Of a stretch of 64,000 nucleotides of DNA, positions 1 to 64,000 are shown piece by piece. The stretch spans positions 124,001 through 188,000 of IMG/VR virus record IMGVR_UViG_3300021511_000003; one strand, written 5' to 3'. The notes beneath the pieces were generated by a model. The model ran no database searches. It was not told where the DNA came from and saw only the letters and a list, made by a program, of their open reading frames with translations. This DNA comes from a virus. How positions within the stretch are numbered: position 1 is the first letter of the stretch; every line of letters begins with the position of its first letter. The translations under genes were made by a program, and so were the position numbers.

Positions 1-2
1 TG

Positions 3-158
3 AAACAGTTAAAAGCTCATATAGGAATGTGTGCACAAGCAAAGAATCCAAATAAATGTAAAAAACAAGTATTGGATGCAATAAAATTGGATTTAAAGTT
101 GGCAGCTGTTTATGCCAAAAGAATAAAAAAATTGAAACCAAAACTGAAAAAAAATTGA
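3..158 (+). CDS. C-terminal end of an unrecognised protein (partial)
   Basis: Open frame running in from the left edge and ending at TGA. The 51 visible residues are Lys-rich with two Cys and a strongly basic tail. Too little is present to assign a family. Confidence 0.5.
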   Translation, partial: KQLKAHIGMCAQAKNPNKCKKQVLDAIKLDLKLAAVYAKRIKKLKPKLKKN

Positions 159-196
159 TAGATTTTATATAAAAAATAAAAACGAAAGGAATTAAA

Positions 197-1483
197 ATGT
201 TAGTTGAGTCGAAACGTGGAATTTGGAGAGAAGACACAATTCAAAGAGATATATTACCAATACCCTCACAAATTATGCGACAATTTGGTATCTCTGCCGA
301 AAATGCAAAACATGTATTGAAATTAGAAGATTTAAGAAAAACACCACCTAATATTATTATTGCTGAAGCAAAAAAGACTTTTGGTTTTATGCAAAATTAT
401 TTCAGTAGACAACAATTAAAAAAGAAACAAAAATATGTAATGGGACTTGGTGTTTTCCAACAACTTTTTAAAGATAGAAAAAATAAAAAAATTAAGTTGT
501 TGAAAGCTACAGTACCAAAATTTAAAAATGTTTATAAGCCATATATTGGTCAGGATATAACTGACAAAACTATTCTTGTATTCCGAACTGGAGGAATAGG
601 TGATCTTCTATTTATTCAACCCAATCTAATATATTTAAAAAACAAATATCCCACATGCAAAATCAAATTTGCCTGTGGTCCGCAATATCAACCTATGGTA
701 AATAATTGGCCTTGTGTTGATGAAGTTTTAGAGTTACCATTCTTATTTAAACATATGATAAAGTCAGATTATCATATGTTATTTGAAGGTGTTATTGAAA
801 GGTGTGAAGAAGCAAGAACGGTAAATTCTTACCATCTTTTTACACGATGGCTTGGGTTAAATTTACCAGATAATTTACTTATCCCAAGACAAGATCCGAA
901 AACAGAACTTATTGATAAATGTTTTAATATATTAACAGAATGGGGGATTGTGAATAAATCATTTGTATTGATGCAGTTACGTGCAAGTTCTCCCATTAGA
1001 ACTCCAACACATGAATTTTGGGTTAAAATTATAGACGAACTGAATGAGAGAGGTCACTATGTTGTTTTAACTGATAGCCCAAGACAATCAGAAAAAATTG
1101 ATGAATTTATTAAAATGTTGAAAAAACCAGAAATGATATTTAACTTTTGTAAACATTCAAAATCTATTGCTTATACAATTGCTCTTACTAAATTAAGTAA
1201 ATGTGTTTACGCTACAGATTCAGCATTGATGCATATTGCTGCATCTATGGATATAAAATGTTTTGGCGTATTCGGGCCATTCCCTGGTTATATTAGATTG
1301 AGTACATATCCTTATGCCTCTTGGGTTGATGCAAAAAGAAAGTGCTCACCATGCTGGATTCATTCACATAAACCTTGTCCACAATCGAAAGATGGTTATA
1401 GTCCCTGTTATGATGAACTTGTAAATACTGATGATAAATTGAAAAAAGTCATTGATAAATTTGAGGATTTATTAAACAGATGA
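197..1483 (+). CDS. Glycosyltransferase family 9 (heptosyltransferase-like)
   Basis: Probable GT-B sugar transferase of the ADP-heptose:LPS heptosyltransferase type. After about 110 residues of unrecognised N-terminus, RTGGIGDLLFIQP is the GT9 N-domain loop. The C-domain shows VLMQLRASSPIR, then TDSALMHIAASM and FGVFGPF, the donor-binding signature of the family. A Cys-rich C-terminus (CSPCW, CPQS, CYDE) is extra. ATG follows AAAGGAA. It opens a sugar-transfer operon and overlaps the next gene by 4 bases. The donor sugar is not known. Confidence 0.85.
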   Translation: MLVESKRGIWREDTIQRDILPIPSQIMRQFGISAENAKHVLKLEDLRKTPPNIIIAEAKKTFGFMQNYFSRQQLKKKQKYVMGLGVFQQLFKDRKNKKIKLLKATVPKFKNVYKPYIGQDITDKTILVFRTGGIGDLLFIQPNLIYLKNKYPTCKIKFACGPQYQPMVNNWPCVDEVLELPFLFKHMIKSDYHMLFEGVIERCEEARTVNSYHLFTRWLGLNLPDNLLIPRQDPKTELIDKCFNILTEWGIVNKSFVLMQLRASSPIRTPTHEFWVKIIDELNERGHYVVLTDSPRQSEKIDEFIKMLKKPEMIFNFCKHSKSIAYTIALTKLSKCVYATDSALMHIAASMDIKCFGVFGPFPGYIRLSTYPYASWVDAKRKCSPCWIHSHKPCPQSKDGYSPCYDELVNTDDKLKKVIDKFEDLLNR

Positions 1484-2430
1484 TTTTATGCGATTATGGG
1501 TGTGGTCGAGAAGCTAAATATCAATTTAAAAATGGTAAATGGTGTTGTAGTAAAAGTAAAAATAGTTGCCCAAAAATGAAGGAATATATGTTTAGAAATA
1601 GAACAGGAAAAAATCATCCTTTATATAATAAAGAACCTTGGAATAAAGGAAAAATAAATATCTATTCTAATATAACACTTCAAAAAATGAAGGAAAATAA
1701 TACTGGTAAAAAATTATCAATTAGTACAAAAGAAAAAATATCTAAATCTTTAAAAAATAGAACCCCTTGGAATAAAGGTAAGACGTATGATGAATTATTT
1801 GGAAGAAAAAAATCTGAAAAATTAAGATTAAAACATAGTATATTTATAAAAAAATTAATCAAAAAAAATAAATATACAACAAATACAATAAGTAAAATTA
1901 AAAATAAATATCCATTATTTTATAAAATTGAAGTAATGAGATATAATCCAAATAAGTCTGTAGAAAAAGAGATTCAAGTACACTGTAAAAATCATAATTG
2001 CCCAAATTCAAAAGAACAAGGTGGTTGGTTTACTCCAACAAAAACTCAACTATATGAACGTATTAGATGTATAGAAAAGAATGGTACTGATAATTCATAT
2101 TTCTATTGTTCTGAAGAATGTAAAAGTGAATGTCCTTTATATAATTCTAAAGGTGGTGATCCATTTAAAGATATTATAAAGCCATATACACAATCTGAAT
2201 ACCAAACTTTTAGAGATTTTGTTTTAAAAAGAGATAATTATAAATGTCAGTATTGTGGTAAAAAAGCAGAACATGTTCATCATGAAAGACCTCAAAAACT
2301 AGAACCATTTTTTGCACTTGATCCTGATCTGACTTGGTCTGTATGTAAAAAGTGTCATTATAAATATGGACATAAAACAAGTACAGAATGTTCAACAGGT
2401 AAATTATCTAATGTTGGTTGTGGAGTTTAA
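1480..2430 (+). CDS. HNH homing endonuclease with zinc knuckle and NUMOD3-like repeats
   Basis: Likely free-standing homing endonuclease. The N-terminus has a Cys pattern (CDYGCGREA...WCCSKS). Two repeats of the type GK(N)HP/PWNKGK resemble NUMOD3 DNA-binding motifs. A C-terminal HNH domain reads RDNYKCQYCGKK...HVHHERP...VCKKCH, with two CxxC pairs and the HH catalytic motif. It interrupts a glycosyltransferase operon. Fragments of the same zinc-knuckle family occur near 5.2, 12.3 and 60.0 kb. Confidence 0.85.
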   Translation: MILCDYGCGREAKYQFKNGKWCCSKSKNSCPKMKEYMFRNRTGKNHPLYNKEPWNKGKINIYSNITLQKMKENNTGKKLSISTKEKISKSLKNRTPWNKGKTYDELFGRKKSEKLRLKHSIFIKKLIKKNKYTTNTISKIKNKYPLFYKIEVMRYNPNKSVEKEIQVHCKNHNCPNSKEQGGWFTPTKTQLYERIRCIEKNGTDNSYFYCSEECKSECPLYNSKGGDPFKDIIKPYTQSEYQTFRDFVLKRDNYKCQYCGKKAEHVHHERPQKLEPFFALDPDLTWSVCKKCHYKYGHKTSTECSTGKLSNVGCGV

Positions 2431-2435
2431 ATAAA

Positions 2436-3272
2436 ATGATTAAAATATTTCTTACAGTAAGAAATAGACTTGCTATAACAAAAAAATGTATTACAGCAAT
2501 TCGAAAACACTCAACACTACCTTATCAACTTTATGTATATAATAATCAAACAAGTTATAAAATTGAAGAACATTTTACATATTTTATGAAATTGTATAAA
2601 AATAAACAGGTTACACAAATTACATTTAACACAGATGCGTCTACATTTAATGCATTTAGTAAAGGTAGTACATGTAATTTTTTTGGCAGGCAACATGAAG
2701 AAGATCCAATGAAGGATAAATATAGTTTTTTAGTAATGCTTGATAATGATATTATCGTAACGCCTGGTTGGGATACAAAATTATTAGCTGCTTGGAAATA
2801 TGTAAATGAAAATAATATTGATAATATTAAAGTAATAGGACAATTACCTGGTGGTATTAAACAAAGAACTGATGTTCTAAAAATAAACCCTGAGTTACAA
2901 GGAAAAAGTGGAAAATTGGGCGGGTCGGGTTTATGGAGTGTTAAACCTAATTTTTTTAGAAATGTTGGTTTTTTAGATTTGAAACTATTAGTTGGTCATA
3001 ATAAAAAACACGATCAATTATATTGGAGGTTATTAGATAGAGCTTCTAAAGGAAAACCATACATTCTTGGTTTAAGAAATAAACTTGGAATACATTGTGG
3101 GAAAATGACAGGGTCGGTCTGTAATAAATTAACTAGAGGTAGAAGTATGGAAATAAATAAAAAACTTAAAACAATTGAATTTGAAAATGCAGATAAAAAA
3201 ATAAATGCTTTAAGTTTTGATGAGTTTTTTAAACTATTAATAAATAATAAAAATTTACAGTCGGATTGGTAA
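2436..3272 (+). CDS. Family 2-like glycosyltransferase (GT-A)
   Basis: The start MIKIFLTVRNRLAITKKC is typical of a GT2 N-terminus, and LVMLDNDIIVTPGW carries the metal-binding DxD-type motif. ATG at 2436 is preferred over an in-frame upstream start because the GT2 beta-strand begins there. About 280 residues, single domain, presumably cytosolic. It lies between the HNH gene and a pair of paralogous transferase-like genes. Acceptor and donor unknown. Confidence 0.75.
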   Translation: MIKIFLTVRNRLAITKKCITAIRKHSTLPYQLYVYNNQTSYKIEEHFTYFMKLYKNKQVTQITFNTDASTFNAFSKGSTCNFFGRQHEEDPMKDKYSFLVMLDNDIIVTPGWDTKLLAAWKYVNENNIDNIKVIGQLPGGIKQRTDVLKINPELQGKSGKLGGSGLWSVKPNFFRNVGFLDLKLLVGHNKKHDQLYWRLLDRASKGKPYILGLRNKLGIHCGKMTGSVCNKLTRGRSMEINKKLKTIEFENADKKINALSFDEFFKLLINNKNLQSDW

Positions 3273-3276
3273 CTAT

Positions 3277-4206
3277 ATGGAAAAAGAAAATGCTATTTTG
3301 ATGGGGCCATTTGTAGGTGAGTTGTATTGGGAAGCTGGAAGATTTGCCCCAATGCTTCCAAAAATGTTTAAACAAAATAAAAAAAATCAACCAAAATATA
3401 TAATATTAACTAGATCTGACAGATTTGATTTGTATGGTAAGTTTGCTGATATATTAGTACCTTTAAGAATACCCGGTGATTATAAAGATAAATTTCCAGA
3501 GTGTTTTAGACTTGTTGGTTTTAGTATGGCTGAATATAATAAAATTATAAAAGAGTTTGCACAAAAATATAATGAAAAATATAATATTATAAGACATTTA
3601 TATCCAGATATCAGAAAGGGGAAATTTGTTCAGAAGAATCAATTTTCTAAAAATCAAATGGATTTTACCTTTAGACCAAGAGCTCAAAATTTTCAAATAG
3701 TTAAAAACTATTTACCTACAGATAAACCACTTGTAGTATTAGCTTCTAGATTTAGAAAAGGTTTTAAAAGAAATTGGAATCGTTGGCCTGACTTTTATGA
3801 TCTTATATTTCAAGATGATACTTTAATGAGAGATTTCAATTTTATTATATGCGGTAAGGAAGGAGAATATATTCCTGATAACAAAAATAGATTTTTTGAT
3901 CTAAATCAAATGAAACCAGGAAAGAAATCATCCCTCATTGGTTTATTATTAGTAATATTACAAAACACATTTTTTACATTTGGTTCTCAAAGTGCAATAC
4001 CCAATTTATCATTATTACACAAAGTTGATGTATTAGAATTTGGTTGTCAAAAAATGTATCATACAAGAACATATAATATACACAATAGTCCTATAACTTT
4101 TATTGTGGATAAAAGATATAATATTGCACCAAAACAAATATTTACAAAATTTAAAAGTCTGTTATATCAGAAAAGGAGAATTGAAAATGGCACAACAAAC
4201 AAATAA
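3277..4206 (+). CDS. Putative glycosyltransferase, paralogue of 4416-5180
   Basis: Family not recognised with certainty. The N-terminal block MGPFVGELYWEAGRFAP and the block RFDLYGKFADILVPLRI are almost duplicated in the gene at 4416, so the two are paralogues. The C-terminal part has a sequence like TFGSQSAIPNLSLLHK, resembling the GT-B pattern in which a Ser-rich loop holds the donor. A sugar-transfer role is inferred from that and from the flanking transferases. It overlaps the next small gene by 20 bases. Confidence 0.55.
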   Translation: MEKENAILMGPFVGELYWEAGRFAPMLPKMFKQNKKNQPKYIILTRSDRFDLYGKFADILVPLRIPGDYKDKFPECFRLVGFSMAEYNKIIKEFAQKYNEKYNIIRHLYPDIRKGKFVQKNQFSKNQMDFTFRPRAQNFQIVKNYLPTDKPLVVLASRFRKGFKRNWNRWPDFYDLIFQDDTLMRDFNFIICGKEGEYIPDNKNRFFDLNQMKPGKKSSLIGLLLVILQNTFFTFGSQSAIPNLSLLHKVDVLEFGCQKMYHTRTYNIHNSPITFIVDKRYNIAPKQIFTKFKSLLYQKRRIENGTTNK

Positions 4207-4411
4207 TATATGGATTCAACAAAATAAGGATAAACTTGAAGCTTTAAAAAGACAGTTAATTGAATATAATTATCAAGGATCATATGGTGGTGCAATTGAT
4301 TTAATGAAAGTTAATAATATGATTGATGGAGCAATAATTGAAATTCTAAAACTTCAAACAGAAAATGAGGTTTTGGCTGGAGAAGTTCGAAGACTTACAG
4401 ATAAAGGGTAA
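4187..4411 (+). CDS. Small hypothetical protein, coiled-coil-like
   Basis: A 74-residue protein starting at MAQQTNN; AAGGAG stands 9 bases upstream, which decides this start over a longer in-frame ORF. The helical C-terminus (ILKLQTENEVLAGEVRRL) has heptad spacing. It lies between two transferase paralogues. Function unknown. Confidence 0.6.
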   Translation: MAQQTNNIWIQQNKDKLEALKRQLIEYNYQGSYGGAIDLMKVNNMIDGAIIEILKLQTENEVLAGEVRRLTDKG

Positions 4412-4415
4412 ATAA

Positions 4416-5180
4416 ATGAAAGCAAAAGCTTTTTTATTCGGACCATTTATTGGTGAATTATCTTGGGAATTTTTTAGATTTGCCCCTCATGCAATTTACT
4501 TAAAGAAGAAAAATCCGGGGTTGTGTATTATTGTTTTAACTAGAGAATCTCGGTTTGATTTATATGGCCAATATGCTGACATTCTTGTTCCATTGAGAAT
4601 TAAAGATGATTCATCAATGGAAAGAGACTGCTATAAGTTATTGGGTTATAAGGAGGAATATTATAATACACTTGTTAAATATTTTAAAATCAAATTTAGA
4701 AAAAGATATAATATCATAAAACATTATTTTCCGGATATTAGACTTTGGAGATATAAAGTAAAATGGCAAATTCATAGAAATGAAATGAATTATGATTTTA
4801 AACCAAGAAAACCAAATATTGTTATGGCAAATAATGCGATTAATGGTTATATAGGTATAGTTGATAATTTAGAAACAAACGCAAGAACTAATAAAAATAA
4901 TATAATAAAATCAACTACCTTAATTAAAAAACTGCATAAAATAATTGAACCCCAAGCTACACTTATGGGAGGATTGATTGAATCTATTAAAAATGTTAAA
5001 TTTGTAATTGGGACTGTCAATTCTGATATTTCACAATTAGCATTACTATTAGGAATTCCGTTGATTCATATTGGTGAACCAATTACTTTGGATTATGTAA
5101 GTTTAATAAATCCTGGTAAAACACCAGTTATTATTGCCAAAAATATTAATGAAGGAATTAGAATTTATGAAACTATGTGA
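4416..5180 (+). CDS. Putative glycosyltransferase, paralogue of 3277-4206
   Basis: Shares FGPFIGELSWEFFRFAP and RFDLYGQYADILVPLRI with its upstream paralogue but is about 55 residues shorter and diverges in the middle. The end (VIGTVNSDISQLALLLGIPLIHIGEP) is like the GT-B donor-site region of GT9-type enzymes. Function inferred from context only. Its 3' end overlaps a decayed endonuclease fragment read in another frame. Confidence 0.55.
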   Translation: MKAKAFLFGPFIGELSWEFFRFAPHAIYLKKKNPGLCIIVLTRESRFDLYGQYADILVPLRIKDDSSMERDCYKLLGYKEEYYNTLVKYFKIKFRKRYNIIKHYFPDIRLWRYKVKWQIHRNEMNYDFKPRKPNIVMANNAINGYIGIVDNLETNARTNKNNIIKSTTLIKKLHKIIEPQATLMGGLIESIKNVKFVIGTVNSDISQLALLLGIPLIHIGEPITLDYVSLINPGKTPVIIAKNINEGIRIYETM

Positions 5181-5259
5181 TTATGGGTGTGGTGAAAAGG
5201 CAAATTATGAATTTAAAAATGTGTTACTCAATTACATTTTTAGTAATGGAAAGGTTTAA
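5167..5259 (+). pseudogene. Remnant of the zinc-knuckle HNH endonuclease family
   Basis: A 30-codon ORF beginning MKLCDYGCGEKANYEFKN closely matches the first residues of the intact HNH gene at 1480 (MILCDYGCGREAKYQFKN), also at DNA level, then loses similarity. Nothing of the HNH domain remains. It marks an old insertion of the same homing element. Confidence 0.6.
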
Positions 5260-6260
5260 TGACTATGAAAATAATATTTGATTTAAGACGGACTGGGTTA
5301 GGTAATAATGGTGGTTCAATGACATTAATCAGATCGGGTAATGCACTTGTTGATTTGGGTCATAATGTTACATTCATTGATAGTGGAAGGAACCAGCATA
5401 CATGGACTCCATTAAAATCCAAACATATAATATGTAATAGTGATGAAAATATTCCTGATTCTGATTTTATAATCGCTACAGGGTATAAATCGGTTATCCC
5501 AACGGTTCAAGCCCCAAAACGATGTGGTGTTAAAATACATTGGTTAAGAGGTTGGGAAACATGGATTATGCCTGAAAATAGAATAATAGAAACTATTTTA
5601 AAAGCACCAACAATTAAATTGGTGAATAGTATATGTTTACAAAGAAAATTAAAGAGATACGGAGTTGAATCAACAATTATAAGACCTGGTTATGATTTGG
5701 ATGAATTGTATCCAATGAATGTAAGAAATGATCGAAAAATAATAATTCTTGGTGGTCTTTATTCAAAAGGCAAACATTGGAATATTAAACGAACACAGTG
5801 GATTTTTGATGCTTATAATATTTTAAAAAATAAATATGATGTGAAACTATGGATGTTTGGAAATAGTTCAATGTCACATAAAGTTGATAAATATATTCAA
5901 AACCCATCAATTAATCAAAAAAAATATTTTTATAATAATATTAATATTTGGTTAGCGCCAGCTATGCAGGAAGGTTTACATATGCCACCTGCTGAAGCGA
6001 TGATGACCGGATGCCCAGTTGTTGGTACAGAAGCAGATATGTCGGGGATTGAAGATTATTTGGTTCATGGGCGTACTGGTTTTATAGCAGAAAATAATTT
6101 TGAATCATTTTTAGAAAATATTGAAAGATTGATAAATGATGAACCGTTGAGAATATATATGGGTGAATGGTCAAGGGAGATGATAGAACACTTAGGTACA
6201 AGACAATTTAATATGTCAAAACTTATTAAATATTTTATGAGAATTATAAATGATATATAA
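5259..6260 (+). CDS. Glycosyltransferase family 4 (GT-B)
   Basis: Group 1 type transferase. RTGLGNNGGSMTLIRSG is the N-terminal acceptor-domain loop. APAMQEGLHMPPAEAMMTGCPVVGTEADMSG contains the E(x7)E-like donor-site motif of GT4. About 330 residues, full length for the family. Start at 5259 follows GGAAAGG. It overlaps the downstream GT-D-like gene by 11 bases, suggesting translational coupling. Confidence 0.85.
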   Translation: MTMKIIFDLRRTGLGNNGGSMTLIRSGNALVDLGHNVTFIDSGRNQHTWTPLKSKHIICNSDENIPDSDFIIATGYKSVIPTVQAPKRCGVKIHWLRGWETWIMPENRIIETILKAPTIKLVNSICLQRKLKRYGVESTIIRPGYDLDELYPMNVRNDRKIIILGGLYSKGKHWNIKRTQWIFDAYNILKNKYDVKLWMFGNSSMSHKVDKYIQNPSINQKKYFYNNINIWLAPAMQEGLHMPPAEAMMTGCPVVGTEADMSGIEDYLVHGRTGFIAENNFESFLENIERLINDEPLRIYMGEWSREMIEHLGTRQFNMSKLIKYFMRIINDI

Positions 6261-7071
6261 AATAGATGATATTTTGGGGAAATTAGAAAAATGTATAATA
6301 TATAAAATTCCATTTTCACATATCCGGTTTGGTGATGGTGGTATTAAATTTCTTGATGCTATTCTTCGAGGTAATTTTGAACAATTGGAAATTATCATTA
6401 AAAAAGAAGGACTTCCCGCAACAAAAGTTGTTGAAATTTTTGAATTATGGGGTTATTACACAAGGCAAGCTGATTTTATTGATTGTCCTGAAATGTATTT
6501 TGATGATACATTCTGGCCAAGAATTAAAAAAAAAGGAAAATCAATCAATGAAATAACTAAAAGAAAAATGTTACAGTGGCCACAGTTGTATCATGATTCT
6601 GAGTTTGATATTAAAAATTATTGTAATCCAGAATCTAATTATTTAATGACTTTAAGAAGACCTGGAAATAAAAAGAATATTCTTGATTTAATGAAAAATA
6701 GAAAAATTGCTTTAATTACAGCGAAACCAAAAGTTAAAGAATATCTGTCAAAATATTCAATAGATATAATTAAAATTGTGGGTCATTATGAAAATCAATA
6801 TACCAATTCTTATCATGAAGTAATCGATATTATAAAACATCGAGCAACTGAATATGATTTTTGGTTGGTTGCCGCAGGTGAATTAGGACGTATTTATACA
6901 GGTACAATAAAAGAAAATGGTGGTAGAGCCGTTGATATTGGTTATATTGTTGAATTCTGGAGTGGTGAAAGTCTCCATCCGAGATTAACAAGTTTTTTAA
7001 GAAGAAACCCGAATAATAATCTTGAACTACAATTAACAGATGAAGGCATGACTTATATAAAAAATATTTAA
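6250..7071 (+). CDS. GT-D fold glycosyltransferase (DUF1792-type)
   Basis: Near the N-terminus SHIRFGDGGIKF matches the RFGDGE-like motif of GT-D enzymes. LVAAGELGRIYTGTIKENGG followed by AVDIGYI is the conserved C-terminal part, where the enzyme binds nucleotide sugar. The family usually extends glycans on bacterial surface proteins or polysaccharides. Length about 270 is normal. Confidence 0.7.
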   Translation: MIYKIDDILGKLEKCIIYKIPFSHIRFGDGGIKFLDAILRGNFEQLEIIIKKEGLPATKVVEIFELWGYYTRQADFIDCPEMYFDDTFWPRIKKKGKSINEITKRKMLQWPQLYHDSEFDIKNYCNPESNYLMTLRRPGNKKNILDLMKNRKIALITAKPKVKEYLSKYSIDIIKIVGHYENQYTNSYHEVIDIIKHRATEYDFWLVAAGELGRIYTGTIKENGGRAVDIGYIVEFWSGESLHPRLTSFLRRNPNNNLELQLTDEGMTYIKNI

Positions 7072-7082
7072 GGGGGAACATT

Positions 7083-7994
7083 TTGCAATTCATATTACCA
7101 GTAGAATCAATTATACAAAATAAAGGTGGTGTGATTTTATATGATCCAATCGCTAATAAAATTCTGAAGCAATATGTTCATGATAAAAAATGGACTCGAG
7201 TTGGATGGCGTGGAGGTAAAGTATATAAAAAATATTTAATTGCAACCGACTGGTCAGATTTACATTATTTTAATATAAAGTCTTGGAAATATGAAAAAAC
7301 ATTTAAAAAGTCAACATTTAATGATCTTCATTATGTTGAAGTATATAATGACAAACTTTATGTAGTTAATACTGGTCTTGATGCAATTGAAATTTTTAAT
7401 ACCCCATTAAACCCACAGTTTGAAAAAATTGAATTCTTATTTGAAAAAAGAGCGGATATTTTTAAACAACGAAACTTTGATTTAAACAAAAACTATAATG
7501 AACTCATGAAAGTGAAACCACATTCATGTCATCCAAATTGTATATCATTTGATAAAAAGAGAATTTTTATTACATGTTTTGGAAAAAACCAAAAACTTAA
7601 TTCAGGAGAAGTTATTGAATTAAATAACAATAAAAAATTATTTAATAGAAGGAATTATGATTGTCATGATGGTATATTTTATAACAATGATTACTATTTA
7701 ACTCATACACGACATGATATTATTCTTGTATATAAGGATTTATATACGAGCAAAATACCAATGGAACCAACTAAAAAAATTAGGATTGGTGGTGGTAAAG
7801 GTTGGTGGAGGGGTATGGTTATTGTTGATGATGTCATATATATATTTGCAAGTGATGGGTACAGAAATAAAAAAACTACAATCAGAATGGCGACAATAAA
7901 TTTAAAAACCAATAAAAAAACAAAAATTAAACTTCCGGTTGTTGATGGTATTCATTGGGATACTATATATCAACCAAATTTTTATGCGGGATAA
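7083..7994 (+). CDS. Putative beta-propeller protein
   Basis: About 300 residues, starting at TTG after AGGGGGAA. Repeated units of the form (W/Y)-G-G-x-V-Y-x-x-Y-L and LHYVEVYNDKLYVVNTG look like propeller blades. His-rich spots (KPHSCHPNC, NYDCHDG) could hold a metal. No catalytic motif recognised. It sits between a GT-D enzyme and a sulfotransferase, so a glycan-binding or lyase-like role is possible but unproven. Confidence 0.45.
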   Translation: MQFILPVESIIQNKGGVILYDPIANKILKQYVHDKKWTRVGWRGGKVYKKYLIATDWSDLHYFNIKSWKYEKTFKKSTFNDLHYVEVYNDKLYVVNTGLDAIEIFNTPLNPQFEKIEFLFEKRADIFKQRNFDLNKNYNELMKVKPHSCHPNCISFDKKRIFITCFGKNQKLNSGEVIELNNNKKLFNRRNYDCHDGIFYNNDYYLTHTRHDIILVYKDLYTSKIPMEPTKKIRIGGGKGWWRGMVIVDDVIYIFASDGYRNKKTTIRMATINLKTNKKTKIKLPVVDGIHWDTIYQPNFYAG

Positions 7995-7996
7995 AT

Positions 7997-8764
7997 ATGA
8001 AATTACCTGACTTTATTATTATTGGAGCGGCAAAATGTGGCACCTCTGCACTATTTATGAATTTGGATAAACATCCAGATATATTCATGGGACAAAAAAC
8101 TAAAACTTCAATTGAATTTCATTTTTGGGGTTATCCGAAAAATTATAAAAAAGGACTCAATTGGTATAAGAAAGCGTTTAAAAAAGATAAAGTATGTGGT
8201 GAAAAAAGTATTGAATATTGGGTAAATCATAAATCAATGAAATTAATAAAAAGATACATACCTAATGTTAGATTAATTTTATGTGTAAGGAATCCAGTTG
8301 ATAGAGCGTTTTCAAATTACCAACTGCATCATCGAAAGGGTCGTGTTGGTGCTTTTACATATAAATTATTTAAACAACAAAGTGTATATTACAAAAGAGG
8401 TCTTTATTATAAAGGTTTAGTTACAAGGGTATTGAAATATTTTGATAAAGATCAAATTTATATATGTGTTACTGAACATATGAAACAAAATACAACAGAA
8501 GAAATACGAAAAATATATAAATTTCTTGGGGTTAAAGATTTTGTATTACCAACAAAAAAGATTTCAGGTAATGTTAAAGAGAGGGCATCTAGTTTTGGTG
8601 AGGACTTCATTAAAAGTAGGGAAGAAAAATTTTATCGTGTATGGGATAAAGGTACAATGAAAATGGAACCAGCACTACGAAATCAATTATTACAATATTA
8701 TCGTCAATCCAATGAAGAATTATTTGATTTTTTGGGGTATAGAATTAAGGAGTGGATGAGATGA
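7997..8764 (+). CDS. Sulfotransferase (PAPS-dependent)
   Basis: DFIIIGAAKCGTSALF is the 5'-phosphosulfate loop and CVRNPVDRAFSNYQLHHR the 3'-phosphate loop of heparan-sulfate-type sulfotransferases. The family transfers sulfate from PAPS to sugar hydroxyls or amines. ATG at 7997 is chosen because the P-loop strand starts directly after it; a longer in-frame ORF overlaps the previous gene. About 255 residues, full length. The product is probably a sulfated glycan. Confidence 0.85.
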   Translation: MKLPDFIIIGAAKCGTSALFMNLDKHPDIFMGQKTKTSIEFHFWGYPKNYKKGLNWYKKAFKKDKVCGEKSIEYWVNHKSMKLIKRYIPNVRLILCVRNPVDRAFSNYQLHHRKGRVGAFTYKLFKQQSVYYKRGLYYKGLVTRVLKYFDKDQIYICVTEHMKQNTTEEIRKIYKFLGVKDFVLPTKKISGNVKERASSFGEDFIKSREEKFYRVWDKGTMKMEPALRNQLLQYYRQSNEELFDFLGYRIKEWMR

Positions 8765-9546
8765 TTATACATGCTTATTTGACAAGTGGATTTTTTCCTT
8801 GGGCTGAATTATTTCTTAAATCATTAAAGTACCACAATGGTTTATATATACCTGTTGTATTAAGCACAATAGGTTTAACACCAGAACAAGTTGATACATT
8901 ATACAAACATTATAAAAATTTAGATGTTAAAAATGATAATTTTAACATGGTTGAAATGGCAAAGACTGCTCGAATGTCAGTGGATAAATTATTAAGATTG
9001 AAAAAACAAGTAGAAGAAAAACATGTAACTGAACATAATAAAGTATGGAAGTTAATGATCGCTGCTGATGCTCGAGTGAAAAGTATTTTAGGAGTAATGT
9101 TGGAATACACAACAGAAGATTATATATTACATTTTGATATAGATATGTATATACGAGGAGATCTTAAAAAACTCATTGAATTTATAAAATCTAATGATAT
9201 TTCAATCAGATTAAGATTACATTCAAAACCAAGTAGAAAAACAATGATTGGTATACAAGGGTATAAAATAAATAAAACATCAATAAATTTTTTAAAGAAG
9301 TGGATATCATATGTTGAGAGTGTTCCACCTCATAAAAGACTACTTGGGTATGGTCAAACTTCGTGTTGGTATGCATACAAAGATTTTAAAAATAAAGTAA
9401 GGTGGGGGAATATTCCACGAACATTTATTTCACCACAAATGAACGATAAAGATATTATATGGAGTGCTAATACTAAAGAAGGAAAAGTAAGAAATTTAGA
9501 AATTTGTTATGATGATTTCAAAAGGATGACTAAAAATGACAATTGA
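8761..9546 (+). CDS. Putative GT-A glycosyltransferase with DxD motif
   Basis: The segment DYILHFDIDMYIRGDLKKL holds a DxD metal site followed by the usual hydrophobic pattern of GT8-like enzymes. The N-terminus (IIHAYLTSGFFPWAELFLKSLK) fits the first strand and helix of a GT-A fold. ATG at 8761 is 8 bases after AAGGAG. It overlaps the sulfotransferase stop by 4 bases. Confidence 0.6.
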   Translation: MIIHAYLTSGFFPWAELFLKSLKYHNGLYIPVVLSTIGLTPEQVDTLYKHYKNLDVKNDNFNMVEMAKTARMSVDKLLRLKKQVEEKHVTEHNKVWKLMIAADARVKSILGVMLEYTTEDYILHFDIDMYIRGDLKKLIEFIKSNDISIRLRLHSKPSRKTMIGIQGYKINKTSINFLKKWISYVESVPPHKRLLGYGQTSCWYAYKDFKNKVRWGNIPRTFISPQMNDKDIIWSANTKEGKVRNLEICYDDFKRMTKNDN

Positions 9547-9735
9547 ACTTATAACACCATTTAGTAAATGTAAAGTTGAGAAGGATGTTAAACACGGTAA
9601 AAATCATGTACCCAACATATTACTTTGCATATTTTTGGAATCAAAGAATATATAGAAAGCTTCAAACTTAAAGAAATATTTAGAGATGAACGAATTAACC
9701 TTAATACTATAACAGGAATTTTTAGAAAGAGGTAA
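9536..9735 (+). pseudogene. Decayed endonuclease-like fragment
   Basis: One frame opens with MTIELITPFSKCKVEKD and stops at TAG. A second frame carries IKEYIESFKLKEIFRDERI and NLNTITGIFRKR, which resembles the C-terminal DNA-binding helix-turn-helix of phage HNH enzymes. The two pieces need a frameshift to join. Read as a broken homing-endonuclease remnant between sugar genes. Confidence 0.45.
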
Positions 9736-9737
9736 TT

Positions 9738-10892
9738 ATGAAAATTTTAATATTGGGGTGCGATGGGTATATTGGAAATGCATTAACTCAACGACTTTTG
9801 AAAAAAGGTCATGAAGTTTTTGGCGTTGATAATTTTTTAAGAAGAGAATGGATTCATTCTGATATGGAATCTATATCAGCAATTCCTATACTTTCAATGG
9901 ATGAAAAAAAAGAATTATTTGAATCTATGGGTAAGTTCACATTTGCGTATTGTGATATTATGACGCAACCAGAAAAAATTGAAAATATCATTAGAGATGA
10001 GTGCCCAGGTACTATTGTTAATTTAGCTCACATACCATCAGGACCATATAGTCAAATTTCAAGAGAACATGCAAGCATCACACTTTTGAATAATTACATA
10101 GGAACTAATAATATATTATGGTTTATGAGACAATATTGTCCGAAGTGTCATTATGTCACAATTGGTACAACTGGAGAATATGATCATTATTCTAATATTG
10201 ATATCGAAGAAGGATATATTAAGATAAATCATAAAGGTAGAGAATCTGTAGAAATGATATATCCAAGACGTCCTGGTTCTATTTATCATTGTAGTAAAAC
10301 AGCATCTACATATTTGATTGATTTTCTTACAAGAGCATGGGATTTAAAATGTACTGATATTCAACAATCAGTTGTCTTTGGTGCATATACAGATGAAATT
10401 GATGAAACAAAAGTATTTAGTAGATTCGATAGTGATGAAGCTGGTGGAACTGTTGTGAATAGATTTATAGTTCAGGCTGTGCTGGGTGTACCTCTGACAG
10501 TTTATGGTGAGGGAAAACATCAAAGAGGTTTTCTTTCTTTGAACGATAGTATTCAAGCATTAGAAATAGCTATAAATCATGAAGCAGTCAATGGCAGGGT
10601 ACAAGTTTGGAATCAATTATCAGAATGGCATTCTATGAATGATATTGCTTTAATGGTTTCTGATGTTATTGGTGGAGTTAAAATTGATCATATTAAATCC
10701 CCAAGAAGTGAATATACAGGTGAGCATTATTATAAATATACTGTAAATATATTGAAGAATCTTGACTACAAACCAACGCGAAGTATTAAAAATGAGATAG
10801 AATATGTTTATAATATTCTAAAGCCATTATATGAAAGGGGTATGTTGGAGTGTTTAAGAAATGTTGTAAATCCAAAGATTACATGGAAATAA
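9738..10892 (+). CDS. sqdB: UDP-sulfoquinovose synthase homologue (SQD1/SqdB-like)
   Basis: Short-chain dehydrogenase/epimerase that in this family makes UDP-sulfoquinovose from UDP-glucose and sulfite. Seen: GCDGYIGNAL NAD-binding loop, VDNFLRREW, GTTGEYDHYSNIDIEEGYI, the catalytic SIYHCSKTAS (Y-x3-K), then QQSVVFGAYTDE, NRFIVQAVLGVPLTVYGEG and QRGFLSLNDSIQ, which follow plant and cyanobacterial SQD1 in order and spacing. 384 residues, full length. ATG follows AAAGAGG. Neighbouring sulfotransferases suggest a sulfur-rich glycan. Confidence 0.85.
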   Translation: MKILILGCDGYIGNALTQRLLKKGHEVFGVDNFLRREWIHSDMESISAIPILSMDEKKELFESMGKFTFAYCDIMTQPEKIENIIRDECPGTIVNLAHIPSGPYSQISREHASITLLNNYIGTNNILWFMRQYCPKCHYVTIGTTGEYDHYSNIDIEEGYIKINHKGRESVEMIYPRRPGSIYHCSKTASTYLIDFLTRAWDLKCTDIQQSVVFGAYTDEIDETKVFSRFDSDEAGGTVVNRFIVQAVLGVPLTVYGEGKHQRGFLSLNDSIQALEIAINHEAVNGRVQVWNQLSEWHSMNDIALMVSDVIGGVKIDHIKSPRSEYTGEHYYKYTVNILKNLDYKPTRSIKNEIEYVYNILKPLYERGMLECLRNVVNPKITWK

Positions 10893-10896
10893 TATT

Positions 10897-11481
10897 ATGA
10901 TTATCACAGCACCGCATGAACGAATATTGGAAATGTCAGCAAACTGGATTTCTCAAGATGAAAAGAGAGTTCTAGAAATTTTTTGTCATAGAGGAGAATT
11001 TGCAGATTATTTAAGAAAACGAAATATAAAAAATTATGTAGGCACTGATCCACTACAAAGAAACGTTGATATAGCAAATTTGAATATATCAGACTATAGA
11101 TTTTTATGTGTTGATATTAGAGAAAATTATCATTATTTAAGAAAAGTATCGTTGATTGTTGCCTTTAATTATTTACAGACTGTACGAGATGATTTGGAAT
11201 TAATTAATAATATCAAACCAAATACTAAACTGATTTTCTCTGTTCCAAATATTGAGGTTGAAGGTTGTAAGAGATGGTATGATCTTGAAGGGTGGGAAGA
11301 AAGATTTAAACCATATATTAATATAAATAAGATCATTACATTTCAGAATCCATTAAGAAAAATTAAACAAACATTTCTTTTTAAAGGCACAAGAAATGAA
11401 TATATTGTTAAAAATAAATTACAGGTTTTTCAACATGTCAAATTTGATATGACAGCTAAGATGATAAAAGGGAGACGATGA
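10897..11481 (+). CDS. Class I SAM-dependent methyltransferase-like protein
   Basis: RVLEIFCHRGEFADYLRKR corresponds to motif I, YVGTDPLQRNVDIA to the acidic second strand, and LIVAFNYLQTVRD to motif IV of a Rossmann methyltransferase. About 195 residues, on the short side. Lies between the sulfoquinovose synthase and a second sulfotransferase, so sugar O-methylation is a reasonable guess. Confidence 0.6.
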   Translation: MIITAPHERILEMSANWISQDEKRVLEIFCHRGEFADYLRKRNIKNYVGTDPLQRNVDIANLNISDYRFLCVDIRENYHYLRKVSLIVAFNYLQTVRDDLELINNIKPNTKLIFSVPNIEVEGCKRWYDLEGWEERFKPYININKIITFQNPLRKIKQTFLFKGTRNEYIVKNKLQVFQHVKFDMTAKMIKGRR

Positions 11482-11484
11482 TAT

Positions 11485-12144
11485 ATGGTGCAAATATTAA
11501 TTTTAGGATTTCAATCATCAGGTACAAGTATTGTAAGGAAAATACTTACAACTCATCCACATATAAAAGGTATATTTTGTGATAAATTTTTATTGAAAAA
11601 GTATGATTTTAAAGACAAAATTATTGCATATTTAGATCAAAAATTTAATAATTCAAAGTGTAATTGGGGAGAAATAATATCATATTATGATATTAATGAA
11701 GGTATTGAACCAATTGAATATTGTAGAAAATGGAATGAATATTTTTTACCAACAGCTAAAATAATTCATATAGTTAGACATCCTTTAGATGTGGCTGCGA
11801 GAATTAGAAATATTAAAGGTGTGAAACAAAAAGAACCACTTGAATTATACTCAAATAGTATGAGAAGAATTGTACCAAAGCTTTGCGGTATGAAAAATGT
11901 TATGACAATTAAATATGAAGATTTATTATTAGATCCTGATTTAATTATACCACGCATATTTAATTTTTGTGGTTTAAGTGATGATATTGATTTTAGAGCT
12001 TTAATGAAAGTAAATAAAAATATTGATATATTGAACCCATCTGGTGTTTTTATACATCAATTTAAAAAACAACCTATACCACAAGTAGATTTATCAAGCA
12101 CTTATCAAGTATTAAATCAATATCTTTCTGGAGAAATATATTAA
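11485..12144 (+). CDS. Sulfotransferase-family P-loop protein
   Basis: VQILILGFQSSGTSIVRKIL is the PAPS-binding loop and IHIVRHPLDVAARIRN the 3'-phosphate-binding segment. TIKYEDLLLDP is also typical of the family. 219 residues. Second such gene in this cluster. Start at ATG preceded by GGGAGACGATGAT. Confidence 0.75.
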   Translation: MVQILILGFQSSGTSIVRKILTTHPHIKGIFCDKFLLKKYDFKDKIIAYLDQKFNNSKCNWGEIISYYDINEGIEPIEYCRKWNEYFLPTAKIIHIVRHPLDVAARIRNIKGVKQKEPLELYSNSMRRIVPKLCGMKNVMTIKYEDLLLDPDLIIPRIFNFCGLSDDIDFRALMKVNKNIDILNPSGVFIHQFKKQPIPQVDLSSTYQVLNQYLSGEIY

Positions 12145-12256
12145 ATTAAAAGGTGCTTAAATAAATGGTTTATTGGATAACTGGTAAATCGAGTTCGCCA
12201 AAAAAAGAATGGAGAACCTGATCATGAAGAAATGATGTGCGAAGGATAAACTATTA

Positions 12257-12278
12257 TTTTAGAACAAAATATAAATAC
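12257..12278 (+). promoter_or_regulatory. Conserved AGAACA-TATAAATA promoter-like motif
   Basis: TTTTAGAACAAAATATAAAT belongs to a motif found at least nine times in the window, in front of genes and tRNAs. The 3' half resembles the T4-type late promoter TATAAATA. Not tested experimentally. Confidence 0.5.
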
Positions 12279-12289
12279 AGAGGGCGATG

Positions 12290-12533
12290 ATAGATGTAGT
12301 CAAGAGGCTACACACCAATTTAAAAATGGTAAATGGTGTTGTAGTAAACATGTCCTATGCGAAGAAAGATGATTAGTAATTTTACAAAAGAAAAAAATGA
12401 AAAATGAATCTATAGAATCTAAAAAAAGAAGATGTGAAAAACTTTAAGAAGATATTTAAAGAGTCTGTAAAGAACGGCATGCATAAAGAGAGTGTTAGAG
12501 AGAAAATTAAAAAAGATCTTGGGAGTATTATAA
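12290..12533 (+). pseudogene. Decayed HNH/zinc-knuckle endonuclease remnant
   Basis: The stretch around 12330-12362 repeats a piece of the intact HNH gene (encoding QFKNGKWCCSK) nearly base for base, but stops and shifts surround it. The remaining DNA to 12533 has Lys-rich broken frames (KIKKDLGSI). No intact gene is seen between 12145 and 12533. Confidence 0.55.
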
Positions 12534-13229
12534 ATGGGATATCCTAAAAATCCTAATACTATAATTATAAAAAACAATTTTTATAAATCTGGACTGAGTG
12601 AATTGCAAGTATGGAATTACTATCAGAGTGTTAAAGCTCGATTCCTTCAAACAACGAAAAATAGAGATTTATCTGTTTTAATAATGACTGAATTAAATAA
12701 ACCTATAATAAGAAGAAATGTTGGTGGAAAAACTATAAGAATAACACCACAAAATTATGATAAGATTATAACGGGAAGAACAATCGGATTTTATTCTGCT
12801 ATGACTTCAATAGAGCAATATGGTATTATTGATGTTGATATCGATCCAGGAGATGGATTTCATTGGGCAAAAAAAGTTACAGCGGATGTTTATAATTTTG
12901 TTATGGATAAAATGCCTCTTGTAAGAAAAGTTCATATTATTTTTACTGGTAAGACTTCGTTTCATATTATCTGTGATTTTGGAAGAAAAATGAGAATTGA
13001 CACAATTAGATTTTTATTAAAAAAATTTCTTCAAAATTCAGAATTAAGTAAAGCATATACAATTGAAGCAAAAAGAAGACCAGGTATCCCGAATTTAGAT
13101 TTATCACCAAATAAAGTAAGAGGGAACTATATTACATTACATTCCTTGTCAATTATTGGTTTACGATGTATGGAAGTTCCTTATACACAACTTAAAAATT
13201 TTAATCCTATTAAGGGGAGAATAAAATAA
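12534..13229 (+). CDS. LigD-like archaeo-eukaryotic primase/polymerase domain
   Basis: IIDVDIDPGDGFHWAKKV carries the two catalytic Asp of AEP primases in the LigD-pol arrangement. VHIIFTGKTSFHIICDF gives the KTS(x)H basic motif, and EAKRRPGIPNLDLSPNKVR the third motif. 231 residues, close to an isolated LigD polymerase domain. The family makes RNA/DNA primers or fills gaps in end joining. Overlaps the next gene by 1 base. Confidence 0.75.
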   Translation: MGYPKNPNTIIIKNNFYKSGLSELQVWNYYQSVKARFLQTTKNRDLSVLIMTELNKPIIRRNVGGKTIRITPQNYDKIITGRTIGFYSAMTSIEQYGIIDVDIDPGDGFHWAKKVTADVYNFVMDKMPLVRKVHIIFTGKTSFHIICDFGRKMRIDTIRFLLKKFLQNSELSKAYTIEAKRRPGIPNLDLSPNKVRGNYITLHSLSIIGLRCMEVPYTQLKNFNPIKGRIK

Positions 13230-13957
13230 TGGATTTAAAGTTTGAGATATTATATGATTTAGTTAAAACGGGATATATTCCTGTTAGTGAGATATCATTT
13301 TATACGTCACCCAGTGTGAAGAAAATTATAAAACAAACCCCGCTTGTAACAAAAAACGAATTTGTTAATAAAATGATACCAGGAGATATAGTTGTAGCAT
13401 TTTCTGCAAAGAAGCAATTTATTAAAACAAAACATGCCAAGTTTATGGCTAAATTAATGGCGACAGCTCAAGGAACGCCTTATACGTCTTCTAAGATGGT
13501 TATAGATAAAAATCATGTTGCAGGTTACGGAATACAAATTATTGATAAACCTGAAGAAAATAAAATAACGGTTAAATCACTAAAACAATTTGTTTCGGCA
13601 AGACCAGAGATGATGTTGCTTCGTATTCCAGAATTAACTGATGCACATATAAAGAAATCTATATCGTTTATAAGAAAAAGAATTGGTTTATCATATAATT
13701 CTTCTGCTTTGTTTAAAACTGCATGGAATAGATTAGTAGGTAGAAAACTTATACCATTAATGAAAGATAAACCTTTGAAACCCGATGAAGTTAATGCGAT
13801 ACAAGAACCATTATTTTGTAGTAATTTGATAACTTTAGCATTGATTTCTGCTGGTTTTACTAAGAGATTTAACAACAAAAATACATGGGATACATGGCCA
13901 AGAGATTTTATTATTTCTGATTTGACTAGAAAAATATGTAGAGTAGATTATACATAA
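13229..13957 (+). CDS. Permuted papain-like (YiiX/NlpC-P60 type) protein
   Basis: PGDIVVAFSAKK, a His in MVIDKNHVAGYGI, and later LFCSNLITLALISAGF with a Cys give the His-then-Cys order of permuted papain-fold amidases (YaeF/YiiX, C92). These act on peptidoglycan peptides or acyl/thioester bonds; here the substrate is unknown. No signal peptide. Start ATG after GGGGAG. Confidence 0.6.
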   Translation: MDLKFEILYDLVKTGYIPVSEISFYTSPSVKKIIKQTPLVTKNEFVNKMIPGDIVVAFSAKKQFIKTKHAKFMAKLMATAQGTPYTSSKMVIDKNHVAGYGIQIIDKPEENKITVKSLKQFVSARPEMMLLRIPELTDAHIKKSISFIRKRIGLSYNSSALFKTAWNRLVGRKLIPLMKDKPLKPDEVNAIQEPLFCSNLITLALISAGFTKRFNNKNTWDTWPRDFIISDLTRKICRVDYT

Positions 13958-14020
13958 GAATGTTTATATAGTAAAATAATTAATGTGTTGAAAAGATAAA
14001 TATTTTGGAGAGGGGTGGTT

Positions 14021-14935
14021 ATGAAAATATCAAAAAAAATACATTGTGATAATATTATTATTTGTAAGAAAGATAGAATGCAAAAAGAGATTGATAGAAA
14101 ATTCAATGCACCAATATCAGTTGATGCTCTGTTATCAAGATTCCCATTAAATTATAGAAAAGACCCACCTGATAAACGAGATTATAAATTTTCTACTATT
14201 AAATCTAATGCTGATGTAAAACTTAAAGCACCACCTTTTATTGATCATTCGGATAGAATGTCAACGATAAAAAACCAAGGACGATTAGGGAGTTGTGTTG
14301 CTTTTGCTGTTACTGCTATGAAAGAATGGCAAGAACAAACTGAGCACGAACAAGAAGTATCTGAAGGAAAAAGAGATACAAGAAAAGAACAAGAATATAA
14401 TCTTTCAGAATCTTGGATATATTGGAAAGCTAAAGAAATTGATGCATGGCCAGATGAAGAAGGAACATCTATTCGTTATGCTATGCAAATTTTAAAAAAT
14501 CATGGGGTACCGACTGAAAAGGGTTGGGTGTATGATGATAAAAATTATGGCGAACCAAAACGATGGGCCAAAATGGTCGCAAAATGGTCATTAATTGATT
14601 CATATTGGAGAATTGAGAATCTCGAAGATTTACAATCGGCATTGTTAAATGGACCAGTACCAATTGGGGTTCCAGTTTTTTATGAATTTTTCTATCCTGG
14701 TTTTGAAGGAATTATTAGACTACCTAAAAACCCGAATAATATGTATGGTGGTCATGCTGTATGTGCTGTTGGATATAATAATGAAGATAGATTGATAAAA
14801 TTTAAGAATAGTTGGGGAAGTGATTGGGGTCAACAAGGATATGGTTATTTGACTTATGCATACATAAAGAATTATTTATGGGATGCTTGGGCATGTAAGG
14901 ACCTAAAAGTAACAAGAGAAATGTTAAAACGATAA
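14021..14935 (+). CDS. Papain family (C1A) cysteine protease
   Basis: Catalytic set visible: NQGRLGSCVAFAV (Gln and Cys), GGHAVCAVGY (His), FKNSWGSDWGQQGYGYL (Asn). A region of roughly 60 residues precedes the catalytic domain, including KDPPDKRDYKF, often seen before phage and bacterial C1A domains. ATG 14021 is preferred to the in-frame GTG 14015 because of the GGAGAGGGG box. Role could be virion maturation or attack on host proteins. Confidence 0.85.
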   Translation: MKISKKIHCDNIIICKKDRMQKEIDRKFNAPISVDALLSRFPLNYRKDPPDKRDYKFSTIKSNADVKLKAPPFIDHSDRMSTIKNQGRLGSCVAFAVTAMKEWQEQTEHEQEVSEGKRDTRKEQEYNLSESWIYWKAKEIDAWPDEEGTSIRYAMQILKNHGVPTEKGWVYDDKNYGEPKRWAKMVAKWSLIDSYWRIENLEDLQSALLNGPVPIGVPVFYEFFYPGFEGIIRLPKNPNNMYGGHAVCAVGYNNEDRLIKFKNSWGSDWGQQGYGYLTYAYIKNYLWDAWACKDLKVTREMLKR

Positions 14936-14966
14936 ACACTTATTGTACAACTACAAAGGAGTATAA

Positions 14967-15998
14967 ATGAGAACACTTTGGTTATTTAGATCGAATATTA
15001 AAGAACTTGAATACTATCATGAATATAAAAATCTAAAAGTATTTGAAAGAAAATGTCATGATTTTTATTTACTTTTTCCTCTGTGGTTGCTTCGAAATGA
15101 TTATTTTGATAAAGTAATTATATGGAGATTGTCAGATAAGGTTCATTCTGATATTACTTTTGATATCAACGGAAAGAAATATATTCAAAGATGGGTTCGT
15201 AGTTTAGTTAAAGTTTTTAAAGAACCACCTCCAACTGTATCATTATGGCGAGGTGGTTTTAGAGAATATGATGCAATAACCAAAACTGACCATAATCTTG
15301 GAATTAAAATGTACTTGGGTACAGGTAAAAGGACATATCCACAGTATGGTGGTATATACGATGTAATTTTTCAAGAAGATAAAAAGGATTTTAATAATAA
15401 ATTTCTCTGTATGCCATTTTATAAAACAGCTTCTCCGTATATATTTTATGAAAAAAAGGAATGTGAAAAGATATGGGATATTTGTTGGCCATGTAATTTT
15501 TCACAAATAAGTCAGAAGGGTCAAGAAGAGTTTATTAAAGTAATATCAAATAGTTCTGATGATCGATTCCAAAAACTAAAAATTGTACATTGTGGAAATA
15601 AACCAAAAGTTGGTAAAAAATTATGTGAAAAGTATGATGTAACTAATATTGAATTTATGGGATGGCAAACAAGGAATGAATTATGTGATGTATTAAATAG
15701 AAGTAAATTTGGTTTGTGTATGAGCAATAGAAAGGATGGGTGCCCAAGAATTGCAACCGAAATATTAATGACAAAAACTCCTATGATTATTAGTGAAAAA
15801 ACACGATTACTCAATATATATAAAAAGAGAGGTGTTGTTGATGTTAATATAGAAAATATAGAATATAGAATTTTGTGGGCACTAGAACATTATGAAGACT
15901 TCAAAAAAGAAGTTGTATATGCTATAGATGAAACACTATCTTTTGAAAAAATATGCCAAAAAAATATTAATAGGTGGAAAGAAGAACTAAAAATATAA
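14967..15998 (+). CDS. Putative GT-B glycosyltransferase
   Basis: 343 residues. The end SKFGLCMSNRKDGCPRIATEILMTKTPMIIS follows the GT4 donor-site logic (small-residue loop, E, then T/P-rich strand). NIEFMGWQTRNELCDVLN resembles the preceding GT4 segment. Start after AAAGGAG. Last plus-strand gene before a terminator. Confidence 0.6.
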   Translation: MRTLWLFRSNIKELEYYHEYKNLKVFERKCHDFYLLFPLWLLRNDYFDKVIIWRLSDKVHSDITFDINGKKYIQRWVRSLVKVFKEPPPTVSLWRGGFREYDAITKTDHNLGIKMYLGTGKRTYPQYGGIYDVIFQEDKKDFNNKFLCMPFYKTASPYIFYEKKECEKIWDICWPCNFSQISQKGQEEFIKVISNSSDDRFQKLKIVHCGNKPKVGKKLCEKYDVTNIEFMGWQTRNELCDVLNRSKFGLCMSNRKDGCPRIATEILMTKTPMIISEKTRLLNIYKKRGVVDVNIENIEYRILWALEHYEDFKKEVVYAIDETLSFEKICQKNINRWKEELKI

Positions 15999-16020
15999 GC
16001 CCCCATAAGACTTATATTTT
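15990..16020. terminator. Bidirectional hairpin between convergent genes
   Basis: AAAATATAAG and CTTATATTTT form a 10-bp stem around an 11-base loop, with A- and T-rich flanks. It lies exactly where the plus-strand transferase and a minus-strand gene meet. Confidence 0.6.
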
Positions 16021-16038
16021 ACAACCAGTGGTTGATTG

Positions 16039-16626
16039 TTAAGGATTCATAACATATTCTTTCACTAACTTGGGGATTTTGTTCATTTGTTTTATTTGCT
16101 TTTTAAGAAATATTTCAGTATTATAATTGTCTGTTTCAACTGCTGAAATATACATCATTTTAGTCATTGGCCATAGTAATGCTTTAATGGTCTTCTCTGA
16201 AATAGGACCAAGAATATTTCTAACACCGAGGTCAATCATATTGAGTCTTTTAAATAACCACATGTTATGAATGATCATATTAGTAAGTTTGTTATGCGGT
16301 AGAGGCCCATTTTTGTACATGATATCGTATTCTTTTTCTCGTAATTCAGTTAATCGTTCTTTTCTTGTTTGATGTTCCTCAGCATCAAATTTATTTGGTA
16401 GTTTTCCAGTTTTATTCCATCTTTCTTCATCGCTTCTTAATTTTTGAAGCATTGTATGTGCCTCATCTCTTTTTTTATCAGCTTCTTCCAATGAGTTGAC
16501 TATTAGTCTATAAATAGTTAATGCTTCCCCATAATTGTCGATTATAAAATTAACTCGATCTTCTATACTACCATAATGGAAGTCCGTACTGGTTAAGTCT
16601 TTAACTACGTTATAAACATCTTGCAT
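16039..16626 (-). CDS. Hypothetical helical protein
   Basis: 195 residues, charged, with a long predicted helix in the middle (EEADKKRDEAHTMLQKLRSD...). ATG follows AGGAGG. No family recognised. The promoter-like TTAATATATATAG element lies about 36-48 bases upstream of its start. Confidence 0.6.
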   Translation of the reverse strand: MQDVYNVVKDLTSTDFHYGSIEDRVNFIIDNYGEALTIYRLIVNSLEEADKKRDEAHTMLQKLRSDEERWNKTGKLPNKFDAEEHQTRKERLTELREKEYDIMYKNGPLPHNKLTNMIIHNMWLFKRLNMIDLGVRNILGPISEKTIKALLWPMTKMMYISAVETDNYNTEIFLKKQIKQMNKIPKLVKEYVMNP

Positions 16627-16661
16627 AATAAATTCCTCCTTTAATGTTTTATATTCATTAA

Positions 16662-16674
16662 TTAATATATATAG
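16662..16674. promoter_or_regulatory. TTAATATATATAG element
   Basis: One of several exact copies of TTAATATATATAG in intergenic positions (also 17234, 28770, 53438, 56595). Here it lies upstream of the minus-strand gene at 16626. Near-palindromic, so direction is unclear. Confidence 0.4.
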
Positions 16675-16710
16675 AATATAAAAAAATAAATAAAAAAAGT
16701 TTTATTAAAA

Positions 16711-16737
16711 AATAAGGAATCGAATTAATTCCTTATT
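16711..16737 (-). terminator. Rho-independent terminator
   Basis: AATAAGGAAT pairs with ATTCCTTATT over a 7-base loop. On the minus strand it is followed by TTTTTT, just past the stop of the gene ending at 16748. Confidence 0.75.
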
Positions 16738-16747
16738 TTAGATGCAG

Positions 16748-17173
16748 TTATACTTGATCTGGTACCGGCATTTCCTCTTTACTCTCATTGAAATTCTTAT
16801 AAAGGATATATGTGAGAATTACCGTTCCGATGCTAGCTGTTGCTGTACCGACACCAACGAATACTTTTTTAACCGATAGTGTGGCTGGTTTTTTCTCACC
16901 GACATCTTTTTTCGGTGCTGTCTTGGTCTTCCTGGAGAAGAATTTTCTAACTTTAATCCATTTGGTTTCTCTTTTGGACCGGATGTATTCAGCTTTTTCT
17001 GAAAGATATTTATTCTCTGCTTTCTTCAGGCGAGTATTGGCAGCCTTTAAAAGTTTCTTTCGAAGAGCTATGTCTTTTTCACCGGTGGCAGTTTTCAACA
17101 TCATTTTTGCCTTTTTGACAGATGTTCGTGCTTTTTCTACTTTTAATTTCAAACTTTGTAAATGGTTTTCCAT
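16748..17173 (-). CDS. Coiled-coil protein with C-terminal membrane anchor
   Basis: About 140 residues. The Lys/Ala-rich N-terminal part (VEKARTSVKKAKMMLKTA...) is helical. A hydrophobic stretch VFVGVGTATASIGTVILTYI near the C-terminus could be one membrane segment. ATG at 17173 (MENHLQ) is chosen because AGGAG lies just before it. Base composition is richer in GC than the neighbours. Function unknown. Confidence 0.6.
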   Translation of the reverse strand: MENHLQSLKLKVEKARTSVKKAKMMLKTATGEKDIALRKKLLKAANTRLKKAENKYLSEKAEYIRSKRETKWIKVRKFFSRKTKTAPKKDVGEKKPATLSVKKVFVGVGTATASIGTVILTYILYKNFNESKEEMPVPDQV

Positions 17174-17233
17174 GGTTAAACTCTCCTTTTGTAAAGTAGT
17201 GGAATAAATAAGTAAATATTTATATTTCACTAA

Positions 17234-17246
17234 TTAATATATATAG
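17234..17246. promoter_or_regulatory. TTAATATATATAG element in a divergent promoter region
   Basis: Exact copy of the element, between a minus-strand gene and queC. Downstream on the plus strand is TGTATAATGG, a good sigma-70-like -10 box at about 17256, and further on AGGAACATAAT. Confidence 0.45.
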
Positions 17247-17361
17247 TTAACTTTTGTATAATGGATTGAAATATAAGATTTTATTATTAATTTTAGGAAC
17301 ATAATAATGAAAGTAATTTTAAATGATTTTGATAAATCGAATAAAAAATGAAAGGAAATTT

Positions 17362-17952
17362 ATGAGTGAATTTGTTATACCACCCAAACAAAAAAATGTT
17401 GTAATACTTTATAGCGGAGGAGCTGATAGTGTTCTAATGTTAAAACTCGCTCAAATGTCAAGTAGAAGTCCTCATTGTATTTTAATTGATTATGAACAAA
17501 AAAATATTGCTGAATTAGTTTTCGCCAAAAAACAATTAGATAAATGGGGAATTATACATCAAACAATCAAAATTGAAAATTTAAATGTTAATAGTGGACT
17601 AACCGGCGATTTAGTTGAATCACAATATAAAGATGTTCATGATATGCATGTTCCAGCAAGAAACACAATTTTTATTGCTCTTGCAATGAGTGTTGCTGAA
17701 AGTAAGAATATTGATGAAGTTTGGTATGGAGCGGATTATTCAGATCGTGAAAATTTATTTCCGGATTGTTACCAAGAATATGTTGTAAAAATGAATGAAA
17801 TGATGAAAGTTTCAGGACCAAAACCAATTAAATTAGTAGCTCCATTATTGGGTATGTCAAAAGAATTGATTCTTGAAATGCTTGATTGTTGTTGGGGTAT
17901 TGAAAATAACGATTTATATAGTGGTTATGAAGCACTCACAACATCTGAATAG
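17362..17952 (+). CDS. queC: 7-cyano-7-deazaguanine (preQ0) synthase QueC
   Basis: ATP-dependent conversion of 7-carboxy-7-deazaguanine plus ammonia to preQ0. LYSGGADSVLML is the PP-loop, VPARNTIFIALAMSVAE the conserved QueC block, and WYGADYSDRENLFPDC the next. The family's C-terminal CxxC zinc site appears reduced (LDCCWG only), so metal binding may differ. ATG at 17362 follows AAAGGAA. Stops with TAG. With queE and the dpdA-like gene it implies 7-deazaguanine modification of phage DNA. Confidence 0.9.
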   Translation: MSEFVIPPKQKNVVILYSGGADSVLMLKLAQMSSRSPHCILIDYEQKNIAELVFAKKQLDKWGIIHQTIKIENLNVNSGLTGDLVESQYKDVHDMHVPARNTIFIALAMSVAESKNIDEVWYGADYSDRENLFPDCYQEYVVKMNEMMKVSGPKPIKLVAPLLGMSKELILEMLDCCWGIENNDLYSGYEALTTSE

Positions 17953-18016
17953 AAACTAAGACTTATCATTATGATAATTGTTCTTACAAAGATTGAAAAA
18001 ATAAGGAGAGTAACTA

Positions 18017-18214
18017 ATGAATGCTAAATTTAATATTAATAAAGGTGTACAAACAGGAACGATCATTAAAGAAAATAATAAAACAGTTTGGGTTAAATTT
18101 AAATATAAAAAGAATATTGCCGAAAAAGGAGCTGAAGCTCTTTATAAAAAATTTACAACTGTTATTAAACGTCATAAAATTAAACATAATGTAGTAATGG
18201 AGGAAGGCATCTAA
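18017..18214 (+). CDS. Small hypothetical basic protein
   Basis: 65 residues, with a beta-rich middle (VQTGTIIKENNKTVWVKFKYK) that resembles small KOW/SH3-like barrels. Good AAGGAG. Overlaps the next start (TAATG). Function unknown. Confidence 0.6.
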   Translation: MNAKFNINKGVQTGTIIKENNKTVWVKFKYKKNIAEKGAEALYKKFTTVIKRHKIKHNVVMEEGI

Positions 18215-18555
18215 TGGATTTCAATGAATATCAAAGAGAATGTAGAAAAACAGATGTTGGTACTGCAGCACAAAATTGTTTGGAACCTGGTTGGTTATAT
18301 TATGCTCTTGGGATTTCTGGAGAAGCTGGTGAAATGACAGAAAAAATCAAGAAACTTTTTAGAGATAAAAATGGAATCGTTGATGGTGAATTCAGATTAC
18401 ATTTGGTTAAAGAAATTGGAGACCAAATGTGGTATCAAGCTAGATTGTTGGATCAATTTGATATTAAATATGAGGATGTTGCAAAACATAATGTTAAAAA
18501 ACTTTTAGATAGACTTAAAAGAAATAAACTACATGGGGATGGAGATGTGAGATAA
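18214..18555 (+). CDS. MazG-like nucleotide pyrophosphohydrolase
   Basis: GISGEAGEMTEKIKKLFRD gives the E-x-x-E helix and LVKEIGDQMWYQARLLDQF the E-x-x-D helix that bind magnesium in the all-alpha NTP-PPase family. 113 residues, usual for phage MazG-like enzymes. These hydrolyse (d)NTPs to monophosphates, cleaning or shaping the nucleotide pool, and can also lower ppGpp. Neighbours are queC and dCMP deaminase. Confidence 0.85.
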   Translation: MDFNEYQRECRKTDVGTAAQNCLEPGWLYYALGISGEAGEMTEKIKKLFRDKNGIVDGEFRLHLVKEIGDQMWYQARLLDQFDIKYEDVAKHNVKKLLDRLKRNKLHGDGDVR

Positions 18556-18557
18556 CG

Positions 18558-18686
18558 ATGAACTCTTTGAATATATATCACAATGTGAAATTAACTCCTC
18601 CTGAATTTGATGAGAATGCTGGTGATGGCAAATTTGATTTGATTTCATATATTACGGATAAACCTAAAAAATATATTTTTCACTGA
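18558..18686 (+). CDS. Short ORF, unknown
   Basis: 42 codons from ATG to TGA (MNSLNIYHNVKLTPPEFDEN...). The end FDLISYITD recurs in a decayed frame at 19540-19576 and at DNA level (catatattacggat), suggesting a local duplication. Weak ribosome site. May be a fragment. Confidence 0.35.
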   Translation: MNSLNIYHNVKLTPPEFDENAGDGKFDLISYITDKPKKYIFH

Positions 18687-18740
18687 ACATCCAGGGCTGG
18701 TAATATACAAGGTATAAATGGTGTATAGATTGGAGATAAT

Positions 18741-19307
18741 ATGAGAACAGGAATGAAATGGGATGAATGGTATCTTGAACTTTGTAAAGTAGTTGGAAAG
18801 AAAAGTCAATGTCTTTCAAGAAAAATTGGGGCAATTTTAGTAAGAGATCGGGCTATTATATCACAAGGTTATAATGGTCCTCCAAGGGGAGTACAAACTT
18901 GTGATAAACGATGGTTAACTGATAAAAAAATGCGACAAGTAGCAGGTTTCGAAAATAAAGAGTGTGAAAACGATGAAATGTATGAATTATATAAAAGTAA
19001 ATTAGAAGGAATATGCCCAAGATATATTTCTGAAATGGGATTCAAATCAGGTGAAGGTCTTGAATGGTGTGTTGCTGGACATGCGGAAAGAAATGCATTG
19101 ATCAATGCTGCAAGAGCAGGAATTAAAACAAAAGATGCTATTATGTATATGGATTGTAATGTTCCTTGTACACCATGTCTAGTTGAAATTATCAATGCTG
19201 GTATAAAAGAAATTGTTGTTGTTAAAATATCTTATTATGATATATCTGCTCAGTACATTTTACAAGAGAGTGGATTAAAAGTTCGTGTGTATGATCATTT
19301 GAAGTAA
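18741..19307 (+). CDS. dCMP deaminase
   Basis: Zinc-dependent deaminase giving dUMP for thymidylate synthesis. GHAERNALINAA supplies the zinc His and catalytic Glu, CNVPCTPC the two zinc Cys. The N-terminal QCLSRKIGAILVRD and GYNGPPRG blocks are typical of phage and bacterial dCMP deaminases. 188 residues with an insert before HAE. Acts upstream of the thymidylate synthase homologue at 61.5 kb. Confidence 0.9.
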   Translation: MRTGMKWDEWYLELCKVVGKKSQCLSRKIGAILVRDRAIISQGYNGPPRGVQTCDKRWLTDKKMRQVAGFENKECENDEMYELYKSKLEGICPRYISEMGFKSGEGLEWCVAGHAERNALINAARAGIKTKDAIMYMDCNVPCTPCLVEIINAGIKEIVVVKISYYDISAQYILQESGLKVRVYDHLK

Positions 19308-19308
19308 A

Positions 19309-19576
19309 ATATCATATGAAGAAATATATGAAAGAACAGGTATGAATTGTAGTTTAATTAGAAGAATTGAAGCAGCAGGGAATACCCAAGTTGCAATTGG
19401 TAATGTATTTGAAGTATGTTTTATTTTAGGAATTCTGTTGAAGGGGGTGTGATGAAAAACATATTTATAATTTATCAAAAATATTATTGTATATGAATAA
19501 ATTATTAACAGATAAAATATCAACTGAGAATATTTCATTTAATGATGATTTTAATACAACATATATTACGGATTAA
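19309..19576 (+). pseudogene. Broken XRE-type helix-turn-helix regulator
   Basis: No start codon is visible. One frame reads ISYEEIYERTGMNCSLIRRI and then EAAGNTQVAIGNVFEVCFIL, an XRE/HipB-like HTH, to TGA at 19450. A shift at the G5 run near 19443-19447 continues with GCDEKHIYNLSKILLYMNKL to a stop at 19574. Remaining DNA to 19683 shows no gene. Confidence 0.5.
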
Positions 19577-19683
19577 CGGTGTATTTGGTGGTTAATCCAC
19601 AACATATATTGTATTATTAATGATAGTTTAACTGATCATTAGAACGGTTTGTGATGTATTTAATTATCATTATGGGGGATACT

Positions 19684-20454
19684 GTGATAAAAAAAAGAAT
19701 GATATTGATATGTGGTCCATGTGTAATAGAAAATTTTGCATTTTTAGAGGCAGATGCTAATATTATAAAAAAAATAACTGATAGATACTCAGATATTGAT
19801 TTTTATTTTAAATCATCATGTGTTAAAGATAACAGATCTACATTACTAAATTACAGAGGACCTGGATTTGATGTGGGTATTGATTACTTACTCAAAATAA
19901 AATCTAAAGGAATTAAAATCACAAGTGATTTTCATAATATTGAGCAGATCAAACAGTATGGTCATTTAGTTGACCTCATTCAAATTCCTGCTTTTTTAGC
20001 TATGCAAACCAGTCTTATTAATGAAGCAGTTAAAATAAGAAAACCAATTCATATTAAAAAACCTCAATGGATGCCTCCATATGATGTGAAAAAGCCAATA
20101 TCTAAAGTATTAGAACAAAACAGTGTTGCAAAAGTTTTTATAACTGATAGAGGAACAACTTTTGGTTATGGAAATGTAATGTTCGATCCGAGACATATTA
20201 GAATGATGAAAAATAATGGAGCTAAAGTATTGGTTGATATAACACATCTTCAAAATCACTCTACCATATATGATCATACTTATGCTGAACAGGTTGGTAT
20301 GGCAGCAATCGCTGCTGGTGCTGATGGTTTATTTATGGAATCAACTTTTATTCCAAGAGATGCAAGATGTGATGCTGATGCTATGATATCCACAGGTGTT
20401 CTTTATCGTTATATAGATAAATTTATCAAATTATATAGGTTTATAAATGCTTAA
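19684..20454 (+). CDS. kdsA: 3-deoxy-8-phosphooctulonate synthase (KdsA)
   Basis: Condenses arabinose-5-phosphate with PEP to Kdo-8-phosphate. Visible family blocks: ICGPCVIE, KSSCVKDNRSTL with NYRGPG, DLIQIPAFLAMQTSLI, IHIKKPQWM, ITDRGTTFGYGN, VDITHLQNHS and AGADGLFMESTF. TIM-barrel length is complete (about 255 residues). Start is uncertain: GTG 19684 after GGGGGA is chosen, but ATG 19675 or GTG 19651 are possible. First gene of a Kdo module ending with kdsB. Confidence 0.88.
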   Translation: MIKKRMILICGPCVIENFAFLEADANIIKKITDRYSDIDFYFKSSCVKDNRSTLLNYRGPGFDVGIDYLLKIKSKGIKITSDFHNIEQIKQYGHLVDLIQIPAFLAMQTSLINEAVKIRKPIHIKKPQWMPPYDVKKPISKVLEQNSVAKVFITDRGTTFGYGNVMFDPRHIRMMKNNGAKVLVDITHLQNHSTIYDHTYAEQVGMAAIAAGADGLFMESTFIPRDARCDADAMISTGVLYRYIDKFIKLYRFINA

Positions 20455-21358
20455 TACAAATGAAGTAAGAATTGAAACTTGCACCAAGTGTAAATATTCA
20501 TGTATTTTTTGTCCATATTCTACTACCTTTAATAGAAAAAAGGAAGTTATGAGTTTGGATACATTCCATTTTATTGTTGATAAAATTAAAATAGAGTTGC
20601 CGAATATAACTGGTATAACAATTTCGGGATTTGGTGAATCATTCATTGATGATACTATATTAGAAAAAATTAAATATACAAGAGAACTTGGTTATAAAGT
20701 TTATATTGTAACTAATGGATATTTGTTATCACAAACTAAAATAAAATTTTTAAATGATATTGGTATTGAAAATTTAAGAATAAGTCTTCATTCGGTTGAA
20801 TCTGAAGCTTATAAAAAATTAACCGGTGTTACATCACAACACTTTAATCGTGTTATTAATAATATTCAAACTATAATTGAAAGAACAGATATACCTTTAA
20901 TTTTAACATTTGAAATTATTCCTGGTATTAATGATGATCAAATTGAAAAAATTAAAGAAATATATAACGATAGTGCTACTGTAGAAATTTGGAAACCTCA
21001 TAATTGGGTGTCATCTTATAAATATAGAAAAGGAGAAATAATAAAGAAAACTTGTAATAGACCATTCAACAGTCCATATCAGATTCAAGTAGATGGGACT
21101 GTTAATATGTGTTGCTTTGATTATAATGGTGAATTGTTATTGGGAAATTTTTTAAACCAAACAATGAAAGAAATCTTTACAGGTGATGTATATTTAGATT
21201 TAAAAGCACATCATAAAAATGGAACTTTGGATCAAACTGATTATATTTGTAAAAATTGTGATCAAAGAAAATCCCAGGATGATATTATTTTGTATAATAA
21301 TAAATTTACAAACAATTATAGAATAGGACGGACTTCAACAAATTATGCAAAAATCTGA
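20447..21358 (+). CDS. Radical SAM protein with SPASM-like C-terminus
   Basis: CKYSCIFC is the CxxxCxxC 4Fe-4S motif, ITISGFGESF the GGE-like strand, and YIVTNGYLL the next. The C-terminus has CNRPF, MCCFD, GNFLNQTMKEIF and CKNC, the Cys pattern of SPASM/twitch domains that carry extra clusters. Such enzymes modify peptides or sugars. Overlaps kdsA by 8 bases, so it probably works in the same sugar pathway; substrate unknown. Confidence 0.8.
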   Translation: MLNTNEVRIETCTKCKYSCIFCPYSTTFNRKKEVMSLDTFHFIVDKIKIELPNITGITISGFGESFIDDTILEKIKYTRELGYKVYIVTNGYLLSQTKIKFLNDIGIENLRISLHSVESEAYKKLTGVTSQHFNRVINNIQTIIERTDIPLILTFEIIPGINDDQIEKIKEIYNDSATVEIWKPHNWVSSYKYRKGEIIKKTCNRPFNSPYQIQVDGTVNMCCFDYNGELLLGNFLNQTMKEIFTGDVYLDLKAHHKNGTLDQTDYICKNCDQRKSQDDIILYNNKFTNNYRIGRTSTNYAKI

Positions 21359-22085
21359 TCAAAAACTTATTGTTATACATGGTTCTCATAATTGTGGAAA
21401 AACTATTTTATATAATTTATTTAAGAATGAAGGTGGATATATTTGTTTAGATTTGTATAAACCACATTATAAAGTATATGAACAACAATCTTTAGAACAA
21501 TTAGGTAAAAAAAATTATGAAAGATTAAAAAAATACATTCTATCTAATAATACTTCGTCGACTGTTGATTTGTGTAATGAAATTACTTTTATGATGAATC
21601 AATTTTCTGATTATGATTTTGTTATAAAACCTGGTATGTCATGGGCCAATTGGAATTATTTTATGGAATTTTCACCGGTTAAACTAGAAAATATTAAACA
21701 CTTTCATGTATTTAGACATCCAAAAATATGGTTGGCTACATGTTATAATAAGAAGTTAAATATAGAAGACTTTATTTTAAACGTCATTGGTAATTATCAA
21801 GATTATAAAGACTCACCGGAAACACATCATTTAATTAAAATTGAAGATATTAAATATAACAGTTTACTAAAAACATTACTTAAAAATACTAATTTAGATA
21901 ATTTATTACCTTATACTATTTTTGATTTGAATATATATCGCACTAATATATTTAACAGTTTTGATGATTTCAAAAACGATTTGAAAATTATTGAAATAAA
22001 GTTAAAAGAAGTATTACAATATTTAAAGTATGATATTGAAGATGTGAACACACTAATTTATTTAGAAAAATTATATAACTTATAG
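21345..22085 (+). CDS. P-loop protein, sulfotransferase/kinase-like, paralogue 1
   Basis: KLIVIHGSHNCGKTILYNLF is a P-loop. HFHVFRHPKIWLATCYNKK resembles the 3'-phosphate loop of sulfotransferases. 246 residues. Overlaps the radical SAM gene by 14 bases. Ends at TAG, and the next paralogue begins in the same reading frame four codons later. Confidence 0.55.
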   Translation: MQKSDQKLIVIHGSHNCGKTILYNLFKNEGGYICLDLYKPHYKVYEQQSLEQLGKKNYERLKKYILSNNTSSTVDLCNEITFMMNQFSDYDFVIKPGMSWANWNYFMEFSPVKLENIKHFHVFRHPKIWLATCYNKKLNIEDFILNVIGNYQDYKDSPETHHLIKIEDIKYNSLLKTLLKNTNLDNLLPYTIFDLNIYRTNIFNSFDDFKNDLKIIEIKLKEVLQYLKYDIEDVNTLIYLEKLYNL

Positions 22086-22097
22086 GAAAATTTTATT

Positions 22098-22859
22098 ATG
22101 AACTCTAAAAATGATCAAAAACTTATTATAATAAATGGATTATTAAATAGTGGTAAAACTATATTATTTAATTTATTAAGAAAAGAAAAAAACTTTATAT
22201 GTTTAGATATATCACCACATCATTATAAAATTTATGAGCAAGAAACAATAGATCAAATAGGAAAGGAAAATCTTATTGGATTGAAACCATATGTTGAAAC
22301 AACTGATATTTTTATTACTGAAAATTTTTTAAGGGAATTTGGTTTGTTAATGCAAAAATTTCCGGAGTATAGTTTTGCTATTAAACCAGGAAATTATAAC
22401 TGGGTTGCAAAAGAATATAATGATAAATGGTTAAAACTAAAAGAACAATATATGCCTGGTGTAAAATTGAGTAATATTCATCACGTATTCGCAATTAGGA
22501 ATCCAATGATATCATGGACCACAACATATATGAAGAATATGACTAAGTTTCTTGAATTGTGGGGAGGACAGAATTTAGAAGACCTAAATTTATATGAAAT
22601 AATCAAAATTGAAGAAATTAAAGATAATAAATTATTTAATCAAATAATTAAAAATAACGACTTGAAACAGGTTGTGCCTTATACCATATTTGATTTGAAA
22701 CAAAAACCTTTCAATAATTATGACAATCTTATGCAACAATTAAAAATAGTTGAAAAAGAATTGAGAGGGTTGATGGAATTTTTAAGTTATAAAAAAGAAG
22801 ACTCTGCTATTCAAATGTTTTTGGATGATGATTTGGATAAGTACACAGGAGGAATTTAA
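22098..22859 (+). CDS. P-loop protein, sulfotransferase/kinase-like, paralogue 2
   Basis: Same architecture as its neighbour: NDQKLIIINGLLNSGKTILF P-loop, HHVFAIRNPMISWTTTYMK late motif, and the shared phrase VVPYTIFDLK. Clearly a tandem duplicate. Stop overlaps the next ATG (TAATG). The activity could be sulfate or phosphate transfer to a sugar; not decided by sequence. Confidence 0.55.
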   Translation: MNSKNDQKLIIINGLLNSGKTILFNLLRKEKNFICLDISPHHYKIYEQETIDQIGKENLIGLKPYVETTDIFITENFLREFGLLMQKFPEYSFAIKPGNYNWVAKEYNDKWLKLKEQYMPGVKLSNIHHVFAIRNPMISWTTTYMKNMTKFLELWGGQNLEDLNLYEIIKIEEIKDNKLFNQIIKNNDLKQVVPYTIFDLKQKPFNNYDNLMQQLKIVEKELRGLMEFLSYKKEDSAIQMFLDDDLDKYTGGI

Positions 22860-23467
22860 TGAAGTATATTATTGATACAGCATTTCAACCAGATATTAAT
22901 ATATGGAAAGATCATGTCGTGGGTGTTACAAGTAATCCAATCCTTTTACATAACTCAAGAATAACTGCTGTTAATTTTTTTATTAATAATAGACATCTAT
23001 TCAATAATGTTTTTGTACAGGTTAATTCACAAAAAGATATTGATGAATTACTTACAGTGGATTTAAATAGAAATAGGATAATCTTTAAAGTTCCTCTTGT
23101 ATTAAAACATGAATTTAATGGATATAAAATGCTACAATATTTAATCAATAAAGGATATAGAACATGCGCAACTATTGTTTATGATATTGAGCAGTTTGAT
23201 TATGCATGTGAAATTGGATCGGAGTTCAGTATTGTATTATATGCTAAAAATTCCAATAATTTTATAATGAGTCAATGTTGTAATTTAAAACGAAAAATGG
23301 GTTATAAAACCAAAATTATTGCAGCAAGTTTCAGATATGCTGATCATGTATTTGACTGTATAAAAGCTGGTGTTGATTATGCTACAGTACCACCAAAAAT
23401 TATGGAGAAAATATTTCATAATAAAAAAGCAATTGATGAATACAATAGATTTTACGGGATTGAATAA
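22859..23467 (+). CDS. Transaldolase-like TIM-barrel protein
   Basis: The frame IIDTAFQPDINIWKDHVVGV followed by TSNPILL, then IIFKVPLVLKHEF, CATIVYDIEQFDYACEIG, TKIIAASFRYADHVFDCIKAG and DYATVPPKIMEKI, matches fructose-6-phosphate aldolase/small transaldolases step by step. However, the Schiff-base Lys position reads FKVPLVLKHEF and the family motif is altered. 202 residues. Set between kdsA and kdsB; it may supply or rearrange the pentose phosphate used for Kdo (inference). Confidence 0.7.
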   Translation: MKYIIDTAFQPDINIWKDHVVGVTSNPILLHNSRITAVNFFINNRHLFNNVFVQVNSQKDIDELLTVDLNRNRIIFKVPLVLKHEFNGYKMLQYLINKGYRTCATIVYDIEQFDYACEIGSEFSIVLYAKNSNNFIMSQCCNLKRKMGYKTKIIAASFRYADHVFDCIKAGVDYATVPPKIMEKIFHNKKAIDEYNRFYGIE

Positions 23468-24198
23468 TGAAAACAGTTGCTATTATATCAACAAGATTAA
23501 CTTCACAACGATTTCCTAATAAATTAATTCAAATATTTAATGGGAAAAGAATAATAGATCATGTAATTCAAAACACAAAAAAATTAGATTTTGTTGATGA
23601 TATTATAATTGGAAGTAATGATAATCAGTTTGCTCAGCAGTTATGCAAGAGCTATAAATTTATAAAGAGTAGTCATACATCTGAAGCAACTTGTGGAAGT
23701 CAGAGAGCGTATAACTTTTATTTAACTGATCCTAGTTATGATTTTTATATGTCTGTACCTGCTGATGAACCAGCAATTAATCCAATTGAAGTGAATAAAG
23801 TTTTTAATAAAAAGACACAGTTTAATACAGATGAAATTATAACTTTTTACACAAAATTTTATTGTAATAGAGATCTGACCAGTCATTTATCTTGTAAAAT
23901 AGTTTCTGATGATAAAAACTTTATGATTTATAATTCAAGAGCTGTAGTACCTGTAAATAAAGATGGCACATATTTGAATTTGGAACAATATAAAAAACAT
24001 GTTGGTTTATTTGTTTTTCCGAGAGAAGTATTTACCAAACACGGTAATCTTTGGGAAAACACAACTGATATTGAATCTCTTGAGCAAAATAAATTTATGC
24101 AGAGTTTTGTACATGTTAGATTAGTTGAAATGAATCATATTGGTTTTGGTATTGATACACCAGACCAAATAAAACAATTAGAAAGTAGGTTAAAATGA
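23467..24198 (+). CDS. kdsB: CMP-Kdo synthetase-like cytidylyltransferase (KdsB)
   Basis: Activates Kdo with CTP. STRLTSQRFPNKLIQIFNGK is the nucleotide-binding loop, MSVPADEPAINPIEV the QGDEPLI-like catalytic strand, and YKKHVGLFVFPREVF the conserved H(I/V)G(I/L) block. 243 residues, full length. Ends overlapping the next gene by 4 bases. With kdsA it makes Kdo activation plausible for phage-directed surface glycans. Confidence 0.85.
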   Translation: MKTVAIISTRLTSQRFPNKLIQIFNGKRIIDHVIQNTKKLDFVDDIIIGSNDNQFAQQLCKSYKFIKSSHTSEATCGSQRAYNFYLTDPSYDFYMSVPADEPAINPIEVNKVFNKKTQFNTDEIITFYTKFYCNRDLTSHLSCKIVSDDKNFMIYNSRAVVPVNKDGTYLNLEQYKKHVGLFVFPREVFTKHGNLWENTTDIESLEQNKFMQSFVHVRLVEMNHIGFGIDTPDQIKQLESRLK

Positions 24199-24584
24199 AA
24201 AATATTGGGATTGTTGGTACTCGAAGTAGAAATACATCAATGGTTCGTACATTAATCGAAAAAAAATTTTGGAAAATATACGAAGAAGGTGATTTTATTT
24301 GTTCTGGTGGGTGTCAAAAAGGTGCTGATAGGTTTGCTGAACAAATTGCAAAGAGTGAGGGTATTCCGATATTAATTATATATCCTAACTATAAAAAATT
24401 CAAGTTGGGAGCCCCAATTATTCGTAATGGTTCTATAGCAGAGAATTCAGATGTTGTAATTGCTTGTGTAAAAAGACCACAAGAAGGAATAGAAGAAGTA
24501 TTAAAAAGAAAAAAAGGTGGAACAGAAGATATGTTAAAAAAGTTTATTAAGATGAAACCACAAGGTCAAATATTTTTGGTTTAA
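24195..24584 (+). CDS. SLOG-fold protein (DUF2493-like)
   Basis: IGIVGTRSRN, then FICSGGCQKGADRFAEQIA and PIIRNGSIAENSDVVIACVK follow the YspA/DUF2493 branch of the SLOG superfamily, which binds nucleotides or nucleotide-derived ligands. 129 residues. Role in phages of this type is not established. Confidence 0.7.
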   Translation: MKNIGIVGTRSRNTSMVRTLIEKKFWKIYEEGDFICSGGCQKGADRFAEQIAKSEGIPILIIYPNYKKFKLGAPIIRNGSIAENSDVVIACVKRPQEGIEEVLKRKKGGTEDMLKKFIKMKPQGQIFLV

Positions 24585-24600
24585 GAACAAAATTTAAATA
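24581..24600 (+). promoter_or_regulatory. AGAACA-TATAAATA type promoter motif
   Basis: TTAAGAACAAAATTTAAATA, overlapping the preceding stop codon. Member of the family described at 12257. Confidence 0.5.
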
Positions 24601-24613
24601 AGATAGGAGAGTT

Positions 24614-24667
24614 ATGTGGTTTTTTGTATATGAAAAATTAATGCCTGATTTGAAAGAGAGTAAATAA
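24614..24667 (+). CDS. Possible 17-residue leader ORF
   Basis: ATG after ATAGGAGAG opens MWFFVYEKLMPDLKESK and ends with TAA overlapping the next gene (TAAATAATGA). Could be a leader peptide or chance. Confidence 0.3.
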   Translation: MWFFVYEKLMPDLKESK

Positions 24668-25110
24668 TGAATAATATAGAAGAACAAGAAAGCTTAGAAA
24701 TACAAATGTCAAGAGTTGTTGTAGAATCTCCTTATTCTGGTAATCATGATCTGAATGAAGCATATGCGGAATTTGTAATGTATGATTGTATTATTAATTA
24801 TCATGAAAGTCCTTATGCATCACATTTATTATATACACGAAGATTTGTTTTAAATGATGATGTAGAAAGTGAAAGAAATCTTGGTATTAAAGCAGGATTT
24901 TGTTGGCGAGATGTTGCTGACAAAACTGTTTTTTATACTGATATTGGAATGACGAAAGGAATGAAAAAGGGTATTAGAGATTGTATTACTAAAAATAAAC
25001 CATATGAAATTAGAATATTGCCTATTGATTTATGGATAAAATTTTCAGATTTTTGTATGGCTCAAAATTATATAGTTAAAAAGGATAATACACAGGAGGT
25101 ATTATTATGA
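24667..25110 (+). CDS. DUF7768-type phage protein
   Basis: RVVVESPYSGNHDLNEAYA, SPYASHLLYTRRFVLNDDVE, LGIKAGFCW and VFYTDIGMTKGMKKGI are the landmarks of a small Rossmann-like family common in phages, distantly like nucleoside deoxyribosyltransferases. Function not known. 147 residues. Confidence 0.65.
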   Translation: MNNIEEQESLEIQMSRVVVESPYSGNHDLNEAYAEFVMYDCIINYHESPYASHLLYTRRFVLNDDVESERNLGIKAGFCWRDVADKTVFYTDIGMTKGMKKGIRDCITKNKPYEIRILPIDLWIKFSDFCMAQNYIVKKDNTQEVLL

Positions 25111-25403
25111 TAACAATTATAGAAAAGACAAAAGATGAACTTGAACCAAGATTTGGCTTAGCCAGATCAAAGCAAAGAGAAGTGTATATTCGAGAAGATT
25201 TACCCAAATGGATAAAAATGTCAGTAATTCTGCATGAACTTTATCATATTGATGATGATGCAACGAATGTATTTTGGCGTGAAATAAAAGCCATTATGTC
25301 TCAATTATTTATGACATTTTTTGGTGGTATTGGATGTATTTTTATGAGTTTATCTATTAAACGATTAAAGTTTTACATCCAACGGATAAAAAATAAAAAA
25401 TAG
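25107..25403 (+). CDS. Small zinc metallopeptidase-like membrane protein
   Basis: MSVILHELYHIDDDA contains HExxH-type HELYH. A hydrophobic stretch LFMTFFGGIGCIFMSLSI follows. 98 residues, resembling truncated ImmA/IrrE-like or SprT-like peptidases. Stops with TAG. GGAGG before ATG. Confidence 0.5.
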   Translation: MITIIEKTKDELEPRFGLARSKQREVYIREDLPKWIKMSVILHELYHIDDDATNVFWREIKAIMSQLFMTFFGGIGCIFMSLSIKRLKFYIQRIKNKK

Positions 25404-25413
25404 AAAGGTAAAA

Positions 25414-25890
25414 ATGGAAACAATATATCTAGTAGGTCAGATTTCACCAAAATATAGAGAAACATATCAATGGAGAGAAAACTTAGAAAGTTATTTCAGA
25501 GATTCATCTGATTTTCAATTTATAAATCCTTGTAATAACCTATTTAATAGAAAGATATTAAAAGACGGAGAATATGTTATTACTAAAGAACGACGTATTA
25601 GTGGAATTGATATATTACCCTCAAAGGATTATACCTTCTGTAAACGGTCTTCTATGGCAATTGTTAATATGAATCATTATGATTCTAATAAACCATTATT
25701 GGGGTCATACTTTGAGTTAGCATGGTATTATACAATGCCTGAGAAGACTGTTATTGGTTTTGCAAATGATTTGGATGATTATGAATGTCAGCATCCATTT
25801 GTTCAACAAGCAGTAACTACATGGTGTAATGATGAATTTGAAGCTGCAGCACTTATTGATCAATATTTTTCATTTGCCTATGGGATGTAA
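25414..25890 (+). CDS. Nucleoside 2-deoxyribosyltransferase-like protein
   Basis: ETIYLVGQISPKYRETYQWR and the later NKPLLGSYFELAWYYTMPEKTVIGF resemble the nucleoside 2-deoxyribosyltransferase fold, in which the GS-x-E segment holds the nucleophile Glu. 158 residues. Would act on free nucleosides or nucleotides. Confidence 0.6.
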   Translation: METIYLVGQISPKYRETYQWRENLESYFRDSSDFQFINPCNNLFNRKILKDGEYVITKERRISGIDILPSKDYTFCKRSSMAIVNMNHYDSNKPLLGSYFELAWYYTMPEKTVIGFANDLDDYECQHPFVQQAVTTWCNDEFEAAALIDQYFSFAYGM

Positions 25891-25895
25891 TTAAT

Positions 25896-26741
25896 ATGAA
25901 ATATAAAATTGGTATTATTGGTTTTGGTTTTTTGGGGCGTGCCTTAGCACATGGTTTTGTGTTGCATGCTGATATTAAAATTTATGATAAATATGAAAAT
26001 AAATTTGATACACTTGAAGAAACTGTCAATGAATCAGATTTTATTTTTGTTGGTGTACCTACACCAATGAATGATGATGGTTCACAGAATTTATCTAATA
26101 TATATGATGCTATAAAAAATATTAATTCTGTTGCTACAACTAATAAGATAATTATTTTGAGAAGTACAATCATACCTGGAACAACTAGGAGTATTGCAAA
26201 AATATATCCAAATCATGATTTTGTTTTCTTCCCTGAATTTTTAACTGAAAGAACAGCAAAATTAGATTTTATTAATCCAGCTCGTTTGATTTTTGGTGGT
26301 GATGAAATAGTCATAGCAAGAATTGTTGAATTATTTCGATTAAGATTTACATATACTCCTATATTTCAAACCACATGGGAAGCAGCAGAGGTATCAAAAT
26401 ATATGGTTAATTGTTTCTTTGCTGTTAAGATTTCATTTTTAAATGAATTATATGATATTGCTGAAAGAATTGGAGTTGAATATAATGATCTAAGAGATAT
26501 GTGGCTTGCTGATTGTAGAATTGGTAATAGTCATGCAGATATCCCTGGACATGATAATCATAGAGGGTATGGGGGGAAGTGTTTTCCGAAAGATGTGAAA
26601 GCATTTGTTAATTGGGCAGAGGAACATAATTTGAATGTGGATATGTGTAAAGCAGCGGATAATGTTAATGAAAGAGTAAGAAAAGAAAAAGATTGGTTTA
26701 ATATTAAAGGAGCTACAACAAAAAATTTATATGAAAGGTAG
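25896..26741 (+). CDS. UDP-glucose/GDP-mannose dehydrogenase family protein
   Basis: NAD-binding GIIGFGFLGRALAHGF, VGVPTPMN, RSTIIPGTT, FFPEFLTERTA, and the catalytic-Cys block YGGKCFPKD identify the family that oxidises UDP-sugars to uronic acids. 281 residues: the C-terminal UDP-binding domain of standard enzymes is missing, so activity or partner need is unclear. Stop is TAG. Confidence 0.8.
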   Translation: MKYKIGIIGFGFLGRALAHGFVLHADIKIYDKYENKFDTLEETVNESDFIFVGVPTPMNDDGSQNLSNIYDAIKNINSVATTNKIIILRSTIIPGTTRSIAKIYPNHDFVFFPEFLTERTAKLDFINPARLIFGGDEIVIARIVELFRLRFTYTPIFQTTWEAAEVSKYMVNCFFAVKISFLNELYDIAERIGVEYNDLRDMWLADCRIGNSHADIPGHDNHRGYGGKCFPKDVKAFVNWAEEHNLNVDMCKAADNVNERVRKEKDWFNIKGATTKNLYER

Positions 26742-26748
26742 ATATGTA

Positions 26749-27231
26749 ATGCATGAAATTCCAAAAGAAAATGAAATAAAAGAGTATATCAGAAATACTG
26801 ATGAAGAAAAACAAATGGGTCAAAAAGTTGCTGGAAGATTCAGTGCTGGAAAAATTCGTCATGATTTAATTGCACCTTGGGCATTGAATGAACTTGCTAA
26901 AGTTTATACTTATGGTACACAAAAATATGATGATGATAATTGGTGGAAAGGATTGAAATGGAAACGTGATGTGTTTGGTTGTATTCTTCGTCATGTTTGG
27001 AGTTGGTTCCGAGGTGAAAAATTTGATGATGAAAGTGGAGTACATCATTTGGCTCATGCTGCGTGGAACTGTTTTACATTAATGTCTTACGAAAGACACA
27101 AACTAGGTATTGATGATCGAATACCATTTGAACTTGATTTATTGGATTCGCAAGAACGTACACGGAGAATTGTCATGTGGAAACAGATGGTTTCTGAAGG
27201 AAAAGAAAAAGAATATAACGGTCTTCTTTAA
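26749..27231 (+). CDS. dATP/dGTP diphosphohydrolase-type protein (DUF5664)
   Basis: RFSAGKIRHDLIAPWALNEL, VYTYGTQKYDDDNWWKGLKW, ILRHVWSWFRGE and GVHHLAHAAWNCF are the four blocks of the DUF5664 all-alpha NTP-PPase group. Relatives in 2-aminoadenine phages (MazZ) hydrolyse dATP/dGTP. No PurZ is in this window, so Z-DNA is not implied. Start chosen at ATG 26749; ATG 26731 overlaps the upstream gene. Confidence 0.7.
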   Translation: MHEIPKENEIKEYIRNTDEEKQMGQKVAGRFSAGKIRHDLIAPWALNELAKVYTYGTQKYDDDNWWKGLKWKRDVFGCILRHVWSWFRGEKFDDESGVHHLAHAAWNCFTLMSYERHKLGIDDRIPFELDLLDSQERTRRIVMWKQMVSEGKEKEYNGLL

Positions 27232-27246
27232 GAACAAATATATGAC
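27227..27246 (+). promoter_or_regulatory. AGAACA-type promoter motif
   Basis: TTTAAGAACAAATATATGAC, 25 bases before the small gene at 27271. Weaker at its 3' half than other copies. Confidence 0.4.
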
Positions 27247-27270
27247 TTACAAATTAAGTGAGGAAAAAAA

Positions 27271-27477
27271 ATGAAAAGACGAGTCGTTATAGAAATAAAA
27301 ACTGAATCATATATGGAGGAGCAGTTTATTCATGATAGACTTCCAGATGCTGTTTGGGTAGGTAATAGTGGGGGTGGAATGACTGTATTTTATATTGATA
27401 TTAGTGAAGAAGAACGAGTTTTAAAAGCATTAATAGAATGGAAGGAAATCGAAGAACAGGGGTATAAAGAAACATAA
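27271..27477 (+). CDS. Small hypothetical protein
   Basis: 68 residues, MKRRVVIEIKTESYMEEQF..., beta-alpha-beta pattern, ATG shortly after GTGAGG. No family recognised. Followed by a terminator. Confidence 0.55.
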   Translation: MKRRVVIEIKTESYMEEQFIHDRLPDAVWVGNSGGGMTVFYIDISEEERVLKALIEWKEIEEQGYKET

Positions 27478-27492
27478 TTTATTTTTATGTAA

Positions 27493-27524
27493 AAAAATCC
27501 GCCCAGTTATAGGCAGGATTTTTT
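27493..27524. terminator. Bidirectional terminator hairpin
   Basis: AAATCC-GCC pairs with GGC-A-GGATTT, flanked by A-run on the left and T-run on the right. Lies between convergent genes. Confidence 0.75.
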
Positions 27525-27531
27525 ATTTCAT

Positions 27532-28707
27532 TTATTCAAATGAGATTCCGTTATTGAAATATACTTGTGAAGGTTCGTTGATTGATGATGTGTTTGACAT
27601 AAATATATCTTTTAAACCATCATTATTGACATCTTCAACATTTAAAGTATCATCCCAGTTACCGGTAATGATTATTTCTTGATATAATACTACTTCTCCA
27701 TTACAATTGTTAATATAGACTTTTATGACTGATATATCTGAATAATAATTAGTTTGATATATAACTAGATCATCGTAATCATCATTATTAACATCACTTG
27801 CTACCATAGAAGTAATGACTGGAGGATTATCTTCATTAATATAAATATCTGAATAAGCATCTATAGTATCAATACTACTGAAAGTGAAACTGGTCATGTT
27901 ATTTCTCAAAATCGGTAATTCAGGAAATTCAGAAGAATTTAAATTTGGATCATTCGTTCCACCAAGTATAATTTCCTTAATACCATCATTATCAATATCT
28001 ATTGAAACGATATTAGTGAAAAACAGTTCACTATTACCCCTGTAATCATTTAATTCATCGATAGGAATCCAACTGTTATCAACTACAAAATTACCGTTAC
28101 CATCGTTGATAAAGGCATAAATGGTATCATGAAGTGCACTTGCCATGAAATCTAAATACCCATCATTATTGATATCTACTATTTCTAGGCCATGCCAGAA
28201 TTTATATATTTGCTGGACCTGATCGGATGCATCAATAAGACTACCATTTTGCTCTTGAATCAATAAACGAACATAATCATTACCAAATGGTTCTCTGTCA
28301 TAACCATGGTCAACAGATACAATATCATCTAAACCATCACCATTAAAATCAGCAACTTTTACAAATCGAGCAAACATTTTGATAGATGAAGTTGTTTTTA
28401 CATATTGATCGTTCCCATTATTGGTAAAATATACCATGGCGAAGTAATCACGAGTTTCAGTTCCGTAATTATCATCAGCGTTTAGGATTATGATGTCTTG
28501 ATCACCATCATTGGACAAATCAATTTCAAATGTATAAATCCACCCATCAACTTGATCTATATAATTATTAACTTCTGATAAATTACTAACACTCGGATTG
28601 GATTTGTTACTGGATGTATCTGAACTGCTGCCTCCACCTCCACCTCCACATGCACAAATCATTAAAGAAAATACTGTAATAATTATAAGTTTAATAAAAT
28701 TTTTCAT
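27532..28707 (-). CDS. Lipoprotein with FG-GAP/VCBS-type calcium repeats
   Basis: N-terminus KNFIKLIIITVFSLMICAC is a signal peptide with lipobox, followed by a run of six Gly and Ser residues, a linker common in Gram-negative surface lipoproteins. At least six DxNxDGxxD repeats (DFNGDGLDDI, DINNDGYLDF, DIDNDGIKEI, DVNNDGLKDI) predict a seven-blade beta-propeller binding calcium. ATG 28707 is spaced properly from AGGAGG. A secreted lipoprotein is unusual in a phage and may alter the host surface. Confidence 0.8.
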   Translation of the reverse strand: MKNFIKLIIITVFSLMICACGGGGGGSSSDTSSNKSNPSVSNLSEVNNYIDQVDGWIYTFEIDLSNDGDQDIIILNADDNYGTETRDYFAMVYFTNNGNDQYVKTTSSIKMFARFVKVADFNGDGLDDIVSVDHGYDREPFGNDYVRLLIQEQNGSLIDASDQVQQIYKFWHGLEIVDINNDGYLDFMASALHDTIYAFINDGNGNFVVDNSWIPIDELNDYRGNSELFFTNIVSIDIDNDGIKEIILGGTNDPNLNSSEFPELPILRNNMTSFTFSSIDTIDAYSDIYINEDNPPVITSMVASDVNNDDYDDLVIYQTNYYSDISVIKVYINNCNGEVVLYQEIIITGNWDDTLNVEDVNNDGLKDIFMSNTSSINEPSQVYFNNGISFE

Positions 28708-28769
28708 TATCATTTTCCTCCTATTTTATAACATTAATATTAAATTATAAATAAAATCCTTATCATAAT

Positions 28770-28782
28770 TTAATATATATAG
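28770..28782. promoter_or_regulatory. TTAATATATATAG element
   Basis: Exact copy in the divergent region between the lipoprotein and the gene at 28904; TTTTGGAACATAAT follows at about 28825. Confidence 0.4.
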
Positions 28783-28903
28783 CAGAACAGATATTACTTT
28801 AATATCTGAGATGTTATTTTGTTATTTTGGAACATAATTCAAATATAAGTATCATAATGAAAAATGTTTATACAGAAGAATCAATAAAAGAAACGGAGAA
28901 AAA

Positions 28904-29341
28904 ATGGAAAAAAACATGAGCGAACAGGCAAATGCTGGAATGACAAGAGATGATAGTTCAACTGCAACAAGATTACTTGATAAAAATTGGAGTCCTTTAA
29001 TTGTAAGAAAATATCAAATGGAAGGATGGCCTTTATTTGTATCATTAATTTGTGATGCTAATCTAAATGATCTTGATCAAACAGTTTACGAAATTCACGA
29101 TCAAGCAAAAGAAGCTGGATTTGTTGACGGAACAATTCAGGGGGGTAGAAATTATTGTGGTTTTTTGAGTGATAAAATTAAAGAACATTATGATGAAATA
29201 AAAAGAGGCTGTGTAGAAGGAGTAGCTATATTATGGTATATTGATAAATGTTTTATTTCTAGTCTTTATGGAGATTTTATGGTTCATAATTCATGTAAAA
29301 ATGAATTATTTCAAATAATTAATACACTACCACATATATAA
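28904..29341 (+). CDS. Hypothetical protein
   Basis: 145 residues, mixed alpha/beta, rich in acidic residues (SLICDANLNDLDQTVYEIHD). ACGGAG precedes the ATG. No family recognised. Confidence 0.6.
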   Translation: MEKNMSEQANAGMTRDDSSTATRLLDKNWSPLIVRKYQMEGWPLFVSLICDANLNDLDQTVYEIHDQAKEAGFVDGTIQGGRNYCGFLSDKIKEHYDEIKRGCVEGVAILWYIDKCFISSLYGDFMVHNSCKNELFQIINTLPHI

Positions 29342-29360
29342 TTTATAACAACCTTCATGA

Positions 29361-29379
29361 TTTAGAACAAGATATAAAT
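29361..29379 (+). promoter_or_regulatory. AGAACA-TATAAATA promoter motif
   Basis: TTTAGAACAAGATATAAAT, 17 bases ahead of the HNH gene start. Confidence 0.5.
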
Positions 29380-29395
29380 CATGGAGGTTGTTAGT

Positions 29396-29644
29396 ATGAA
29401 TGAAAATCCGTTGTGTAAATGTGGTTGTGGAAAAAGAGTTGTAAAGCCAAATAATAAATATATTTTAGGACATAATAAAACAGTTATGACTTTAGGGGCT
29501 AAAGAAAAACAACGTGAGAGAACATATGAAGAATTATATGGAGAAGAAAAAGCTCAACAAGTAAAGAAAAACTATGAAATTAATCCATATAAAAAAAGAG
29601 TTGAAGTAGTACCTGAAGTTAGAAAAATAGTTTTTGAGAGTTAA
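29396..29644 (+). CDS. N-terminal half of a split HNH endonuclease
   Basis: MNENPLCKCGCGKRVVKPNN is a zinc-knuckle, then TYEELYGEEKAQQVKKN as in NUMOD-type endonucleases. Start at 29396 after GGAGG. The frame ends at TAA 29642 just where an HNH domain should begin; the domain is in the next frame. Confidence 0.6.
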   Translation: MNENPLCKCGCGKRVVKPNNKYILGHNKTVMTLGAKEKQRERTYEELYGEEKAQQVKKNYEINPYKKRVEVVPEVRKIVFES

Positions 29645-29825
29645 GTGGAGATGTCAAAAATGTGGGTCCTCCGAAAACCTTGAGTGTCACCATATTGATC
29701 CAATATCACAAGAACCATTTTTTGCAAATGACCCCGATTCTTGTATAACTTTATGTAAAGAATGTCATAAATTTATACATACTAAAATTGATGGGTGTAA
29801 ATATAATGAATTGAAAACGTGCTAA
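29634..29825 (+). CDS. C-terminal HNH half in the +1 frame
   Basis: WRCQKCGSSENLECHHIDPI...CITLCKECHKF is a complete HNH with two CxxC pairs and HH. It starts only from TTG within the preceding ORF and lies in the +1 frame, so it is either a frameshifted gene or a product of ribosomal shifting near a T5 run at 29631-29635. Confidence 0.65.
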   Translation: MRVKWRCQKCGSSENLECHHIDPISQEPFFANDPDSCITLCKECHKFIHTKIDGCKYNELKTC

Positions 29826-29849
29826 AAAGTTAAATAATCAGGAGTAAAA

Positions 29850-30314
29850 ATGTGTTATGCGAGACGATTTGTATTTGAAAATTTTTTACGATTAAAAACA
29901 GATAATATTTTAGAGGAGAATGAAACACCAATGATTGTAGTCGATAAGAGTTGGGGATGGGAAAAATGGTTTGCTGACAATAGTTTATATTTTGGTAAAT
30001 GTTTATATGTTAAAAAAGGTAAATGGTCTTCTTTTGGTAATTTTCATTATCATAAAATCAAAGATGAAACTTTTTTTGTTATTTCAGGTAAGCTACATCT
30101 TGAGTATGTAATTGAAACAGAAAAAGAAATGGAAATTTTAACTTTGATTTTAAATAAGGGTGACTCTTTTAGAGTAAAACCGGGTGTGAAACATAGATTT
30201 ACATCGACTAGTTTTCTCGGTTGTAAATTTATTGAAGCATCTACCACACATAGGGATGAAGATTCATATAGATGTTATTGGGATGAGAATGGGAATAAAT
30301 GGGTTCTAGTATAG
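29850..30314 (+). CDS. Cupin-domain sugar-binding or isomerase-like protein
   Basis: GNFHYHKIKDETFFVISGKL is the HxH(x4)E cupin metal motif and PGVKHRFTS the second cupin motif. WGWEKWFADN at the front resembles sugar-phosphate isomerase-like cupins. 154 residues. Stop TAG. Overlaps the heptose-type nucleotidyltransferase by 16 bases. Confidence 0.7.
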   Translation: MCYARRFVFENFLRLKTDNILEENETPMIVVDKSWGWEKWFADNSLYFGKCLYVKKGKWSSFGNFHYHKIKDETFFVISGKLHLEYVIETEKEMEILTLILNKGDSFRVKPGVKHRFTSTSFLGCKFIEASTTHRDEDSYRCYWDENGNKWVLV

Positions 30315-30721
30315 TATTTACAAATGGGTGTTTTGATGTTTTTCATTATGGTCATCTGCATTTACTGAAAGAAGCCAAAAAATTTGCTGATTTTTTAATT
30401 GTTGGTATAAACAATGATGAATCAATTAGACATTTAAAAGGTGTTGGGCGTCCGATATTTCCTTTGAAGTATAGAATGGCAATATTATCATCATTAATTT
30501 ATGTAGATGAAGTCATACCTTTTAAAGATGACACACCACTTAAACTTATCAGAATAATAAAGCCTGATATTTTAGTAAAAGGTGGGGATTGGAAAGTTGA
30601 TGATATTGTTGGGGCTACTTATGTGATGAAACATGGTGGGAAAGTCAAAACAATACCATTCATTGAAGGATTTTCTTCAACTAAAATATTACAAAATAAA
30701 CAATATGAAAAAAATATATAA
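30299..30721 (+). CDS. HldE/RfaE C-domain-like heptose-1-P nucleotidyltransferase
   Basis: FTNGCFDVFHYGHLHLLKEA is the HxGH nucleotide-binding loop of the RfaE2/TagD type. LIVGINNDESIRHLKG, GRPIFPLKYRM, ILVKGGDW and EGFSSTKIL fit the adenylyltransferase half of ADP-heptose synthase (HldE). 140 residues; the kinase half is absent. With the cupin and HAD genes it looks like a small nucleotide-sugar module. Confidence 0.8.
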   Translation: MGSSIVFTNGCFDVFHYGHLHLLKEAKKFADFLIVGINNDESIRHLKGVGRPIFPLKYRMAILSSLIYVDEVIPFKDDTPLKLIRIIKPDILVKGGDWKVDDIVGATYVMKHGGKVKTIPFIEGFSSTKILQNKQYEKNI

Positions 30722-30923
30722 ACGAAGAATATATTGGTTTAGTACAATAAAGGCTTGTGGTGCTGTGGCTGTTGATCAGAATGGTTTTGTTTATAATCTT
30801 GATACAGCACCAATTTTTAGGTGGATGGTAGGTAAAAAATTTGTAGTGATGAAAAACTTTTTAAGAAGTAAAAATCAATTCATTGGATGTAAAAAAATAG
30901 GTGAGGAGGTTGATCCATTCTGA
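30705..30923 (+). CDS. Small hypothetical basic protein
   Basis: About 72 residues from ATG 30705 (MKKIYKRRIYWFSTIKACGA). Beta-rich and basic. Overlaps the previous and next genes. No family recognised. Confidence 0.45.
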   Translation: MKKIYKRRIYWFSTIKACGAVAVDQNGFVYNLDTAPIFRWMVGKKFVVMKNFLRSKNQFIGCKKIGEEVDPF

Positions 30924-31222
30924 TGATTTATTGTATTGATGTAGATGGAACAATATGTAATGAAACATGGGATGTTGGATATAAATATGCCAAACCAAAT
31001 CAGAAGATGGTTGATAAAATTAATCGTCTTTATGAGGAAGGACATACAATAAAAATATTTACAGCAAGGGGTCAAGTAACTGGTATTGATCACGAGCAAT
31101 TTACTAAAGATCAATTAAAGAAATGGGGTGTAAAATATCATGAATATCATAAAAAAACTCCTGGTGATTTTTATATAGATGATAAAGCAGTTACACCTGA
31201 AAAATTTTTAATAGGAGAATAA
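30923..31222 (+). CDS. Small HAD-superfamily phosphatase
   Basis: IYCIDVDGTIC is HAD motif I (DxDGT), IKIFTARG motif II, and GDFYIDDKAV motif IV. 99 residues, no cap domain, like capsule-biosynthesis phosphatases or HldD-linked GmhB-like enzymes. Likely acts on a sugar phosphate in the same operon. Confidence 0.8.
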   Translation: MIYCIDVDGTICNETWDVGYKYAKPNQKMVDKINRLYEEGHTIKIFTARGQVTGIDHEQFTKDQLKKWGVKYHEYHKKTPGDFYIDDKAVTPEKFLIGE

Positions 31223-31223
31223 A

Positions 31224-31778
31224 ATGGCAAATTTTGATGAAGCATTTAATATAACGATGGGCAACGAAGGTATTTATTCAAATGATCCTAATGATGCTGG
31301 TGGTGAAACATATCGTGGTATTGCAAGACGTTATAATCCACAGTGGAAGGGATGGAAAATTATTGATGATACAAAACCAGATATTGATTTTTATAGAATG
31401 GATTCAATTGTCAGAAGATTTTATGAGACAAGATATTGGGATGTAAATCTTTTAGATGAGTTTCCACAATCAATCGCAAATGAAATGTTTGATACTGGAG
31501 TGAATATGGGCATTGGAAGGGCTGCAAAGTTTCTTCAAGAATCGTTAAATTATTTAAATCGTGATGAAACTTTGTTTACTGATCTTGTAGTTGATGGGGT
31601 TATTGGTTCAGCTACACTACATGCTCTTTCTAAAATGGATAAATCGGATAAAAAAATTATTTTGATAATGTTAAATGTATGCCAAGGTCGACATTATATG
31701 AATTATATGAAAAAATCTTCAACACAAGAGAAATATGCCCGAGGTTGGTTTAAAAGGGTGTTTCTTTTAAAAAATTAA
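31224..31778 (+). CDS. Endolysin, GH108 N-acetylmuramidase
   Basis: MGNEGIYSNDPNDAGGETYR with the catalytic Glu, then FYETRYWD and NEMFDTGVNMGIGRAAKFLQ as in GH108 plus the PG-binding_3 domain (VDGVIGSATLHAL). 184 residues, standard. Cleaves peptidoglycan for lysis. No signal peptide, so a holin or other export route is needed. Confidence 0.88.
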   Translation: MANFDEAFNITMGNEGIYSNDPNDAGGETYRGIARRYNPQWKGWKIIDDTKPDIDFYRMDSIVRRFYETRYWDVNLLDEFPQSIANEMFDTGVNMGIGRAAKFLQESLNYLNRDETLFTDLVVDGVIGSATLHALSKMDKSDKKIILIMLNVCQGRHYMNYMKKSSTQEKYARGWFKRVFLLKN

Positions 31779-31787
31779 GAGGGAAAA

Positions 31788-32165
31788 ATGACACAAGAAA
31801 AAAAATATACATATAATTTAAATCCTTTTTATAGATATAAAGGATTAGTTCTGAGAGTGATTGATGGTGACACTGTTGATGTTCTATTAGATTTGGGGTT
31901 TGGAATGTCAACTAAACAACGGTTGAGAATTGATGACTATGATGCTCCTGAATCATGGCGACCAAGAAATGAAGCTGAAAAAAAGCATGGTGAAGAAGCA
32001 AAAGCAAAAGCAAAAGAATTACTTGATGGTAAAACATTGATTTTTACAACATCAAAAGCTGTTGGTATATATGGCCGATATGGTGCGTCTATAACGCTTG
32101 AGGATGGTCGTAAGTTTAGAGATGTAATGATCAATGAAGGGCTGCAAAAGAGGGATGAATATTAA
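31788..32165 (+). CDS. Staphylococcal nuclease-like (thermonuclease) protein
   Basis: LVLRVIDGDTVDVLLDLG, RLRIDDYDAPE and GIYGRYGASITL are the SNase-fold landmarks, including active-site Arg and Asp positions. 125 residues, no signal peptide. May degrade host nucleic acid. Confidence 0.8.
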   Translation: MTQEKKYTYNLNPFYRYKGLVLRVIDGDTVDVLLDLGFGMSTKQRLRIDDYDAPESWRPRNEAEKKHGEEAKAKAKELLDGKTLIFTTSKAVGIYGRYGASITLEDGRKFRDVMINEGLQKRDEY

Positions 32166-32210
32166 ATAAGTGCCTTAAATATAAAAAATATATGAATATT
32201 TGGAGTGTAT

Positions 32211-32426
32211 ATGATAACAAAAAATAAAGCACAGTGTAAATTATGTAAAACTATAATTGAATCTAAACATCGTCATGATTTTGTTACGTGTAAATGTGGT
32301 GAAATTTTTGTAGATGGTGGATTTGATTACCTCAGATCTGGTGCAAAAGATTTTATTAATTTTATTGATTTATCTGAATCAGATGATAAAGAAAGATCTC
32401 ATATTGATGAATATAAGGAGTTATGA
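32211..32426 (+). CDS. Small zinc-binding phage protein
   Basis: About 71 residues: KAQCKLCKTIIESKHRHDFV and CKCGEIFVDGGFDYLR give two CxxC-type pairs and a C-terminal block found in small phage proteins (DUF7695-like). ATG 32211 after TGGAG. Function unknown. Confidence 0.55.
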   Translation: MITKNKAQCKLCKTIIESKHRHDFVTCKCGEIFVDGGFDYLRSGAKDFINFIDLSESDDKERSHIDEYKEL

Positions 32427-32668
32427 TGCGAGAAACATTGAGTTTATTAAAACTCTACCACTGGAAAAAATCGTTTTGGACAGGTCATTACTTATGGTTA
32501 ATACGCCAATGGGGATGGAAGTATATCTTTATTGATACATGGGTGGAGATTATAAGTCTTGTAAAACGTAAAACTGGTGGAAGGTTGGCTATAAATCCCC
32601 AAGGCAATAAAAGAGATGTGTATTTATGGCCTTGGGAACAAATGCCAAGCGGGTATCGATGGTTTTAA
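32426..32668 (+). CDS. Small Trp-rich hypothetical protein
   Basis: 80 residues with many Trp and aromatic residues (YHWKKSFWTGHYLWL), possibly membrane-associated. AAGGAG lies 5 bases upstream of ATG 32426. Confidence 0.5.
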   Translation: MRETLSLLKLYHWKKSFWTGHYLWLIRQWGWKYIFIDTWVEIISLVKRKTGGRLAINPQGNKRDVYLWPWEQMPSGYRWF

Positions 32669-32688
32669 TCAATAACATATAATAGTAG

Positions 32689-32761
32689 TTCCCTCAGTGG
32701 GACTTGAACCCACAACCTTCTGATTAAAAGTCAGATGCTCTACCAATTGAGCTATGAGAGA
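32689..32761 (-). tRNA. tRNA-Lys(TTT)
   Basis: Complete cloverleaf, loop CTTTTAA, seven acceptor pairs, A73. The three following bases are CTA, so CCA is not encoded (unlike most tRNAs here). Confidence 0.93.
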
Positions 32762-32770
32762 ATGAGTCTT

Positions 32771-33181
32771 TTACAATAATTTCAAATGACTGGTAATTTT
32801 ATCAATATTTGAAATTTCATCTGGACCAATTGCCAATGCTGTATATGTTGCTACTCCGTGAAATTCAGTTAAACCAGAATCATGAATCAATGCATTGATT
32901 ATTTTATAATCATCAGCAGATTTTTTTAAAGATAACAATTCTTCTTCTGAATCACAACTAACAACAATTTTTGTAAATAAACCAGTTAACCACTGATATA
33001 AAGGTTTATCATGGTGCATTGTCACCCCTATTGTTGTATATTCCTCGTAAAATTCTGAATGATGCATTAAATCTAAAATAGCTTTCATAGAAGCGTGAGC
33101 TCCCTGAGCAATCATTTTACCCTTCCTCATATTTAAATCTTTTCTGATTACAATTACTTGTTTAGTTTTCATTATAATCAT
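32771..33181 (-). CDS. pth2: Peptidyl-tRNA hydrolase, Pth2 family
   Basis: KQVIVIRKDLNMRKGKMIAQ and GAHASMKAI form the Pth2 N-terminal core (K/R-G-K-x-x-A-Q-x-x-H). IVVSCDSEEELLSLKKSADD and GPDEISNIDKITSHLKLL the rest. Rescues tRNAs from dropped-off peptidyl-tRNA. Located between tRNA-Lys and tRNA-Cys. Pth2 is the archaeal/eukaryotic type, rare in bacteria but seen in phages. Confidence 0.8.
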   Translation of the reverse strand: MIIMKTKQVIVIRKDLNMRKGKMIAQGAHASMKAILDLMHHSEFYEEYTTIGVTMHHDKPLYQWLTGLFTKIVVSCDSEEELLSLKKSADDYKIINALIHDSGLTEFHGVATYTALAIGPDEISNIDKITSHLKLL

Positions 33182-33199
33182 ATATTTCCTTTCTTGTGG

Positions 33200-33273
33200 A
33201 GTCGGTGGAGGGATTTGAACCCCCGATAACGGTGTTGCAGACCGTCGCCTTAGACCAACTTAGCTACACCGAC
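33200..33273 (-). tRNA. tRNA-Cys(GCA)
   Basis: Loop CTGCAAC in a stem ACGGT/ACCGT; acceptor GTCGGTG/CACCGAC, U73 (a Cys identity base), encoded CCA. Confidence 0.93.
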
Positions 33274-33285
33274 TTAAATATAAAT

Positions 33286-33446
33286 AATAGGACTACACTA
33301 ATTTTCGTCAAAATTATACCACCATTGTCCTTTTGGACTTTCCATATACCTCGTCCTATTATGAAGGATAATGTACCGGAAGTACTCTTTCGAGTGGCAC
33401 TTAATCCATTCAAAGGAGTGTCCTCGGATTTCAAGCATTCCGGTAC
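33286..33446. ncRNA. Two-module structured RNA of unknown family
   Basis: Module 1 is closed by AATAGGAC/GTCCTATT (33286-33293, 33353-33360) with inner hairpins AATTTT-cgtc-AAAATT and GTCC-tttt-GGAC. Module 2 is closed by GTACCGGA/TCCGGTAC (33373-33380, 33439-33446) with inner ACTC-tttc-GAGT and CACT...AGTG. Non-coding, between a small basic gene and tRNA-Cys. Direction unproven, probably minus. Confidence 0.45.
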
Positions 33447-33452
33447 AAGCTA

Positions 33453-33623
33453 TTAACGAGAAGCTTTTTTAGCAGCTTTTTTGGCAGCTTTTTTAGCTTC
33501 TTTTTTGGCACGACGTTCTTTATTTATTTCCCAACGACGTTCAATATTATAACGGGACTTGGCAGGACGACGTCCAGAACGTCCATGTTTGCGACTTTTT
33601 TTACCAGTTTTAGTATTAGACAA
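33453..33623 (-). CDS. Small Arg/Lys-rich protein with AKKA tail
   Basis: 56 residues from a TTG codon placed 9 bases after a perfect AAAGGAGGTG site. SNTKTGKKSRKHGRSGRRPA then tandem KKAAKKAAKKA. Very basic, like nucleic-acid or ribosome-binding tails (histone H1, ribosomal proteins). No family recognised. The strong ribosome site suggests high expression. Confidence 0.65.
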   Translation of the reverse strand: MSNTKTGKKSRKHGRSGRRPAKSRYNIERRWEINKERRAKKEAKKAAKKAAKKASR

Positions 33624-33687
33624 GATGTTTCACCTCCTTTAAAATGAATTTACATCTTGATAATACCTCCTGCACTTAATAATTTAA

Positions 33688-34449
33688 TCATATTTTTTCT
33701 CCTTCAATTTCTTTTATATCATCTTTTACTTTTGTATAATCGACTCGTTTTTGATAAGTGCCTTGCAATTCTTTTGCTAAAGCATCTTTGATTTTTTGGA
33801 GGTCACCGAGTCTCATTACAACATCATCTAACTGCCCATCGCTCATTAAATCATTAATTGTATCTTCAATAATAATCAAAGGGTCAAACTCTGACTGACG
33901 ATTTTGAGCCTCTGATCTTGATCTTGCTTCTAGATGATCACATATCATTAAAATTGCTGATTCTATGCATGTTGGAATTGTACCTTTATAACGATAATGA
34001 TCCTCAACGTCGCTTCCTGATTTTTTAAAGAAGTATTTCATTACTGAAGTACCATGATGTTGAGTTGCAATTTTAATCAATTCAATGGGAAAAACACCTT
34101 CGTGTAATAATATAAAAGCTGTGTCCGAAATGTGTCTACTTATAATTTGAAAACTTATTTTTGGATCAAGGTTATCGTGTGCATTTTCACTATCTAATTG
34201 ATTTTCTGTAAAATAGTTGGGATTTATGATTTTACCAACATCATGATACAATGCCGCAACTTTCATAAATGTTATATCAAGACCTAAGTCAATTGAAATT
34301 GCTTCAACCATCGATGCCAAGTTTTGTGAATGTTTATAACTACCAGGGCACATTTCTCTAAATTTGTTTAATAAAGGATAAGAAGTTTCAAGTAGGTCTT
34401 TTAGAACATCTTTTTCTTTTTCATCATGTTGACTAATTTCATCGACCAT
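33688..34449 (-). CDS. PgpH/YqfF-like HD phosphohydrolase
   Basis: GSYKHSQNLASMVEAI, ALYHDVGKIINPNYFTENQ, NAHDNLDPKISFQIISRHI, ATQHHGTSVMKYFF and LMICDHLEARSRS match the HD domain of PgpH-type c-di-AMP phosphodiesterases in order. The membrane and 7TMR parts are absent (253 residues). Predicted soluble metal phosphohydrolase that could act on a cyclic nucleotide signal; substrate not shown. Confidence 0.75.
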   Translation of the reverse strand: MVDEISQHDEKEKDVLKDLLETSYPLLNKFREMCPGSYKHSQNLASMVEAISIDLGLDITFMKVAALYHDVGKIINPNYFTENQLDSENAHDNLDPKISFQIISRHISDTAFILLHEGVFPIELIKIATQHHGTSVMKYFFKKSGSDVEDHYRYKGTIPTCIESAILMICDHLEARSRSEAQNRQSEFDPLIIIEDTINDLMSDGQLDDVVMRLGDLQKIKDALAKELQGTYQKRVDYTKVKDDIKEIEGEKI

Positions 34450-34476
34450 TATATCTCCTAACTTTGATTAAAATGG

Positions 34477-34551
34477 TACCCCCGGCAGGATTCGAACCTG
34501 CGACTTCCTAGTTCGTAGCCAGGCGCTCTATATCCACTGAGCTACGGGGGC
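34477..34551 (-). tRNA. tRNA-Arg(ACG)
   Basis: Loop CTACGAA; acceptor GCCCCCG/CGGGGGT with G1-U72 wobble; A73; encoded CCA. Confidence 0.93.
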
Positions 34552-34558
34552 TTATTTA

Positions 34559-35251
34559 TTAATAAGGATAATCAATAATTGTAATTTTATCCGAATAGTA
34601 CCACTCAAACATATTTCTTCTAAGTTTAGCCATATAGATTTTATTTTCAGCTTTTCTTCTCAGATTATAAAATACTATACCTTCTGCCATAATATCTTTA
34701 TTTCCTTGTTTTGTAGCAAACCGAGAAATAAGCCAATCTTTAAACCATAGACTCCAATTATCAAACGTTCTATCATGTTCATGAAATGATCTATATGATA
34801 GATGTTTAACTGCTTTTTCAAAAGGATACCAAATATGTGTTTTCAATTTATAAGGATTCCCCTGTAGTTTTGGTCCTATTAATTCGCCAGCTTGAACCCC
34901 ATCTTGTTTTACATACCCTTTTGAAATTGCTTGAAAAACACCTTCGATGATAAATGTTTTTCCTTTTATAATTTGTAATGGGTCAATTACATTTTTTCTA
35001 TTTTGAAGAGCAGTTAATCTACCATTTTCTGTCATGAGTTTTATATTGCTACCATCTAATTTTTCTACTGCAAAAGTATCTTTATCCTCAAATACCCACT
35101 CATATCCAGGAGTGATTTCAGTAGTTACTAAATATGCAGATGGTCTTCGTAATTGTAATTTTCTTCCATATTTTTTCCATTCAGTTATGTTCACGTCAAA
35201 GTCCTTTCTAATAAAAGGACATTGTAGTTTTGGAAAGTTTGTTAGTACCAT
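34559..35251 (-). CDS. RNA ligase-like nucleotidyltransferase
   Basis: FAVEKLDGSNIKLMTENGRL is ligase motif I (KxDG), TFIIEGVFQ motif III-like, MAEGIVFYN motif IV and KIYMAKLRRNMF motif V. 230 residues, close to the catalytic domain of Rnl2-type RNA ligases. Placed among tRNAs, so tRNA repair after anticodon-nuclease attack is a fair inference. Confidence 0.7.
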   Translation of the reverse strand: MVLTNFPKLQCPFIRKDFDVNITEWKKYGRKLQLRRPSAYLVTTEITPGYEWVFEDKDTFAVEKLDGSNIKLMTENGRLTALQNRKNVIDPLQIIKGKTFIIEGVFQAISKGYVKQDGVQAGELIGPKLQGNPYKLKTHIWYPFEKAVKHLSYRSFHEHDRTFDNWSLWFKDWLISRFATKQGNKDIMAEGIVFYNLRRKAENKIYMAKLRRNMFEWYYSDKITIIDYPY

Positions 35252-35277
35252 TTTTACACCTATATGTATTATTGTGT

Positions 35278-36180
35278 TTATTCAGTTATTGTTCTTAATT
35301 TATTAATATACATTTCCATTTCATCAAGAACTGAATTGATTGAGATATTCGTTGTAATTGCATTTTTTAAAGAACCATAATGATGCTCGAGACATTGAAG
35401 AAGTAAAGATTTGATTTTATCTTCATCTGGAGAATGTTGTAATGAACTAAATGTATATAATGACTCAAGTTCTTTTTCTTTTATTTTAAAGTATTCAACT
35501 AATTGGTCTTGACTCCATTCACCACTTCTAATTGATTTTAACTGTTCTCTATTTCTTTCAAGATCAAGATTATGTTCAGTTAGTATTTGTTCTATTTCAT
35601 TTAATAAACGAACTACATGATATGCAAATTTTAAATCATATCCATATTTCTGAATCATATCATATCGTGAACTTCCAGGTTCAGGATTTTTAATTTTCAT
35701 TTTATGAAGTTGGCTATAAGCATACCCTTTAAATCTATACCATGCTCCTTTATGAAGAAACAATTTTCGGTTTTCTCTGACTAATTCACCTACAGCAGTA
35801 GAATGTAAAATACACCGTATAGGAACGAAAAGAGAGTCAATCATATTGGGATTATTTTGCATACACAATTGAAAATATTTAACAATTGAATATATAGTAA
35901 AATCATATTCTTTTTTAGCACTTATATCATTTACATGGTGTTGTTGCCATTGTTCAAATCTTTTATGTTGTTTTCCAAACCCTTGAATTATTCCATTTAA
36001 ATTAGGAAATACAACATGTTTTGGTGGAATACAAAATCCATAAATATCCATATCTGATGTATCAGATGAAACACCATAAGCAACAGACCCCATAATTACT
36101 TCATATTGTACATTGTTTTTTAGAAATCCAGGTGGTCGAATTAATTGCCTGGATGTTAGTCTATCAATAATTGATCCCAT
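35278..36180 (-). CDS. DNA polymerase beta-superfamily nucleotidyltransferase
   Basis: EVIMGSVAYGVSSDTSDMDI is the GS(x)xYG...SDxD motif of the YcgL/minimal nucleotidyltransferase group. The helical C-terminal half (KYGYDLKFAYHVVRLLNEIE) is also typical. 300 residues. Located next to the CCA-adding enzyme. Exact substrate unknown; RNA or protein nucleotidylation possible. Confidence 0.7.
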   Translation of the reverse strand: MGSIIDRLTSRQLIRPPGFLKNNVQYEVIMGSVAYGVSSDTSDMDIYGFCIPPKHVVFPNLNGIIQGFGKQHKRFEQWQQHHVNDISAKKEYDFTIYSIVKYFQLCMQNNPNMIDSLFVPIRCILHSTAVGELVRENRKLFLHKGAWYRFKGYAYSQLHKMKIKNPEPGSSRYDMIQKYGYDLKFAYHVVRLLNEIEQILTEHNLDLERNREQLKSIRSGEWSQDQLVEYFKIKEKELESLYTFSSLQHSPDEDKIKSLLLQCLEHHYGSLKNAITTNISINSVLDEMEMYINKLRTITE

Positions 36181-36213
36181 ATATATCACCTTTTATATCA
36201 TGACCTATATAAA

Positions 36214-37560
36214 TTAAATTTTTATTCTCTTTATAATTTTAATAAGGTCTTTTTTATTATTCACTATTGGATTTTCAATCACTGCATCAAGTAATATCTT
36301 GAGAATTTTACCAACGTTTGGTCCTGGTGGAATATTTATACATTCCATTACATCTTTACCATTAATTGCTAAATCTGTAACATTAAATTCTCCAGATAAG
36401 GTTATGTGCCTAGCTTCATAAATCATCATAACCATTTTTTTCAATTCTGTTTTTGAATAATCAGAAACTCCCAAATTTCCTTTTTTATCAGCTACTTTTA
36501 ATTTAAACCAATCTTTCCAATTGACCTTATGTTCAGAAAAGAGTCGTAGCATTCTTCTTACCCCTTTTCTTTTTATATCTTTTGATAAACTTCTCATATG
36601 AAATCTTGTTAGATCACTTACTCGTTTAATTTCATCTTTACTAAATACATATTTGTTCATCCACTCTTTAACAAGTCTTTGACCAATATCTTCATGATCA
36701 ACAAAATTTTCTTCGTTTGATTCTATCCATGCATCAGGTTTGCCAATATCATGAATATATCCTGTTAATCTTAATATAGGATCTTTTGGTGAAATATTAT
36801 CACCAACTAATTTAAAATGTGTACATAAAGTTTCATTGTGATATTTACCACCAGGAAACCCATATAGTCTATCAAGTTCAGGAAATATATTTTTTAATAA
36901 GCCTGTTTCATGTAATACATCGAAAAATATACTTGGTTTTTTGTATGGCATTGCTTTCATAAATTCAAGTCTTATTCTTTCCGGTGAAACTTTTAATATA
37001 AGATCGCAATTTTTTTTAATTGCTAAAAAGGTAGATTGATCTAAGGTTCCTTCAATCAGGCAAGTAAATCTTGCGGCACGGATCATTCTTAAATAGTCTT
37101 CATAAATTCGTTGTTCAGCATTTCCTACAAACCTTATAATTTTATTTTCAAGATCTTTTCTACCGTTGAATTTATCTATCACTTCACCAGTATAAGGACA
37201 TACTGCCATGGCGTTAAATGTAAAATCTCTACGCATTAAATCATCATCTAAAGTTTCGCACGCAGTAGTAATACAATTATGACGCCCAGGTTTCATATTT
37301 TTATCAGATCTATATGTTGAAACCTCAATACTATCTATTAATGTTACAAGAAAGCTTGCTCCTACAAGATCTACTTTACGATCAGGAAAGATATGTGCAA
37401 GATCATCGGGGGTTGCATCTGTAACAATATCATAATCATGAGGATCAAAATCTGCAAATATATCTCGTACTGCTCCTCCAACTAAATACGCACTCCAACC
37501 ACATTCACATATTCTTTGAATTAACTTATCACTTAATTCTTCTTCAGTATTGCTTTTCAT
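36214..37560 (-). CDS. cca: CCA-adding tRNA nucleotidyltransferase with HD domain
   Basis: SAYLVGGAVRDIF and HDYDIVTDATPDDL supply the class II nucleotidyltransferase active site; LMRRDFTFNAMAV, RIYEDYLRMIRAARF and SPERIRLEFMK are the neck and body motifs. LTGYIHDIGKPDAW is a following HD domain. 448 residues, full length. Would repair tRNA 3' ends and mature the two tRNAs here that lack an encoded CCA. Confidence 0.92.
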   Translation of the reverse strand: MKSNTEEELSDKLIQRICECGWSAYLVGGAVRDIFADFDPHDYDIVTDATPDDLAHIFPDRKVDLVGASFLVTLIDSIEVSTYRSDKNMKPGRHNCITTACETLDDDLMRRDFTFNAMAVCPYTGEVIDKFNGRKDLENKIIRFVGNAEQRIYEDYLRMIRAARFTCLIEGTLDQSTFLAIKKNCDLILKVSPERIRLEFMKAMPYKKPSIFFDVLHETGLLKNIFPELDRLYGFPGGKYHNETLCTHFKLVGDNISPKDPILRLTGYIHDIGKPDAWIESNEENFVDHEDIGQRLVKEWMNKYVFSKDEIKRVSDLTRFHMRSLSKDIKRKGVRRMLRLFSEHKVNWKDWFKLKVADKKGNLGVSDYSKTELKKMVMMIYEARHITLSGEFNVTDLAINGKDVMECINIPPGPNVGKILKILLDAVIENPIVNNKKDLIKIIKRIKI

Positions 37561-37581
37561 AACATACCTTTTTATTTATGG

Positions 37582-37655
37582 GGTGACCAACGGGATTTGA
37601 ACCCGTATAACAAGGGCCACAACCTTGCCTCTGAAACCATTCGAGTATAGCCACC
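37582..37655 (-). tRNA. tRNA-His(GTG)
   Basis: Loop TTGTGGC, stem CAAGG/CCTTG. An extra 5' G (G-1) faces C73, the His identity feature. Encoded CCA at 37579-37581. Confidence 0.92.
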
Positions 37656-37659
37656 ATAA

Positions 37660-38061
37660 TTAGTTTAACTTATTTTCAAATGGAACAAACCAACTTTTCC
37701 ATGATTTTTCTGTTACAATTTCTTTTAATTTTGTTGTTGTTAAATTCATAGGAATGTCTTGTAATTTTTTATACGTCCCCAATTTTTTTGTGGCTTCTAA
37801 AATGGGAATGTTTTCATTACATAACAAACACCTATATGTATCAGCGGTATTTATAATATTTTTAATTGAATTTGCAATATCTGGATATATGTATTCTAAC
37901 ATAGTTGCTCTAGTGAAAAGTTCTCCTGTTTGAACATGTATATTAATAAATTCTTTCATTAATAACCATATATTTTTATTTTCTCGTATTTTATATTCTT
38001 TTTTTATATATCTATCATTAGTTTTGACAGATATATATTTTCTATTCTTTCTTTCCAACAT
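37660..38061 (-). CDS. Hypothetical basic protein with CxxC
   Basis: 133 residues; DTYRCLLCNENIPILEATKK holds a single CxxC. GAGGTG box before ATG. No family recognised. Confidence 0.5.
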   Translation of the reverse strand: MLERKNRKYISVKTNDRYIKKEYKIRENKNIWLLMKEFINIHVQTGELFTRATMLEYIYPDIANSIKNIINTADTYRCLLCNENIPILEATKKLGTYKKLQDIPMNLTTTKLKEIVTEKSWKSWFVPFENKLN

Positions 38062-38093
38062 CTGTCACCTCAGTGTTTATTTTTCAATACATT

Positions 38094-38404
38094 GTAGGGC
38101 ACATATATAACAGTAATATTCTCGGTTCGGCATTTTGTAAGTACTTTCGTTAAAAATTGAAGGCTTTCCACCTTATCGCCAGGTTTGCTCATTGAGTAGT
38201 TAGCACTTTATTAAGACGATTGGTCACGTCACCATTTCTGGCTTTGGTTGCCACTGGACTATTGCCAACGAAGATTGACCATATAGGGATATATCTTGAA
38301 GGCTCATTATTTTTTGGTGGAACTCCTCTGTATCGAACAGAGTTCTTTCGGGGATTCAACCGGACGATATGACCTCATTAGCTAGAATCGCCTCCTTTTC
38401 CACC
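38094..38404 (-). ncRNA. Large structured non-coding segment
   Basis: Read on the minus strand, 38404-38316 folds as a closed domain: GGTGGAA/TTCCACC ends, then GGCGAT/ATCGTC, GG-TTGAAT-CC and CTCTG-TTCGATA-CAGAG, the last with a T-loop-like sequence, ending CCACCA. The following 220 bases contain several further short stems. No tRNA, tmRNA or RNase P pattern fits. Family unknown. Confidence 0.4.
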
Positions 38405-38647
38405 TTCATGTAAATTATAATAATTATTAGAAGATACACAGTTATATTTTTTATATAAAAAATCTCGAGTTTATTGAGTTCATCTTTACTTTTTGCTTTC
38501 TTGATAATTTTTATTTTAAACTTGGATTTCCATATTTTTTAATACAACACCACTACCAAGATTCAATGGTTTGAATTTTCCTTTGCTTTGCCCTATATAT
38601 TTTTTACCATTGATAAGGTTTGTTGTCTCGTATATATAACCGTACAT
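38356..38647 (-). pseudogene. Broken GIY-YIG homing endonuclease
   Basis: GYIYETTNLINGKKYIGQSK is the GIY-YIG core. The first frame ends after KNMEIQV, and a second frame continues KIIKKAKSKDELNKLEIFYI. The break is at an A6 run. Its tail runs into the structured segment. The start codon overlaps the stop of the preceding gene. Confidence 0.65.
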
Positions 38648-38913
38648 TATTTCCCCTTAACATTAGCCCAAGCGGTTACTCCCATATACGCACCAATTAT
38701 AGAGGTCATAGCAAAATAAAACCATGTAATTGTTTCAGATAATATATTAAGTTTTTCATTTGAAATTGGAGCGAATAAAAGAATTAATGTAAACGTTAAC
38801 ATAGATAACAGTGCAATCCAACCCATTTTTCTTCTACCTCTCCATTTATTCCGTTCTAATTCATATTCTTTTTCTTTTAAATCCAAATTATCTAAAGATA
38901 TAGGGTCTACCAT
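38647..38913 (-). CDS. Small protein with two membrane segments
   Basis: 88 residues: charged N-terminus, then GWIALLSMLTFTLILLF and WFYFAMTSIIGAYMGVTAW as two membrane helices. The size and topology fit a holin, which the endolysin at 31.2 kb would need, but nothing specific proves it. Confidence 0.55.
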   Translation of the reverse strand: MVDPISLDNLDLKEKEYELERNKWRGRRKMGWIALLSMLTFTLILLFAPISNEKLNILSETITWFYFAMTSIIGAYMGVTAWANVKGK

Positions 38914-38941
38914 AGTATTACCTCTTATTATATTTAACTGG

Positions 38942-39013
38942 AGCGGACAATGAGATTCGAACTCATAATCACCTGCTTGGCAAGCAGGTACTCTACCTTT
39001 GAGCTATGCCCGC
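38942..39013 (-). tRNA. tRNA-Gly(GCC)
   Basis: Loop TTGCCAA, stem CCTGC/GCAGG, acceptor GCGGGCA/TGTCCGC, U73, encoded CCA. Confidence 0.93.
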
Positions 39014-39184
39014 TGTGTTACTCATTGAAATTGTTAAATCATGATATTTTTGTGTTCTTACTTTTTTATGTTCAGCATTTATTGGATGAAGGGAACCAAA
39101 CACATGACCGAAACCATCCTGGTGTTGATGCATAATAATTTCAATCTTTTTCATTTTTGACTTTTTCATTTTTGACTTTTTCAT
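38993..39184 (-). CDS. Small protein whose stop lies inside tRNA-Gly
   Basis: 63 residues from ATG after AAAGGAAT. The N-terminus is a tandem MKKSK-MKKSK-MKK repeat from a 15-base DNA repeat. The stop TAG is formed by the D-arm of the tRNA (GGTAG). Otherwise unrecognised. Confidence 0.5.
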   Translation of the reverse strand: MKKSKMKKSKMKKIEIIMHQHQDGFGHVFGSLHPINAEHKKVRTQKYHDLTISMSNTAGIAQR

Positions 39185-39245
39185 TTTTATTCCTTTCTTG
39201 AATGTATAAAAACTTATCTACTTTATCAAAATTATTTAAACCTTT

Positions 39246-39611
39246 TTAGATTCCATTTTTAATACAGTTTTTTATGTCACCAATTTTAAATACAAATGTG
39301 ATCATTGATGGTCCACGCCCAAAATCTATTTCAACCCCTCCTATATGCCCGCCAACAAAAGTCATTCCTTTATTTATTTTCATACTATCAAGCTGCTTTA
39401 CCATGGCTGGTGGTATTGGAGGACCAACTGTGATAGTAATATCTTCAGGAACTATAACTGGTTTGAAATGTCGTACTGGTATAAATTGCATTACTTTAGA
39501 ATCTTTTTTTAAGATACAAGTTTGACCTTCTTCAAATGCATAAACAGAAGGTAATATACATATTGATATAATTAAAATTGATAATATTACTTTAACAATA
39601 TTTTTTAACAT
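39246..39611 (-). CDS. Secreted hypothetical protein
   Basis: NIVKVILSILIISICILPSV then YAFEE forms a signal peptide with a plausible cleavage site after VYA. The mature part (about 95 residues) is Pro/Val-rich with two Cys, possibly disulfide-bonded in the periplasm. Unknown family. Confidence 0.6.
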   Translation of the reverse strand: MLKNIVKVILSILIISICILPSVYAFEEGQTCILKKDSKVMQFIPVRHFKPVIVPEDITITVGPPIPPAMVKQLDSMKINKGMTFVGGHIGGVEIDFGRGPSMITFVFKIGDIKNCIKNGI

Positions 39612-39620
39612 AATTTAACC

Positions 39621-40115
39621 TCAATCCCACCAACTTTCTATATGTTTACTCATTAATTTAAATAAGTATTTAAGATCATTACGTTTTGAGTATTGTTCAT
39701 GTTTATAAGATGCATGAAAATCTTTTTTTTCCTGAATTTTGTCTTTTTCGGTTTTAACATTCGGACGAGTTAGGTGAAGCTGATGCAAGTCAGAATTATT
39801 TTTACACACTGTGTATGACATTTTAAGTTCACCCCATTTTTTGTCTATATCTTTATATGCCATTATATGATATTCATCTTTGATTAATCGGTCCAGAAGA
39901 TTAATACATACCTTTATTTTATTAGCATCATGTTCTGCATTTAAACTTATTCCTTTATATCGAATAAATTGTTCAGTGAGATGAAGTTTGTGTCGAAGAA
40001 TTATATAAATATAATGATTGTCCCAATTTCTATCTTTCCATATAACAGGAAACCATTTTATTAAATTTTTAATACCATTTTTAAAATTGTATAATAATTC
40101 TTTAATTTTCTCCAA
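39621..40115 (-). CDS. Conserved-type phage hypothetical
   Basis: 164 residues, TTG start 5 bases after AAGGAG. NLIKWFPVIWKDRNWDNHYI resembles a recurring block in hypothetical proteins of large phages. No function known. Confidence 0.6.
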   Translation of the reverse strand: MEKIKELLYNFKNGIKNLIKWFPVIWKDRNWDNHYIYIILRHKLHLTEQFIRYKGISLNAEHDANKIKVCINLLDRLIKDEYHIMAYKDIDKKWGELKMSYTVCKNNSDLHQLHLTRPNVKTEKDKIQEKKDFHASYKHEQYSKRNDLKYLFKLMSKHIESWWD

Positions 40116-40140
40116 TTTATCTCCTTTTTAAGAGTTTTGG

Positions 40141-40223
40141 AGCGGGCGGCGGGATTCGAACCCGCGATGCATAAATGCGTCAACGTGGAAGGCTGATGGA
40201 GTACCGGACTCTCCAACGCCCGC
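40141..40223 (-). tRNA. tRNA-Gly(TCC) with long variable arm
   Basis: Acceptor GCGGGCG/CGCCCGC and U73 are Gly-like; loop CTTCCAC gives TCC. Between anticodon stem and T-stem is an extended arm with a GCAT/ATGC hairpin, which normal tRNA-Gly lacks. Encoded CCA. Confidence 0.88.
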
Positions 40224-40328
40224 TATTTATTATTTGATAAATTATATAATTCTTCCATGATTTTTGGATTATCTATCTATATATTCTTCTGTTGCTTTTA
40301 ACAGTTCCTTTCATTTGAAATTAAATGA

Positions 40329-40961
40329 CTAAGTTTTTGGAGTTAGATAAAAATATTTTCGTTCGTTATTATATTTACCCATGAAATATTGTCTTTCATA
40401 TGTATAATATTTTTTTGTATGTTTTTTCATGTAATTAATTGTATTCATTGAATGAAAAGATATTATTAATATTGGACAATGTTTTGAAAAATCAAATGTA
40501 CTGAGTATTTTATCTTCCCAATTCTCTACATCCATTTTTATTAAATCTGGAAGAGGTAGATTATTTTGTTTAATAAAGTCATAAAGAACAACTGTTTGTA
40601 CTTCACTTTTATATATCCTTGAACGATTATCTGTAGGATATTTTATTGAGTCATCATCCCTTCCTAATAAAAAGTTTTTGTCAAATGATGAACCCCCATC
40701 TTTTACAGGTACATTATATAATGTTAATTTTTCATTTTTATTACTTACGCCAATATTGAAACTATTAATTTTATTTCCAAATTTACTGACTAATAAATTA
40801 TATGGATTTGAAGCAGGATCAAATGCATATATATTGACATTGATTTTTATTAATTGATTGAATAAGTTAATTGTATCTCTATTTGGATATGCACCTAAAT
40901 CATAATAATTTTTATAATTATGAAGTTTACATAACTTAACTATCAACTCTTCTTTTGTCAT
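40329..40961 (-). CDS. FkbM-family methyltransferase
   Basis: YYDLGAYPNRDTINLF is the SAM-binding first loop, IYAFDPASNPYNLL the acidic strand, and LIKMDVENWEDKIL the FkbM signature. 210 residues, full length. Such enzymes O-methylate sugars or small molecules. Ends with TAG. Stands apart from the other glycan genes, inside the tRNA island. Confidence 0.8.
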   Translation of the reverse strand: MTKEELIVKLCKLHNYKNYYDLGAYPNRDTINLFNQLIKINVNIYAFDPASNPYNLLVSKFGNKINSFNIGVSNKNEKLTLYNVPVKDGGSSFDKNFLLGRDDDSIKYPTDNRSRIYKSEVQTVVLYDFIKQNNLPLPDLIKMDVENWEDKILSTFDFSKHCPILIISFHSMNTINYMKKHTKKYYTYERQYFMGKYNNERKYFYLTPKT

Positions 40962-41063
40962 ATTTTATATGTCCAGATTTTCAATGTTATTTTGTATAAT
41001 GGTTCTCCATTAACTGAAATTGGGATTATTTCTGATATATTCAAATCCTTTATTTTAAAATGG

Positions 41064-41137
41064 TAGCGACAACTGGAATTGAACCAGTGACCTATGCCTT
41101 ATCAAGACATTGCTCTACCCGACTGAGCTATGCCGCT
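41064..41137 (-). tRNA. tRNA-Ile(GAT)
   Basis: Loop TTGATAA; acceptor AGCGGCA/TGTCGCT; A73; encoded CCA. Confidence 0.92.
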
Positions 41138-41156
41138 ATTTAATATTTGTTCTAAT
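41137..41156 (-). promoter_or_regulatory. AGAACA-TATAAATA promoter motif
   Basis: On the minus strand ATTAGAACAAATATTAAATA, ending at the first base of tRNA-Ile. Confidence 0.5.
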
Positions 41157-41174
41157 TATTCTATAATAATGTGG

Positions 41175-41251
41175 CTGACGGGGTGGGAGTCGAACCCACA
41201 TCTTCTTGGTTAACAGCCAAGCGCTTCACTGCCATTCTGAGCTACCCGTCA
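41175..41251 (-). tRNA. tRNA-Asn(GTT)
   Basis: Loop CTGTTAA, stem CTTGG/CCAAG, acceptor TGACGGG/CCCGTCA, G73, encoded CCA. Confidence 0.92.
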
Positions 41252-41440
41252 AAAAACATTAATACCATTATCAATATGTTTTGCTTCAATGACCATTTTG
41301 ATATAATCTTCTTCAGATTTGACTTTCCAATATTTTACAACATATGGAGAATTAAAATATTCAGGATCCGATTCGACTACAATAAAAGGCTTCCAAATTA
41401 TTTGACCATTTGTATGTAAATAATAATAACCTGGTTTCAT
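41249..41440 (-). CDS. Small phage hypothetical protein
   Basis: 63 residues from ATG 41440 after AAGGAT (MKPGYYYLHTNGQIIWKPFI). Beta-rich. The stop overlaps the 5' end of tRNA-Asn. Longer upstream frame is only tRNA read-through. Confidence 0.6.
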   Translation of the reverse strand: MKPGYYYLHTNGQIIWKPFIVVESDPEYFNSPYVVKYWKVKSEEDYIKMVIEAKHIDNGINVF

Positions 41441-41461
41441 AAATATCCTTAAAAATTGTGG

Positions 41462-41535
41462 TAGTCCCGGGAGGACTTGAACCTCTCTTCTTACCGTTAT
41501 AAGCGATGCGCTCTGACCAGTTGAGCTACGGGACC
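41462..41535 (-). tRNA. tRNA-Ile(TAT)
   Basis: Loop CTTATAA gives anticodon TAT for AUA codons. Anticodon stem has a C27-A43 mismatch and the T-stem an A49-C65 mismatch. A73, encoded CCA. Confidence 0.85.
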
Positions 41536-41600
41536 ATATACATGATTTAATCATCTATATATATTAACTAATGATTTATATTAAATCATTTTTAAATTGG

Positions 41601-41673
41601 TGGACCGGAAGGGACTCGAACCCTCAACCTTTGCCTTGCAGGGGCATTGCTCACCCAATTGAGCTACCAGCCC
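41601..41673 (-). tRNA. tRNA-Ala(TGC), C33
   Basis: Acceptor GGGCTGG/CCGGTCC carries the G3-U70 pair that identifies Ala. Loop CCTGCAA gives TGC but has C, not U, at position 33. Encoded CCA. Confidence 0.87.
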
Positions 41674-41684
41674 ATTATGAATGG

Positions 41685-41761
41685 CGCCCATGACGGGAAT
41701 TGAACCCGTAAATTAAGGTTGACAACCTTACGTAGTTCGCCTAACCTACTACCACATGGGC
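41685..41761 (-). tRNA. tRNA-Asp(GTC)
   Basis: Loop TTGTCAA, stem TAAGG/CCTTA, acceptor GCCCATG/CATGGGC, G73, long D-loop of about 13 bases, encoded CCA. Confidence 0.9.
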
Positions 41762-41876
41762 ATTAAAATTTTATCTTTCTACTTTTGATCCAGCCTTTTG
41801 CTAACCATGATAAAAGGTCTATTGATAGAATAATTTTATTTTTTTCCTTTAAATAATATTTATATATCTAAAAAGT

Positions 41877-42118
41877 TTACATTAAAATGAAATATTTTTT
41901 TTCATTGAATAAATTTTTAATTACCTTCATTACAGGCATATTAATTTCCTCTGATTTCTTTTGTTTATAACATTCGACTATTAATCCTTGACTCAATGCA
42001 AATTTTTTTACCTCTTCAACAGTGAATATTTGCTCATAAGCAAAAATATCATTAATATCAAGTAATTTAAAAAAGTCAATATGATTTGTTAGAAATCTAA
42101 AATATCGTATTTTTTCAT
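41877..42118 (-). pseudogene. Small gene broken by a -1 shift near its start
   Basis: ATG after AAAAAGGA reads MKKYDILDF and stops, but a -1 shift in the A6 run at codons 2-3 joins MKK to IRYFRFLTNHIDFFKLLDIN and on to an ~80-residue protein ending YFILM. Either indel, assembly error or frameshifting. The rest of 41762-42142 shows nothing else. Confidence 0.5.
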
Positions 42119-42142
42119 AATAAATCCTTTTTCAAAAAATGG

Positions 42143-42213
42143 CAGGTCAGTGGGATTTGAATCCAACTTCTGGGTTTGGAGTCCAGTATTCTTACCGTTA
42201 GAACTACTGACCT
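42143..42213 (-). tRNA. tRNA-Trp(CCA), short T-arm region
   Basis: Loop CTCCAAA gives CCA; acceptor AGGTCAG/CTGACCT; G73; encoded CCA. Only 71 bases: variable region plus T-arm are about 2 bases short and the T-stem has a mismatch. Confidence 0.8.
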
Positions 42214-42228
42214 GTAAATATTTTTTGG

Positions 42229-42304
42229 TGACCCCGACGGGACTCGAACCCGTGTATTGAGGGTGAAGGCCTCATATCCTTATGCCTATTAGGACTACGG
42301 GGTC
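42229..42304 (-). tRNA. tRNA-Glu(TTC), C33
   Basis: Stem TGAGG/CCTCA around loop CCTTCAC gives TTC with C at 33. Acceptor GACCCCG/CGGGGTC, A73, encoded CCA. Confidence 0.88.
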
Positions 42305-42806
42305 ATTGTTTAACTTTTCTACACTTATCACATAATGTTGTAAGCCAACCATCACTATTTAATGTACCAGCTTTACCACATACTTCACATACATATTGAG
42401 ACAATTCTTCAGCATCATTAACAAAATCTTGAATTTTTTCCTCTGTAGATTTCCATATATATTTTCGTTTGAAATGTATGATACTATTATATTGTACACC
42501 TAATTTATGATTATACATGAAGTTTCGAAATTTGTTTGCCAAAGAATCAATATAAGTTGGTTTATATTCAAGATGATAGTAAAAATTTAATACACCAAAT
42601 TTTTCTTTGATTTGGTCAGCAATTATTTTTACTCCTGTTTTGTCAGATATAGTTTGAAGTTCTTGTAATAAATTTTCAAGAATAGCATACCAACCATCAC
42701 CATGACTCATACCCCATGCCATACAAGTATATCGCATATCACCACCATAGTCTTTGAGTATAACTGGGTATTTATTTTTTAGTTTCAATTCAAGTTCTAC
42801 GTTCAT
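42303..42806 (-). CDS. Phage hypothetical protein with C-terminal zinc ribbon
   Basis: 167 residues: GDGWYAILENLLQELQTI, IKEKFGVLNFYYHLE, then CEVCGKAGTLNSDGWLTTLC and CRK. This layout occurs in many large phages, function unknown. The stop overlaps tRNA-Glu by 2 bases. Confidence 0.65.
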   Translation of the reverse strand: MNVELELKLKNKYPVILKDYGGDMRYTCMAWGMSHGDGWYAILENLLQELQTISDKTGVKIIADQIKEKFGVLNFYYHLEYKPTYIDSLANKFRNFMYNHKLGVQYNSIIHFKRKYIWKSTEEKIQDFVNDAEELSQYVCEVCGKAGTLNSDGWLTTLCDKCRKVKQ

Positions 42807-43066
42807 GTGTATAATTCCTTTATATCAAAATAAACTATTTTCGAAGGTCTTTTTTTAAAGACCACTGGACGAAGATCATCCGGATGCCATAAATAAGTTT
42901 TTATTATTGCAGCACGGACATAATTTTCGGTTGTAATCTTGTCTATTTGATAAGGATGACCAGCCATTTTGCGCATAACAGAATTAACACCAAATAATTC
43001 TTTAGTAGTTTCTATATCCTCGTTTATAACAACTGTCATACCAACTTTCATTATATCTGGATGCAT
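42803..43066 (-). CDS. Hypothetical protein
   Basis: About 87 residues from ATG 43066 (MHPDIMKVGMTVVIN); overlaps the next gene by 4 bases (ATGA). Beta-rich start. The upstream in-frame extension is tmRNA sequence and is discarded. Unknown. Confidence 0.55.
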   Translation of the reverse strand: MHPDIMKVGMTVVINEDIETTKELFGVNSVMRKMAGHPYQIDKITTENYVRAAIIKTYLWHPDDLRPVVFKKRPSKIVYFDIKELYT

Positions 43067-43084
43067 TTTTAAAATCCTTTTTAT

Positions 43085-43470
43085 TGGTGGACCAGCTGGG
43101 AGTCGAACCCAGTTCCGCAAAAATTCAAATTAAGTATCTACACTCATAGTCAACTTTTAGATTTAGTTACCCCCACGTTCAAACACGGAGTTGACATAAC
43201 AACGGAGCCAACGGTGTACATTTGCTGGTAAGTTTGAAAATAAGAATGCCAGTTTGCAGTACCATTGCCCATTCTTATTTCGATCTCTTTACGTCGATGC
43301 CCCATCCCAATTCAAGAGAATAATTGGGTGGAACAGATTAAGCAGCTTTTGCGAAATCGGTGTAATAATCGTCTGCAATTATTGTTAGTGATAATGTTTT
43401 TACGGAGTAACATATCATTCTCCGGAGTGCAACTTTTTTTTCTTTTCCACGTCGAAACCTTTTCTGGCCC
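43085..43470 (-). ncRNA. ssrA: tmRNA (ssrA), tag ADDYYTDFAKAA
   Basis: 5' end GGGCCAGAAAAGGTTTCGAC matches the tmRNA consensus; 3' end has the T-arm TGGGTTCGACTCCCA and CTGGTCC-A-CCA, pairing with GGGCCAG including a G3-U70 pair needed for alanylation. The tag frame (43376-43338) starts at GCA and reads ADDYYTDFAKAA, then TAA. Adds a degradation tag to proteins on stalled ribosomes. Single-piece form, in a phage tRNA island beside a YqeY-like gene. Confidence 0.93.
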
Positions 43471-43478
43471 ATATAAAT

Positions 43479-44036
43479 TTATAAGTTCAATAATATATTT
43501 TTAATAAAGTTTCCATCAGATCCTTTAAATCGTTTCATGATTGGACCCATTGCTTGCATTTTATTCTTGAATCTACTCATATCAAGCCCTTTTATATATC
43601 TAATAATTTCTTCTTTATTTACTTGAGCAGGAAGATATTTTTTAGCGATTTTAATATTATGTGATATTAATTTATCGTCCAACTTTTGAATTTTATCTTT
43701 GACTATTTTTTTAACTTCTGCTGGAGTCTTACCAGATACATCAGCTTCTTTTAAAAATTTTAGCTCATACAATCTTCTTTCTTTTTCTTGATTTATATAT
43801 TTTTTCAATAACTTGATGATATCATCATCGGTAATATCTTTTGATTTTTTTCCAGTTTCAGGGAACATACTTATAATTGCTCTTGAAACTGTTTTTTGTG
43901 CAATCATAATGTTATATGCTGTTTTAGTTTCTTTACTGTTAGCCAAAAATACAATAACTCCTTTCTTTCTATATTTTATTTCAATTTCCATTGCGTATTT
44001 CAGATCAGCTCTTATTCTTTTTAATATTTTACTCAT
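43479..44036 (-). CDS. YqeY/GatB C-domain-like protein
   Basis: SKILKRIRADLKYAMEIEIK at the start, a helical middle, KKYLPAQVNKEEIIRYIKGL and MQAMGPIMKRFKGSDGNFIK at the end follow the YqeY family, related to the tRNA-binding tail of the GatB amidotransferase subunit. 185 residues, slightly long. Probably binds tRNA. The stop lies 9 bases from the tmRNA 5' end. Confidence 0.75.
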   Translation of the reverse strand: MSKILKRIRADLKYAMEIEIKYRKKGVIVFLANSKETKTAYNIMIAQKTVSRAIISMFPETGKKSKDITDDDIIKLLKKYINQEKERRLYELKFLKEADVSGKTPAEVKKIVKDKIQKLDDKLISHNIKIAKKYLPAQVNKEEIIRYIKGLDMSRFKNKMQAMGPIMKRFKGSDGNFIKNILLNL

Positions 44037-44061
44037 TATTTTATCCCATTTATTTTCTGTA

Positions 44062-44133
44062 TGGCCCAGGTGGGGATCGAACCCACGAATGAGGGTTTTA
44101 GAGACCCCTGCTCTACCACTAAGCTACTGGGCC
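44062..44133 (-). tRNA. Amber-suppressor tRNA, anticodon CTA
   Basis: Acceptor GGCCCAG/CTGGGCC, D-stem GCTT/GAGC, stem GGGGT/ACCCT around loop CTCTAAA, T-arm GTGGG-TTCGATC-CCCAC. Numbering from the acceptor gives C34 T35 A36, which reads UAG. A73. CCA is not encoded (TAC follows). The amino acid cannot be told from sequence alone. Confidence 0.85.
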
Positions 44134-44138
44134 TCTAA

Positions 44139-44462
44139 TTATAGTAGAAGACTCTTAAGATTATAACTATACATACAGTATGTATATACTAATATAACTA
44201 ATGAAAAACATTTAACTAAAAGAGTTGATTCCCTTTTAGTTAATTGTTTTTTTATTCCTTTGATTGTCAAATATAAAATTAATAATAGAAATGGTATTTT
44301 TGTTAATAACATTGTTGTTTGAATGCCAATAATTCCCATAAGGTAATTAATAATGGGGTTCATTTCTATAGCATCTTTGTCTAAAATAATTATAGTTGAT
44401 ATATAATCAAAAATATTTATGAGCCAGATAAATACACAACTGATAATTAAAAATTTATTCAT
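44139..44462 (-). CDS. Small membrane protein (DUF5658-like)
   Basis: 107 residues with about three membrane helices: FLIISCVFIWLINIFDYIST, NYLMGIIGIQTTMLLTKI with the next hydrophobic run, and LVKCFSLVILVYTYCMY. Resembles small DUF5658 proteins. Function unknown. Confidence 0.55.
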   Translation of the reverse strand: MNKFLIISCVFIWLINIFDYISTIIILDKDAIEMNPIINYLMGIIGIQTTMLLTKIPFLLLILYLTIKGIKKQLTKRESTLLVKCFSLVILVYTYCMYSYNLKSLLL

Positions 44463-44749
44463 AATAAATTTAACCTTTCTGTAAACTTGCTATTCATATC
44501 AGTTGCTATTGCAGTTGTTTCATTATTCATATCTGGTTCTTTGAACTCAGTGTATGGAATTCCTTCTCTTTTAAATTTTATTTTTAAACTCTCTAACTGG
44601 TTCAAACCCTTAACACCCAAGTATATTAAGGTACCATTGTTCCAGCGAGAGAGAGGGCTGTGAAGCATATAGTCAGCAACCGCATGACCTGCTTGCACAG
44701 CCCTTTGAGATATTGAAATATCTTTACGCACAATTACGTAGAGCTTCAT
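44459..44749 (-). CDS. Pth2-type peptidyl-tRNA hydrolase-like protein
   Basis: MKLYVIVRKDISISQRAVQA and GHAVADYML fit the Pth2 N-terminus (with the QAGHA block). ETTAIATDMNSK ends it. 96 residues. Second Pth2-like gene here. Start 44749 is preceded by GGAAGG and lies within the upstream gene. Confidence 0.65.
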   Translation of the reverse strand: MKLYVIVRKDISISQRAVQAGHAVADYMLHSPLSRWNNGTLIYLGVKGLNQLESLKIKFKREGIPYTEFKEPDMNNETTAIATDMNSKFTERLNLL

Positions 44750-45017
44750 CAATCTTACCTTCCCATGATAACATGTAATTTTCAATGACATGTTTACTTG
44801 GCTTGTCATTACATGAAATTTCAATCATATTATATGGAGTTCGATTAAATAATTGACAATAAGCTATATGTTTATGTCTATAGGTCCAACGATTTTCATC
44901 CAACCCATGAACAAAACCAAAAACTTTATCTTTTCTTGTCTTTTTCTGCTCTTTGATCTTTTGTGCTAAAGATTTTTGCTCTTCTTTTATCTTATTTTTT
45001 AATTCCTTGAATGTCAT
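44724..45017 (-). CDS. Hypothetical basic protein
   Basis: 97 residues; Lys-rich helix at the N-terminus (LKNKIKEEQKSLAQKIKEQK). GGAG before ATG. Unknown. Confidence 0.5.
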   Translation of the reverse strand: MTFKELKNKIKEEQKSLAQKIKEQKKTRKDKVFGFVHGLDENRWTYRHKHIAYCQLFNRTPYNMIEISCNDKPSKHVIENYMLSWEGKIDEALRNCA

Positions 45018-45124
45018 GGTAATCTCCTTTTTATTTCAGTTTAATTAATACAAAATACAATGTTTTACATTATAACTGAAATAGGAGGTCCACGACATAT
45101 CTATGGAAATTGTGACTGTGCTAA

Positions 45125-45265
45125 CTAGTCATCAGTCCACTCAAAGTGGCATTCTGACTCGCAACACTTATTTGCACCGTGAGATTTATTAATCTCTTCG
45201 GCGTCTTTGGCTTCATCTATTCGATGATCGCCAGAAATACCTTTATCCTCTGATTTTCTTTCCAT
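45125..45265 (-). CDS. Small acidic Cys-containing protein
   Basis: 46 residues, ERKSEDKGISGDHRIDEAKD ... CCESEC, ending TAG. AAAGGAG is well placed and the AGAACA promoter motif lies just upstream, so it is probably expressed. Unknown. Confidence 0.5.
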   Translation of the reverse strand: MERKSEDKGISGDHRIDEAKDAEEINKSHGANKCCESECHFEWTDD

Positions 45266-45300
45266 TATATTTTACTCCTTTGTTAACGTAATACTTCAAC

Positions 45301-45318
45301 ATTTATATTATGTTCTGA
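45301..45318 (-). promoter_or_regulatory. AGAACA-TATAAATA promoter motif
   Basis: On the minus strand TCAGAACATAATATAAAT, about 36 bases before the small acidic ORF. Confidence 0.55.
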
Positions 45319-45364
45319 TAAATGTTGTATAATAGTTTGAGAAATTGATATGGAGTGAAAATGG

Positions 45365-45448
45365 TGGGGGGTGGAGGAGTTGAACCACTTGCCACCGCCT
45401 AACATATTTTGGCAACGATTTTACAGACCGCAGTTAGGAACACCCCCC
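45365..45448 (-). tRNA. tRNA-Tyr(GTA)-like, no normal D-arm
   Basis: Acceptor GGGGGGT/ACCCCCC, A73, encoded CCA; stem GCGGT/ATCGT around loop CTGTAAA gives GTA. Only GTTCCTAACT stands where a D-arm belongs. CCTAAC can pair with GTTAGG in the 25-base variable region. The T-stem is weak. Could be an aberrant functional tRNA or a decayed one. Confidence 0.6.
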
Positions 45449-45449
45449 A

Positions 45450-45643
45450 TTATTTTAAGTCTTTACGTTTCCTCTCGATTACATATTCAATAACTTCTCC
45501 AAACTTATCAAATTCGATACATTTGAATTTTGTTCTTATATAAAAATAAAATAACCCAAATCTTTTTTTAACTCTATATTTACCCTTACCGTAATTAATT
45601 ATACGATAAGTTCTATTTGTATTTTTAACATGTGCTTTCCCAT
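45450..45643 (-). pseudogene. Small gene needing a -1 shift after codon 3
   Basis: AAGGAGG then ATG reads MGKHMLKIQIELIV and stops. A -1 shift at GGGAAAG joins MGK to AHVKNTNRTYRIINYGKGKY and on to an intact ~64-residue basic protein ending RKRKDLK. GGGAAAG has the X-XXY-YYZ form of slippery sites. Confidence 0.5.
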
Positions 45644-45657
45644 GATTTTATTCCTCC

Positions 45658-45876
45658 TTAACCTAGTTTTCTTCTAAAATCTTTATGATATATATAGTTA
45701 CATCCCATACGAATGCACCATTTTGTAGCTTGATTATTAAGATATAAAAGACCACAATATTGACAATATAACCATGGGGTATTCTTTAATTTAATCGGTT
45801 TATGCCGTTCATATGAATAAGTAAGAGAGGTGTCTTTAATATTGTCTACTGTAATCCACATTCCTTTTTTAGACAT
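45658..45876 (-). CDS. Small zinc-ribbon protein
   Basis: About 72 residues from MSKKGMW: WLYCQYCGLLYLNN and KWCIRMGCNY give two CxxC/CxxxxC pairs, a zinc ribbon typical of small phage proteins. The longer ORF start is rejected because AAAGG precedes 45876. Confidence 0.6.
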   Translation of the reverse strand: MSKKGMWITVDNIKDTSLTYSYERHKPIKLKNTPWLYCQYCGLLYLNNQATKWCIRMGCNYIYHKDFRRKLG

Positions 45877-45900
45877 ATTATGCCTTTCAAAAATGATAAT

Positions 45901-45967
45901 GTACAAGTGCTGAGCTTAATCTCAGTTTCGTTACCATCAGGAGTTACCCATCACATGGCACTTGTAC
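45901..45967. other. 67-base element closed by a perfect 10-bp stem
   Basis: GTACAAGTGC pairs with GCACTTGTAC. Inside are CTGAG-CTTAAT-CTCAG and, on the minus strand, near-repeats TGATGGGTAAC/TGATGGTAAC. Non-coding, between tRNA-Val and a small gene. Could be a processing signal or small RNA. Confidence 0.45.
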
Positions 45968-45974
45968 GTATTGG

Positions 45975-46049
45975 TAGACGTGGTAGGACTCGAACCTACA
46001 TATACCATCTTGTAAGAATGGCGGCTAACCAATTCGCCTTCACACGTCC
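45975..46049 (-). tRNA. tRNA-Val(TAC)
   Basis: Loop CTTACAA; acceptor GGACGTG/CACGTCT with G1-U72; A73; encoded CCA. Confidence 0.9.
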
Positions 46050-46346
46050 TTATAATTCATCTGTTAAAATTACAAAAGTTATAGAGCCACCTAAAAAAAT
46101 TGTTACACCTTGTAACCATCCAACTGATATAAGAAATATACAAAATAAAGCTAATTCCTGCCAAAATCCAAATGGGTCGATCATTAATCTTACTAATAAA
46201 TATAACCATAAAGGAATTAAAGCAATGATCCAGATGATTGTAATTATAACAAATTTTGCGATAATATTTAAATTTATAATTTTTTTTAATTTCTCTTTAA
46301 TTGAATCATTTATTGTCAATATTGTTTTATTTTTTTTTATATTCAT
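46050..46346 (-). CDS. Small membrane protein
   Basis: 98 residues from ATG 46346 (MNIKKNK) after AAGGGA. IIAKFVIITIIWIIALIPLW and the following LALFCIFLISVGWLQGVTIF are two or three membrane helices. Unknown. Confidence 0.55.
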   Translation of the reverse strand: MNIKKNKTILTINDSIKEKLKKIINLNIIAKFVIITIIWIIALIPLWLYLLVRLMIDPFGFWQELALFCIFLISVGWLQGVTIFLGGSITFVILTDEL

Positions 46347-46450
46347 TATCTTTCCCTTTGGTTTCATTATTACCAAAAACTTTTGTATAATTATCTCGAT
46401 AGTTTTTATTTGTTGCCTTATGGGAAGAGTTCATCATGTTTTTACTCATA

Positions 46451-46651
46451 TTAATCCTTTATATATCCATATTCTAAATCTTTTGGTGGTTCTTCTCCAA
46501 GACTAATCTTTAATTTTTCAAGGGCGATTTTAGCTTCTTCGGGCATTTGAAATCCACCAATTTTTGATCCTTGTCCTTCTGCGTGCCATCTCGGATCATT
46601 TTCTGAATATAACCACCAACTTCCTGTTGTACTTTTGCTATAGAAGCCCAT
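46451..46651 (-). CDS. Small conserved-type phage protein
   Basis: 66 residues, good AAGGAG 7 bases upstream. WWLYSENDPRWHAEGQGSKI and GEEPPKDLEYGYIKD match a pattern widespread in small phage proteins (xDPRW...PPxDLExxxxKD). Overlaps the neighbouring ORF by 142 bases in another frame. Confidence 0.65.
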   Translation of the reverse strand: MGFYSKSTTGSWWLYSENDPRWHAEGQGSKIGGFQMPEEAKIALEKLKISLGEEPPKDLEYGYIKD

Positions 46652-46953
46652 GAATCATCTCCTTCCATTGGTAACCATTGATAATCGTCTTTTTGTAAAG
46701 TCATTCCACTCCAATATGAATAAAGTTTTGCATCAATAATGGGTTTGATGTAATTGAATAACTTGCTAGGTATTCCTTCATCTTTTGATACACTGGTAAA
46801 TCCAGTACAACCTGATTCCTTCTTAAATTTACAACGAAAAAGTTTAGTTGTTGGAAGACTATGAGTGGTGTCAACATCATCAACGTAAAGCATCCCACTA
46901 CATACTTTTAAAAAAGGACTAATATGGTCGAATTTAAATGTAATTCTAATCAT
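46510..46953 (-). CDS. Hypothetical protein, 3' part overlapped
   Basis: 147 residues, RITFKFDHISPFLKVCSGML.... The last 47 codons overlap the gene at 46451 in another frame, so the true C-terminus may be shorter or a frameshift may be present. Unknown family. Confidence 0.45.
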   Translation of the reverse strand: MIRITFKFDHISPFLKVCSGMLYVDDVDTTHSLPTTKLFRCKFKKESGCTGFTSVSKDEGIPSKLFNYIKPIIDAKLYSYWSGMTLQKDDYQWLPMEGDDSWASIAKVQQEVGGYIQKMIRDGTQKDKDQKLVDFKCPKKLKSPLKN

Positions 46954-46982
46954 ACTATATAATTCTTTTTTTTATGTATTAA

Positions 46983-47117
46983 CTATTTATTTTTCTTTTT
47001 CTTTTGTTCTTTCCATTCTTGTTTGGAACAAAATTTATACCCGTCAGAATCAACTAAATTATGTGCTAGATCATTATTTACACGACGAATCTTTCCATTT
47101 TTTTTAATACACTTCAT
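46983..47117 (-). CDS. Small conserved-type phage protein
   Basis: 44 residues: CIKKNGKIRRVNNDLAHNLV ... YKFCSKQEWKEQKKK, a layout common in phages (K-R-V-x-N...CxKxEWK). AAGGAA 7 bases before ATG. Ends TAG. Confidence 0.55.
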   Translation of the reverse strand: MKCIKKNGKIRRVNNDLAHNLVDSDGYKFCSKQEWKEQKKKKNK

Positions 47118-47181
47118 CAAGATTTCCTTTTTTTAGAATTTTATTTACGATTATTTTTAATTCAGGTCTTTTATTTTTGAT

Positions 47182-47256
47182 TTAATTTAAGTAATTATCA
47201 GATTTTTCTTTAAGAAGAAATTCTATTCTTCTTTCTTGTGCTTTAGAACTAAACAT
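47182..47256 (-). CDS. Possible 24-residue ORF
   Basis: FSSKAQERRIEFLLKEKSDN, AAGG before ATG. Too short to judge. Confidence 0.3.
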   Translation of the reverse strand: MFSSKAQERRIEFLLKEKSDNYLN

Positions 47257-47275
47257 AATAACCTTTTTTATATGG

Positions 47276-47360
47276 CGGAGGGAGTAGGATTCGAACCCAC
47301 GGAGCTTTGACACCCAACGATTTTCAAGACCGCCGCCTTAAACCACTCAGCCATCCCTCC
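47276..47360 (-). tRNA. tRNA-Ser(TGA)
   Basis: Class II tRNA: acceptor GGAGGGA/TCCCTCC, G73, loop CTTGAAA, long variable arm, encoded CCA. Confidence 0.93.
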
Positions 47361-47370
47361 ATAATTATTA

Positions 47371-47673
47371 TTATCCTATACCAAAACAACACACATTATT
47401 AAATCGTGATGGTTTCTCAATGAGTAAATCATACAATTCAGTTTGTGGATTCCATTTATACCATTTCTCCATTCTTGGGAAAAAATATATTCCAGGTTTA
47501 ACTTCCTCAATTACACAGTATGAATAATAACCCTCTTCAGATATATCTAAACTGTTATTTATTACTTCATCTTCTGCAATTTTGAGATTGAAAAAGAATC
47601 CAACACATCTAGAAAATTTATGTGGTATGCGTGGAATAGTTGTTATAGTATAAATAACTTCATTTTTCAACAT
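47371..47673 (-). CDS. Phage hypothetical protein
   Basis: 100 residues, AAAAGGAG before ATG. SRCVGFFFNLKIAEDEVINN, EEGYYSYCVIEEVKPGIYFF and FNNVCCFGIG form a compact pattern recurring in large phages. Function unknown. Confidence 0.65.
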   Translation of the reverse strand: MLKNEVIYTITTIPRIPHKFSRCVGFFFNLKIAEDEVINNSLDISEEGYYSYCVIEEVKPGIYFFPRMEKWYKWNPQTELYDLLIEKPSRFNNVCCFGIG

Positions 47674-47695
47674 ACAGTACTCCTTTTAAAAATGG

Positions 47696-47778
47696 CGGTG
47701 AGGACAGGAGTTGAACCTGCATGACTGTTACATCGACTGATTAGCAATCAGCTGCTTTACCATTCAGCACACCTCACC
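47696..47778 (-). tRNA. tRNA-Ser(GCT)
   Basis: Loop TTGCTAA; acceptor GGTGAGG/CCTCACC; G73; long variable region; encoded CCA. Its 5' end overlaps the stop of the next gene. Confidence 0.9.
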
Positions 47779-48124
47779 GTTTGTTTTTAATATATTCTTT
47801 TCCTTCTATGAGAGCTTCTATAAAACCATCAATGTTACTTTCTTTTTGTAAAATGAAAGTTTCTTCAAGTTCAACATAACCTGTGAATAACATTATAAAT
47901 GAGCATTTTATTCGTTTCCACATACCTTGAAGCCAATTAAGTTCACCCCAATGAGAAGCCCATGCAATTGTTTTATGAAAGTTTAAGAAAATTATTCCTG
48001 GAATTTCTTTATCAATTTCAAACTCAATAACAACATCATGCTCATTGGAACCACAATCACATTCGACACGATAATATATAGAATCCTCAAAACTATGTGT
48101 TTTCATTACATTTTTACTAATCAT
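47774..48124 (-). CDS. Hypothetical protein
   Basis: 116 residues with CDCGS near the N-terminus and a hydrophobic IKCSFIMLFTGYVELEE. AAAAGG before ATG. The stop is shared with tRNA-Ser(GCT). Unknown. Confidence 0.55.
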   Translation of the reverse strand: MISKNVMKTHSFEDSIYYRVECDCGSNEHDVVIEFEIDKEIPGIIFLNFHKTIAWASHWGELNWLQGMWKRIKCSFIMLFTGYVELEETFILQKESNIDGFIEALIEGKEYIKNKR

Positions 48125-48245
48125 TATTTTTCCTTTTAAAGTATGCCCAACCTACCCTAATTGTATCAGTGGATATTCTTATAGAAAATTTTCCACTAAA
48201 ACCAACTCCCAAGGATTTCAATATCGGAAGTCTTTCATTACTCAA
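48117..48245 (-). CDS. Doubtful short ORF
   Basis: 42 residues from TTG (SNERLPILKSLGVGFSGKFS...), TAG stop, 8-base overlap with the next gene, no ribosome site. Could be chance. Confidence 0.25.
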   Translation of the reverse strand: MSNERLPILKSLGVGFSGKFSIRISTDTIRVGWAYFKRKNND

Positions 48246-48265
48246 CGATAGTAAAATATTATTGG

Positions 48266-48350
48266 TAGCGGAGAGGGGATTCGAACCCCTGTTCTTATTA
48301 CAAGATCTGGCTTATGAGACCAGTGAGCTAGACCACTACTCGACTCCGCA
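48266..48350 (-). tRNA. tRNA-Met(CAT)-like with long variable arm
   Basis: Loop CTCATAA gives CAT. Acceptor TGCGGAG/CTCCGCT leaves U1-U72 unpaired, as in initiators, but the anticodon stem lacks the three G-C pairs of initiators. A TCTT/AAGA hairpin makes the variable arm about 16 bases. A73, encoded CCA. Confidence 0.8.
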
Positions 48351-48357
48351 TTAAGTT

Positions 48358-48963
48358 TTATTCTATATTTATAACGACAGCACGTCTGTTTGTTTCCAAT
48401 GTACTACCAAATATATCAGTTTCACCGAATGCTCGGTAGGTGATACGTTTCATATCAATACCTTTGTCAACCAATTCTTTTCTAACTGATTCAGAACGTT
48501 TATATGCAAGACCCATATTATATTTTTCAGATCCTTCTATGCTGGCATATGCCATAACCATTACTAAGGTATCTGGATACTCCTTCAACATATCAACGAT
48601 TTTATTAACCTTTACCATTTCAACATTGGTGATGATGGAACTATCATATGGAAAAAGGATTACTTCCTCTAATTCTGTAACCGTAATTGGTGCCGGTTTT
48701 AATTTCTTTAATGTCTCTACTTTCTTCAACCACTTGGAATCGGTAATCTCTTCAACTACTTCAGGAACTTCAACTTCTTTTGGACCATGATATAAAACAT
48801 TATTGTTGGTTTTCGCTATAATAACATTTCCTTCATCAGTAACAGTTGCTTGATCTGAAAGAGGTGCAGAAAGATCTGTATGTGAAAGAACACTTACACT
48901 ACTACAACCCATAAACATAAATGCTAAAGCAATTGTCAATGTGATATTAATAATACTTTTCAC
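48358..48963 (-). CDS. OmpA-family lipoprotein
   Basis: Signal peptide with lipobox (LAFMFMGCSS). The C-terminal half holds ILFPYDSSIITNVEMVKVNK, MAYASIEGSEKYNMGLAYKR and SESVRKELVDKGIDMKRITY, the peptidoglycan-binding OmpA fold. GTG start after AAGGAG. 201 residues. May be a spanin-like or envelope-anchored protein. Confidence 0.85.
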   Translation of the reverse strand: MKSIINITLTIALAFMFMGCSSVSVLSHTDLSAPLSDQATVTDEGNVIIAKTNNNVLYHGPKEVEVPEVVEEITDSKWLKKVETLKKLKPAPITVTELEEVILFPYDSSIITNVEMVKVNKIVDMLKEYPDTLVMVMAYASIEGSEKYNMGLAYKRSESVRKELVDKGIDMKRITYRAFGETDIFGSTLETNRRAVVINIE

Positions 48964-48997
48964 GTTATTTCTCCTTTTTAATTATTCGTTTGTTTGG

Positions 48998-49082
48998 TGG
49001 CCCAGGTGGGACTCGAACCCACACGGGAATATTTCCCACAAGATTTTAAGTCTTGAGCGTCTACCAGTTCCGCCACTGAGCC
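48998..49082 (-). tRNA. tRNA-Leu(TAA)
   Basis: Class II: acceptor GGCTCAG/CTGGGCC, loop CTTAAAA, long variable arm with GGGAA/TTCCC, A73, encoded CCA. Confidence 0.93.
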
Positions 49083-49086
49083 AAAA

Positions 49087-49311
49087 TTAGTTACTAAGTT
49101 TATTTTTTACGGTTTCATCAGTAATTGGAAATCTTCCTTGTATTCTACCACAATCAAGGCAGATTTCAAAGTTAACATAATCACCCTCTCCTATATTTAG
49201 ATCGGTTGGTACATGACCATCTCTTCCCATTTCATTATACATTACACAACACATATCATTACATTTTGCATCGACTTCCATTAAACGGGTACTACCACAT
49301 TTACATGACAT
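49087..49311 (-). CDS. Small zinc-binding protein
   Basis: About 74 residues from ATG 49311 (MSCKCGSTR). Three Cys pairs: CKC, KCNDMCC, CLDC. Upstream in-frame codons lack a ribosome site and are dropped. Unknown. Confidence 0.55.
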   Translation of the reverse strand: MSCKCGSTRLMEVDAKCNDMCCVMYNEMGRDGHVPTDLNIGEGDYVNFEICLDCGRIQGRFPITDETVKNKLSN

Positions 49312-49642
49312 TAATATATTCCTTTCAAAAATATGAAATTGGATCCAAAAAGCAGCCAGAAGTGAATTGATGCTGATAAGAAGCTTCACTTAACCTGGAT
49401 TTATATTGGTGTTATTTTTAACACTCCCAAAACTTAATTCTTTATAACTTTAATCTTGACTGGCGCAATATTTATTCTCGTTGCGGTACGAGTTAAACTT
49501 AAGGCTTAATTCTTGAAACTTGATAATAAGTACCAATTTACATAGTAATATAGCTTTGTAGGCTATTATCAGTAAGATTCATATTTAACCCGATATGAGA
49601 GGGCTTATCTATTTCATTGTTTACACTAGTGAATCCAAAGTT
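49312..49642. other. Intergenic stretch with stem-loops, no gene
   Basis: No open frame of note. Contains GTGTTA/TAACAC, CTCG-ttgcggta-CGAG and ATAGC-tttgtag-GCTAT stems. Possibly an untranslated or small-RNA region. Confidence 0.35.
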
Positions 49643-50188
49643 TTAAGTTAATGACCGCGTTTTAGGTATGTCTTGAAGGTAGGTTGTTGCATTAATAACT
49701 TCAAGGCGTCCCTCAATAGTCTTTCCTGATGTTAAATCTTCCCATTTTCTTTGTCCTGACCGTTTAACATTTTCATTATATAATCTTATGATCGTTGGTG
49801 CTGCCGAATCTTTCTCTCTATAACGAACTTGATTTCGATTTGCTTCATTTGTTGATAAAGACCTGAAAGTCTGAATTAATCGCTGACCTGTCTTTCTCAA
49901 AACAGTTAACCAATTATGAATACTTCTTGTTTCATCATCAATTGTAACCATAGTAATTAGATTGGTGTAGTCGATCATTGCTTTGATATGACAATACTCT
50001 TTTTCTAAATCATTATTGGATTGAATCAGTTTTACAACCTCTTCACTTTGTGCCTGTTCAGTACCAAAAATTGGTTTTTCATTTGAAAGAAGTGAAGAAT
50101 ATTTTTCAATTTCATCACAGTTCTTTGCCATTCGTTTGTCAATGAGTTTTAATTTCTTAAGTCCTTCAATAATTGTCATATTATTCAT
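49643..50188 (-). CDS. Coiled-coil hypothetical protein
   Basis: 181 residues: helical N-terminus (IIEGLKKLKLIDKRMAKNCD), middle NNDLEKEYCHIKAMIDYTNL and TVTIDDE-like segment. AAAGGAA upstream. No known function. Confidence 0.55.
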   Translation of the reverse strand: MNNMTIIEGLKKLKLIDKRMAKNCDEIEKYSSLLSNEKPIFGTEQAQSEEVVKLIQSNNDLEKEYCHIKAMIDYTNLITMVTIDDETRSIHNWLTVLRKTGQRLIQTFRSLSTNEANRNQVRYREKDSAAPTIIRLYNENVKRSGQRKWEDLTSGKTIEGRLEVINATTYLQDIPKTRSLT

Positions 50189-50221
50189 TTTTACAATTTC
50201 CTTTTGAATAAAAGTTTAGTT

Positions 50222-50485
50222 TTAGATGTTATCAATAATAACAAATTTGATAACTGCTACTATAATATTAATTATTGACATTATTATACATAATGAATTA
50301 AATTTCATAAAATTAATATTACCATCTATATCACAATAACTCAAATAGTTTATTTTATTTTCACATAATACAGAACAACATGGTGAGACCAAACATTTTT
50401 TACATGGATCTTTAACAAAGAAAATATAAAAAATCCTATGACGAAAACTTTTTGGTTTATTAATGTTTATGCTGTTGTATATCAT
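50222..50485 (-). CDS. Small Cys-rich membrane protein
   Basis: 87 residues: DPCKKCLVSPCCSVLCENK (five Cys), then a hydrophobic C-terminus CIIMSIINIIVAVIKFVII. Cys cluster faces the N-terminal side. Overlaps the upstream gene by 4 bases. Confidence 0.5.
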   Translation of the reverse strand: MIYNSININKPKSFRHRIFYIFFVKDPCKKCLVSPCCSVLCENKINYLSYCDIDGNINFMKFNSLCIIMSIINIIVAVIKFVIIDNI

Positions 50486-50670
50486 TGAGTAATAGATTCC
50501 CCAAATTCAAATTTAGCAAAATCAACAAAATCTCTACATCGACATAATAAAGTTACTATATCAGATACGTTTATATTTTCTGCAATTATCGAATCCGGTG
50601 ATACACATTCTAATTTATCAGACATGTTTATTATTGATGATTCGAGTTCTTCTATTTTTTTTTCTTTCAT
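50482..50670 (-). CDS. Small hypothetical protein
   Basis: About 62 residues from ATG 50670, 9 bases after AAAGGA (KEKKIEELESSIINMSDKLE). Helical. Unknown. Confidence 0.45.
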   Translation of the reverse strand: MKEKKIEELESSIINMSDKLECVSPDSIIAENINVSDIVTLLCRCRDFVDFAKFEFGESITQ

Positions 50671-50697
50671 AAACATTCCTTTCAGAATCTAAATTGG

Positions 50698-50773
50698 AAG
50701 CCCCTCCAGGATTCGAACCTGGGAAAATGACGGGTCCAAGGCCCGCCGTGTTAGGCCGCTTCACCAAGGGGCT
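50698..50773 (-). tRNA. tRNA-Gln(TTG), C33
   Basis: Stem GCGGG/CCCGT around loop CCTTGGA gives TTG with C33. Acceptor AGCCCCT/AGGGGCT, U73, encoded CCA. Confidence 0.87.
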
Positions 50774-50810
50774 ATAATATTACCTTTGTCTTTAGAATAT
50801 TTAAATACAG

Positions 50811-50823
50811 AATTATGTTCTAA
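50811..50823 (-). promoter_or_regulatory. AGAACA motif (partial)
   Basis: Minus strand TTAGAACATAATT followed a few bases on by TATTTAAATA, upstream of tRNA-Gln. Confidence 0.35.
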
Positions 50824-50847
50824 TTCACCTATATGGATTAAAGATGG

Positions 50848-50919
50848 AACCCCCAGCAGGATTCGAACCAGCGACTATGAGATTAGAAATCTCATGCTCT
50901 TCCTCTGAGCTACGGGGGC
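50848..50919 (-). tRNA. tRNA-Arg(TCT)
   Basis: Loop TTTCTAA, stem TGAGA/TCTCA, acceptor GCCCCCG/TGGGGGT, one T-stem mismatch, encoded CCA. Confidence 0.9.
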
Positions 50920-50924
50920 ATTTT

Positions 50925-51029
50925 TTAAAACCAAACTACTGGAAATTCTATTATTCTATTATTTTCTAATTCATCATTTGCTTTTTGTATAATATTATGT
51001 AACTCTTATTTTCGAAATGTAATACCCAT
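50925..51029 (-). pseudogene. Short frame interrupted by TAA
   Basis: ATG reads MGITFRK, TAA, then continues in the same frame ELHNIIQKANDELENNRIIE to PVVWF and a stop. Protein-like downstream part suggests a nonsense mutation. Weak evidence. Confidence 0.3.
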
Positions 51030-51167
51030 AATACATATACCAAGCAAATATATAAAATATGATTATATTCTTTTTCCCAACTATGCTCCAATAAATAAAA
51101 AAATAAAGGAATGAGTAGATCAAATCACGAAATATGAATTATTATATATATTTCGTTATAATTATGG

Positions 51168-51241
51168 AGCCGCTGAGAGGATTCGAACCCCCGACCTTCT
51201 CATTACAAGTGAGACACTCTACCCAACTGAGTTACAGCGGC
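51168..51241 (-). tRNA. tRNA-Thr(TGT)
   Basis: Loop CTTGTAA, stem TCTCA/TGAGA, acceptor GCCGCTG/CAGCGGC, U73, encoded CCA. Confidence 0.92.
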
Positions 51242-51443
51242 TTATATATATCTTAATAATTGTTTAATTTTTATTTCAAGATCACATTTATCAAATTTAT
51301 ATTTTTTCTCCTTCTCTCCAACCAATATCAGATGATTTACCACATACAGTTTCATATAATTGTAATGGATCAACTTTGTTGTTAATGATACCATGAACAA
51401 CACCGGTTAAATTATTTTCTGATTTTTATATGATTGATTTCAT
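51242..51443 (-). pseudogene. Small gene with early TAA and late frameshift
   Basis: ATG after AAAGGA reads MKSII, TAA, then in frame KSENNLTGVVHGIINNKVDP to WREGEKI. A shift there would add YKFDKCDLEIKIKQLLRYI. Looks like a recently broken gene. Confidence 0.4.
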
Positions 51444-51471
51444 AATTGCGGTCCTTTATTTAAAAAATTGG

Positions 51472-51555
51472 TACCTGCGGAGGGAATCGAACCCACAAGT
51501 CATTTAAACACTAGATCCTAAATCTAGCGCGTTTACCTAGTTTCGCCACGCAGGC
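51472..51555 (-). tRNA. tRNA-Leu(TAG)
   Basis: Class II; loop TTTAGGA, stem CTAGA/TCTAG, acceptor GCCTGCG/CGCAGGT with G1-U72, A73, encoded CCA. Confidence 0.92.
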
Positions 51556-51563
51556 TTATATTT

Positions 51564-51910
51564 TTATTCTTTCGGGTTATCTTCTGATGGGTTTTCGTCA
51601 GGATCTGATTGAATCTCGTCAGTTTTCGGGAGGACTTCATCAACATCGTTTATACCATCATCATCAAGATCACAACTCAGAAGCTGTTCAATTTTTATCA
51701 TAGTTGATTCTGACTTGTGAATTTCCATATTACTATCTTTTATGTCTGATCTTTTATCTTTTATTTCACTTTCAAGCTGTTTGATTTCAGTTTCAATGGT
51801 TTCAATAGTGTTTCCCTGATCTACAATGTATATTGACAGTTCAGATTCTATCTGTGTTAATGGAGAACAATACTTGCATAACTCTTCGGTGCTGCTTTAA
51901 AAATTCCCAT
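51564..51910 (-). pseudogene. Coiled-coil acidic protein, 5' end disrupted
   Basis: A long frame EELCKYCSPLTQIESELSIY ... DLDDDGINDVDEVLPKTDEI ... to NPSEDNPKE has no start; ATG 51910 opens another frame that stops after 17 codons. A -1 shift near codon 5 joins them. CxxC, then helical, then very acidic tail. Confidence 0.45.
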
Positions 51911-51954
51911 TTTCGCAATTCCCTTTCGATGGTCAGATTAATTCTTAATGTTGG

Positions 51955-52028
51955 TCTGGATGAGAGGATTCGAACCTCCGACTCCCTGATCCCAGGTCAG
52001 GTGCGCTACCAGACTGCGCTACATCCAG
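51955..52028 (-). tRNA. tRNA-Pro(TGG), C33
   Basis: Stem CCTGA/TCAGG around loop CCTGGGA gives TGG with C33. Acceptor CTGGATG/CATCCAG, A73, encoded CCA. Confidence 0.88.
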
Positions 52029-52038
52029 ATGATTTTGA

Positions 52039-52058
52039 TATTTTAATTATGTTCTAAG
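52039..52058 (-). promoter_or_regulatory. AGAACA promoter motif
   Basis: Minus strand CTTAGAACATAATTAAAATA, overlapping the pncB stop and 10 bases before tRNA-Pro. Confidence 0.4.
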
Positions 52059-53209
52059 TTAAATACGGTTTTTAAGTAAGAAACGAACTGCTTATTTTCA
52101 CACATACCTTTACCAGGGGAATTTGAAATTTTTGCTACAGGTTGACCATTACATTTGGTCATTTTGATTACCATATTGAGAGCAGGATTGGAAAAATTAT
52201 TTGTTAGTTTTGTTCCGATACCAAAAGAAACTCCAATATGCATGTTAAGTGCATTGTAAATTTCTTTTGCTTTTTCAAAATCTAATCCATTGCTAAAAAC
52301 AATGGTTTTTGTCAACGGTTCAATTCCTCTATTTTTATAGAATTTAACCATACGAAAACCAAACTGAATAGGGTCAGGTTCGGAATCCTCACGAACACCA
52401 TCAAATAGTTTATACAATAATGGATCGTCAAAATCATGTAAGAAAGCATCTGTATTAATAACATCGGACAATGCTATTCCTAGATCGCCACGATATACTT
52501 TTATCCAATTTTCAAAAGCCATTTTTTGACTGAGATCTAATCTATATTCAAGTTGTTGATGTGCTTGCAACCATTCATGAGCCATAGTACCGATTGGTTT
52601 TACATTGTACTTCATAGCCAATAATAAATTACTAGTGCCAATAAAATTATTGGTTGCATAGTTTTTACAATATTTTACAACTTTAGAATGCCATCTATAA
52701 CTTCTTCTTCTTCTGGTACCAAAGTCTGCAAACTTCAATCCTTCTGGTAAATAATAAAGATTTTCACTCAGTCTCATCTCGGCATCTTTGTAATTGGATA
52801 TACTAAGATTACAAAATATTTCACTAATAATAGACATTAAAGGAACTTCAAAAAGAATAGTTTGAAACCAAGGTCCTTTGATATCAATATTCAGTTCACC
52901 AGTATTTGTATTAATTGATGTTTTAACTAAATCTGTATTAAATTTATATTGTTTTAAAAACTCAATATATTCTTCACTAAAAAAACGGAGACTTCTTAAA
53001 TAATCAAGTTCATCTCTATGAAAATATAGACTGCGTAAGGCATCAATATTAAGTTCAATATCTTGTATTGACTTTTTAAAATTTACACCTTCATAATTTC
53101 TACATTTGAATTTATATTCAACTGGAGTTGCTGCATAACCTAATTTTAATACTGCCTGTTGCATAGTAAATTTATACTGGTCATTATCAAGTAAACTATT
53201 CTGAATCAT
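52043..53209 (-). CDS. pncB: Nicotinate phosphoribosyltransferase
   Basis: Makes nicotinate mononucleotide for NAD synthesis. SLLDNDQYKFTMQQAVLKLG at the start, FADFGTRRRRSY, FIGTSNLLLAMKYNVKPIGT, MAHEWLQAHQQLE with the catalytic His, VYRGDLGIALSDVINTDAFL, and SFGIGTKLTNNF define the family. About 388 residues, full length. ATG 53209 follows AAAGGAG; the longer frame upstream is leader RNA. Suggests the phage restores NAD, perhaps after host NAD-depleting defence (inference). Confidence 0.9.
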   Translation of the reverse strand: MIQNSLLDNDQYKFTMQQAVLKLGYAATPVEYKFKCRNYEGVNFKKSIQDIELNIDALRSLYFHRDELDYLRSLRFFSEEYIEFLKQYKFNTDLVKTSINTNTGELNIDIKGPWFQTILFEVPLMSIISEIFCNLSISNYKDAEMRLSENLYYLPEGLKFADFGTRRRRSYRWHSKVVKYCKNYATNNFIGTSNLLLAMKYNVKPIGTMAHEWLQAHQQLEYRLDLSQKMAFENWIKVYRGDLGIALSDVINTDAFLHDFDDPLLYKLFDGVREDSEPDPIQFGFRMVKFYKNRGIEPLTKTIVFSNGLDFEKAKEIYNALNMHIGVSFGIGTKLTNNFSNPALNMVIKMTKCNGQPVAKISNSPGKGMCENKQFVSYLKTVFNLEHN

Positions 53210-53411
53210 TGTTTCTCCTTTGTTATAGTTAAATAAGAAAATATAGAGAATGGATTCTATTCCGGTTCGCCAATTAGCCACCGGGGAAAATCCAGCTGGA
53301 AGCCTCAATCGTTTTGGGAGGCAACGGGTAAATATGTAGCTATTTTGTTAGTGTCACATAACGTTAGTTCATCTTGATATTCTGGTGGAACACCCCATAT
53401 TAATTACTTAA
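53210..53411 (-). promoter_or_regulatory. Structured 5' leader of pncB
   Basis: On the minus strand, ahead of pncB: GCCTC/GAGGC hairpin (53302-53322), CCAGCTGG palindrome (53292-53299), and CCGGT/ACCGG hairpin (53262-53284). Resembles a riboswitch-type leader in layout; no known class could be matched by eye. Confidence 0.4.
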
Positions 53412-53437
53412 AAAATATAATAACTCTGCTTCATTAA

Positions 53438-53477
53438 TTAATATATATAGATATAATTTTTAAAAATAAGAACATAA
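53438..53477 (+). promoter_or_regulatory. TTAATATATATAG ... AAGAACATAA promoter-like pair
   Basis: TTAATATATATAG (ends 53450) and AAGAACATAA (from 53468) are separated by 17 bases. The same pair with the same 17-base gap lies before the polymerase gene at 56595. Precedes the PIG-L-like operon. Confidence 0.5.
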
Positions 53478-53590
53478 AAATGTAGGGTAGGTACAGACTA
53501 TTTAAGTTTGTTTCCTTCCATTTATCTTAAACAATCAATTGGTTAAAAAAAATGTTTTGAGTAACAAAATAATAAAAGGAGATGTTATTT

Positions 53591-54061
53591 ATGGATAATG
53601 TTGTAATTGCTGCACCTCATCCTGATGATGAAATAATTGGTTGTTATGAAGTATTAACAAATAGTATAAATCCAGTTATTATTTATTCAGATGAAACAGA
53701 TGCAGATAGACGTGAAAAAGTATTGAAGTTGAAAGAACATGTTGATTGTAAATTACAATTATTTCAAATGTCAATTCCACAAACATTTATGAATAAAATA
53801 AATGTTTTTTATTTTCCAGATCCAATTTATGAAACTCATCCTTTACATAGACAATGGGGTATTATGGGTGAGACTATGGCAAGGAATGGATTTAATGTTA
53901 TATTTTATTCAACAAATATGGCATGTCCATATATTCATGAAGTAAAGTTTCCAGACAAAAAGGAAGAATTGTTAAATAAAGTGTATCCAGATCAAAAAAC
54001 GTTGTGGCAGTATGAAAAGAAATATATTTTATTTGAAGGGTATAATAAGTGGTTGTTTTAA
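53591..54061 (+). CDS. PIG-L/LmbE-like deacetylase
   Basis: VIAAPHPDDEIIGCYEVL is the zinc-binding (A)HPDDE motif, with IYSDETDADRREKVLKLKEH next. 157 residues, small for the family. Usually removes acetyl from N-acetylglucosamine derivatives. Start 53591, 9 bases after AAGGAG. Confidence 0.75.
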   Translation: MDNVVIAAPHPDDEIIGCYEVLTNSINPVIIYSDETDADRREKVLKLKEHVDCKLQLFQMSIPQTFMNKINVFYFPDPIYETHPLHRQWGIMGETMARNGFNVIFYSTNMACPYIHEVKFPDKKEELLNKVYPDQKTLWQYEKKYILFEGYNKWLF

Positions 54062-54095
54062 TTATGATTTATTAAAAATAATGGAGATATTTAAA

Positions 54096-54371
54096 ATGAG
54101 CGCAGGCCCAATATTGATGAAGGAATTAAAGTTTAAAAAATATTATCATTTACGGTTAACAAAAAAAGATTGGTGTACATATTCAGGTAATTGCCCAACA
54201 GAAGAAAACCTTGTTGACGATTCTTATTGTTGGTTATGTAAGTATGCTAAAAAACTTGATTTACCGAAACTGTTATTAGAAAGGGGAATTTGTGAAAAGA
54301 ATAATTTTGATACCACAATATCCGACAGCGATGAGATACCAAGAGTGGTGGTTTTGGAAGCTAGAGGATGA
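54096..54371 (+). CDS. Small Cys-containing phage protein
   Basis: About 91 residues from ATG 54096 after TGGAG. KKDWCTYSGNCPTEENLVDD and YCWLCKYAKKL give four Cys that could bind zinc. Ends overlapping the next gene by 80 bases. Confidence 0.5.
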   Translation: MSAGPILMKELKFKKYYHLRLTKKDWCTYSGNCPTEENLVDDSYCWLCKYAKKLDLPKLLLERGICEKNNFDTTISDSDEIPRVVVLEARG

Positions 54372-55248
54372 ATTTATAAAGGCTGGTTATGAAGTATTTG
54401 TTGTAGGAAAAGATAAAGCAAATAAAATGACAAAAATTGCAAGCAAAGCAGAAATGTTTTCTCCTATAAATGCAGCAATTGAATTTGAATGCGTTCAGAT
54501 AGAAGAATATATGTCTCTTGAATTAAGAGATGATGATATTCTATTTTTATGTGATATAAGTTTTCCGGGCGTGTTTTGTAATACACTATTTCATAAAAGA
54601 CCAAAAAAGATGTTCGCATTTTGTCATGCAACAAGCCTAAATATATTTGATTATTTTTCTAAAGATAGTCCTATCAAATTTTCAATTGAAACTGCACATG
54701 CTAAATTATTTGATACTGTTTTTGTTGGAAGTAACTATCATAAAGAAAAACTTGGGTGGGATAATACATTTGTTACATATCTTCCATTTCATCCATTTGA
54801 TTCATTTAGTGGTATAAGAACTAATTTTATAGTTTCAGCCTCTCGTCCTACACCTCAAAAAGTTGATTCTGAATTAGAAAAAAGAGTTGAAAAAAGATTC
54901 TCGAAAATTATACGAAAAACAACAAATTCTTGGGAAGAATATTTTAGATTTTTAGGAAATTCGAAAGTTCTTCTTATTACCTCATACGAGGACACATTTG
55001 GTTATCAAATTGTAGATGCAATCATGAATGGCTGTATTCCGATTGCTCCTAATAGGTGTGCATATCCGGAGTTATTACAGAATGAATATCTATATAATTC
55101 AGATGAAGAATTATTTAATATTCTTGATGCTGCTTTGTGGGGATTACTTGATGTACCTAAGTTGAAATGTAAAAATGAAATGAATAATTTTTATAATACT
55201 ATTGTGGATGAAATGAAGAAGGAGACTTATATTGGAAAGTCCATATAA
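54292..55248 (+). CDS. Putative glycosyltransferase (GT4-like)
   Basis: 318 residues, GTG start after AAAGGGGAA. KRIILIPQYPTAMRYQEWWF at the start and TSYEDTFGYQIVDAIMNGCI then PIAPNRCAYPELL near the end, the latter like the GT-B donor-site E(x7)E region. Acceptor unknown. Follows a PIG-L-like deacetylase. Confidence 0.6.
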   Translation: MKRIILIPQYPTAMRYQEWWFWKLEDEFIKAGYEVFVVGKDKANKMTKIASKAEMFSPINAAIEFECVQIEEYMSLELRDDDILFLCDISFPGVFCNTLFHKRPKKMFAFCHATSLNIFDYFSKDSPIKFSIETAHAKLFDTVFVGSNYHKEKLGWDNTFVTYLPFHPFDSFSGIRTNFIVSASRPTPQKVDSELEKRVEKRFSKIIRKTTNSWEEYFRFLGNSKVLLITSYEDTFGYQIVDAIMNGCIPIAPNRCAYPELLQNEYLYNSDEELFNILDAALWGLLDVPKLKCKNEMNNFYNTIVDEMKKETYIGKSI

Positions 55249-55759
55249 AATTTTTAATACTTGGCTCTTTGATGGGAGTAAAACGTCACCAATACCACCA
55301 GCAAGAGGAAAGGTTGATATATTAAAATATAATTCTCCAATAACACATACTTATATTCTTAGTTTATTTATGAGAAATAATAGTCTAAATAAATATTTAG
55401 ATGAATATTTTAATAATATTAACTTAAGATATATTCCAAAAGAAGAACTTTTTAAGTTTATAAAAAAATGTGTTCAAGATTTTAGAGTTAGACGTAATCA
55501 AACTGTATTTTATAAATTCCAACGGCAGAATAAGCTGTATGGTATTTTAAGAGATAGATTCCCTCAATTAAAAAATAATGATGTTAGCCTTTTGTGTGAA
55601 TTGATTGAAAAGTCAGAAGAAAAAGAAGCTATATATAATTCGCTTGGAATGGAGGTACCAAAGAAGAAAAAAATAAAGACGGGTGTAAAGAAGCCAAAAA
55701 AAGGAAAAATACCATTGAAGTCCTTTTTGGCGGAGCACTTTTCCACTATTGCTATGTGA
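55232..55759 (+). CDS. Conserved-type phage protein next to DNA polymerase
   Basis: 175 residues, TTG start 7 bases after AAGGAG. ESPYKIFNTWLFDGSKTSPI and the helical remainder resemble a family of hypothetical proteins found near replication genes of large phages. A basic KKKKIKTGVKKPKKGK tail. The last codons lie on a 21-base repeat shared with the next gene. Confidence 0.6.
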   Translation: MESPYKIFNTWLFDGSKTSPIPPARGKVDILKYNSPITHTYILSLFMRNNSLNKYLDEYFNNINLRYIPKEELFKFIKKCVQDFRVRRNQTVFYKFQRQNKLYGILRDRFPQLKNNDVSLLCELIEKSEEKEAIYNSLGMEVPKKKKIKTGVKKPKKGKIPLKSFLAEHFSTIAM

Positions 55760-55769
55760 AAAAGTGCTC
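55733..55769. terminator. Long hairpin between convergent genes
   Basis: GAGCAC-TTTT and AAAA-GTGCTC form a strong stem (about 13 bp with one bulge) over the stop of the upstream gene. No clear T-tract. Confidence 0.5.
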
Positions 55770-55777
55770 TATCAAAT

Positions 55778-56473
55778 CTACTTTATATCAAATGACTGTT
55801 GAATTTTTGCTGCAAGATCTGAGGATAAAACCGGATTACAAAGCTGTTTTTTTATTGTTGGTTTCTTCATTTTTTGTTTGACGACGATATTATTACTGAT
55901 GAAGCCAAGTTGGTCACAATGTTTGCATGGGGTAGTTGACTTTATCATATGACTGGTAACGAGCTTTTTCTTTTCCCCTTTACCACGGCATTTCTCACAT
56001 TTTATATAAATTGTCTTTTTGGCGGAGCACTTTTCGCATGGTTTATTAATTATACCATCATGCTTCCAACTTTCAAGGTCTCTCCCGCTTCCGTTGCATG
56101 TTGGACATTTAATTTTGATATGGCCTTTTCCGCCACATATATGACATTTAACTACAACAGTCTTTCGCTCAAATTTGTAAATTTCTCCAGTACCATGACA
56201 GGCAATGCATGAATTTTTGTACGGGGACTCGATTTCAAAATATCGCCTGGCTTTCATTTGCTCAGAGATCAAATGCTGAATCAACTTATTTTTTGCATCA
56301 ATTTCTGGTCCGATTTCATCAAGCTCCCCATTTTCTTTTCTGACCCAATGGGTAATCTCAAACGATTTGAGAATACCTTCGGGAGTAAAGTTGTTTTTAC
56401 TAAGTTTAAGAATTTTCTTATAATCCTCAATTGATTTTTTTGGTTCGCTTGTTTCTGTCTGCATAGTTGTCAT
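55778..56473 (-). CDS. DnaJ-type zinc-finger protein (no J domain)
   Basis: 231 residues with repeated CxxCxGxG-like units: CIACHGTGEI, CHICGGKGHI, CPTCNGSGRD, CEKCSAKK, CEKCRGKGEK, CKHCDQLGF. This is the Cys-rich module of DnaJ without J domain. N-terminal ~85 residues unrecognised. May be a cofactor for host chaperone or a DNA/RNA-binding protein. Confidence 0.75.
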   Translation of the reverse strand: MTTMQTETSEPKKSIEDYKKILKLSKNNFTPEGILKSFEITHWVRKENGELDEIGPEIDAKNKLIQHLISEQMKARRYFEIESPYKNSCIACHGTGEIYKFERKTVVVKCHICGGKGHIKIKCPTCNGSGRDLESWKHDGIINKPCEKCSAKKTIYIKCEKCRGKGEKKKLVTSHMIKSTTPCKHCDQLGFISNNIVVKQKMKKPTIKKQLCNPVLSSDLAAKIQQSFDIK

Positions 56474-56594
56474 AAGACTCTCCTTCTAATAATGTAATTG
56501 ATGATAAAAATTAAGTGATTTGATTTTTGGTTCAATAAAATGTAAAACTTTTTATCCCTCCTATATTTATTAAATAAAATTATTGATTCAGAAA

Positions 56595-56634
56595 TTAATA
56601 TATATAGATATTAATCATTAAAATAAGAACATAA
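56595..56634 (+). promoter_or_regulatory. TTAATATATATAG ... AAGAACATAA promoter-like pair
   Basis: Same pair and same 17-base gap as at 53438, about 20 bases before the TTG of the polymerase gene. Confidence 0.5.
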
Positions 56635-56652
56635 TAAAAAGGAGGTAAGTAT

Positions 56653-59600
56653 TTGTTTTCAATAAAAAATTCGTTTTCGAATTGTTCAATATGCGATTTA
56701 CTTGAAGAAGGTTCTTGTATACTTGAAACAAATTGCAAAGGAGATTTGAAAAAGGTCGATGTTATTTTTGTTGCAGAAAATCCTGGTAAAGAAGAAGTAA
56801 AAATTGGAAGACCTCTTATAGGAAAAGCAGGTAAAAAATTCCGACAGTATTTTAATAAATTCGGAATCAATAAAATGAACTATTTATTAACAAATGTTGT
56901 TATGTGTCAAACAATTAATGAGGATGGAACAACTGGGAATCCAACTCAAGAAACAATTGAATTATGTAAAAATAATTGCATGGAAATAATAAGAAATTGT
57001 AATCCAAAGCTTATTGTTTTAATGGGTACAAGTCCAATGTCTGCCTTTGGTATTGCAAAAGTGGGTATTACAAATATTCATGAAAGATATGAATTGTTTG
57101 AGTGGGAAGGGTTTAAAACGATGGTTATTGTTCATCCTTCTTTTGTAAATAGAAATCAATCATGGGATGGTAAATTTTCAGAAGCAATGTCTCGAATTGC
57201 TGAAATACTTGGTGGAAAATATGTTAAAATGCCAAAGAAAAGCCAAACCAAAACATTAGGTAAAGGTATATTCAGATATAGTATTCCAAAGAAATTTTAT
57301 ACAAATGATTATAGACTTATTGATGTTCAATTTTTAAATAGAACAAGTCAGGTTTTATATATTTTTAGGGATAAAGATAATAATAAAATTTTTCATAAAG
57401 AAAATGATGATCATGTATGTTATCAAGCTCCAAAGGATGTTGAAGCAAGAAAAATTGTTCCATATAGCAAGTTAGATAAAGTTATGATTAAGTATAGAGA
57501 TAGATATAATTTGGATCCGAATATTACATATGAGGGTGATGTTAGATTAGCATCTAAACATGCTATGGATTATTACTATAACAATAAAGGTGAATGTCCT
57601 AAGACTACATCAAATATTATGTTTTTTGATATTGAGATTGACACTGGAAATGAAAGAGTTTTTCCAAAACCGGAAGATGCAGCATTCCCAATCAATCTGA
57701 TAACAACAATTTATAATGGTACCACAATTTGTTATGGAGTTGATAATAAAACAGAAGAAATAAAACGACGTCCTGATATAACTTATAAAATATTTAATAA
57801 TGAAAAGCAGTTGATGTGTTCATTTATTAAGGATTATAAGAAAACTGATCCAGATTTTTTAGCAGGGTGGAATAGTATTAGCTTTGATTTGGCATATATT
57901 TATAATAGATTGCCACAGATCGGAATCCCTCAAACAAGTATGAATAAATTTGGGGAATTTTATGTTGAAGGTGCAAAATTTGTTTGTCATATCCCTGGTA
58001 CAGTTCCAATAGATCAATATTTTTTGTATCGTACATTTACATTTACAAACATGGAAAATTATAAATTAGGGTTTATTGCTCAACATGAATTGGGTATAAC
58101 AAAAATTGAATTACCATTACCAATAAATGAAATGTACTGGAAAATGCAAAGTTTGACATATGAATATAATATTCGAGATAGTGAATTGTTGGAAAAGCTT
58201 GATGATAAACTGGGTCATATTAATCTATTAAATGAACTAAGAATTATTTGTAATACTAATTTTGAAGCAACTTCATCATTCGGTCAAATTGATTCATTAA
58301 TGGTATCATATCTTAGGAACAAAGGTATAGCATCAAAAAATAGTGACCCACATATTATAAAAGAACGTTATCCAGGAGCATATGTACATCAACCAATTCC
58401 TGGTGTATATGATTGGATTACAGATTTCGATTTTACATCTCTGTATCCAAGTCTAATAATTACTTATAATATCGGTGTTAATAGTTTTGTTATGAAAACG
58501 AAAGATCCGCATATTGGTTACGATCTTGTATATGATAAAAAGAATGTTCCTGATGAAATTGAAATGATTATTGATCCATTATATAAAGCGAAGTCAGTTA
58601 AAATGTCATACAAGAAATTGTATGAAAACGTACAAAAAGATGATTTGATTCATACAATCAATGGTTGCTTTTTTCAACCACATAAAAAGGTATTATCTGT
58701 TTTCGGAGAAGTTGTTGACATGTTAATGGTCTCACGAAAAGAATATAAAGAAAAAATGTTTGATGCAATTGAAGCTAAAGATAAAGATTTAGAAAAGTTT
58801 TATTATACACGGCAGTTAGTATATAAAGTTCTAGCAAATACATTATATGGAGTTGTTGCAAATAAAGCATTTAGATTCTTTAATATTTCTTTAGCATCAG
58901 CTATTACACTTGCTGGTCAAGAAGTAATAAAAACATCAATTATTGAAGGCGATGCTTTTATGAGGCACCTTAATACAGGTAAACCTTATATATCACCAGC
59001 AAAACTTACAAAAAGAGAAATGTTTAGTGATGCAATGCCAGATAGAGGCAATGAATATATTCTTACAGGTGATACAGATTCAATATTTTGTTGTTTTGAG
59101 AAATTCAATGATGTATCAGTTGATAACATTCGTAGTTGGTGTAAAGAGATTGAATTATTTTTAAATGAAGATAAAATTCTTGATGTTGTAAAAAGACATA
59201 ATTGTGATCTTGATTTTAATAGAATGAAACTTAAAAATGAGTTGATTATTTCTCGTGGTTTATTTCTTGCAAAAAAGAGATATGCTATTCGTGTAATTAA
59301 TAATGAAGGAAAAGATGTTGATAAAATAAATTATATGGGCGTTGAAATTAAGAGATCAGATTATCCAAGTAAATCAAAAGAATTTTTATCCACATTATCA
59401 GAGTTAATTTTGAAATCTGAAAAAGTTTCAATAGGTCAATTAATGAAATTTATTAATCGTCAAGAGAATGAATTTCTTGAATCTATTTATAAGGGAGAAA
59501 AAGTTATTGCTCGACCTGTGTCATATGGTAAATTATTAAAGGATTATAAAAATATCCCTCAAGGAGTAAGGGCTATGGAAGCGTGGAATAAAATAATGTA

Positions 59601-59877
59601 TAATGTTCATAAAACAGGTAATAGAGCATATATGTATTGGGTTCAGGGTATTGATCTTGAAATAGCTCCTAAAGATGTAAGAGAAAAATATCATCAATAT
59701 GTAAAAGATGGAAATAAATTGGAAGTAATTGCAATACCAGATGAAGAAAAGAGGTTACCAAAATTCTTTATTCCAAATAAACAAGCAGCATTAAAATTTA
59801 CATTTAAAGATAGATATGAACTAATGTTGAAACCATTAGAGTTGAAAGTAAAAAAGCAGGAAGTTCTTACTTTCTAA
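56653..59877 (+). CDS. Family 4-type uracil-DNA glycosylase fused to family B DNA polymerase
   Basis: Residues 1-200 resemble the 4Fe-4S uracil-DNA glycosylase: NCSICD, VIFVAENPGKEEVKIGRPLI then GKAGK, YLLTNVVMCQ, and MVIVHPSF. From about 320, family B exonuclease motifs MFFDIEIDTG, AGWNSISFDLAYIYNRL and YNIRDSE, then polymerase motifs DFDFTSLYPSLIITYN, KVLANTLYGVVANKAF and TGDTDSIF. 1074 residues, TTG start 7 bases after GGAGG. Proofreading site intact. The fusion could couple uracil removal to replication. Confidence 0.88.
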   Translation: MFSIKNSFSNCSICDLLEEGSCILETNCKGDLKKVDVIFVAENPGKEEVKIGRPLIGKAGKKFRQYFNKFGINKMNYLLTNVVMCQTINEDGTTGNPTQETIELCKNNCMEIIRNCNPKLIVLMGTSPMSAFGIAKVGITNIHERYELFEWEGFKTMVIVHPSFVNRNQSWDGKFSEAMSRIAEILGGKYVKMPKKSQTKTLGKGIFRYSIPKKFYTNDYRLIDVQFLNRTSQVLYIFRDKDNNKIFHKENDDHVCYQAPKDVEARKIVPYSKLDKVMIKYRDRYNLDPNITYEGDVRLASKHAMDYYYNNKGECPKTTSNIMFFDIEIDTGNERVFPKPEDAAFPINLITTIYNGTTICYGVDNKTEEIKRRPDITYKIFNNEKQLMCSFIKDYKKTDPDFLAGWNSISFDLAYIYNRLPQIGIPQTSMNKFGEFYVEGAKFVCHIPGTVPIDQYFLYRTFTFTNMENYKLGFIAQHELGITKIELPLPINEMYWKMQSLTYEYNIRDSELLEKLDDKLGHINLLNELRIICNTNFEATSSFGQIDSLMVSYLRNKGIASKNSDPHIIKERYPGAYVHQPIPGVYDWITDFDFTSLYPSLIITYNIGVNSFVMKTKDPHIGYDLVYDKKNVPDEIEMIIDPLYKAKSVKMSYKKLYENVQKDDLIHTINGCFFQPHKKVLSVFGEVVDMLMVSRKEYKEKMFDAIEAKDKDLEKFYYTRQLVYKVLANTLYGVVANKAFRFFNISLASAITLAGQEVIKTSIIEGDAFMRHLNTGKPYISPAKLTKREMFSDAMPDRGNEYILTGDTDSIFCCFEKFNDVSVDNIRSWCKEIELFLNEDKILDVVKRHNCDLDFNRMKLKNELIISRGLFLAKKRYAIRVINNEGKDVDKINYMGVEIKRSDYPSKSKEFLSTLSELILKSEKVSIGQLMKFINRQENEFLESIYKGEKVIARPVSYGKLLKDYKNIPQGVRAMEAWNKIMYNVHKTGNRAYMYWVQGIDLEIAPKDVREKYHQYVKDGNKLEVIAIPDEEKRLPKFFIPNKQAALKFTFKDRYELMLKPLELKVKKQEVLTF

Positions 59878-59897
59878 TTAGAACATAACATTAAATA
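59877..59897 (+). promoter_or_regulatory. AGAACA promoter motif
   Basis: ATTAGAACATAACATTAAAT, right after the polymerase stop, one base longer in its spacing than other copies. Confidence 0.4.
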
Positions 59898-59983
59898 TGT
59901 GGGACATGTGATTGCAAACACTTTTCTTGCCCTATCAAGAATTACCACATATTTATATCTAATATCTATAGGGAGATATCAAA

Positions 59984-60152
59984 ATGTCAAATCAATTATA
60001 TAAGTATGGATGCAGAAAGGAAGTAAATTTAAACTTAAGAATGGTGTTGTTCTGAAAAACATACTCACTGTCCAGCTTTTCAATCAAATGTAACATATGC
60101 TAAAAAAGTAATTACACAACATAAATGTTCATATGGGAAAAGATTTGTATAA
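59984..60152 (+). pseudogene. Remnant of the zinc-knuckle endonuclease family
   Basis: Shifted frames with YKYGCRKE, FKLKNGVV and CSEKHTHCPAFQ follow the N-terminal knuckle of the HNH gene at 1480 (CDYGCGREA, FKNGKWCCSK, CPKM). No HNH domain remains. Confidence 0.5.
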
Positions 60153-60187
60153 AAAGAATACAAAATTTTGTAGAAAGGAAAAAAAGA

Positions 60188-60847
60188 ATGAAAGAAAAGA
60201 CTGTTAAATTAATTGAATGTTTTAACACATATCAAGGTGAAGGACCAGATAGTGGTCAGGCAATGGTTATATTAAGATTTAAAACATGTAATTTAAAATG
60301 TCCTTGGTGTGATACTTCTGTTAAAATGAGAATAAGTATGGAGGCTGAATATGAATTGAGTAAAATTCAAAAAGAAATTTATAATAATCGCCTGGGTATT
60401 CTTATTACAGGTGGTGAACCAACAGTATCAAGACACATTAATGAAACATTATGGTTATTGAATGAATTGGATTATCCAATTGCCAATGTTGAATCAAATG
60501 GATTCAATCTTGAAGAAGTGATAGAACGAACCGATCCTTTGAAAAATGTTCGTTATATGTTCTCGCCTAAAATCTTTTCAGAAAAAGATCTTGGTTCTGC
60601 AAAAGCTAAAACAAGATCCCTCATAGAATATTCAAATTTATATATCAAAGTTGTTTACGAAAATAATGATCTTATATCTAACTATCTTGAGTGGCTTTCA
60701 CCTCAAGCTGCAAATAAAGTTTGGTTGATGCCAGAAGGTGTTAATAGAAGCGATTTAATCAGGAATTCTGAAAGTGTATTTGATGCGTGTGAAAAATATA
60801 AGTTTAATTTTTCATCGCGTAATCATTTAATATTTGGTTTTGTATAA
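60188..60847 (+). CDS. queE: 7-carboxy-7-deazaguanine synthase QueE
   Basis: Radical SAM enzyme turning 6-carboxytetrahydropterin into 7-carboxy-7-deazaguanine, the QueC substrate. IECFNTYQGEGPDSG, then CNLKCPWCD with the CxxxCxxC set, ILITGGEPTVSRH, NVESNG, and KVVYENND blocks match. 220 residues. ATG 60188 after AAAGGAA. QueD and FolE are not in the window. Confidence 0.9.
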   Translation: MKEKTVKLIECFNTYQGEGPDSGQAMVILRFKTCNLKCPWCDTSVKMRISMEAEYELSKIQKEIYNNRLGILITGGEPTVSRHINETLWLLNELDYPIANVESNGFNLEEVIERTDPLKNVRYMFSPKIFSEKDLGSAKAKTRSLIEYSNLYIKVVYENNDLISNYLEWLSPQAANKVWLMPEGVNRSDLIRNSESVFDACEKYKFNFSSRNHLIFGFV

Positions 60848-60855
60848 GGAAGGAG

Positions 60856-61245
60856 GTGAATACCATCAACGTAACTAGTTATTATAAACATTTTAAACCA
60901 GAAGAACAAAGCGGAATGTGTGTAGTTCGTCGAAGAGGTGAAAAAGACGAAGACTTTATTAAAAGATTTCGTAAAAAAATTTCTAAAAGTGGGGTCGCAA
61001 AAGAGTTTCGTGACCGAATGTATTTTGAGAAACCAAGTGATAAAAAAAGACGTAAGAAAGCTCAATCAATTAGATTGATAAAGCGTGATGCAGAAAAGGC
61101 TGAAAAAATGAATGAGCGTTATATACGCATGAAAGCTAAACAAAAACGTAAGAGAGAAAAAGAAAACTTATTAAAAGGAGAACGACATGATAGAAGCAGT
61201 AGCAGACAAAATCGTAGTCGAATATCTAAGACAGACAGTGAGTGA
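60856..61245 (+). CDS. Ribosomal protein bS21 homologue
   Basis: VVRRRGEKDEDFIKRFRKKI, SKSGVAKEFRDRMYFEKPSD and KKRRKKA follow bS21 (RRF(K/R)R...G...R...FYEKP...KR). A long Lys/Arg tail follows. The GTG at 60856 lies inside the perfect AAGGAGGTGA ribosome site; the ATC at 60865 is at the ideal spacing, so a rare ATC start is possible. The 3' end overlaps the GroES-like gene by 59 bases. May reprogramme host ribosome initiation. Confidence 0.8.
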   Translation: MNTINVTSYYKHFKPEEQSGMCVVRRRGEKDEDFIKRFRKKISKSGVAKEFRDRMYFEKPSDKKRRKKAQSIRLIKRDAEKAEKMNERYIRMKAKQKRKREKENLLKGERHDRSSSRQNRSRISKTDSE

Positions 61246-61546
61246 AGCAGGAATTCTAATTCCTGAAATGGCCCAGGATCCACAGGGTTATGGTAAGGTT
61301 TTATCAGTTGGAGATTTGGTAAAAGATACTCCAATTGAAAAAGACGATATACTTATTTTTCACACAAGGGCAGGTATGGATTTTATTCAAGATAGAAAAG
61401 TAATGAAGTGTCTGAAATATGAAGAAGTTTATGGTATTGTTAGAGATGAAAAATTATCAAAGAGACTTCAACCTTTAGAATTTAAATCCAAAGAACAATC
61501 TAAAATCATTCAGCCTTCGAAAGGGGGTGGTATAGTTGTCGCTTAA
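61187..61546 (+). CDS. GroES-like cochaperonin
   Basis: EAVADKIVVEYLRQTVSEAG, ILIPEM, GYGKVLSVGDLVKDTPIEKD and DDILIFHTRAGMDFI run parallel to GroES from strand 1 through the base (V.vG.G....G....vk.GD.vlf). 119 residues, similar to phage gp31-like cochaperonins. Would pair with host GroEL to fold capsid protein. AAAGGAG 5 bases before ATG. Confidence 0.78.
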   Translation: MIEAVADKIVVEYLRQTVSEAGILIPEMAQDPQGYGKVLSVGDLVKDTPIEKDDILIFHTRAGMDFIQDRKVMKCLKYEEVYGIVRDEKLSKRLQPLEFKSKEQSKIIQPSKGGGIVVA

Positions 61547-62339
61547 TTTACAATATATTAAAGCAACTAATCTTGATGATGCATGGCACCAAACATTATT
61601 TAAAATGCTTGAAGAAGGTAGTGTATTTAAAATTGATCGTGGTTCATATGCAGGACAAAAACGATTGGAATTTGACTGGATTACATGTCATATTAAAAAT
61701 CCAGGTGTTCGTCCATTACTGCCACAAATTCCAGACTCATATGGAGTTCCTAATCCTGTAGCAGAGGATTATTTGGATGATTATCTTCCTTATTTAATGA
61801 CTGCAGAATTGAAAGACGATGAGTCATATACTTATGGTCAACGTCTTAGTGGGTACCCAATTAAATATCCTTTATATTTATCAAAGGAAGGGCATTGGCC
61901 AAACATTCTTATTAAAGAAACTGATGAATTAATTGAAAAAGGTATTATTTATTCTACTGGCCAGTGGCATTTGAATCAAATTGAGCTTCTTATTTGGACG
62001 TACAAAAATAAGGGATTCAGAAATAATCAGATGGTATTACAAGTAGCACATCCAACCGATATGTTGCTTCAAGATCCTCCATGTTTGAGAAGTATTGATA
62101 CAAGGATTCAAGATGGAAAACTTCATTTCTATCCTTATTTTAGATCTTGGGATCTATGGGGTGGATTCCCTGCTAATTTAGGGGGTATTCAATTACTTAA
62201 GGAATATGTTTCAAGTGAGATTGGTGTTGATGATGGAGAAATTATTGCTACAAGTAAGGGAATGCATATTTATGATTATTCTTTTGACCTTGCAAAGTGC
62301 TTGAGAATGCGGGATGATATAAAATTAAAAGGGGAATAA
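61536..62339 (+). CDS. Archaeal-type thymidylate synthase homologue
   Basis: PPCLRSIDTRIQDGKLHFYP, YFRSWDLWGGFPANLGGIQL and SKGMHIYDYSFDLAK are the Cys-nucleophile, folate/nucleotide and C-terminal motifs of the archaeal-type branch. LNQIELLIWTYKNKGFRNNQ and VAHPTDMLL also present. 267 residues. TTG start overlaps GroES. Could be dUMP methylation or dCMP hydroxymethylation; only sequence comparison against both would decide. Confidence 0.75.
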   Translation: MSLNLQYIKATNLDDAWHQTLFKMLEEGSVFKIDRGSYAGQKRLEFDWITCHIKNPGVRPLLPQIPDSYGVPNPVAEDYLDDYLPYLMTAELKDDESYTYGQRLSGYPIKYPLYLSKEGHWPNILIKETDELIEKGIIYSTGQWHLNQIELLIWTYKNKGFRNNQMVLQVAHPTDMLLQDPPCLRSIDTRIQDGKLHFYPYFRSWDLWGGFPANLGGIQLLKEYVSSEIGVDDGEIIATSKGMHIYDYSFDLAKCLRMRDDIKLKGE

Positions 62340-62342
62340 TAT

Positions 62343-62873
62343 ATGTCAACTGTTGTTGGTATTGTTAATAATGGTAAGGTCTGGATGGGTGCAGATAGTT
62401 TTGCAACAACAATTGATGGTGAACGTAGGCGAACTGTTTGTAACAAATTATTTATAAATGGACCATATCTTTTCGGTCATACTGGTAGTGTAAGACCTGG
62501 TCAAGTTTTAAGACGACAATTTTTTACACCACCGAAAAATGTGTTAGAATTACCAGACTGTATTCGTGACCATTTAAAAAAAAAGGAGTGTCTTATAATT
62601 AATCCTGATACTCAAACTCAGTTGTTAGAGGGCAATTTTTTGATTGCAACTAATCATGGGAAATTGTATGAATTTCTTTCTGATTTTCAAATGAATGAAG
62701 TTATAGATCATACTGCAATTGGATCTGGTGCACCCTTTTCTTTGGGTTCATTATATACAACCAGGAAAGTTTATAACAATACTCATAGACTTAAAGTAGC
62801 GCTTCATGCTGCTGCGGTATATGATCTTCATACAGGACCACCATTTATTATCAAAGAATTTCTTGAAGATTAA
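62343..62873 (+). CDS. HslV/proteasome-like Ntn hydrolase
   Basis: STVVGIVNNGKVWMGADSFA has Thr one residue into the chain, as after Met removal with Ser/Thr nucleophile strand. KLFINGPYLFGHTGS and AIGSGAPFSLGSLYTT match HslV/beta-subunit strands. 176 residues, same as HslV. No ATPase partner in the window. May degrade host or phage proteins. Confidence 0.75.
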   Translation: MSTVVGIVNNGKVWMGADSFATTIDGERRRTVCNKLFINGPYLFGHTGSVRPGQVLRRQFFTPPKNVLELPDCIRDHLKKKECLIINPDTQTQLLEGNFLIATNHGKLYEFLSDFQMNEVIDHTAIGSGAPFSLGSLYTTRKVYNNTHRLKVALHAAAVYDLHTGPPFIIKEFLED

Positions 62874-62891
62874 AAATATATTTGGCTATAC

Positions 62892-62932
62892 ATCATTGAG
62901 TAGAAAATATTTAACTGGTTCTACTCAATGAT
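62892..62932. terminator. 14-bp hairpin after the HslV-like gene
   Basis: ATCATTGAGTAGAA pairs perfectly with TTCTACTCAATGAT over a 13-base loop. No strong T-tract after it. Confidence 0.6.
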
Positions 62933-62990
62933 TACTTCCAACTGTATGTGTTATAGGAAACTGTGAAAATATAGGATATTATGTATAACA

Positions 62991-63010
62991 TTAAGAACAA
63001 AGAATAAATA
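62991..63010 (+). promoter_or_regulatory. AGAACA-TATAAATA promoter motif
   Basis: TTAAGAACAAAGAATAAATA, 25 bases before the dpdA-like gene. Confidence 0.5.
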
Positions 63011-63034
63011 CAAACCAATACATTGGGGGGAATG

Positions 63035-64000
63035 ATGGCTAGAAGTGGTTACGTTTTAGCGGGTTTCGAAACATTAGCAACAATATTGAAATTATTTACC
63101 GACGGTAAACGCGGGAGATGGAATGATAACTTTACAAAAGAAAGCGTCTCTAATTTTTTATCTGAGACATGTTCTGGGTTTTTACATTCATATGGTCAAA
63201 ATTTTCCAAACAAAAAGAAATATGATACATATAATTTAACTGAAGCAAATATGTTTAAAAAGTGTAGAGATTGGGGATTTTTTGATAAATGTAATTTTAT
63301 TGTTGATAGTGGTGGTTTTCAAATTTCAACAGGTAGATTAACAAGACGAGAATCTGATTTACTTTTTCATATGTATTATGAATTTTTAGAAGAGTATCAT
63401 GAAGTATATAATAGAGCTTTTATTTTAGATATCCCGCCAGGACCTGGTTGTGAAATATTTCATAATTTTGATGATGTATATAAACAAAATCTTGATTCAT
63501 ATGAAATAGCAAGAAACATGCCTGAGCATGTAAAGAAAAAAATAATTTATATTCACCATTTTAGAACTCCCAAATTATGGGAAATATATACAAAAATTTT
63601 AAAAGATGGTGAGATGTTTCCAGAATTTGAATATCACGGTACAGGTGGTATTGTAGCAAATATGTCAAGTGATATGTCAATACCGTGTATCATTTATGTC
63701 CTTCCTTTAATACCTCTTATTAATCAAGCAATTAAATATGGTAGAAATTATCTTAATTTTCATGTATTGGGTGGTGCAAATTTTAGAGATGTTTTATTTT
63801 ATGAACTATTTAGAATTACAATGAAAAAGAAACATAATTTTGATTTGAATATGACTTATGATTCATCTGGACCTTATAAACAGGTAATGCACGCTCGCTT
63901 TTTACATGCTAAAGATGATAACGGTTATATAAGAAAAATGAGTATTAAACCAAATGATATGGACAAGAGATTTTGGGATGGACGAACAGTTGAACAACAT
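63035..64000 (+). CDS. dpdA: DpdA-like DNA-guanine transglycosylase (partial)
   Basis: FIVDSGGFQISTG is the TGT-family DSGGFQ motif. AFILDIPPGPG, YIHHFRTPKLWEIY and NFHVLGGANFRDVLFYELFR then TYDSSGPYKQ continue as in DpdA/TGT relatives. DpdA exchanges guanine in DNA for a 7-deazaguanine. 322 residues seen; the 3' end is outside the window. ATG 63035 after GGGGGG; ATG 63032 is possible. Confidence 0.75.
   Translation, partial: MARSGYVLAGFETLATILKLFTDGKRGRWNDNFTKESVSNFLSETCSGFLHSYGQNFPNKKKYDTYNLTEANMFKKCRDWGFFDKCNFIVDSGGFQISTGRLTRRESDLLFHMYYEFLEEYHEVYNRAFILDIPPGPGCEIFHNFDDVYKQNLDSYEIARNMPEHVKKKIIYIHHFRTPKLWEIYTKILKDGEMFPEFEYHGTGGIVANMSSDMSIPCIIYVLPLIPLINQAIKYGRNYLNFHVLGGANFRDVLFYELFRITMKKKHNFDLNMTYDSSGPYKQVMHARFLHAKDDNGYIRKMSIKPNDMDKRFWDGRTVEQH

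Follow-up and report, generated by a model that had tools for sequence, protein, structure and literature searches.

DNA 7-deazaguanine modification has several branches; dDG, dCDG and related ones exist and lie outside the comparison made here. The closest described systems are those of Escherichia phage CAjan and Mycobacterium phage Rosebush, which encode FolE, QueD, QueE, QueC and DpdA, lack QueF and GATase_6, and carry dPreQ0 in their DNA; the base guards against restriction, and in CAjan dpdA is essential (PMC6884629). The defining trait of the dPreQ0 group, group 2 of the phage 7-deazaguanine modifications (Hutinet 2019), is virion dPreQ0 that depends on dpdA. How does the present locus compare? 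The window, a stretch of 64,000 nucleotides, covers bases 124001-188000 of a 223,015 bp record of an uncultured virus (G000). The whole record encodes five enzymes of such a pathway, dispersed across 157 kb and not organized in an operon (window coordinates, except where G000 is given):

G000:31007-31894, minus strand: FolE2-type GTP cyclohydrolase (PF02649, E 5.6e-59)
G000:53505-53939, minus strand: QueD (PF01242, E 1.6e-28)
17362..17952, plus strand: QueC-like ATP-dependent CDG ligase, 196 aa, of a zinc-site-less subfamily (PF06508, E 3e-29)
60188..60847, plus strand: QueE-like radical SAM enzyme, 7-carboxy-7-deazaguanine synthase (phrog_2076 "QueE-like", E 4e-33)
63035..64000, plus strand: DpdA-like DNA transglycosylase, N-terminal part in the window, start set from relatives

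With FolE2 replacing FolE, the FolE2, QueD, QueE and QueC-like genes make the route from GTP to preQ0 complete in gene content. Across the 223 kb record, FolE1, QueF, GATase_6 and the Pfam TGT model (PF01702) found no match. The first-pass annotation, which proposed queC, queE and a DSGGFQ-motif transglycosylase from the letters of the window, holds up on all three genes: the Pfam QueC and phrog_2076 matches establish the first two, alignment with relatives returns the transglycosylase start at 63035 exactly, and the QueC-like, QueE and DpdA-like identifications are not chance. It had also seen neither QueF nor an amidotransferase, and the entire record likewise gives no QueF or GATase_6 match; it had left FolE and QueD to the rest of the genome or the host; the genome search it proposed for folE, queD and queF located FolE2 and QueD in the same record and found neither FolE1 nor QueF.

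Like CAjan and Rosebush, this virus has all five steps, no QueF or GATase_6, and a DpdA gene beside DNA replication genes. Unlike them, it uses FolE2 in place of FolE and a QueC without a zinc site, its DpdA-like protein is ~150 aa longer and escapes tblastn, and its genes lie scattered across 157 kb of a large genome. The system is of a known kind; its new parts are the DpdA family, the zinc-less QueC and FolE2, a type that isolate phages almost never carry (50,697 records gave three matches, all distant). In this large uncultured phage and its relatives, three or more of the five pathway enzymes are thus of an unusual type. A search of the PMC literature, with subscription papers outside its reach, returned no description of this gene set.

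The QueC-like protein matches phrog_1550 (E 4.5e-32) as well as Pfam QueC; its open reading frame spans 17323-17952, and 17362 is the better start. It keeps the QueC motifs (PMC13329287) SGGxDS, YxQxHxxE (with H changed to N), VPxRN, YPDC (as FPDC, with Y changed to F) and the SCY tyrosine. In E. coli QueC, Y35, R99 and Y189 are essential, their alanine mutants being inactive, and Y131F is partly active (PMC13329287); the equivalents of the first three are retained here and that of Y131 is Phe. What is missing is the zinc site, described as a hallmark of canonical QueC and as needed for its function (PMC13329287). All eight compared QueCs, canonical or fused, end in a Ser/Thr-Cys-aromatic triplet, mostly SCY, followed by CGxCxxC, whereas the window protein ends in SGY and lacks the cysteine cluster, as do three proteins from DpdA-bearing records. 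A scan for relatives, keyed to N-terminal and central peptides with the C-terminus left out of the key, yielded 31 viral loci (24 distinct proteins). The zinc site C(x)8CxxCxxC is absent from the window protein and from all 31 of these, none of which has even a CxxC; VPxRN is kept in 31, Y-x-Q...E in 30, FPDC in 25, and SGGxDS in 30, the remaining one being cut off. Because the zinc site is absent, we file the protein as QueC-like rather than as QueC. Against the canonical enzymes of E. coli and B. subtilis, then, it shares SGGxDS, Y-x-Q...E, VPxRN, aromatic-PDC and the C-terminal S-x-Y tyrosine but has lost the four zinc cysteines (SCY has become SGY, and no CxxCxxC follows), and family members are shorter, at 178-221 aa versus ~231. 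Judged by sequence, the active site seems to have been kept while the zinc site has gone.

In a tree, a 100/100 branch sets the short QueC-like proteins apart from the canonical ones, the exception being a single very long, misplaced branch (Moby); the zinc site was likely, if not provably, lost once. Two other explanations of the ending were considered and rejected. A frameshift or split gene does not account for it: the next downstream open reading frames carry no cysteine cluster, and unrelated contigs end alike. Nor would read-through of TAG by the CTA-anticodon tRNA restore the cluster; TAG is an ordinary stop, used by 6 of 63 genes. A further gene of nucleotide metabolism lies close to QueC:

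18741..19307, plus strand: dCMP deaminase-like protein (PF00383, E 3e-18)

Inspection of the translations by eye likewise places a dCMP-deaminase-like frame next to QueC in two other contigs, L053 and L054.

In QueE the CX3CX2C cluster motif is intact (CNLKCPWC), and its profile matches a solved QueE structure, 6nhl (E 1e-24). It adjoins DpdA in all close relatives, and both genes belong to a conserved replication block with the following further members in the window:

56653..59877, plus strand: DNA polymerase B with an N-terminal uracil-DNA-glycosylase-superfamily domain (PF00136, E 1e-33; PF03167 UDG, E 3.5e-18), the left border of the block
60856..61245, plus strand: ribosomal protein bS21-like (PF01165, E 4e-11)
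61187..61546, plus strand: GroES-like co-chaperonin (PF00166, E 2e-9)
61536..62339, plus strand: thymidylate-synthase-like protein (PF00303, E 9e-10; phrog_160)
62343..62873, plus strand: HslV-family Ntn-hydrolase-like protein (phrog_1040, E 9e-17)

The gene order is polB, QueE, bS21, GroES, thymidylate-synthase-like, HslV-like, DpdA and DnaB helicase. As far as the contigs extend, relatives keep the order polB-QueE-DpdA-DnaB, the most distant one excepted: QueE and DpdA lie together beside polB in 13 of 14 further loci and in six more, with DnaB next where the contig reaches it. This setting in a replication block fits DNA as the target.

The last 441 bases of the DpdA-like gene lie beyond the window, up to G000:188441 (window-equivalent 64441); the complete gene encodes 468 aa. 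By sequence the protein is nearly invisible. Its sole library match is phrog_887 (queuine tRNA-ribosyltransferase; E 1.6e-6, ~105 residues around DSGG); tblastn found nothing in 50,697 phage records, the Pfam TGT model (PF01702) does not match it, sequence-profile searches of the PDB returned no match, and the first scans of viral contigs with the DpdA-like and QueC sequences found no relatives, so that profiles were needed. Structure is more informative. A model built from six relatives (pLDDT 78, pTM 0.81) was used, one from four sequences being too poor (pLDDT 55). The best 50 solved structures listed for it are all TGTs (Z 17.9-18.9, ~310 residues, rmsd ~4), and Foldseek returned the TGT 2ash (E 8e-4) among other barrels and, in a viral library, the DpdA2 of Vibrio phage nt-1 (E 9e-8). 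At the level of the predicted model, this settles the fold as the TGT (beta/alpha)8 barrel.

The motifs of the protein are DSGGFQ, LDxPPG, HxLGG and YDSS. The catalytic aspartates D92 (DSGG) and D277 (D-[CS]) are invariant in 17 of 17 family members, none of which has the CxCxxC zinc-binding motif of tRNA TGTs; in an alignment with eight DpdA and seven DpdA2 proteins, D92 (DSGG), D133, H244 (HxLG) and D277 (YDSS) are kept. Profile comparisons give weak matches: for the DpdA type named after phage 9g, hhalign of the 17 members against eight DpdAs reaches E 1.1e-4 over 211 columns, and comparison with DpdA2 gives E 1.6e-4, with a probability of 50-56% across DpdA and DpdA2. The protein resembles DpdA2 of Vibrio phages nt-1 and KVP40 in length (~460 aa), in DSGG, H-x-L-G and YDSS, and in the structural match (E 9e-8), and in Stenotrophomonas phage Moby DpdA2 sits beside QueE and DnaB, as the DpdA-like gene does here. 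It differs in having DSGGFQ and LDxPPG where DpdA2 has DSGGLQ and FDEIP, and in its C-terminal region; the window protein matches neither phrog_10773 (DpdA2) nor, by BLAST, nt-1 DpdA2, and one relative (L014) matches phrog_10773 marginally (E 0.002). We read the DpdA-like proteins as a third, BLAST-invisible family of phage DpdA. As the family is unseen in isolate phages, no function can be transferred to it by close homology. One phage contig carries two tandem genes of this family (L049:6491-7984 and 8129-9535), for which a division of labor is possible.

Profile searches found DpdA-like relatives in ~25 IMG/VR contigs and in two archaeal MAGs. Among the 14 contigs fetched with the short QueC, eight have the DpdA family (5/5 of those of at least 140 kb) and ten have QueD (4/4 of those of at least 200 kb). 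FolE2, at 55-63% identity, and QueE occur in three of the four contigs of at least 200 kb (G015, G017 and G019), two of these three being near copies: G017 and G019 are apparently near-duplicates, as is G018, and the trio is counted as one lineage. The full gene set is present in G002 (185 kb), whose QueC has three of the four zinc cysteines. The 312 kb G001 (L046) has kept QueE and DpdA and shows no QueC, QueD or FolE2 match; thus not every relative needs a preQ0 pathway of its own, and a modification in G001, if there is one, would depend on its host or make use of CDG. Since the other contigs are mostly fragments, a gene missing from them is uninformative.

Contigs of the phage clade are also binned in archaeal MAGs (L034, L035, L056, L061 and L067, in Heimdallarchaeota bin51 and Thermoplasmatales CSMAG_1140), which is probably contamination. 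An archaeal host was considered and rejected: bS21 and GroES in the replication block, like the tmRNA in the window, are bacterial features. In a separate observation, the neighbor of FolE2 (L036; G000:29.6-33.4 kb) is part of an RNA polymerase beta subunit (PF00562, E 2e-47; PF04560), and the pair is nearly adjacent in the MAG contig L067 as well.

What would these enzymes do together? We consider it probable that the phage's own enzymes convert GTP into a 7-deazaguanine, which then takes the place of guanine in the phage DNA. What the sequences show is the gene set, how it is conserved, the TGT fold and the aligned motifs; from these we infer the enzymatic steps, that DNA is the target, which base it receives and in what sequence context, and protection. 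FolE2 would convert GTP to dihydroneopterin triphosphate, QueD would produce CPH4, and QueE CDG; the short, zinc-less QueC may then amidate CDG and most likely dehydrate the product to preQ0, or else stop at ADG; finally, the DpdA-like enzyme would form a covalent bond via Asp277, release guanine from DNA and insert the base. The likely purpose would be protection from host restriction or another DNA-sensing defense. Several observations count against this reading: the QueC-like protein has no zinc site, the profile similarity to DpdA and DpdA2 is weak, the genes are scattered with no operon, and G001 keeps QueE and DpdA with no match to QueC, QueD or FolE2.

Which base ends up in the DNA depends above all on QueC. 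The gene content, equal to that of CAjan and Rosebush, supports a dPreQ0-type reading, and we lean toward dPreQ0, if only slightly. The first-pass annotation had named preQ0 as the simplest predicted base; that prediction agrees with the dPreQ0 phages in gene content and, since the QueC-like protein lacks the canonical zinc site, stands as the leading option only. A zinc-less QueC might instead stop at the amide, or be no preQ0 synthase at all, leaving dADG or dCDG in the DNA rather than dPreQ0, a tentative and less likely alternative. ADG is the first intermediate of QueC (PMC13329287), the viral relatives retrieved have all lost their C-terminal zinc site completely, dADG has been found in the DNA of phages MED16 and 7-11 and of Campylobacter phages (PMC8306585, PMC6884629), and the 312 kb relative has QueE and DpdA with no QueC match. 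Against a stalled enzyme speak the retained Y35, R99 and Y189, together with a Phe at Y131, a change that leaves partial activity (PMC13329287), and the full-set relative G002, which runs the same pathway with a near-canonical QueC. Some other base is unlikely. A bolder proposal is rather doubtful: that the QueC without zinc forms a new class of enzyme, adapted to another end product, and that together with the third DpdA family it equips a widespread clade of large uncultured phages with a DNA base that is not preQ0, whether dADG, dCDG or an N-substituted CDG amide made with an amine other than ammonia.

Two further readings take the enzymes away from DNA. The genes might serve tRNA, supplying more preQ0 or preQ1 for queuosine in host or phage tRNAs, with the TGT-fold protein acting on RNA; a role of this kind has been suggested for phages without DpdA (PMC6884629). 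The window does have a rich tRNA region, with 23 tRNA genes and a tmRNA at 32688-53308, and of the four tRNAs that take queuosine, three are among them: His(GTG), Asn(GTT) and Asp(GTC); other features here include a CCA-adding-enzyme-like gene:

35281-36189: RlaP-like RNA repair protein
36217-37560: CCA-adding enzyme
43085-43470, minus strand: tmRNA, tag ADDYYTDFAKAA
44062-44133, minus strand: tRNA with a CTA anticodon (called Pyl)
52046-53308: nicotinate phosphoribosyltransferase

However, no QueF match was found, DpdA and QueE sit in the DNA replication block, and the viral fold matches include nt-1 DpdA2, a DNA-type enzyme. A tRNA-type TGT was one of the outcomes that the initial annotation saw as fatal to its proposal, and the sequence points away from it: the DpdA-like protein has neither a PF01702 match nor the zinc-binding CxCx2C of tRNA TGTs. 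We regard a tRNA role as quite unlikely. Still less probable, to the point of being far-fetched, is that the QueC-like/TGT-like pair deazaguanylates a protein, as Cap9 and Cap10 do in type IV CBASS, or blocks such a defense. The resemblance is that of a short QueC-family protein (Cap9, ~185 aa) and a remodeled TGT-family protein (Cap10) acting on 7-deazaguanines (PMC13329287, PMC11996544). Yet Cap9 keeps the four-cysteine zinc motif (PMC13329287) that the QueC-like protein lacks; the partners here are 46 kb apart, in a setting of replication and nucleotide metabolism, with no CD-NTase-like neighbor seen; and PADLOC gives a generic QueC match only, leaving the TGT-like protein unmatched.

Modification of the phage's own DNA is the preferred reading. 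The zinc-less QueC subfamily, with its catalytic residues mostly kept, offers a natural test of the need for the QueC zinc site. The record shows phage use of FolE2, which only the three distant matches among isolate records resemble. Together, these genes would extend DNA 7-deazaguanine modification to a clade of large uncultured phages that searches with known DpdA proteins have missed.

Follow-up and report, generated by a model that had tools for sequence, protein, structure and literature searches.

The phage studied here encodes a real and well-formed tmRNA, and this tmRNA belongs to a kind that is already known. Its degradation tag ends in Lys-Ala-Ala (KAA), a known natural type without match among the other phage tags collected here, and the lysine most likely alters the strength of the degron only modestly, if at all. 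The gene lies in a stretch of 64,000 nucleotides, referred to as the window, which covers positions 124001-188000 of a 223,015-base linear IMG/VR virus record and has a GC content of 29.6%.

The tmRNA gene and its surroundings

A one-piece tmRNA (ssrA) gene of 386 nt with encoded CCA was found at 43470..43085 on the minus strand, and the ends given by ARAGORN and Rfam agree. The features of the gene, together with two protein-coding genes of the window, are the following:

43085..43470, minus strand: tmRNA gene (ARAGORN; RF00023)
43338..43376, minus strand: tag reading frame GCA..UAA, encoding ADDYYTDFAKAA and stop (sequence, ARAGORN)
43464..43470, minus strand: 5' strand of the acceptor stem, GGGCCAG, with G3 of the G3-U70 pair (7/7 pairs with 43089..43095; three pairs compensatory in related phages)
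43085..43095, minus strand: 3' strand of the acceptor stem, CUGGUCC, with discriminator A and encoded CCA (sequence)
43389..43424, minus strand: pseudoknot PK1 (CGGAG/CUCCG, UGAUA/UAUCA) with conserved CCGUAAAA (pairing)
43284..43328, minus strand: pseudoknot PK2 (CCCAAUU/AAUUGGG, UCUCUU/AAGAGA) (pairing)
43225..43280, minus strand: pseudoknot PK3 (AAAUAAGAAUG/CAUUCUUAUUU, CUGG/CCAG) (pairing)
43479..44036, minus strand: YqeY/GatB-like gene directly upstream of the tmRNA (phrog_1460, 1.3e-6; PF09424, 1e-5, just under the cut-off)
62343..62873, plus strand: HslV-family (Ntn-hydrolase-like) peptidase gene (phrog_1040, E 8.6e-17; PF00227, E of only 0.44)

The preliminary description of this DNA had reported a phage-encoded tmRNA with a G3-U70 pair, an encoded CCA and the tag ADDYYTDFAKAA-stop, and had proposed a covariance model as a check of the fold. 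All of these elements were confirmed by ARAGORN, RF00023 and the sequence. RF00023 accepts the fold over its full length (model positions 1-374) with 137.8 bits and an E-value of 7.7e-54, the gathering score being 47. The acceptor stem is paired at 7/7 positions, G3-U70 included, the T stem at 5/5, and the discriminator A is followed by the encoded CCA. Of the four pseudoknots that surround the mRNA-like domain in tmRNAs, three were paired completely by hand, namely PK1 (5/5 and 5/5), PK2 (7/7 and 6/6) and PK3 (11/11 and 4/4). The resume codon GCA follows AAUAAUU, with an A at position -4, which is critical in E. coli (A86; PMC2481249). From there, the tag frame runs for 12 codons and is closed by UAA; its coding part was placed by ARAGORN at 95-133 of the gene.

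The tmRNA is separated from the YqeY/GatB-like gene before it by 8 nt and from the next ORF by about 20 nt, within a minus-strand array. A YqeY/GatB-like homologue (6001-6237) is also found near the tmRNA (2792-3151) of the viral contig L112. ARAGORN counted 23 tRNAs in the array, and Rfam found two tRNA genes missed by ARAGORN (42143-42213 and 42229-42304, minus strand). The array also holds an HD-domain protein, RNA-ligase-like and RlaP-like repair proteins and a CCA-adding enzyme, which stand in a row at 33688-37560 (minus strand) and appear to form a module for tRNA repair among the tRNA genes. The phage also has two PTH2-type peptidyl-tRNA hydrolase genes there (32771-33181 and 44459-44824, minus strand; PF01981, E 4.8e-33 and 7.6e-6). 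Between 27532 and 62873, one predicted protein each was noted for ribosomal protein S21, chaperonin Cpn10 and the DnaJ central domain.

A tRNA whose anticodon is CUA (amber), and which ARAGORN assigned to tRNA-Pyl, is encoded at 44062-44133 (minus strand), and a CUA-anticodon tRNA is present in the related phage L120 as well (2798-2875). Recoding of TAG was considered and rejected, as TAG is the stop of 17/218 ORFs found with a simple ORF caller. Since TAG still serves as a stop, the tRNA perhaps suppresses amber codons only in part; suppressor tRNAs are known to create substrates for tmRNA by causing read-through (Ueda 2002, as cited in PMC3985003).

Related phage tmRNAs and the occurrence of KAA

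Homologous tmRNAs were found in two viral records, L131 (IMGVR_UViG_3300017989_000062; tag ADDYYTEVRLAA) and L130 (IMGVR_UViG_3300037308_000440; tag AADDYNTELALAA). In a tree of 180 tmRNAs, they form one clade with the tmRNA of the window (0.90 for L131, 0.89 for L130). All three share an ADDY-type tag and a tRNA-rich neighbourhood; the tRNA array of the L130 contig is similar, and its CCA-adding enzyme shares 61% identity. The acceptor and T stems keep 12/12 pairs in the three phage tmRNAs, although in six of these pairs both bases have changed, a result reached by 0/500 shuffles. Such two-sided changes with all pairs kept indicate that the fold has been maintained, and together with the RF00023 E-value they exclude a chance match.

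In contrast to the KAA of the window, the tags of the two relatives end in RLAA and ALAA. The antepenultimate tag codon is AAA in the window and CTC in both L131 and L130. On the simplest reading of these codons, the lysine looks like a Leu-to-Lys change of three bases (CTC to AAA) in the lineage of the window. A sequencing error was considered as its source and rejected: a single error does not account for AAA against CTC in both relatives, with three bases different, and the frame closes properly. A search of INPHARED with the tmRNA and with window positions 40000-64000 found no near relatives. The exact tag pattern had no match in the viral contigs, and a shorter pattern gave six, with a tmRNA only in L114 (the same contig as L112).

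The KAA ending had been described as unusual. This stands for its low overall frequency and among viruses: out of 39 distinct viral tags collected by motif scan, 18 end in LAA and none in KAA, the nearest endings being RAA and QAA. A second KAA pattern also had no match in viral contigs, in scans with fixed motifs and spacing that miss many tmRNAs. Two candidates from the viral-contig scan for KAA tmRNAs (L077 and L082) were discarded, since their tags are GNSYALAA and the match lies off the tag. A further viral tmRNA group (L022, L060, L063, L068, L093, L095 and L099) has the ARAGORN tag ASLKIDQSFNCRYFCISTRCLVRGVA or a one-residue variant, for which the frame was perhaps miscalled.

As a novelty, however, the ending does not hold. 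In a tag census of 61 Campylobacterota genomes, KAA is the commonest ending (26), and a further 11 tags end in KVA, the two together making up 37/61. The tag end AKAA of Helicobacter pylori was noted in 2008, along with mutants (PMC2584231; see also PMC2862035). The census and the published H. pylori tag make KAA a known natural type. When 84,980 species of a genome collection were scanned for the motifs K-A-A or R(AGR)-A-A, two true tmRNAs came out, one from a MAG of the Campylobacterales (ANNTNYTPAFAKAA) and one from a MAG of the Syntrophaceae (ANDYVYAKAA), a strong undercount due to the fixed motifs and spacing, as the direct census showed. In the phylum of the Syntrophaceae MAG, LAA was found in 49 and KAA in 1 of 60 genomes, a sample that favours high-scoring tmRNAs and is not random.

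Probable trans-translation and the expected fate of tagged proteins

The gene very probably encodes a functional phage tmRNA whose role in the infected cell is ordinary trans-translation. Its fold, identity elements, reading frame, relatives and the distribution of KAA can be read from sequence. For transcription, charging, partners and proteolysis, we infer the following course. The tmRNA would be transcribed together with the surrounding tRNA and ORF array, and RNase P would cut its 5' end. Promoter-like matches in the tmRNA region were fewer than in shuffled sequence and none was convincing, which makes co-transcription with the array and tRNA-style processing likely. The host AlaRS would charge the molecule with alanine via G3-U70, and host EF-Tu and host SmpB would bring it to ribosomes that have stalled on mRNAs which are broken or were read through. 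There, it would add (A)ADDYYTDFAKAA, and translation would end at its own UAA. Searches for SmpB, ClpP and ClpX/HslU found none in the 223,015-base record, which is linear and may be incomplete. SmpB was likewise found in 0/21 other phage records tested, nearly all of them chosen for their tmRNA and possibly incomplete.

Known phage tmRNAs include those of Bxz1-like mycobacteriophages and Bacillus phage G, and 402 phages were reported among genomes to January 2021 (PMC4131195; PMC9004378). The present case resembles them in having a complete tmRNA gene in a phage genome, and SmpB was not found in this or the other tmRNA phage records tested; it differs in the KAA ending, seen in 0/39 collected viral tags. 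The tmRNA of H. pylori shares the tag end AKAA (PMC2584231), and those of many Campylobacterota the end KAA, but these are bacterial genes, and their tags are mostly of 14 residues and start with ANN.. or VNN.. instead of ADDYYT.

The tagged product would most likely still be degraded by host ClpXP (or ClpAP, FtsH, Lon), perhaps with an affinity below that of LAA, since the phage tag keeps the C-terminal Ala-Ala, the Ala at -4 and an aromatic residue (Phe) at -5. In E. coli, recognition by ClpX depends mainly on the terminal Ala-Ala-COO, while the antepenultimate residue and an aromatic two residues upstream of it add modestly (PMC7652416). The phage tag, ending in AKAA-stop, carries this Ala-Ala-COO. 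At -3, where a Leu/Val-like residue is preferred without being strictly defining, it has Lys, as do Campylobacterota tags. The preliminary description had suggested that KAA might alter stability to ClpXP. This is plausible, and the effect is probably modest, as mutation of the antepenultimate Leu raised KM only modestly (PMC7652416).

A stronger effect can be imagined, namely that Lys-Ala-Ala is an adaptation which makes tagged proteins markedly stabler, so that ribosome rescue is kept and the destruction of rescued proteins suppressed. The antepenultimate Leu does aid ClpX binding (PMC7652416), a Lys in its place would meet the positive charges of the RKH loops, both of the nearest phage tmRNAs retain LAA, and the H. 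pylori tmRNA, whose tag ends in AKAA, could not sustain growth of lambda immP22 in E. coli (PMC2862035). Still, a marked stabilisation appears quite improbable given that many Campylobacterota naturally have KAA as their standard tag, that H. pylori required tagging for stress tolerance and competence (PMC2584231), and that Ala-Ala-COO dominates over the modest -3 effect in E. coli (PMC7652416). The lambda immP22 result also counts against ordinary trans-translation by the phage tmRNA, as does a finding from H. pylori, where replacing AA by DD gave a tagged protein little extra stability (PMC2584231), which indicates that degradation rules differ between hosts. It is highly improbable that the lysine was selected to split rescue from proteolysis, with host ClpXP sparing the product, or to steer it to another protease, the phage's own HslV-family peptidase included. 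Routing to that peptidase in particular, also raised in the preliminary description, is extremely improbable. The gene at 62343..62873 is real according to its phrog_1040 match, but the link to the tag is unsupported. HslV acts together with the HslU unfoldase, and the sole AAA_2-like match in the record, which may be incomplete, is a clamp-loader-like protein, leaving an HslV-family protein with no HslU/ClpX-type AAA_2 partner. Moreover, phrog_1040 occurs in only 2/23 other phage records (nearly all tmRNA-chosen), whose tags end in LVA and IAA, and in neither of the LAA-tag relatives L131 and L130, both partial records. Its homologues are scattered among unrelated phages; in Microbacterium phage WaterT, terminase and portal follow the homologue after a few genes. 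The protein had no sequence match in PDB, and its alignment-free structure prediction reached a pLDDT of 32.

Another proposal concerns the origin of the lysine: the phage tag would copy that of a Campylobacterota-like host, its end being matched to the degradation machinery of that host. This is compatible with ordinary trans-translation and adds an origin for Lys. It is in Campylobacterota that KAA is most frequent, the tag end NYTPAFAKAA from Campylobacterales resembles YYTDFAKAA, and the GC content of the window points the same way. However, while the distal part of the phage tag is Campylobacterota-like, its proximal half (ADDYYT) and the aligned RNA are closer to what is seen in the phylum to which the Syntrophaceae MAG belongs (ADNYYTQPVALAA, ADNYNTPIALAA), with two phyla sampled. 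Copying of such a host is considered unlikely. Within ordinary trans-translation, the -3 Lys would have arisen as a change in this lineage and corresponds to a natural type already known from the Campylobacterota.

Neither the KAA ending nor the presence of a tmRNA in a phage is new, as phage-encoded tmRNAs are already well documented. What the window offers is a clean phage tmRNA along with two related phage genes from which it differs at one key position of the tag (KAA vs LAA). This trio provides a natural comparison for the question of whether phages tune degron strength.

What the first reader, a model, noticed from the sequence alone, without database searches (positions are those of the whole stretch)
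44062..44133. Amber-suppressor tRNA (anticodon CTA) in the tRNA island
A complete cloverleaf gives anticodon C34-T35-A36, which reads UAG. At least nine frames in the window, several of them unsure small ORFs, end with TAG, while most genes use TAA or TGA. So UAG is rare but still serves as stop, fitting either occasional read-through or recoding of a subset of genes, perhaps late ones outside this window.
Basis: partly seen in the sequence, partly recalled or inferred. Interest (0 to 1): 0.8.

Follow-up and report, generated by a model that had tools for sequence, protein, structure and literature searches.

The report
Phage stop-codon tRNA with dedicated partner protein
This virus of bacteria carries a genuine tRNA that should read the stop codon UAG although its genes still use UAG as an ordinary stop, and in many unrelated phages the same kind of tRNA sits right behind a gene for a small peptidyl-tRNA-hydrolase-like protein, which suggests an undescribed translation-tampering cassette rather than a changed genetic code.

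Summary
The tRNA is real: ARAGORN and Rfam both call it, with anticodon CTA. The window lies in a 223-kb phage contig. UAG there is a plain stop: about 25 of 282 genes end in it, it swaps freely with UAA/UGA in orthologues, there is no coding or homology past it, and no release factor gene. So recoding or programmed read-through is not supported.

The new result is the tRNA's company. Orthologous CTA tRNAs (compensatory stem changes, invariant anticodon loop) follow the same two genes in four related phages: an unnamed all-helical protein (ORF97) and a PTH2-fold protein (PTH2L) lacking the canonical GK and DAG motifs. A tRNA-blind scan for PTH2L found 64 viral contigs; 54 have a CTA tRNA within 6 kb, all on the same strand, 53 downstream, usually 20-600 bp away. 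Tryptophan-tRNA control loci: no PTH2L in 59 loci, no CTA in 77. Cultured cluster C mycobacteriophages and Acinetobacter phage ME3 have the pair. Lak megaphages and one huge phage have PTH2L near an ochre-type (TTA) tRNA.

Orphan suppressor tRNAs in standard-code phages are known and unexplained; I found no report of this coupling. Its function is inferred, not shown.

The parts
44062..44133 (-). tRNA gene, anticodon CTA (reads UAG); no encoded CCA
   Evidence: ARAGORN, Rfam RF00005 69.5 bits; syntenic orthologues with compensatory stem changes
44099..44101 (-). anticodon CTA, in loop CTCTAAA
   Evidence: sequence; loop invariant in the four orthologues
44459..44749 (-). PTH2L: 96-aa PTH2-fold protein; ATG at 44749 lies inside ORF97, TGA stop overlaps the next gene
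   Evidence: Pfam PF01981 27.5 bits, cut-off 23; AF2 pLDDT 95.9, Foldseek best hits all PTH2; linked to CTA tRNAs
44724..45017 (-). ORF97: 97-aa all-helical protein (motif YRHxHIAYCxxRGRTxEQIE), overlaps PTH2L
   Evidence: homologue directly upstream of or fused to PTH2L in 46 of 66 PTH2L loci; no Pfam, no PHROG, no PDB fold
44139..44462 (-). small membrane-type protein (DUF5658) between PTH2L and the tRNA; no room for it there in G001 or G004
   Evidence: Pfam PF18902; only 10-11 bases separate PTH2L and the tRNA in G001 and G004
43479..44036 (-). YqeY-like protein next to the tRNA (weak match)
   Evidence: Pfam PF09424 26.1 bits, just under its cut-off of 27
43085..43470 (-). tmRNA, tag ADDYYTDFAKAA
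   Evidence: ARAGORN, Rfam RF00023 137.8 bits
36214..37560 (-). CCA-adding tRNA nucleotidyltransferase (the CTA tRNA encodes no CCA)
   Evidence: PHROG 2244, 6e-69
32771..33181 (-). second, canonical PTH2 with the GK motif, in the same tRNA island
   Evidence: Pfam PF01981 114 bits

Best explanation
The feature is a functional UAG-reading tRNA that forms part of a conserved, co-oriented phage cassette: ORF97 - PTH2L - tRNA(CTA). Proposed mechanism: during infection the tRNA, charged by whichever host synthetase its body suits, competes with RF1 at UAG. PTH2L is a dedicated partner that acts on this tRNA in its peptidyl- or aminoacyl- form, recycling it or limiting damage after read-through. 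ORF97, sometimes fused to PTH2L, may help it bind RNA. Because phage genes are neither recoded nor protected against UAG read-through, the target is more likely the host (its UAG-ended genes or a translation-based defence) than phage late genes. Shown: the tRNA, its conservation, the linkage, the predicted fold, and ordinary use of UAG as a stop. Inferred: charging, suppression, PTH2L activity and the target.
For: tRNA called by two methods and conserved with compensatory changes and an invariant CTCTAAA loop. The ORF97-PTH2L-CTA order is kept in G000, G001, G004 and G007. Of 110 CTA loci found by tRNA pattern, 34 carry PTH2L, 27 within 1 kb and all 27 on the same strand; matched Trp-tRNA loci 0 of 59 (Fisher 9e-8). 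Reverse scan with a PTH2L profile: 54 of 64 viral loci have CTA within 6 kb, all same strand, 53 downstream. Adding two MAG contigs gives 56 of 66, and 19 of 20 single-tRNA loci are CTA. Trp loci: 0 CTA among 533 tRNAs. Annotated phages: ET08, Phabba and ME3 have the pair within 0.5 kb, BF within 3.4 kb; Lak-A1, Lak-B4 and LR745208 have PTH2L near a TTA tRNA. PTH2 fold. UAG is an ordinary stop in these loci too (109 of 735 long ORFs).
Against: No activity is shown: neither charging, nor suppression, nor hydrolysis. PTH2L lacks the canonical GK lysine and DAG motif (alignment), so it may not be a hydrolase. Discriminator base and acceptor pairs of the linked CTA tRNAs vary (A 21, T 20, G 16, C 4), so no single synthetase identity is visible. 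Most CTA-tRNA loci (76 of 110) show no PTH2L nearby, and G005 has CTA and an ORF97 homologue but no PTH2L. Moby and phiAS5 have PTH2L hits but no CTA pattern in the genome. The PTH2L subfamily was first defined from CTA-adjacent proteins, so the 84% applies to that subfamily and not to PTH2 at large.
Confidence: 0.5

Rival explanations
1. The tRNA serves recoding or programmed read-through of a few phage genes (first reader; code-15 type).
For: The anticodon matches UAG; Lak phages, which the literature describes as reading TAG as sense, have a PTH2L near a TTA suppressor tRNA. About five CTA loci in IMG/VR lengthen their ORFs when TAG is read.
Against: Stop use, extensions, orthologue comparison and gene scoring all show TAG as a plain stop in G000 and relatives. 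No RF gene. 0 of 64 PTH2L loci show TAG lengthening above 1.3-fold.
Confidence: 0.07
2. The tRNA does not elongate at UAG. It is an uncharged or regulatory decoy that occupies A sites at UAG, for example shielding ribosomes from A-site mRNA cleavage by RelE-type toxins (which prefer UAG, from my own knowledge) or disturbing RF1, with PTH2L as its binding protein.
For: No conserved synthetase identity elements in the linked tRNAs. PTH2L keeps the fold but not the GK/DAG motifs. tmRNA and a canonical PTH2 lie in the same island.
Against: The anticodon loop and stems look like a competent elongator, most of these tRNA genes encode CCA, and the phage has a CCA-adding enzyme.
Confidence: 0.22
3. 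The linkage is only a tRNA-island effect: PTH2L is a general ribosome-rescue gene that rides with tRNA clusters, as proposed for cluster C mycobacteriophage arrays (PMC5966550).
For: Many carriers have tRNA islands and tmRNA; the window also has a canonical PTH2 between other tRNAs.
Against: 19 of 20 single-tRNA PTH2L loci carry CTA. In CTA-pattern loci with at least three tRNAs the nearest tRNA to PTH2L is CTA in 15 of 17, 3.3 expected. Trp-tRNA loci with 533 tRNAs have no CTA and no PTH2L.
Confidence: 0.06
4. The hosts, or alternative hosts, reassign UAG, and the tRNA keeps phage translation compatible with them.
For: The host is unknown, and the carriers are diverse.
Against: Phage genes end in UAG normally; M. 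smegmatis, Acinetobacter and Serratia hosts of carriers use the standard code (own knowledge).
Confidence: 0.05

Closest known systems
Orphan suppressor tRNAs of standard-code phages (XacN1, RsoM2USA, Summit, Atu_ph07, zeta crAss-like clade 8)
   Same: A CUA (or UCA) tRNA is present without identified recoded genes. XacN1 tRNA-Sup is the best match of this tRNA among phage records (76.7%), with the same CTCTAAA loop.
   Different: Those papers report no target and no partner; here the tRNA is tied to ORF97-PTH2L in many phages.
Stop-codon-recoding phages (crAss-like, Lak; code 15)
   Same: They encode CTA or TTA suppressor tRNAs; the two Lak records examined also have a PTH2L near a TTA tRNA.
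   Different: No in-frame TAG, no RF2 gene and no ORF lengthening here.
PTH2 peptidyl-tRNA hydrolases (PF01981; e.g. PDB 2zv3, 1q7s)
   Same: Fold and family score; keeps R-x-D, Q and H positions.
   Different: Lacks the GK lysine and DAG motif, has FxEPD and TA(I/V) instead, is shorter, and is genetically tied to one tRNA.
PTH2-like gene in cluster C mycobacteriophage tRNA arrays (PMC5966550)
   Same: Same gene family in the same arrays.
   Different: That paper treats it as general rescue; it does not mention the suppressor tRNA.

Membership tests
tRNA (RF00005) | Cloverleaf with covariance-model score above threshold | tested here: met
   69.5 bits, threshold 29
Amber suppressor tRNA | Anticodon CTA in a 7-nt loop with T33 and A37 | tested here: met
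   CTCTAAA loop
Amber suppressor tRNA | Is aminoacylated and inserts a residue at UAG in vivo | not testable with these tools
   needs reporter and charging assays
tRNA-Pyl (ARAGORN's label) | Small D-loop without GG, 6-bp anticodon stem, 3-nt variable loop, one-base acceptor-D linker (own knowledge) | tested here: not met
   GG in D-loop, 5-bp stem, 5-nt variable loop, TA linker, standard T-loop (sequence)
Genetic code 15 (TAG-recoding) phage | In-frame TAG codons inside genes | tested here: not met
   gene scoring, extensions and orthologues
Genetic code 15 (TAG-recoding) phage | Often a phage RF2 gene | tested here: not met
   no PF00472 match on the contig; contig may be incomplete
PTH2 family (PF01981) | Profile score above gathering cut-off | tested here: met
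   27.5 bits against 23; 16 of 25 subfamily members match at E <= 0.001
PTH2 family (PF01981) | PTH2 fold | tested here: met
   AF2 pLDDT 95.9; Foldseek best hits 2zv3, 3erj, 1q7s, 1wn2, 1xty
PTH2 family (PF01981) | Canonical GK and DAG active-site motifs | tested here: not met
   profile alignment to 2zv3 and 1rzw
PTH2 family (PF01981) | Hydrolyses peptidyl-tRNA | not testable with these tools
   biochemical assay needed

The most novel reading that the evidence does not exclude
Phage stop-codon tRNAs are, in a large share of carriers, half of a dedicated host-directed translation-interference or counter-defence cassette (ORF97-PTH2L-tRNA-stop), in which an unusual PTH2-fold protein acts specifically on that tRNA; code recoding in Lak-type phages would be a later use of the same device.
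Probability: 0.35. Interest if true: 0.92.

Novelty: new variant of a known kind. Interest (0 to 1): 0.77.

Why it matters
Several phage genome papers report amber or opal suppressor tRNAs in standard-code phages and say their purpose is unknown. A conserved protein partner gives a first handle on that question. The pair is present in cultured phages of M. smegmatis (cluster C) and Acinetobacter (ME3), so deletion, reporter and in vitro tests are straightforward. It also bears on how stop-codon recoding could arise, since the tRNA and partner occur without recoding.

Tried and rejected
tRNA-Pyl: wrong architecture. Recoding or read-through of phage genes: rejected on stop use, extensions, orthologues and scoring. 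A conserved in-frame extension after the TAA of ORF97 looked like read-through in three genomes but is explained by the overlapping PTH2L start (sequence). Blast of read-through frames against relatives gave 128 hits, mostly out-of-frame shadows. Back-up stops after TAG: not enriched. Amino-acid identity: no conserved discriminator or acceptor pairs. YqeY as the conserved partner: found only in G002, G003 and G008, not in G001, G004 or G007. ORF97 fold: no PDB match. PTH2L profile A2 was too diverse for a collection scan; A3 worked. A first PTH2L HMM with untrimmed members inflated scores and was rebuilt.

Full report
1. Observation. ARAGORN calls a tRNA with anticodon CTA at 44062-44133 on the minus strand. 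Rfam RF00005 scores it 69.5 bits over the whole model. From the sequence the anticodon loop is CTCTAAA, the T-loop TTCGATC, the discriminator A; CCA is not encoded, but a CCA-adding enzyme lies in the same island (36214-37560). ARAGORN's label 'Pyl' reflects only the anticodon; the architecture is that of an ordinary bacterial elongator tRNA. The window is positions 124001-188000 of a 223,015-base phage contig.

2. Is UAG recoded? I read the whole contig and made crude gene calls: 282 genes ending TAA 202, TGA 55, TAG 25, ten of the TAG ends inside the window. The share of TAG among TAG+TGA (31%) equals that expected from composition. In-frame extensions after TAG show coding signal in four cases; the same happens after TAA and TGA where a neighbouring gene is in frame. 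Reading TAG as sense lowers the summed gene score in this contig and in three relatives. In reciprocal best orthologues of G000 and G001, only one of 55 pairs ends in TAG in both; TAG pairs with TAA or TGA in 12. No release-factor domain is found. A second stop soon after TAG is not enriched: 24% within five codons, against 39% after TAA and 47% after TGA, pooled over four genomes. UAG is therefore a plain stop, and the phage neither exploits nor guards against its suppression. TAG-ended genes include an RNA-polymerase-like subunit, an SbcC-like protein and a helicase.

3. Conservation. Related IMG/VR contigs found through the CCA-adding enzyme and the DNA polymerase carry a CTA tRNA in the same place, upstream of tRNA-Glu: G001, G004 and G007. 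A more distant one, G005, also has a CTA tRNA. Two others with tRNAs (G008, G010) have none in the sequence held. The four orthologues keep all 21 stem pairs, nine with changes on both sides, and an invariant anticodon loop: selection for a folded CTA tRNA.

4. The neighbour. Directly upstream lies a 96-aa protein (44459-44749) that matches Pfam PTH2 above its cut-off; its start overlaps an unnamed 97-aa protein, ORF97 (44724-45017). The order ORF97-PTH2L-CTA is the same in G000, G001, G004 and G007; PTH2L and the tRNA are 10-11 bases apart in G001 and G004. In the window a DUF5658 gene lies between them. The PTH2L model is confident (pLDDT 95.9) and its best Foldseek matches are all PTH2 enzymes; a profile search of the PDB agrees. 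Yet the canonical GK lysine and the DAG motif are absent in the alignment. The window also has a canonical PTH2 at 32771-33181, so PTH2L is not simply the phage's only peptidyl-tRNA hydrolase.

5. How general is the pair? Only about five show clear ORF lengthening when TAG is read, so most carriers look standard-coded locally. A trimmed PTH2L HMM hits 34 of 110; 27 lie within 1 kb, all on the same strand. The same pattern with one base changed (tryptophan tRNA) gives 0 of 59 (Fisher 9e-8). In CTA loci with three or more tRNAs the nearest tRNA to PTH2L is CTA in 15 of 17, where 3.3 are expected. (b) A reverse scan with a PTH2L profile, which knows nothing of tRNAs, gave 64 loci (59 non-redundant; 58 from contigs not in set a). 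In 54 a CTA tRNA lies within 6 kb, 50 within 1 kb, all 54 on the same strand and 53 downstream. The only two hits in GTDB genomes, both on MAG contigs, also have it. Of 20 loci with a single tRNA, 19 have CTA. Tryptophan-tRNA loci have 533 tRNAs and no CTA. (c) Annotated phages: ET08 (cluster C) has PTH2L and then tRNA-Sup(cta). Phabba and Acinetobacter ME3 have the pair within 0.5 kb, Serratia BF within 3.4 kb. XacN1 and RAS14 have CTA matches elsewhere. Lak-A1 and Lak-B4 have a TTA tRNA as the only tRNA within 6 kb of PTH2L, and LR745208 has one about 100 bases away. Moby and phiAS5 show no CTA pattern, so the link is strong but not absolute. Caveat: the subfamily was first defined from CTA-adjacent members.

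6. ORF97 is directly upstream of, or fused to, PTH2L in 46 of 66 loci. It has no Pfam, PHROG or PDB fold match and is predicted all-helical. G005, which lacks PTH2L next to its CTA tRNA, keeps an ORF97 homologue, with an HNH-endonuclease-like ORF (identified by eye) in between.

7. Mechanism. The tRNAs share the anticodon loop but not the discriminator base or the acceptor pairs that synthetases read. This suggests that reading UAG matters and the inserted residue does not, or that the tRNA is a decoy. My best reading is a small translation-tampering cassette: a UAG-reading tRNA that competes with RF1 in the infected cell, with a dedicated PTH2-fold partner acting on that tRNA. The host, or a translation-based host defence, is the more likely target because phage genes are neither recoded nor protected. 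Everything after 'conserved CTA tRNA genetically coupled to PTH2L and ORF97' is inference.

8. What is known. Orphan suppressor tRNAs in standard-code phages are reported for XacN1, RsoM2USA, Summit, Atu_ph07 and zeta crAss-like phages, without explanation or with speculation about defence. A PTH2-like gene in cluster C tRNA arrays was noted as a possible general rescue factor. XacN1 was noted to encode a peptidyl-tRNA hydrolase, not linked to its suppressor tRNAs. Searches combining peptidyl-tRNA hydrolase or Pth2 with suppressor tRNA found no report of the coupling; the library holds only open-licence papers, so prior notice elsewhere cannot be excluded.

Noticed in passing
IMG/VR CTA loci, e.g. 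L103:910-1467, L145:3260-3508, L150:875-1120: A second protein family (core FHFNKKHLEDxxIPMWVxK...WSTKETPDNxHTKGSIK) recurs next to CTA tRNAs: 35 of 120 CTA loci, 0 of 77 tryptophan-tRNA loci, 1 of 64 PTH2L loci; no Pfam match.
   Followed up: partly
window 45363-45452 (minus strand): By eye, a tRNA-like sequence with loop CTGTAAA (GTA, Tyr) and a long variable arm that ARAGORN and Rfam did not call.
   Followed up: no
window 42143-42213 and 42229-42304 (minus strand): tRNAs found by Rfam but missed by ARAGORN; loops read by eye as CCA (Trp) and TTC (Glu).
   Followed up: partly
window 32771-37560 (minus strand): tRNA repair and maturation set in the island: canonical PTH2, HD protein, RNA-ligase-like protein (below Pfam cut-off), RlaP-type nucleotidyltransferase, CCA-adding enzyme; an RtcB-like sequence lies elsewhere on the contig (G000 202690-203847, by eye).
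   Followed up: partly
G000:35637-38348 (outside the window): 903-aa protein with RNA polymerase Rpb1 domains, ending in TAG, in a phage with a T4-like family B DNA polymerase.
   Followed up: no
L309:4465-4535 and L076:21-94: Annotation errors: Phabba 'tRNA-Arg(tct)' is CTA by ARAGORN, and Stenotrophomonas phage DLP_3 'tRNA-Glu' reads CTA by eye.
   Followed up: partly
L388 (contig in a Guaymas Basin Spirochaetes MAG): PTH2L 68% identical to the window's, followed by CTA tRNA and a tmRNA with tag ADDYYQEFALAA; a possible but weak host hint.
   Followed up: partly
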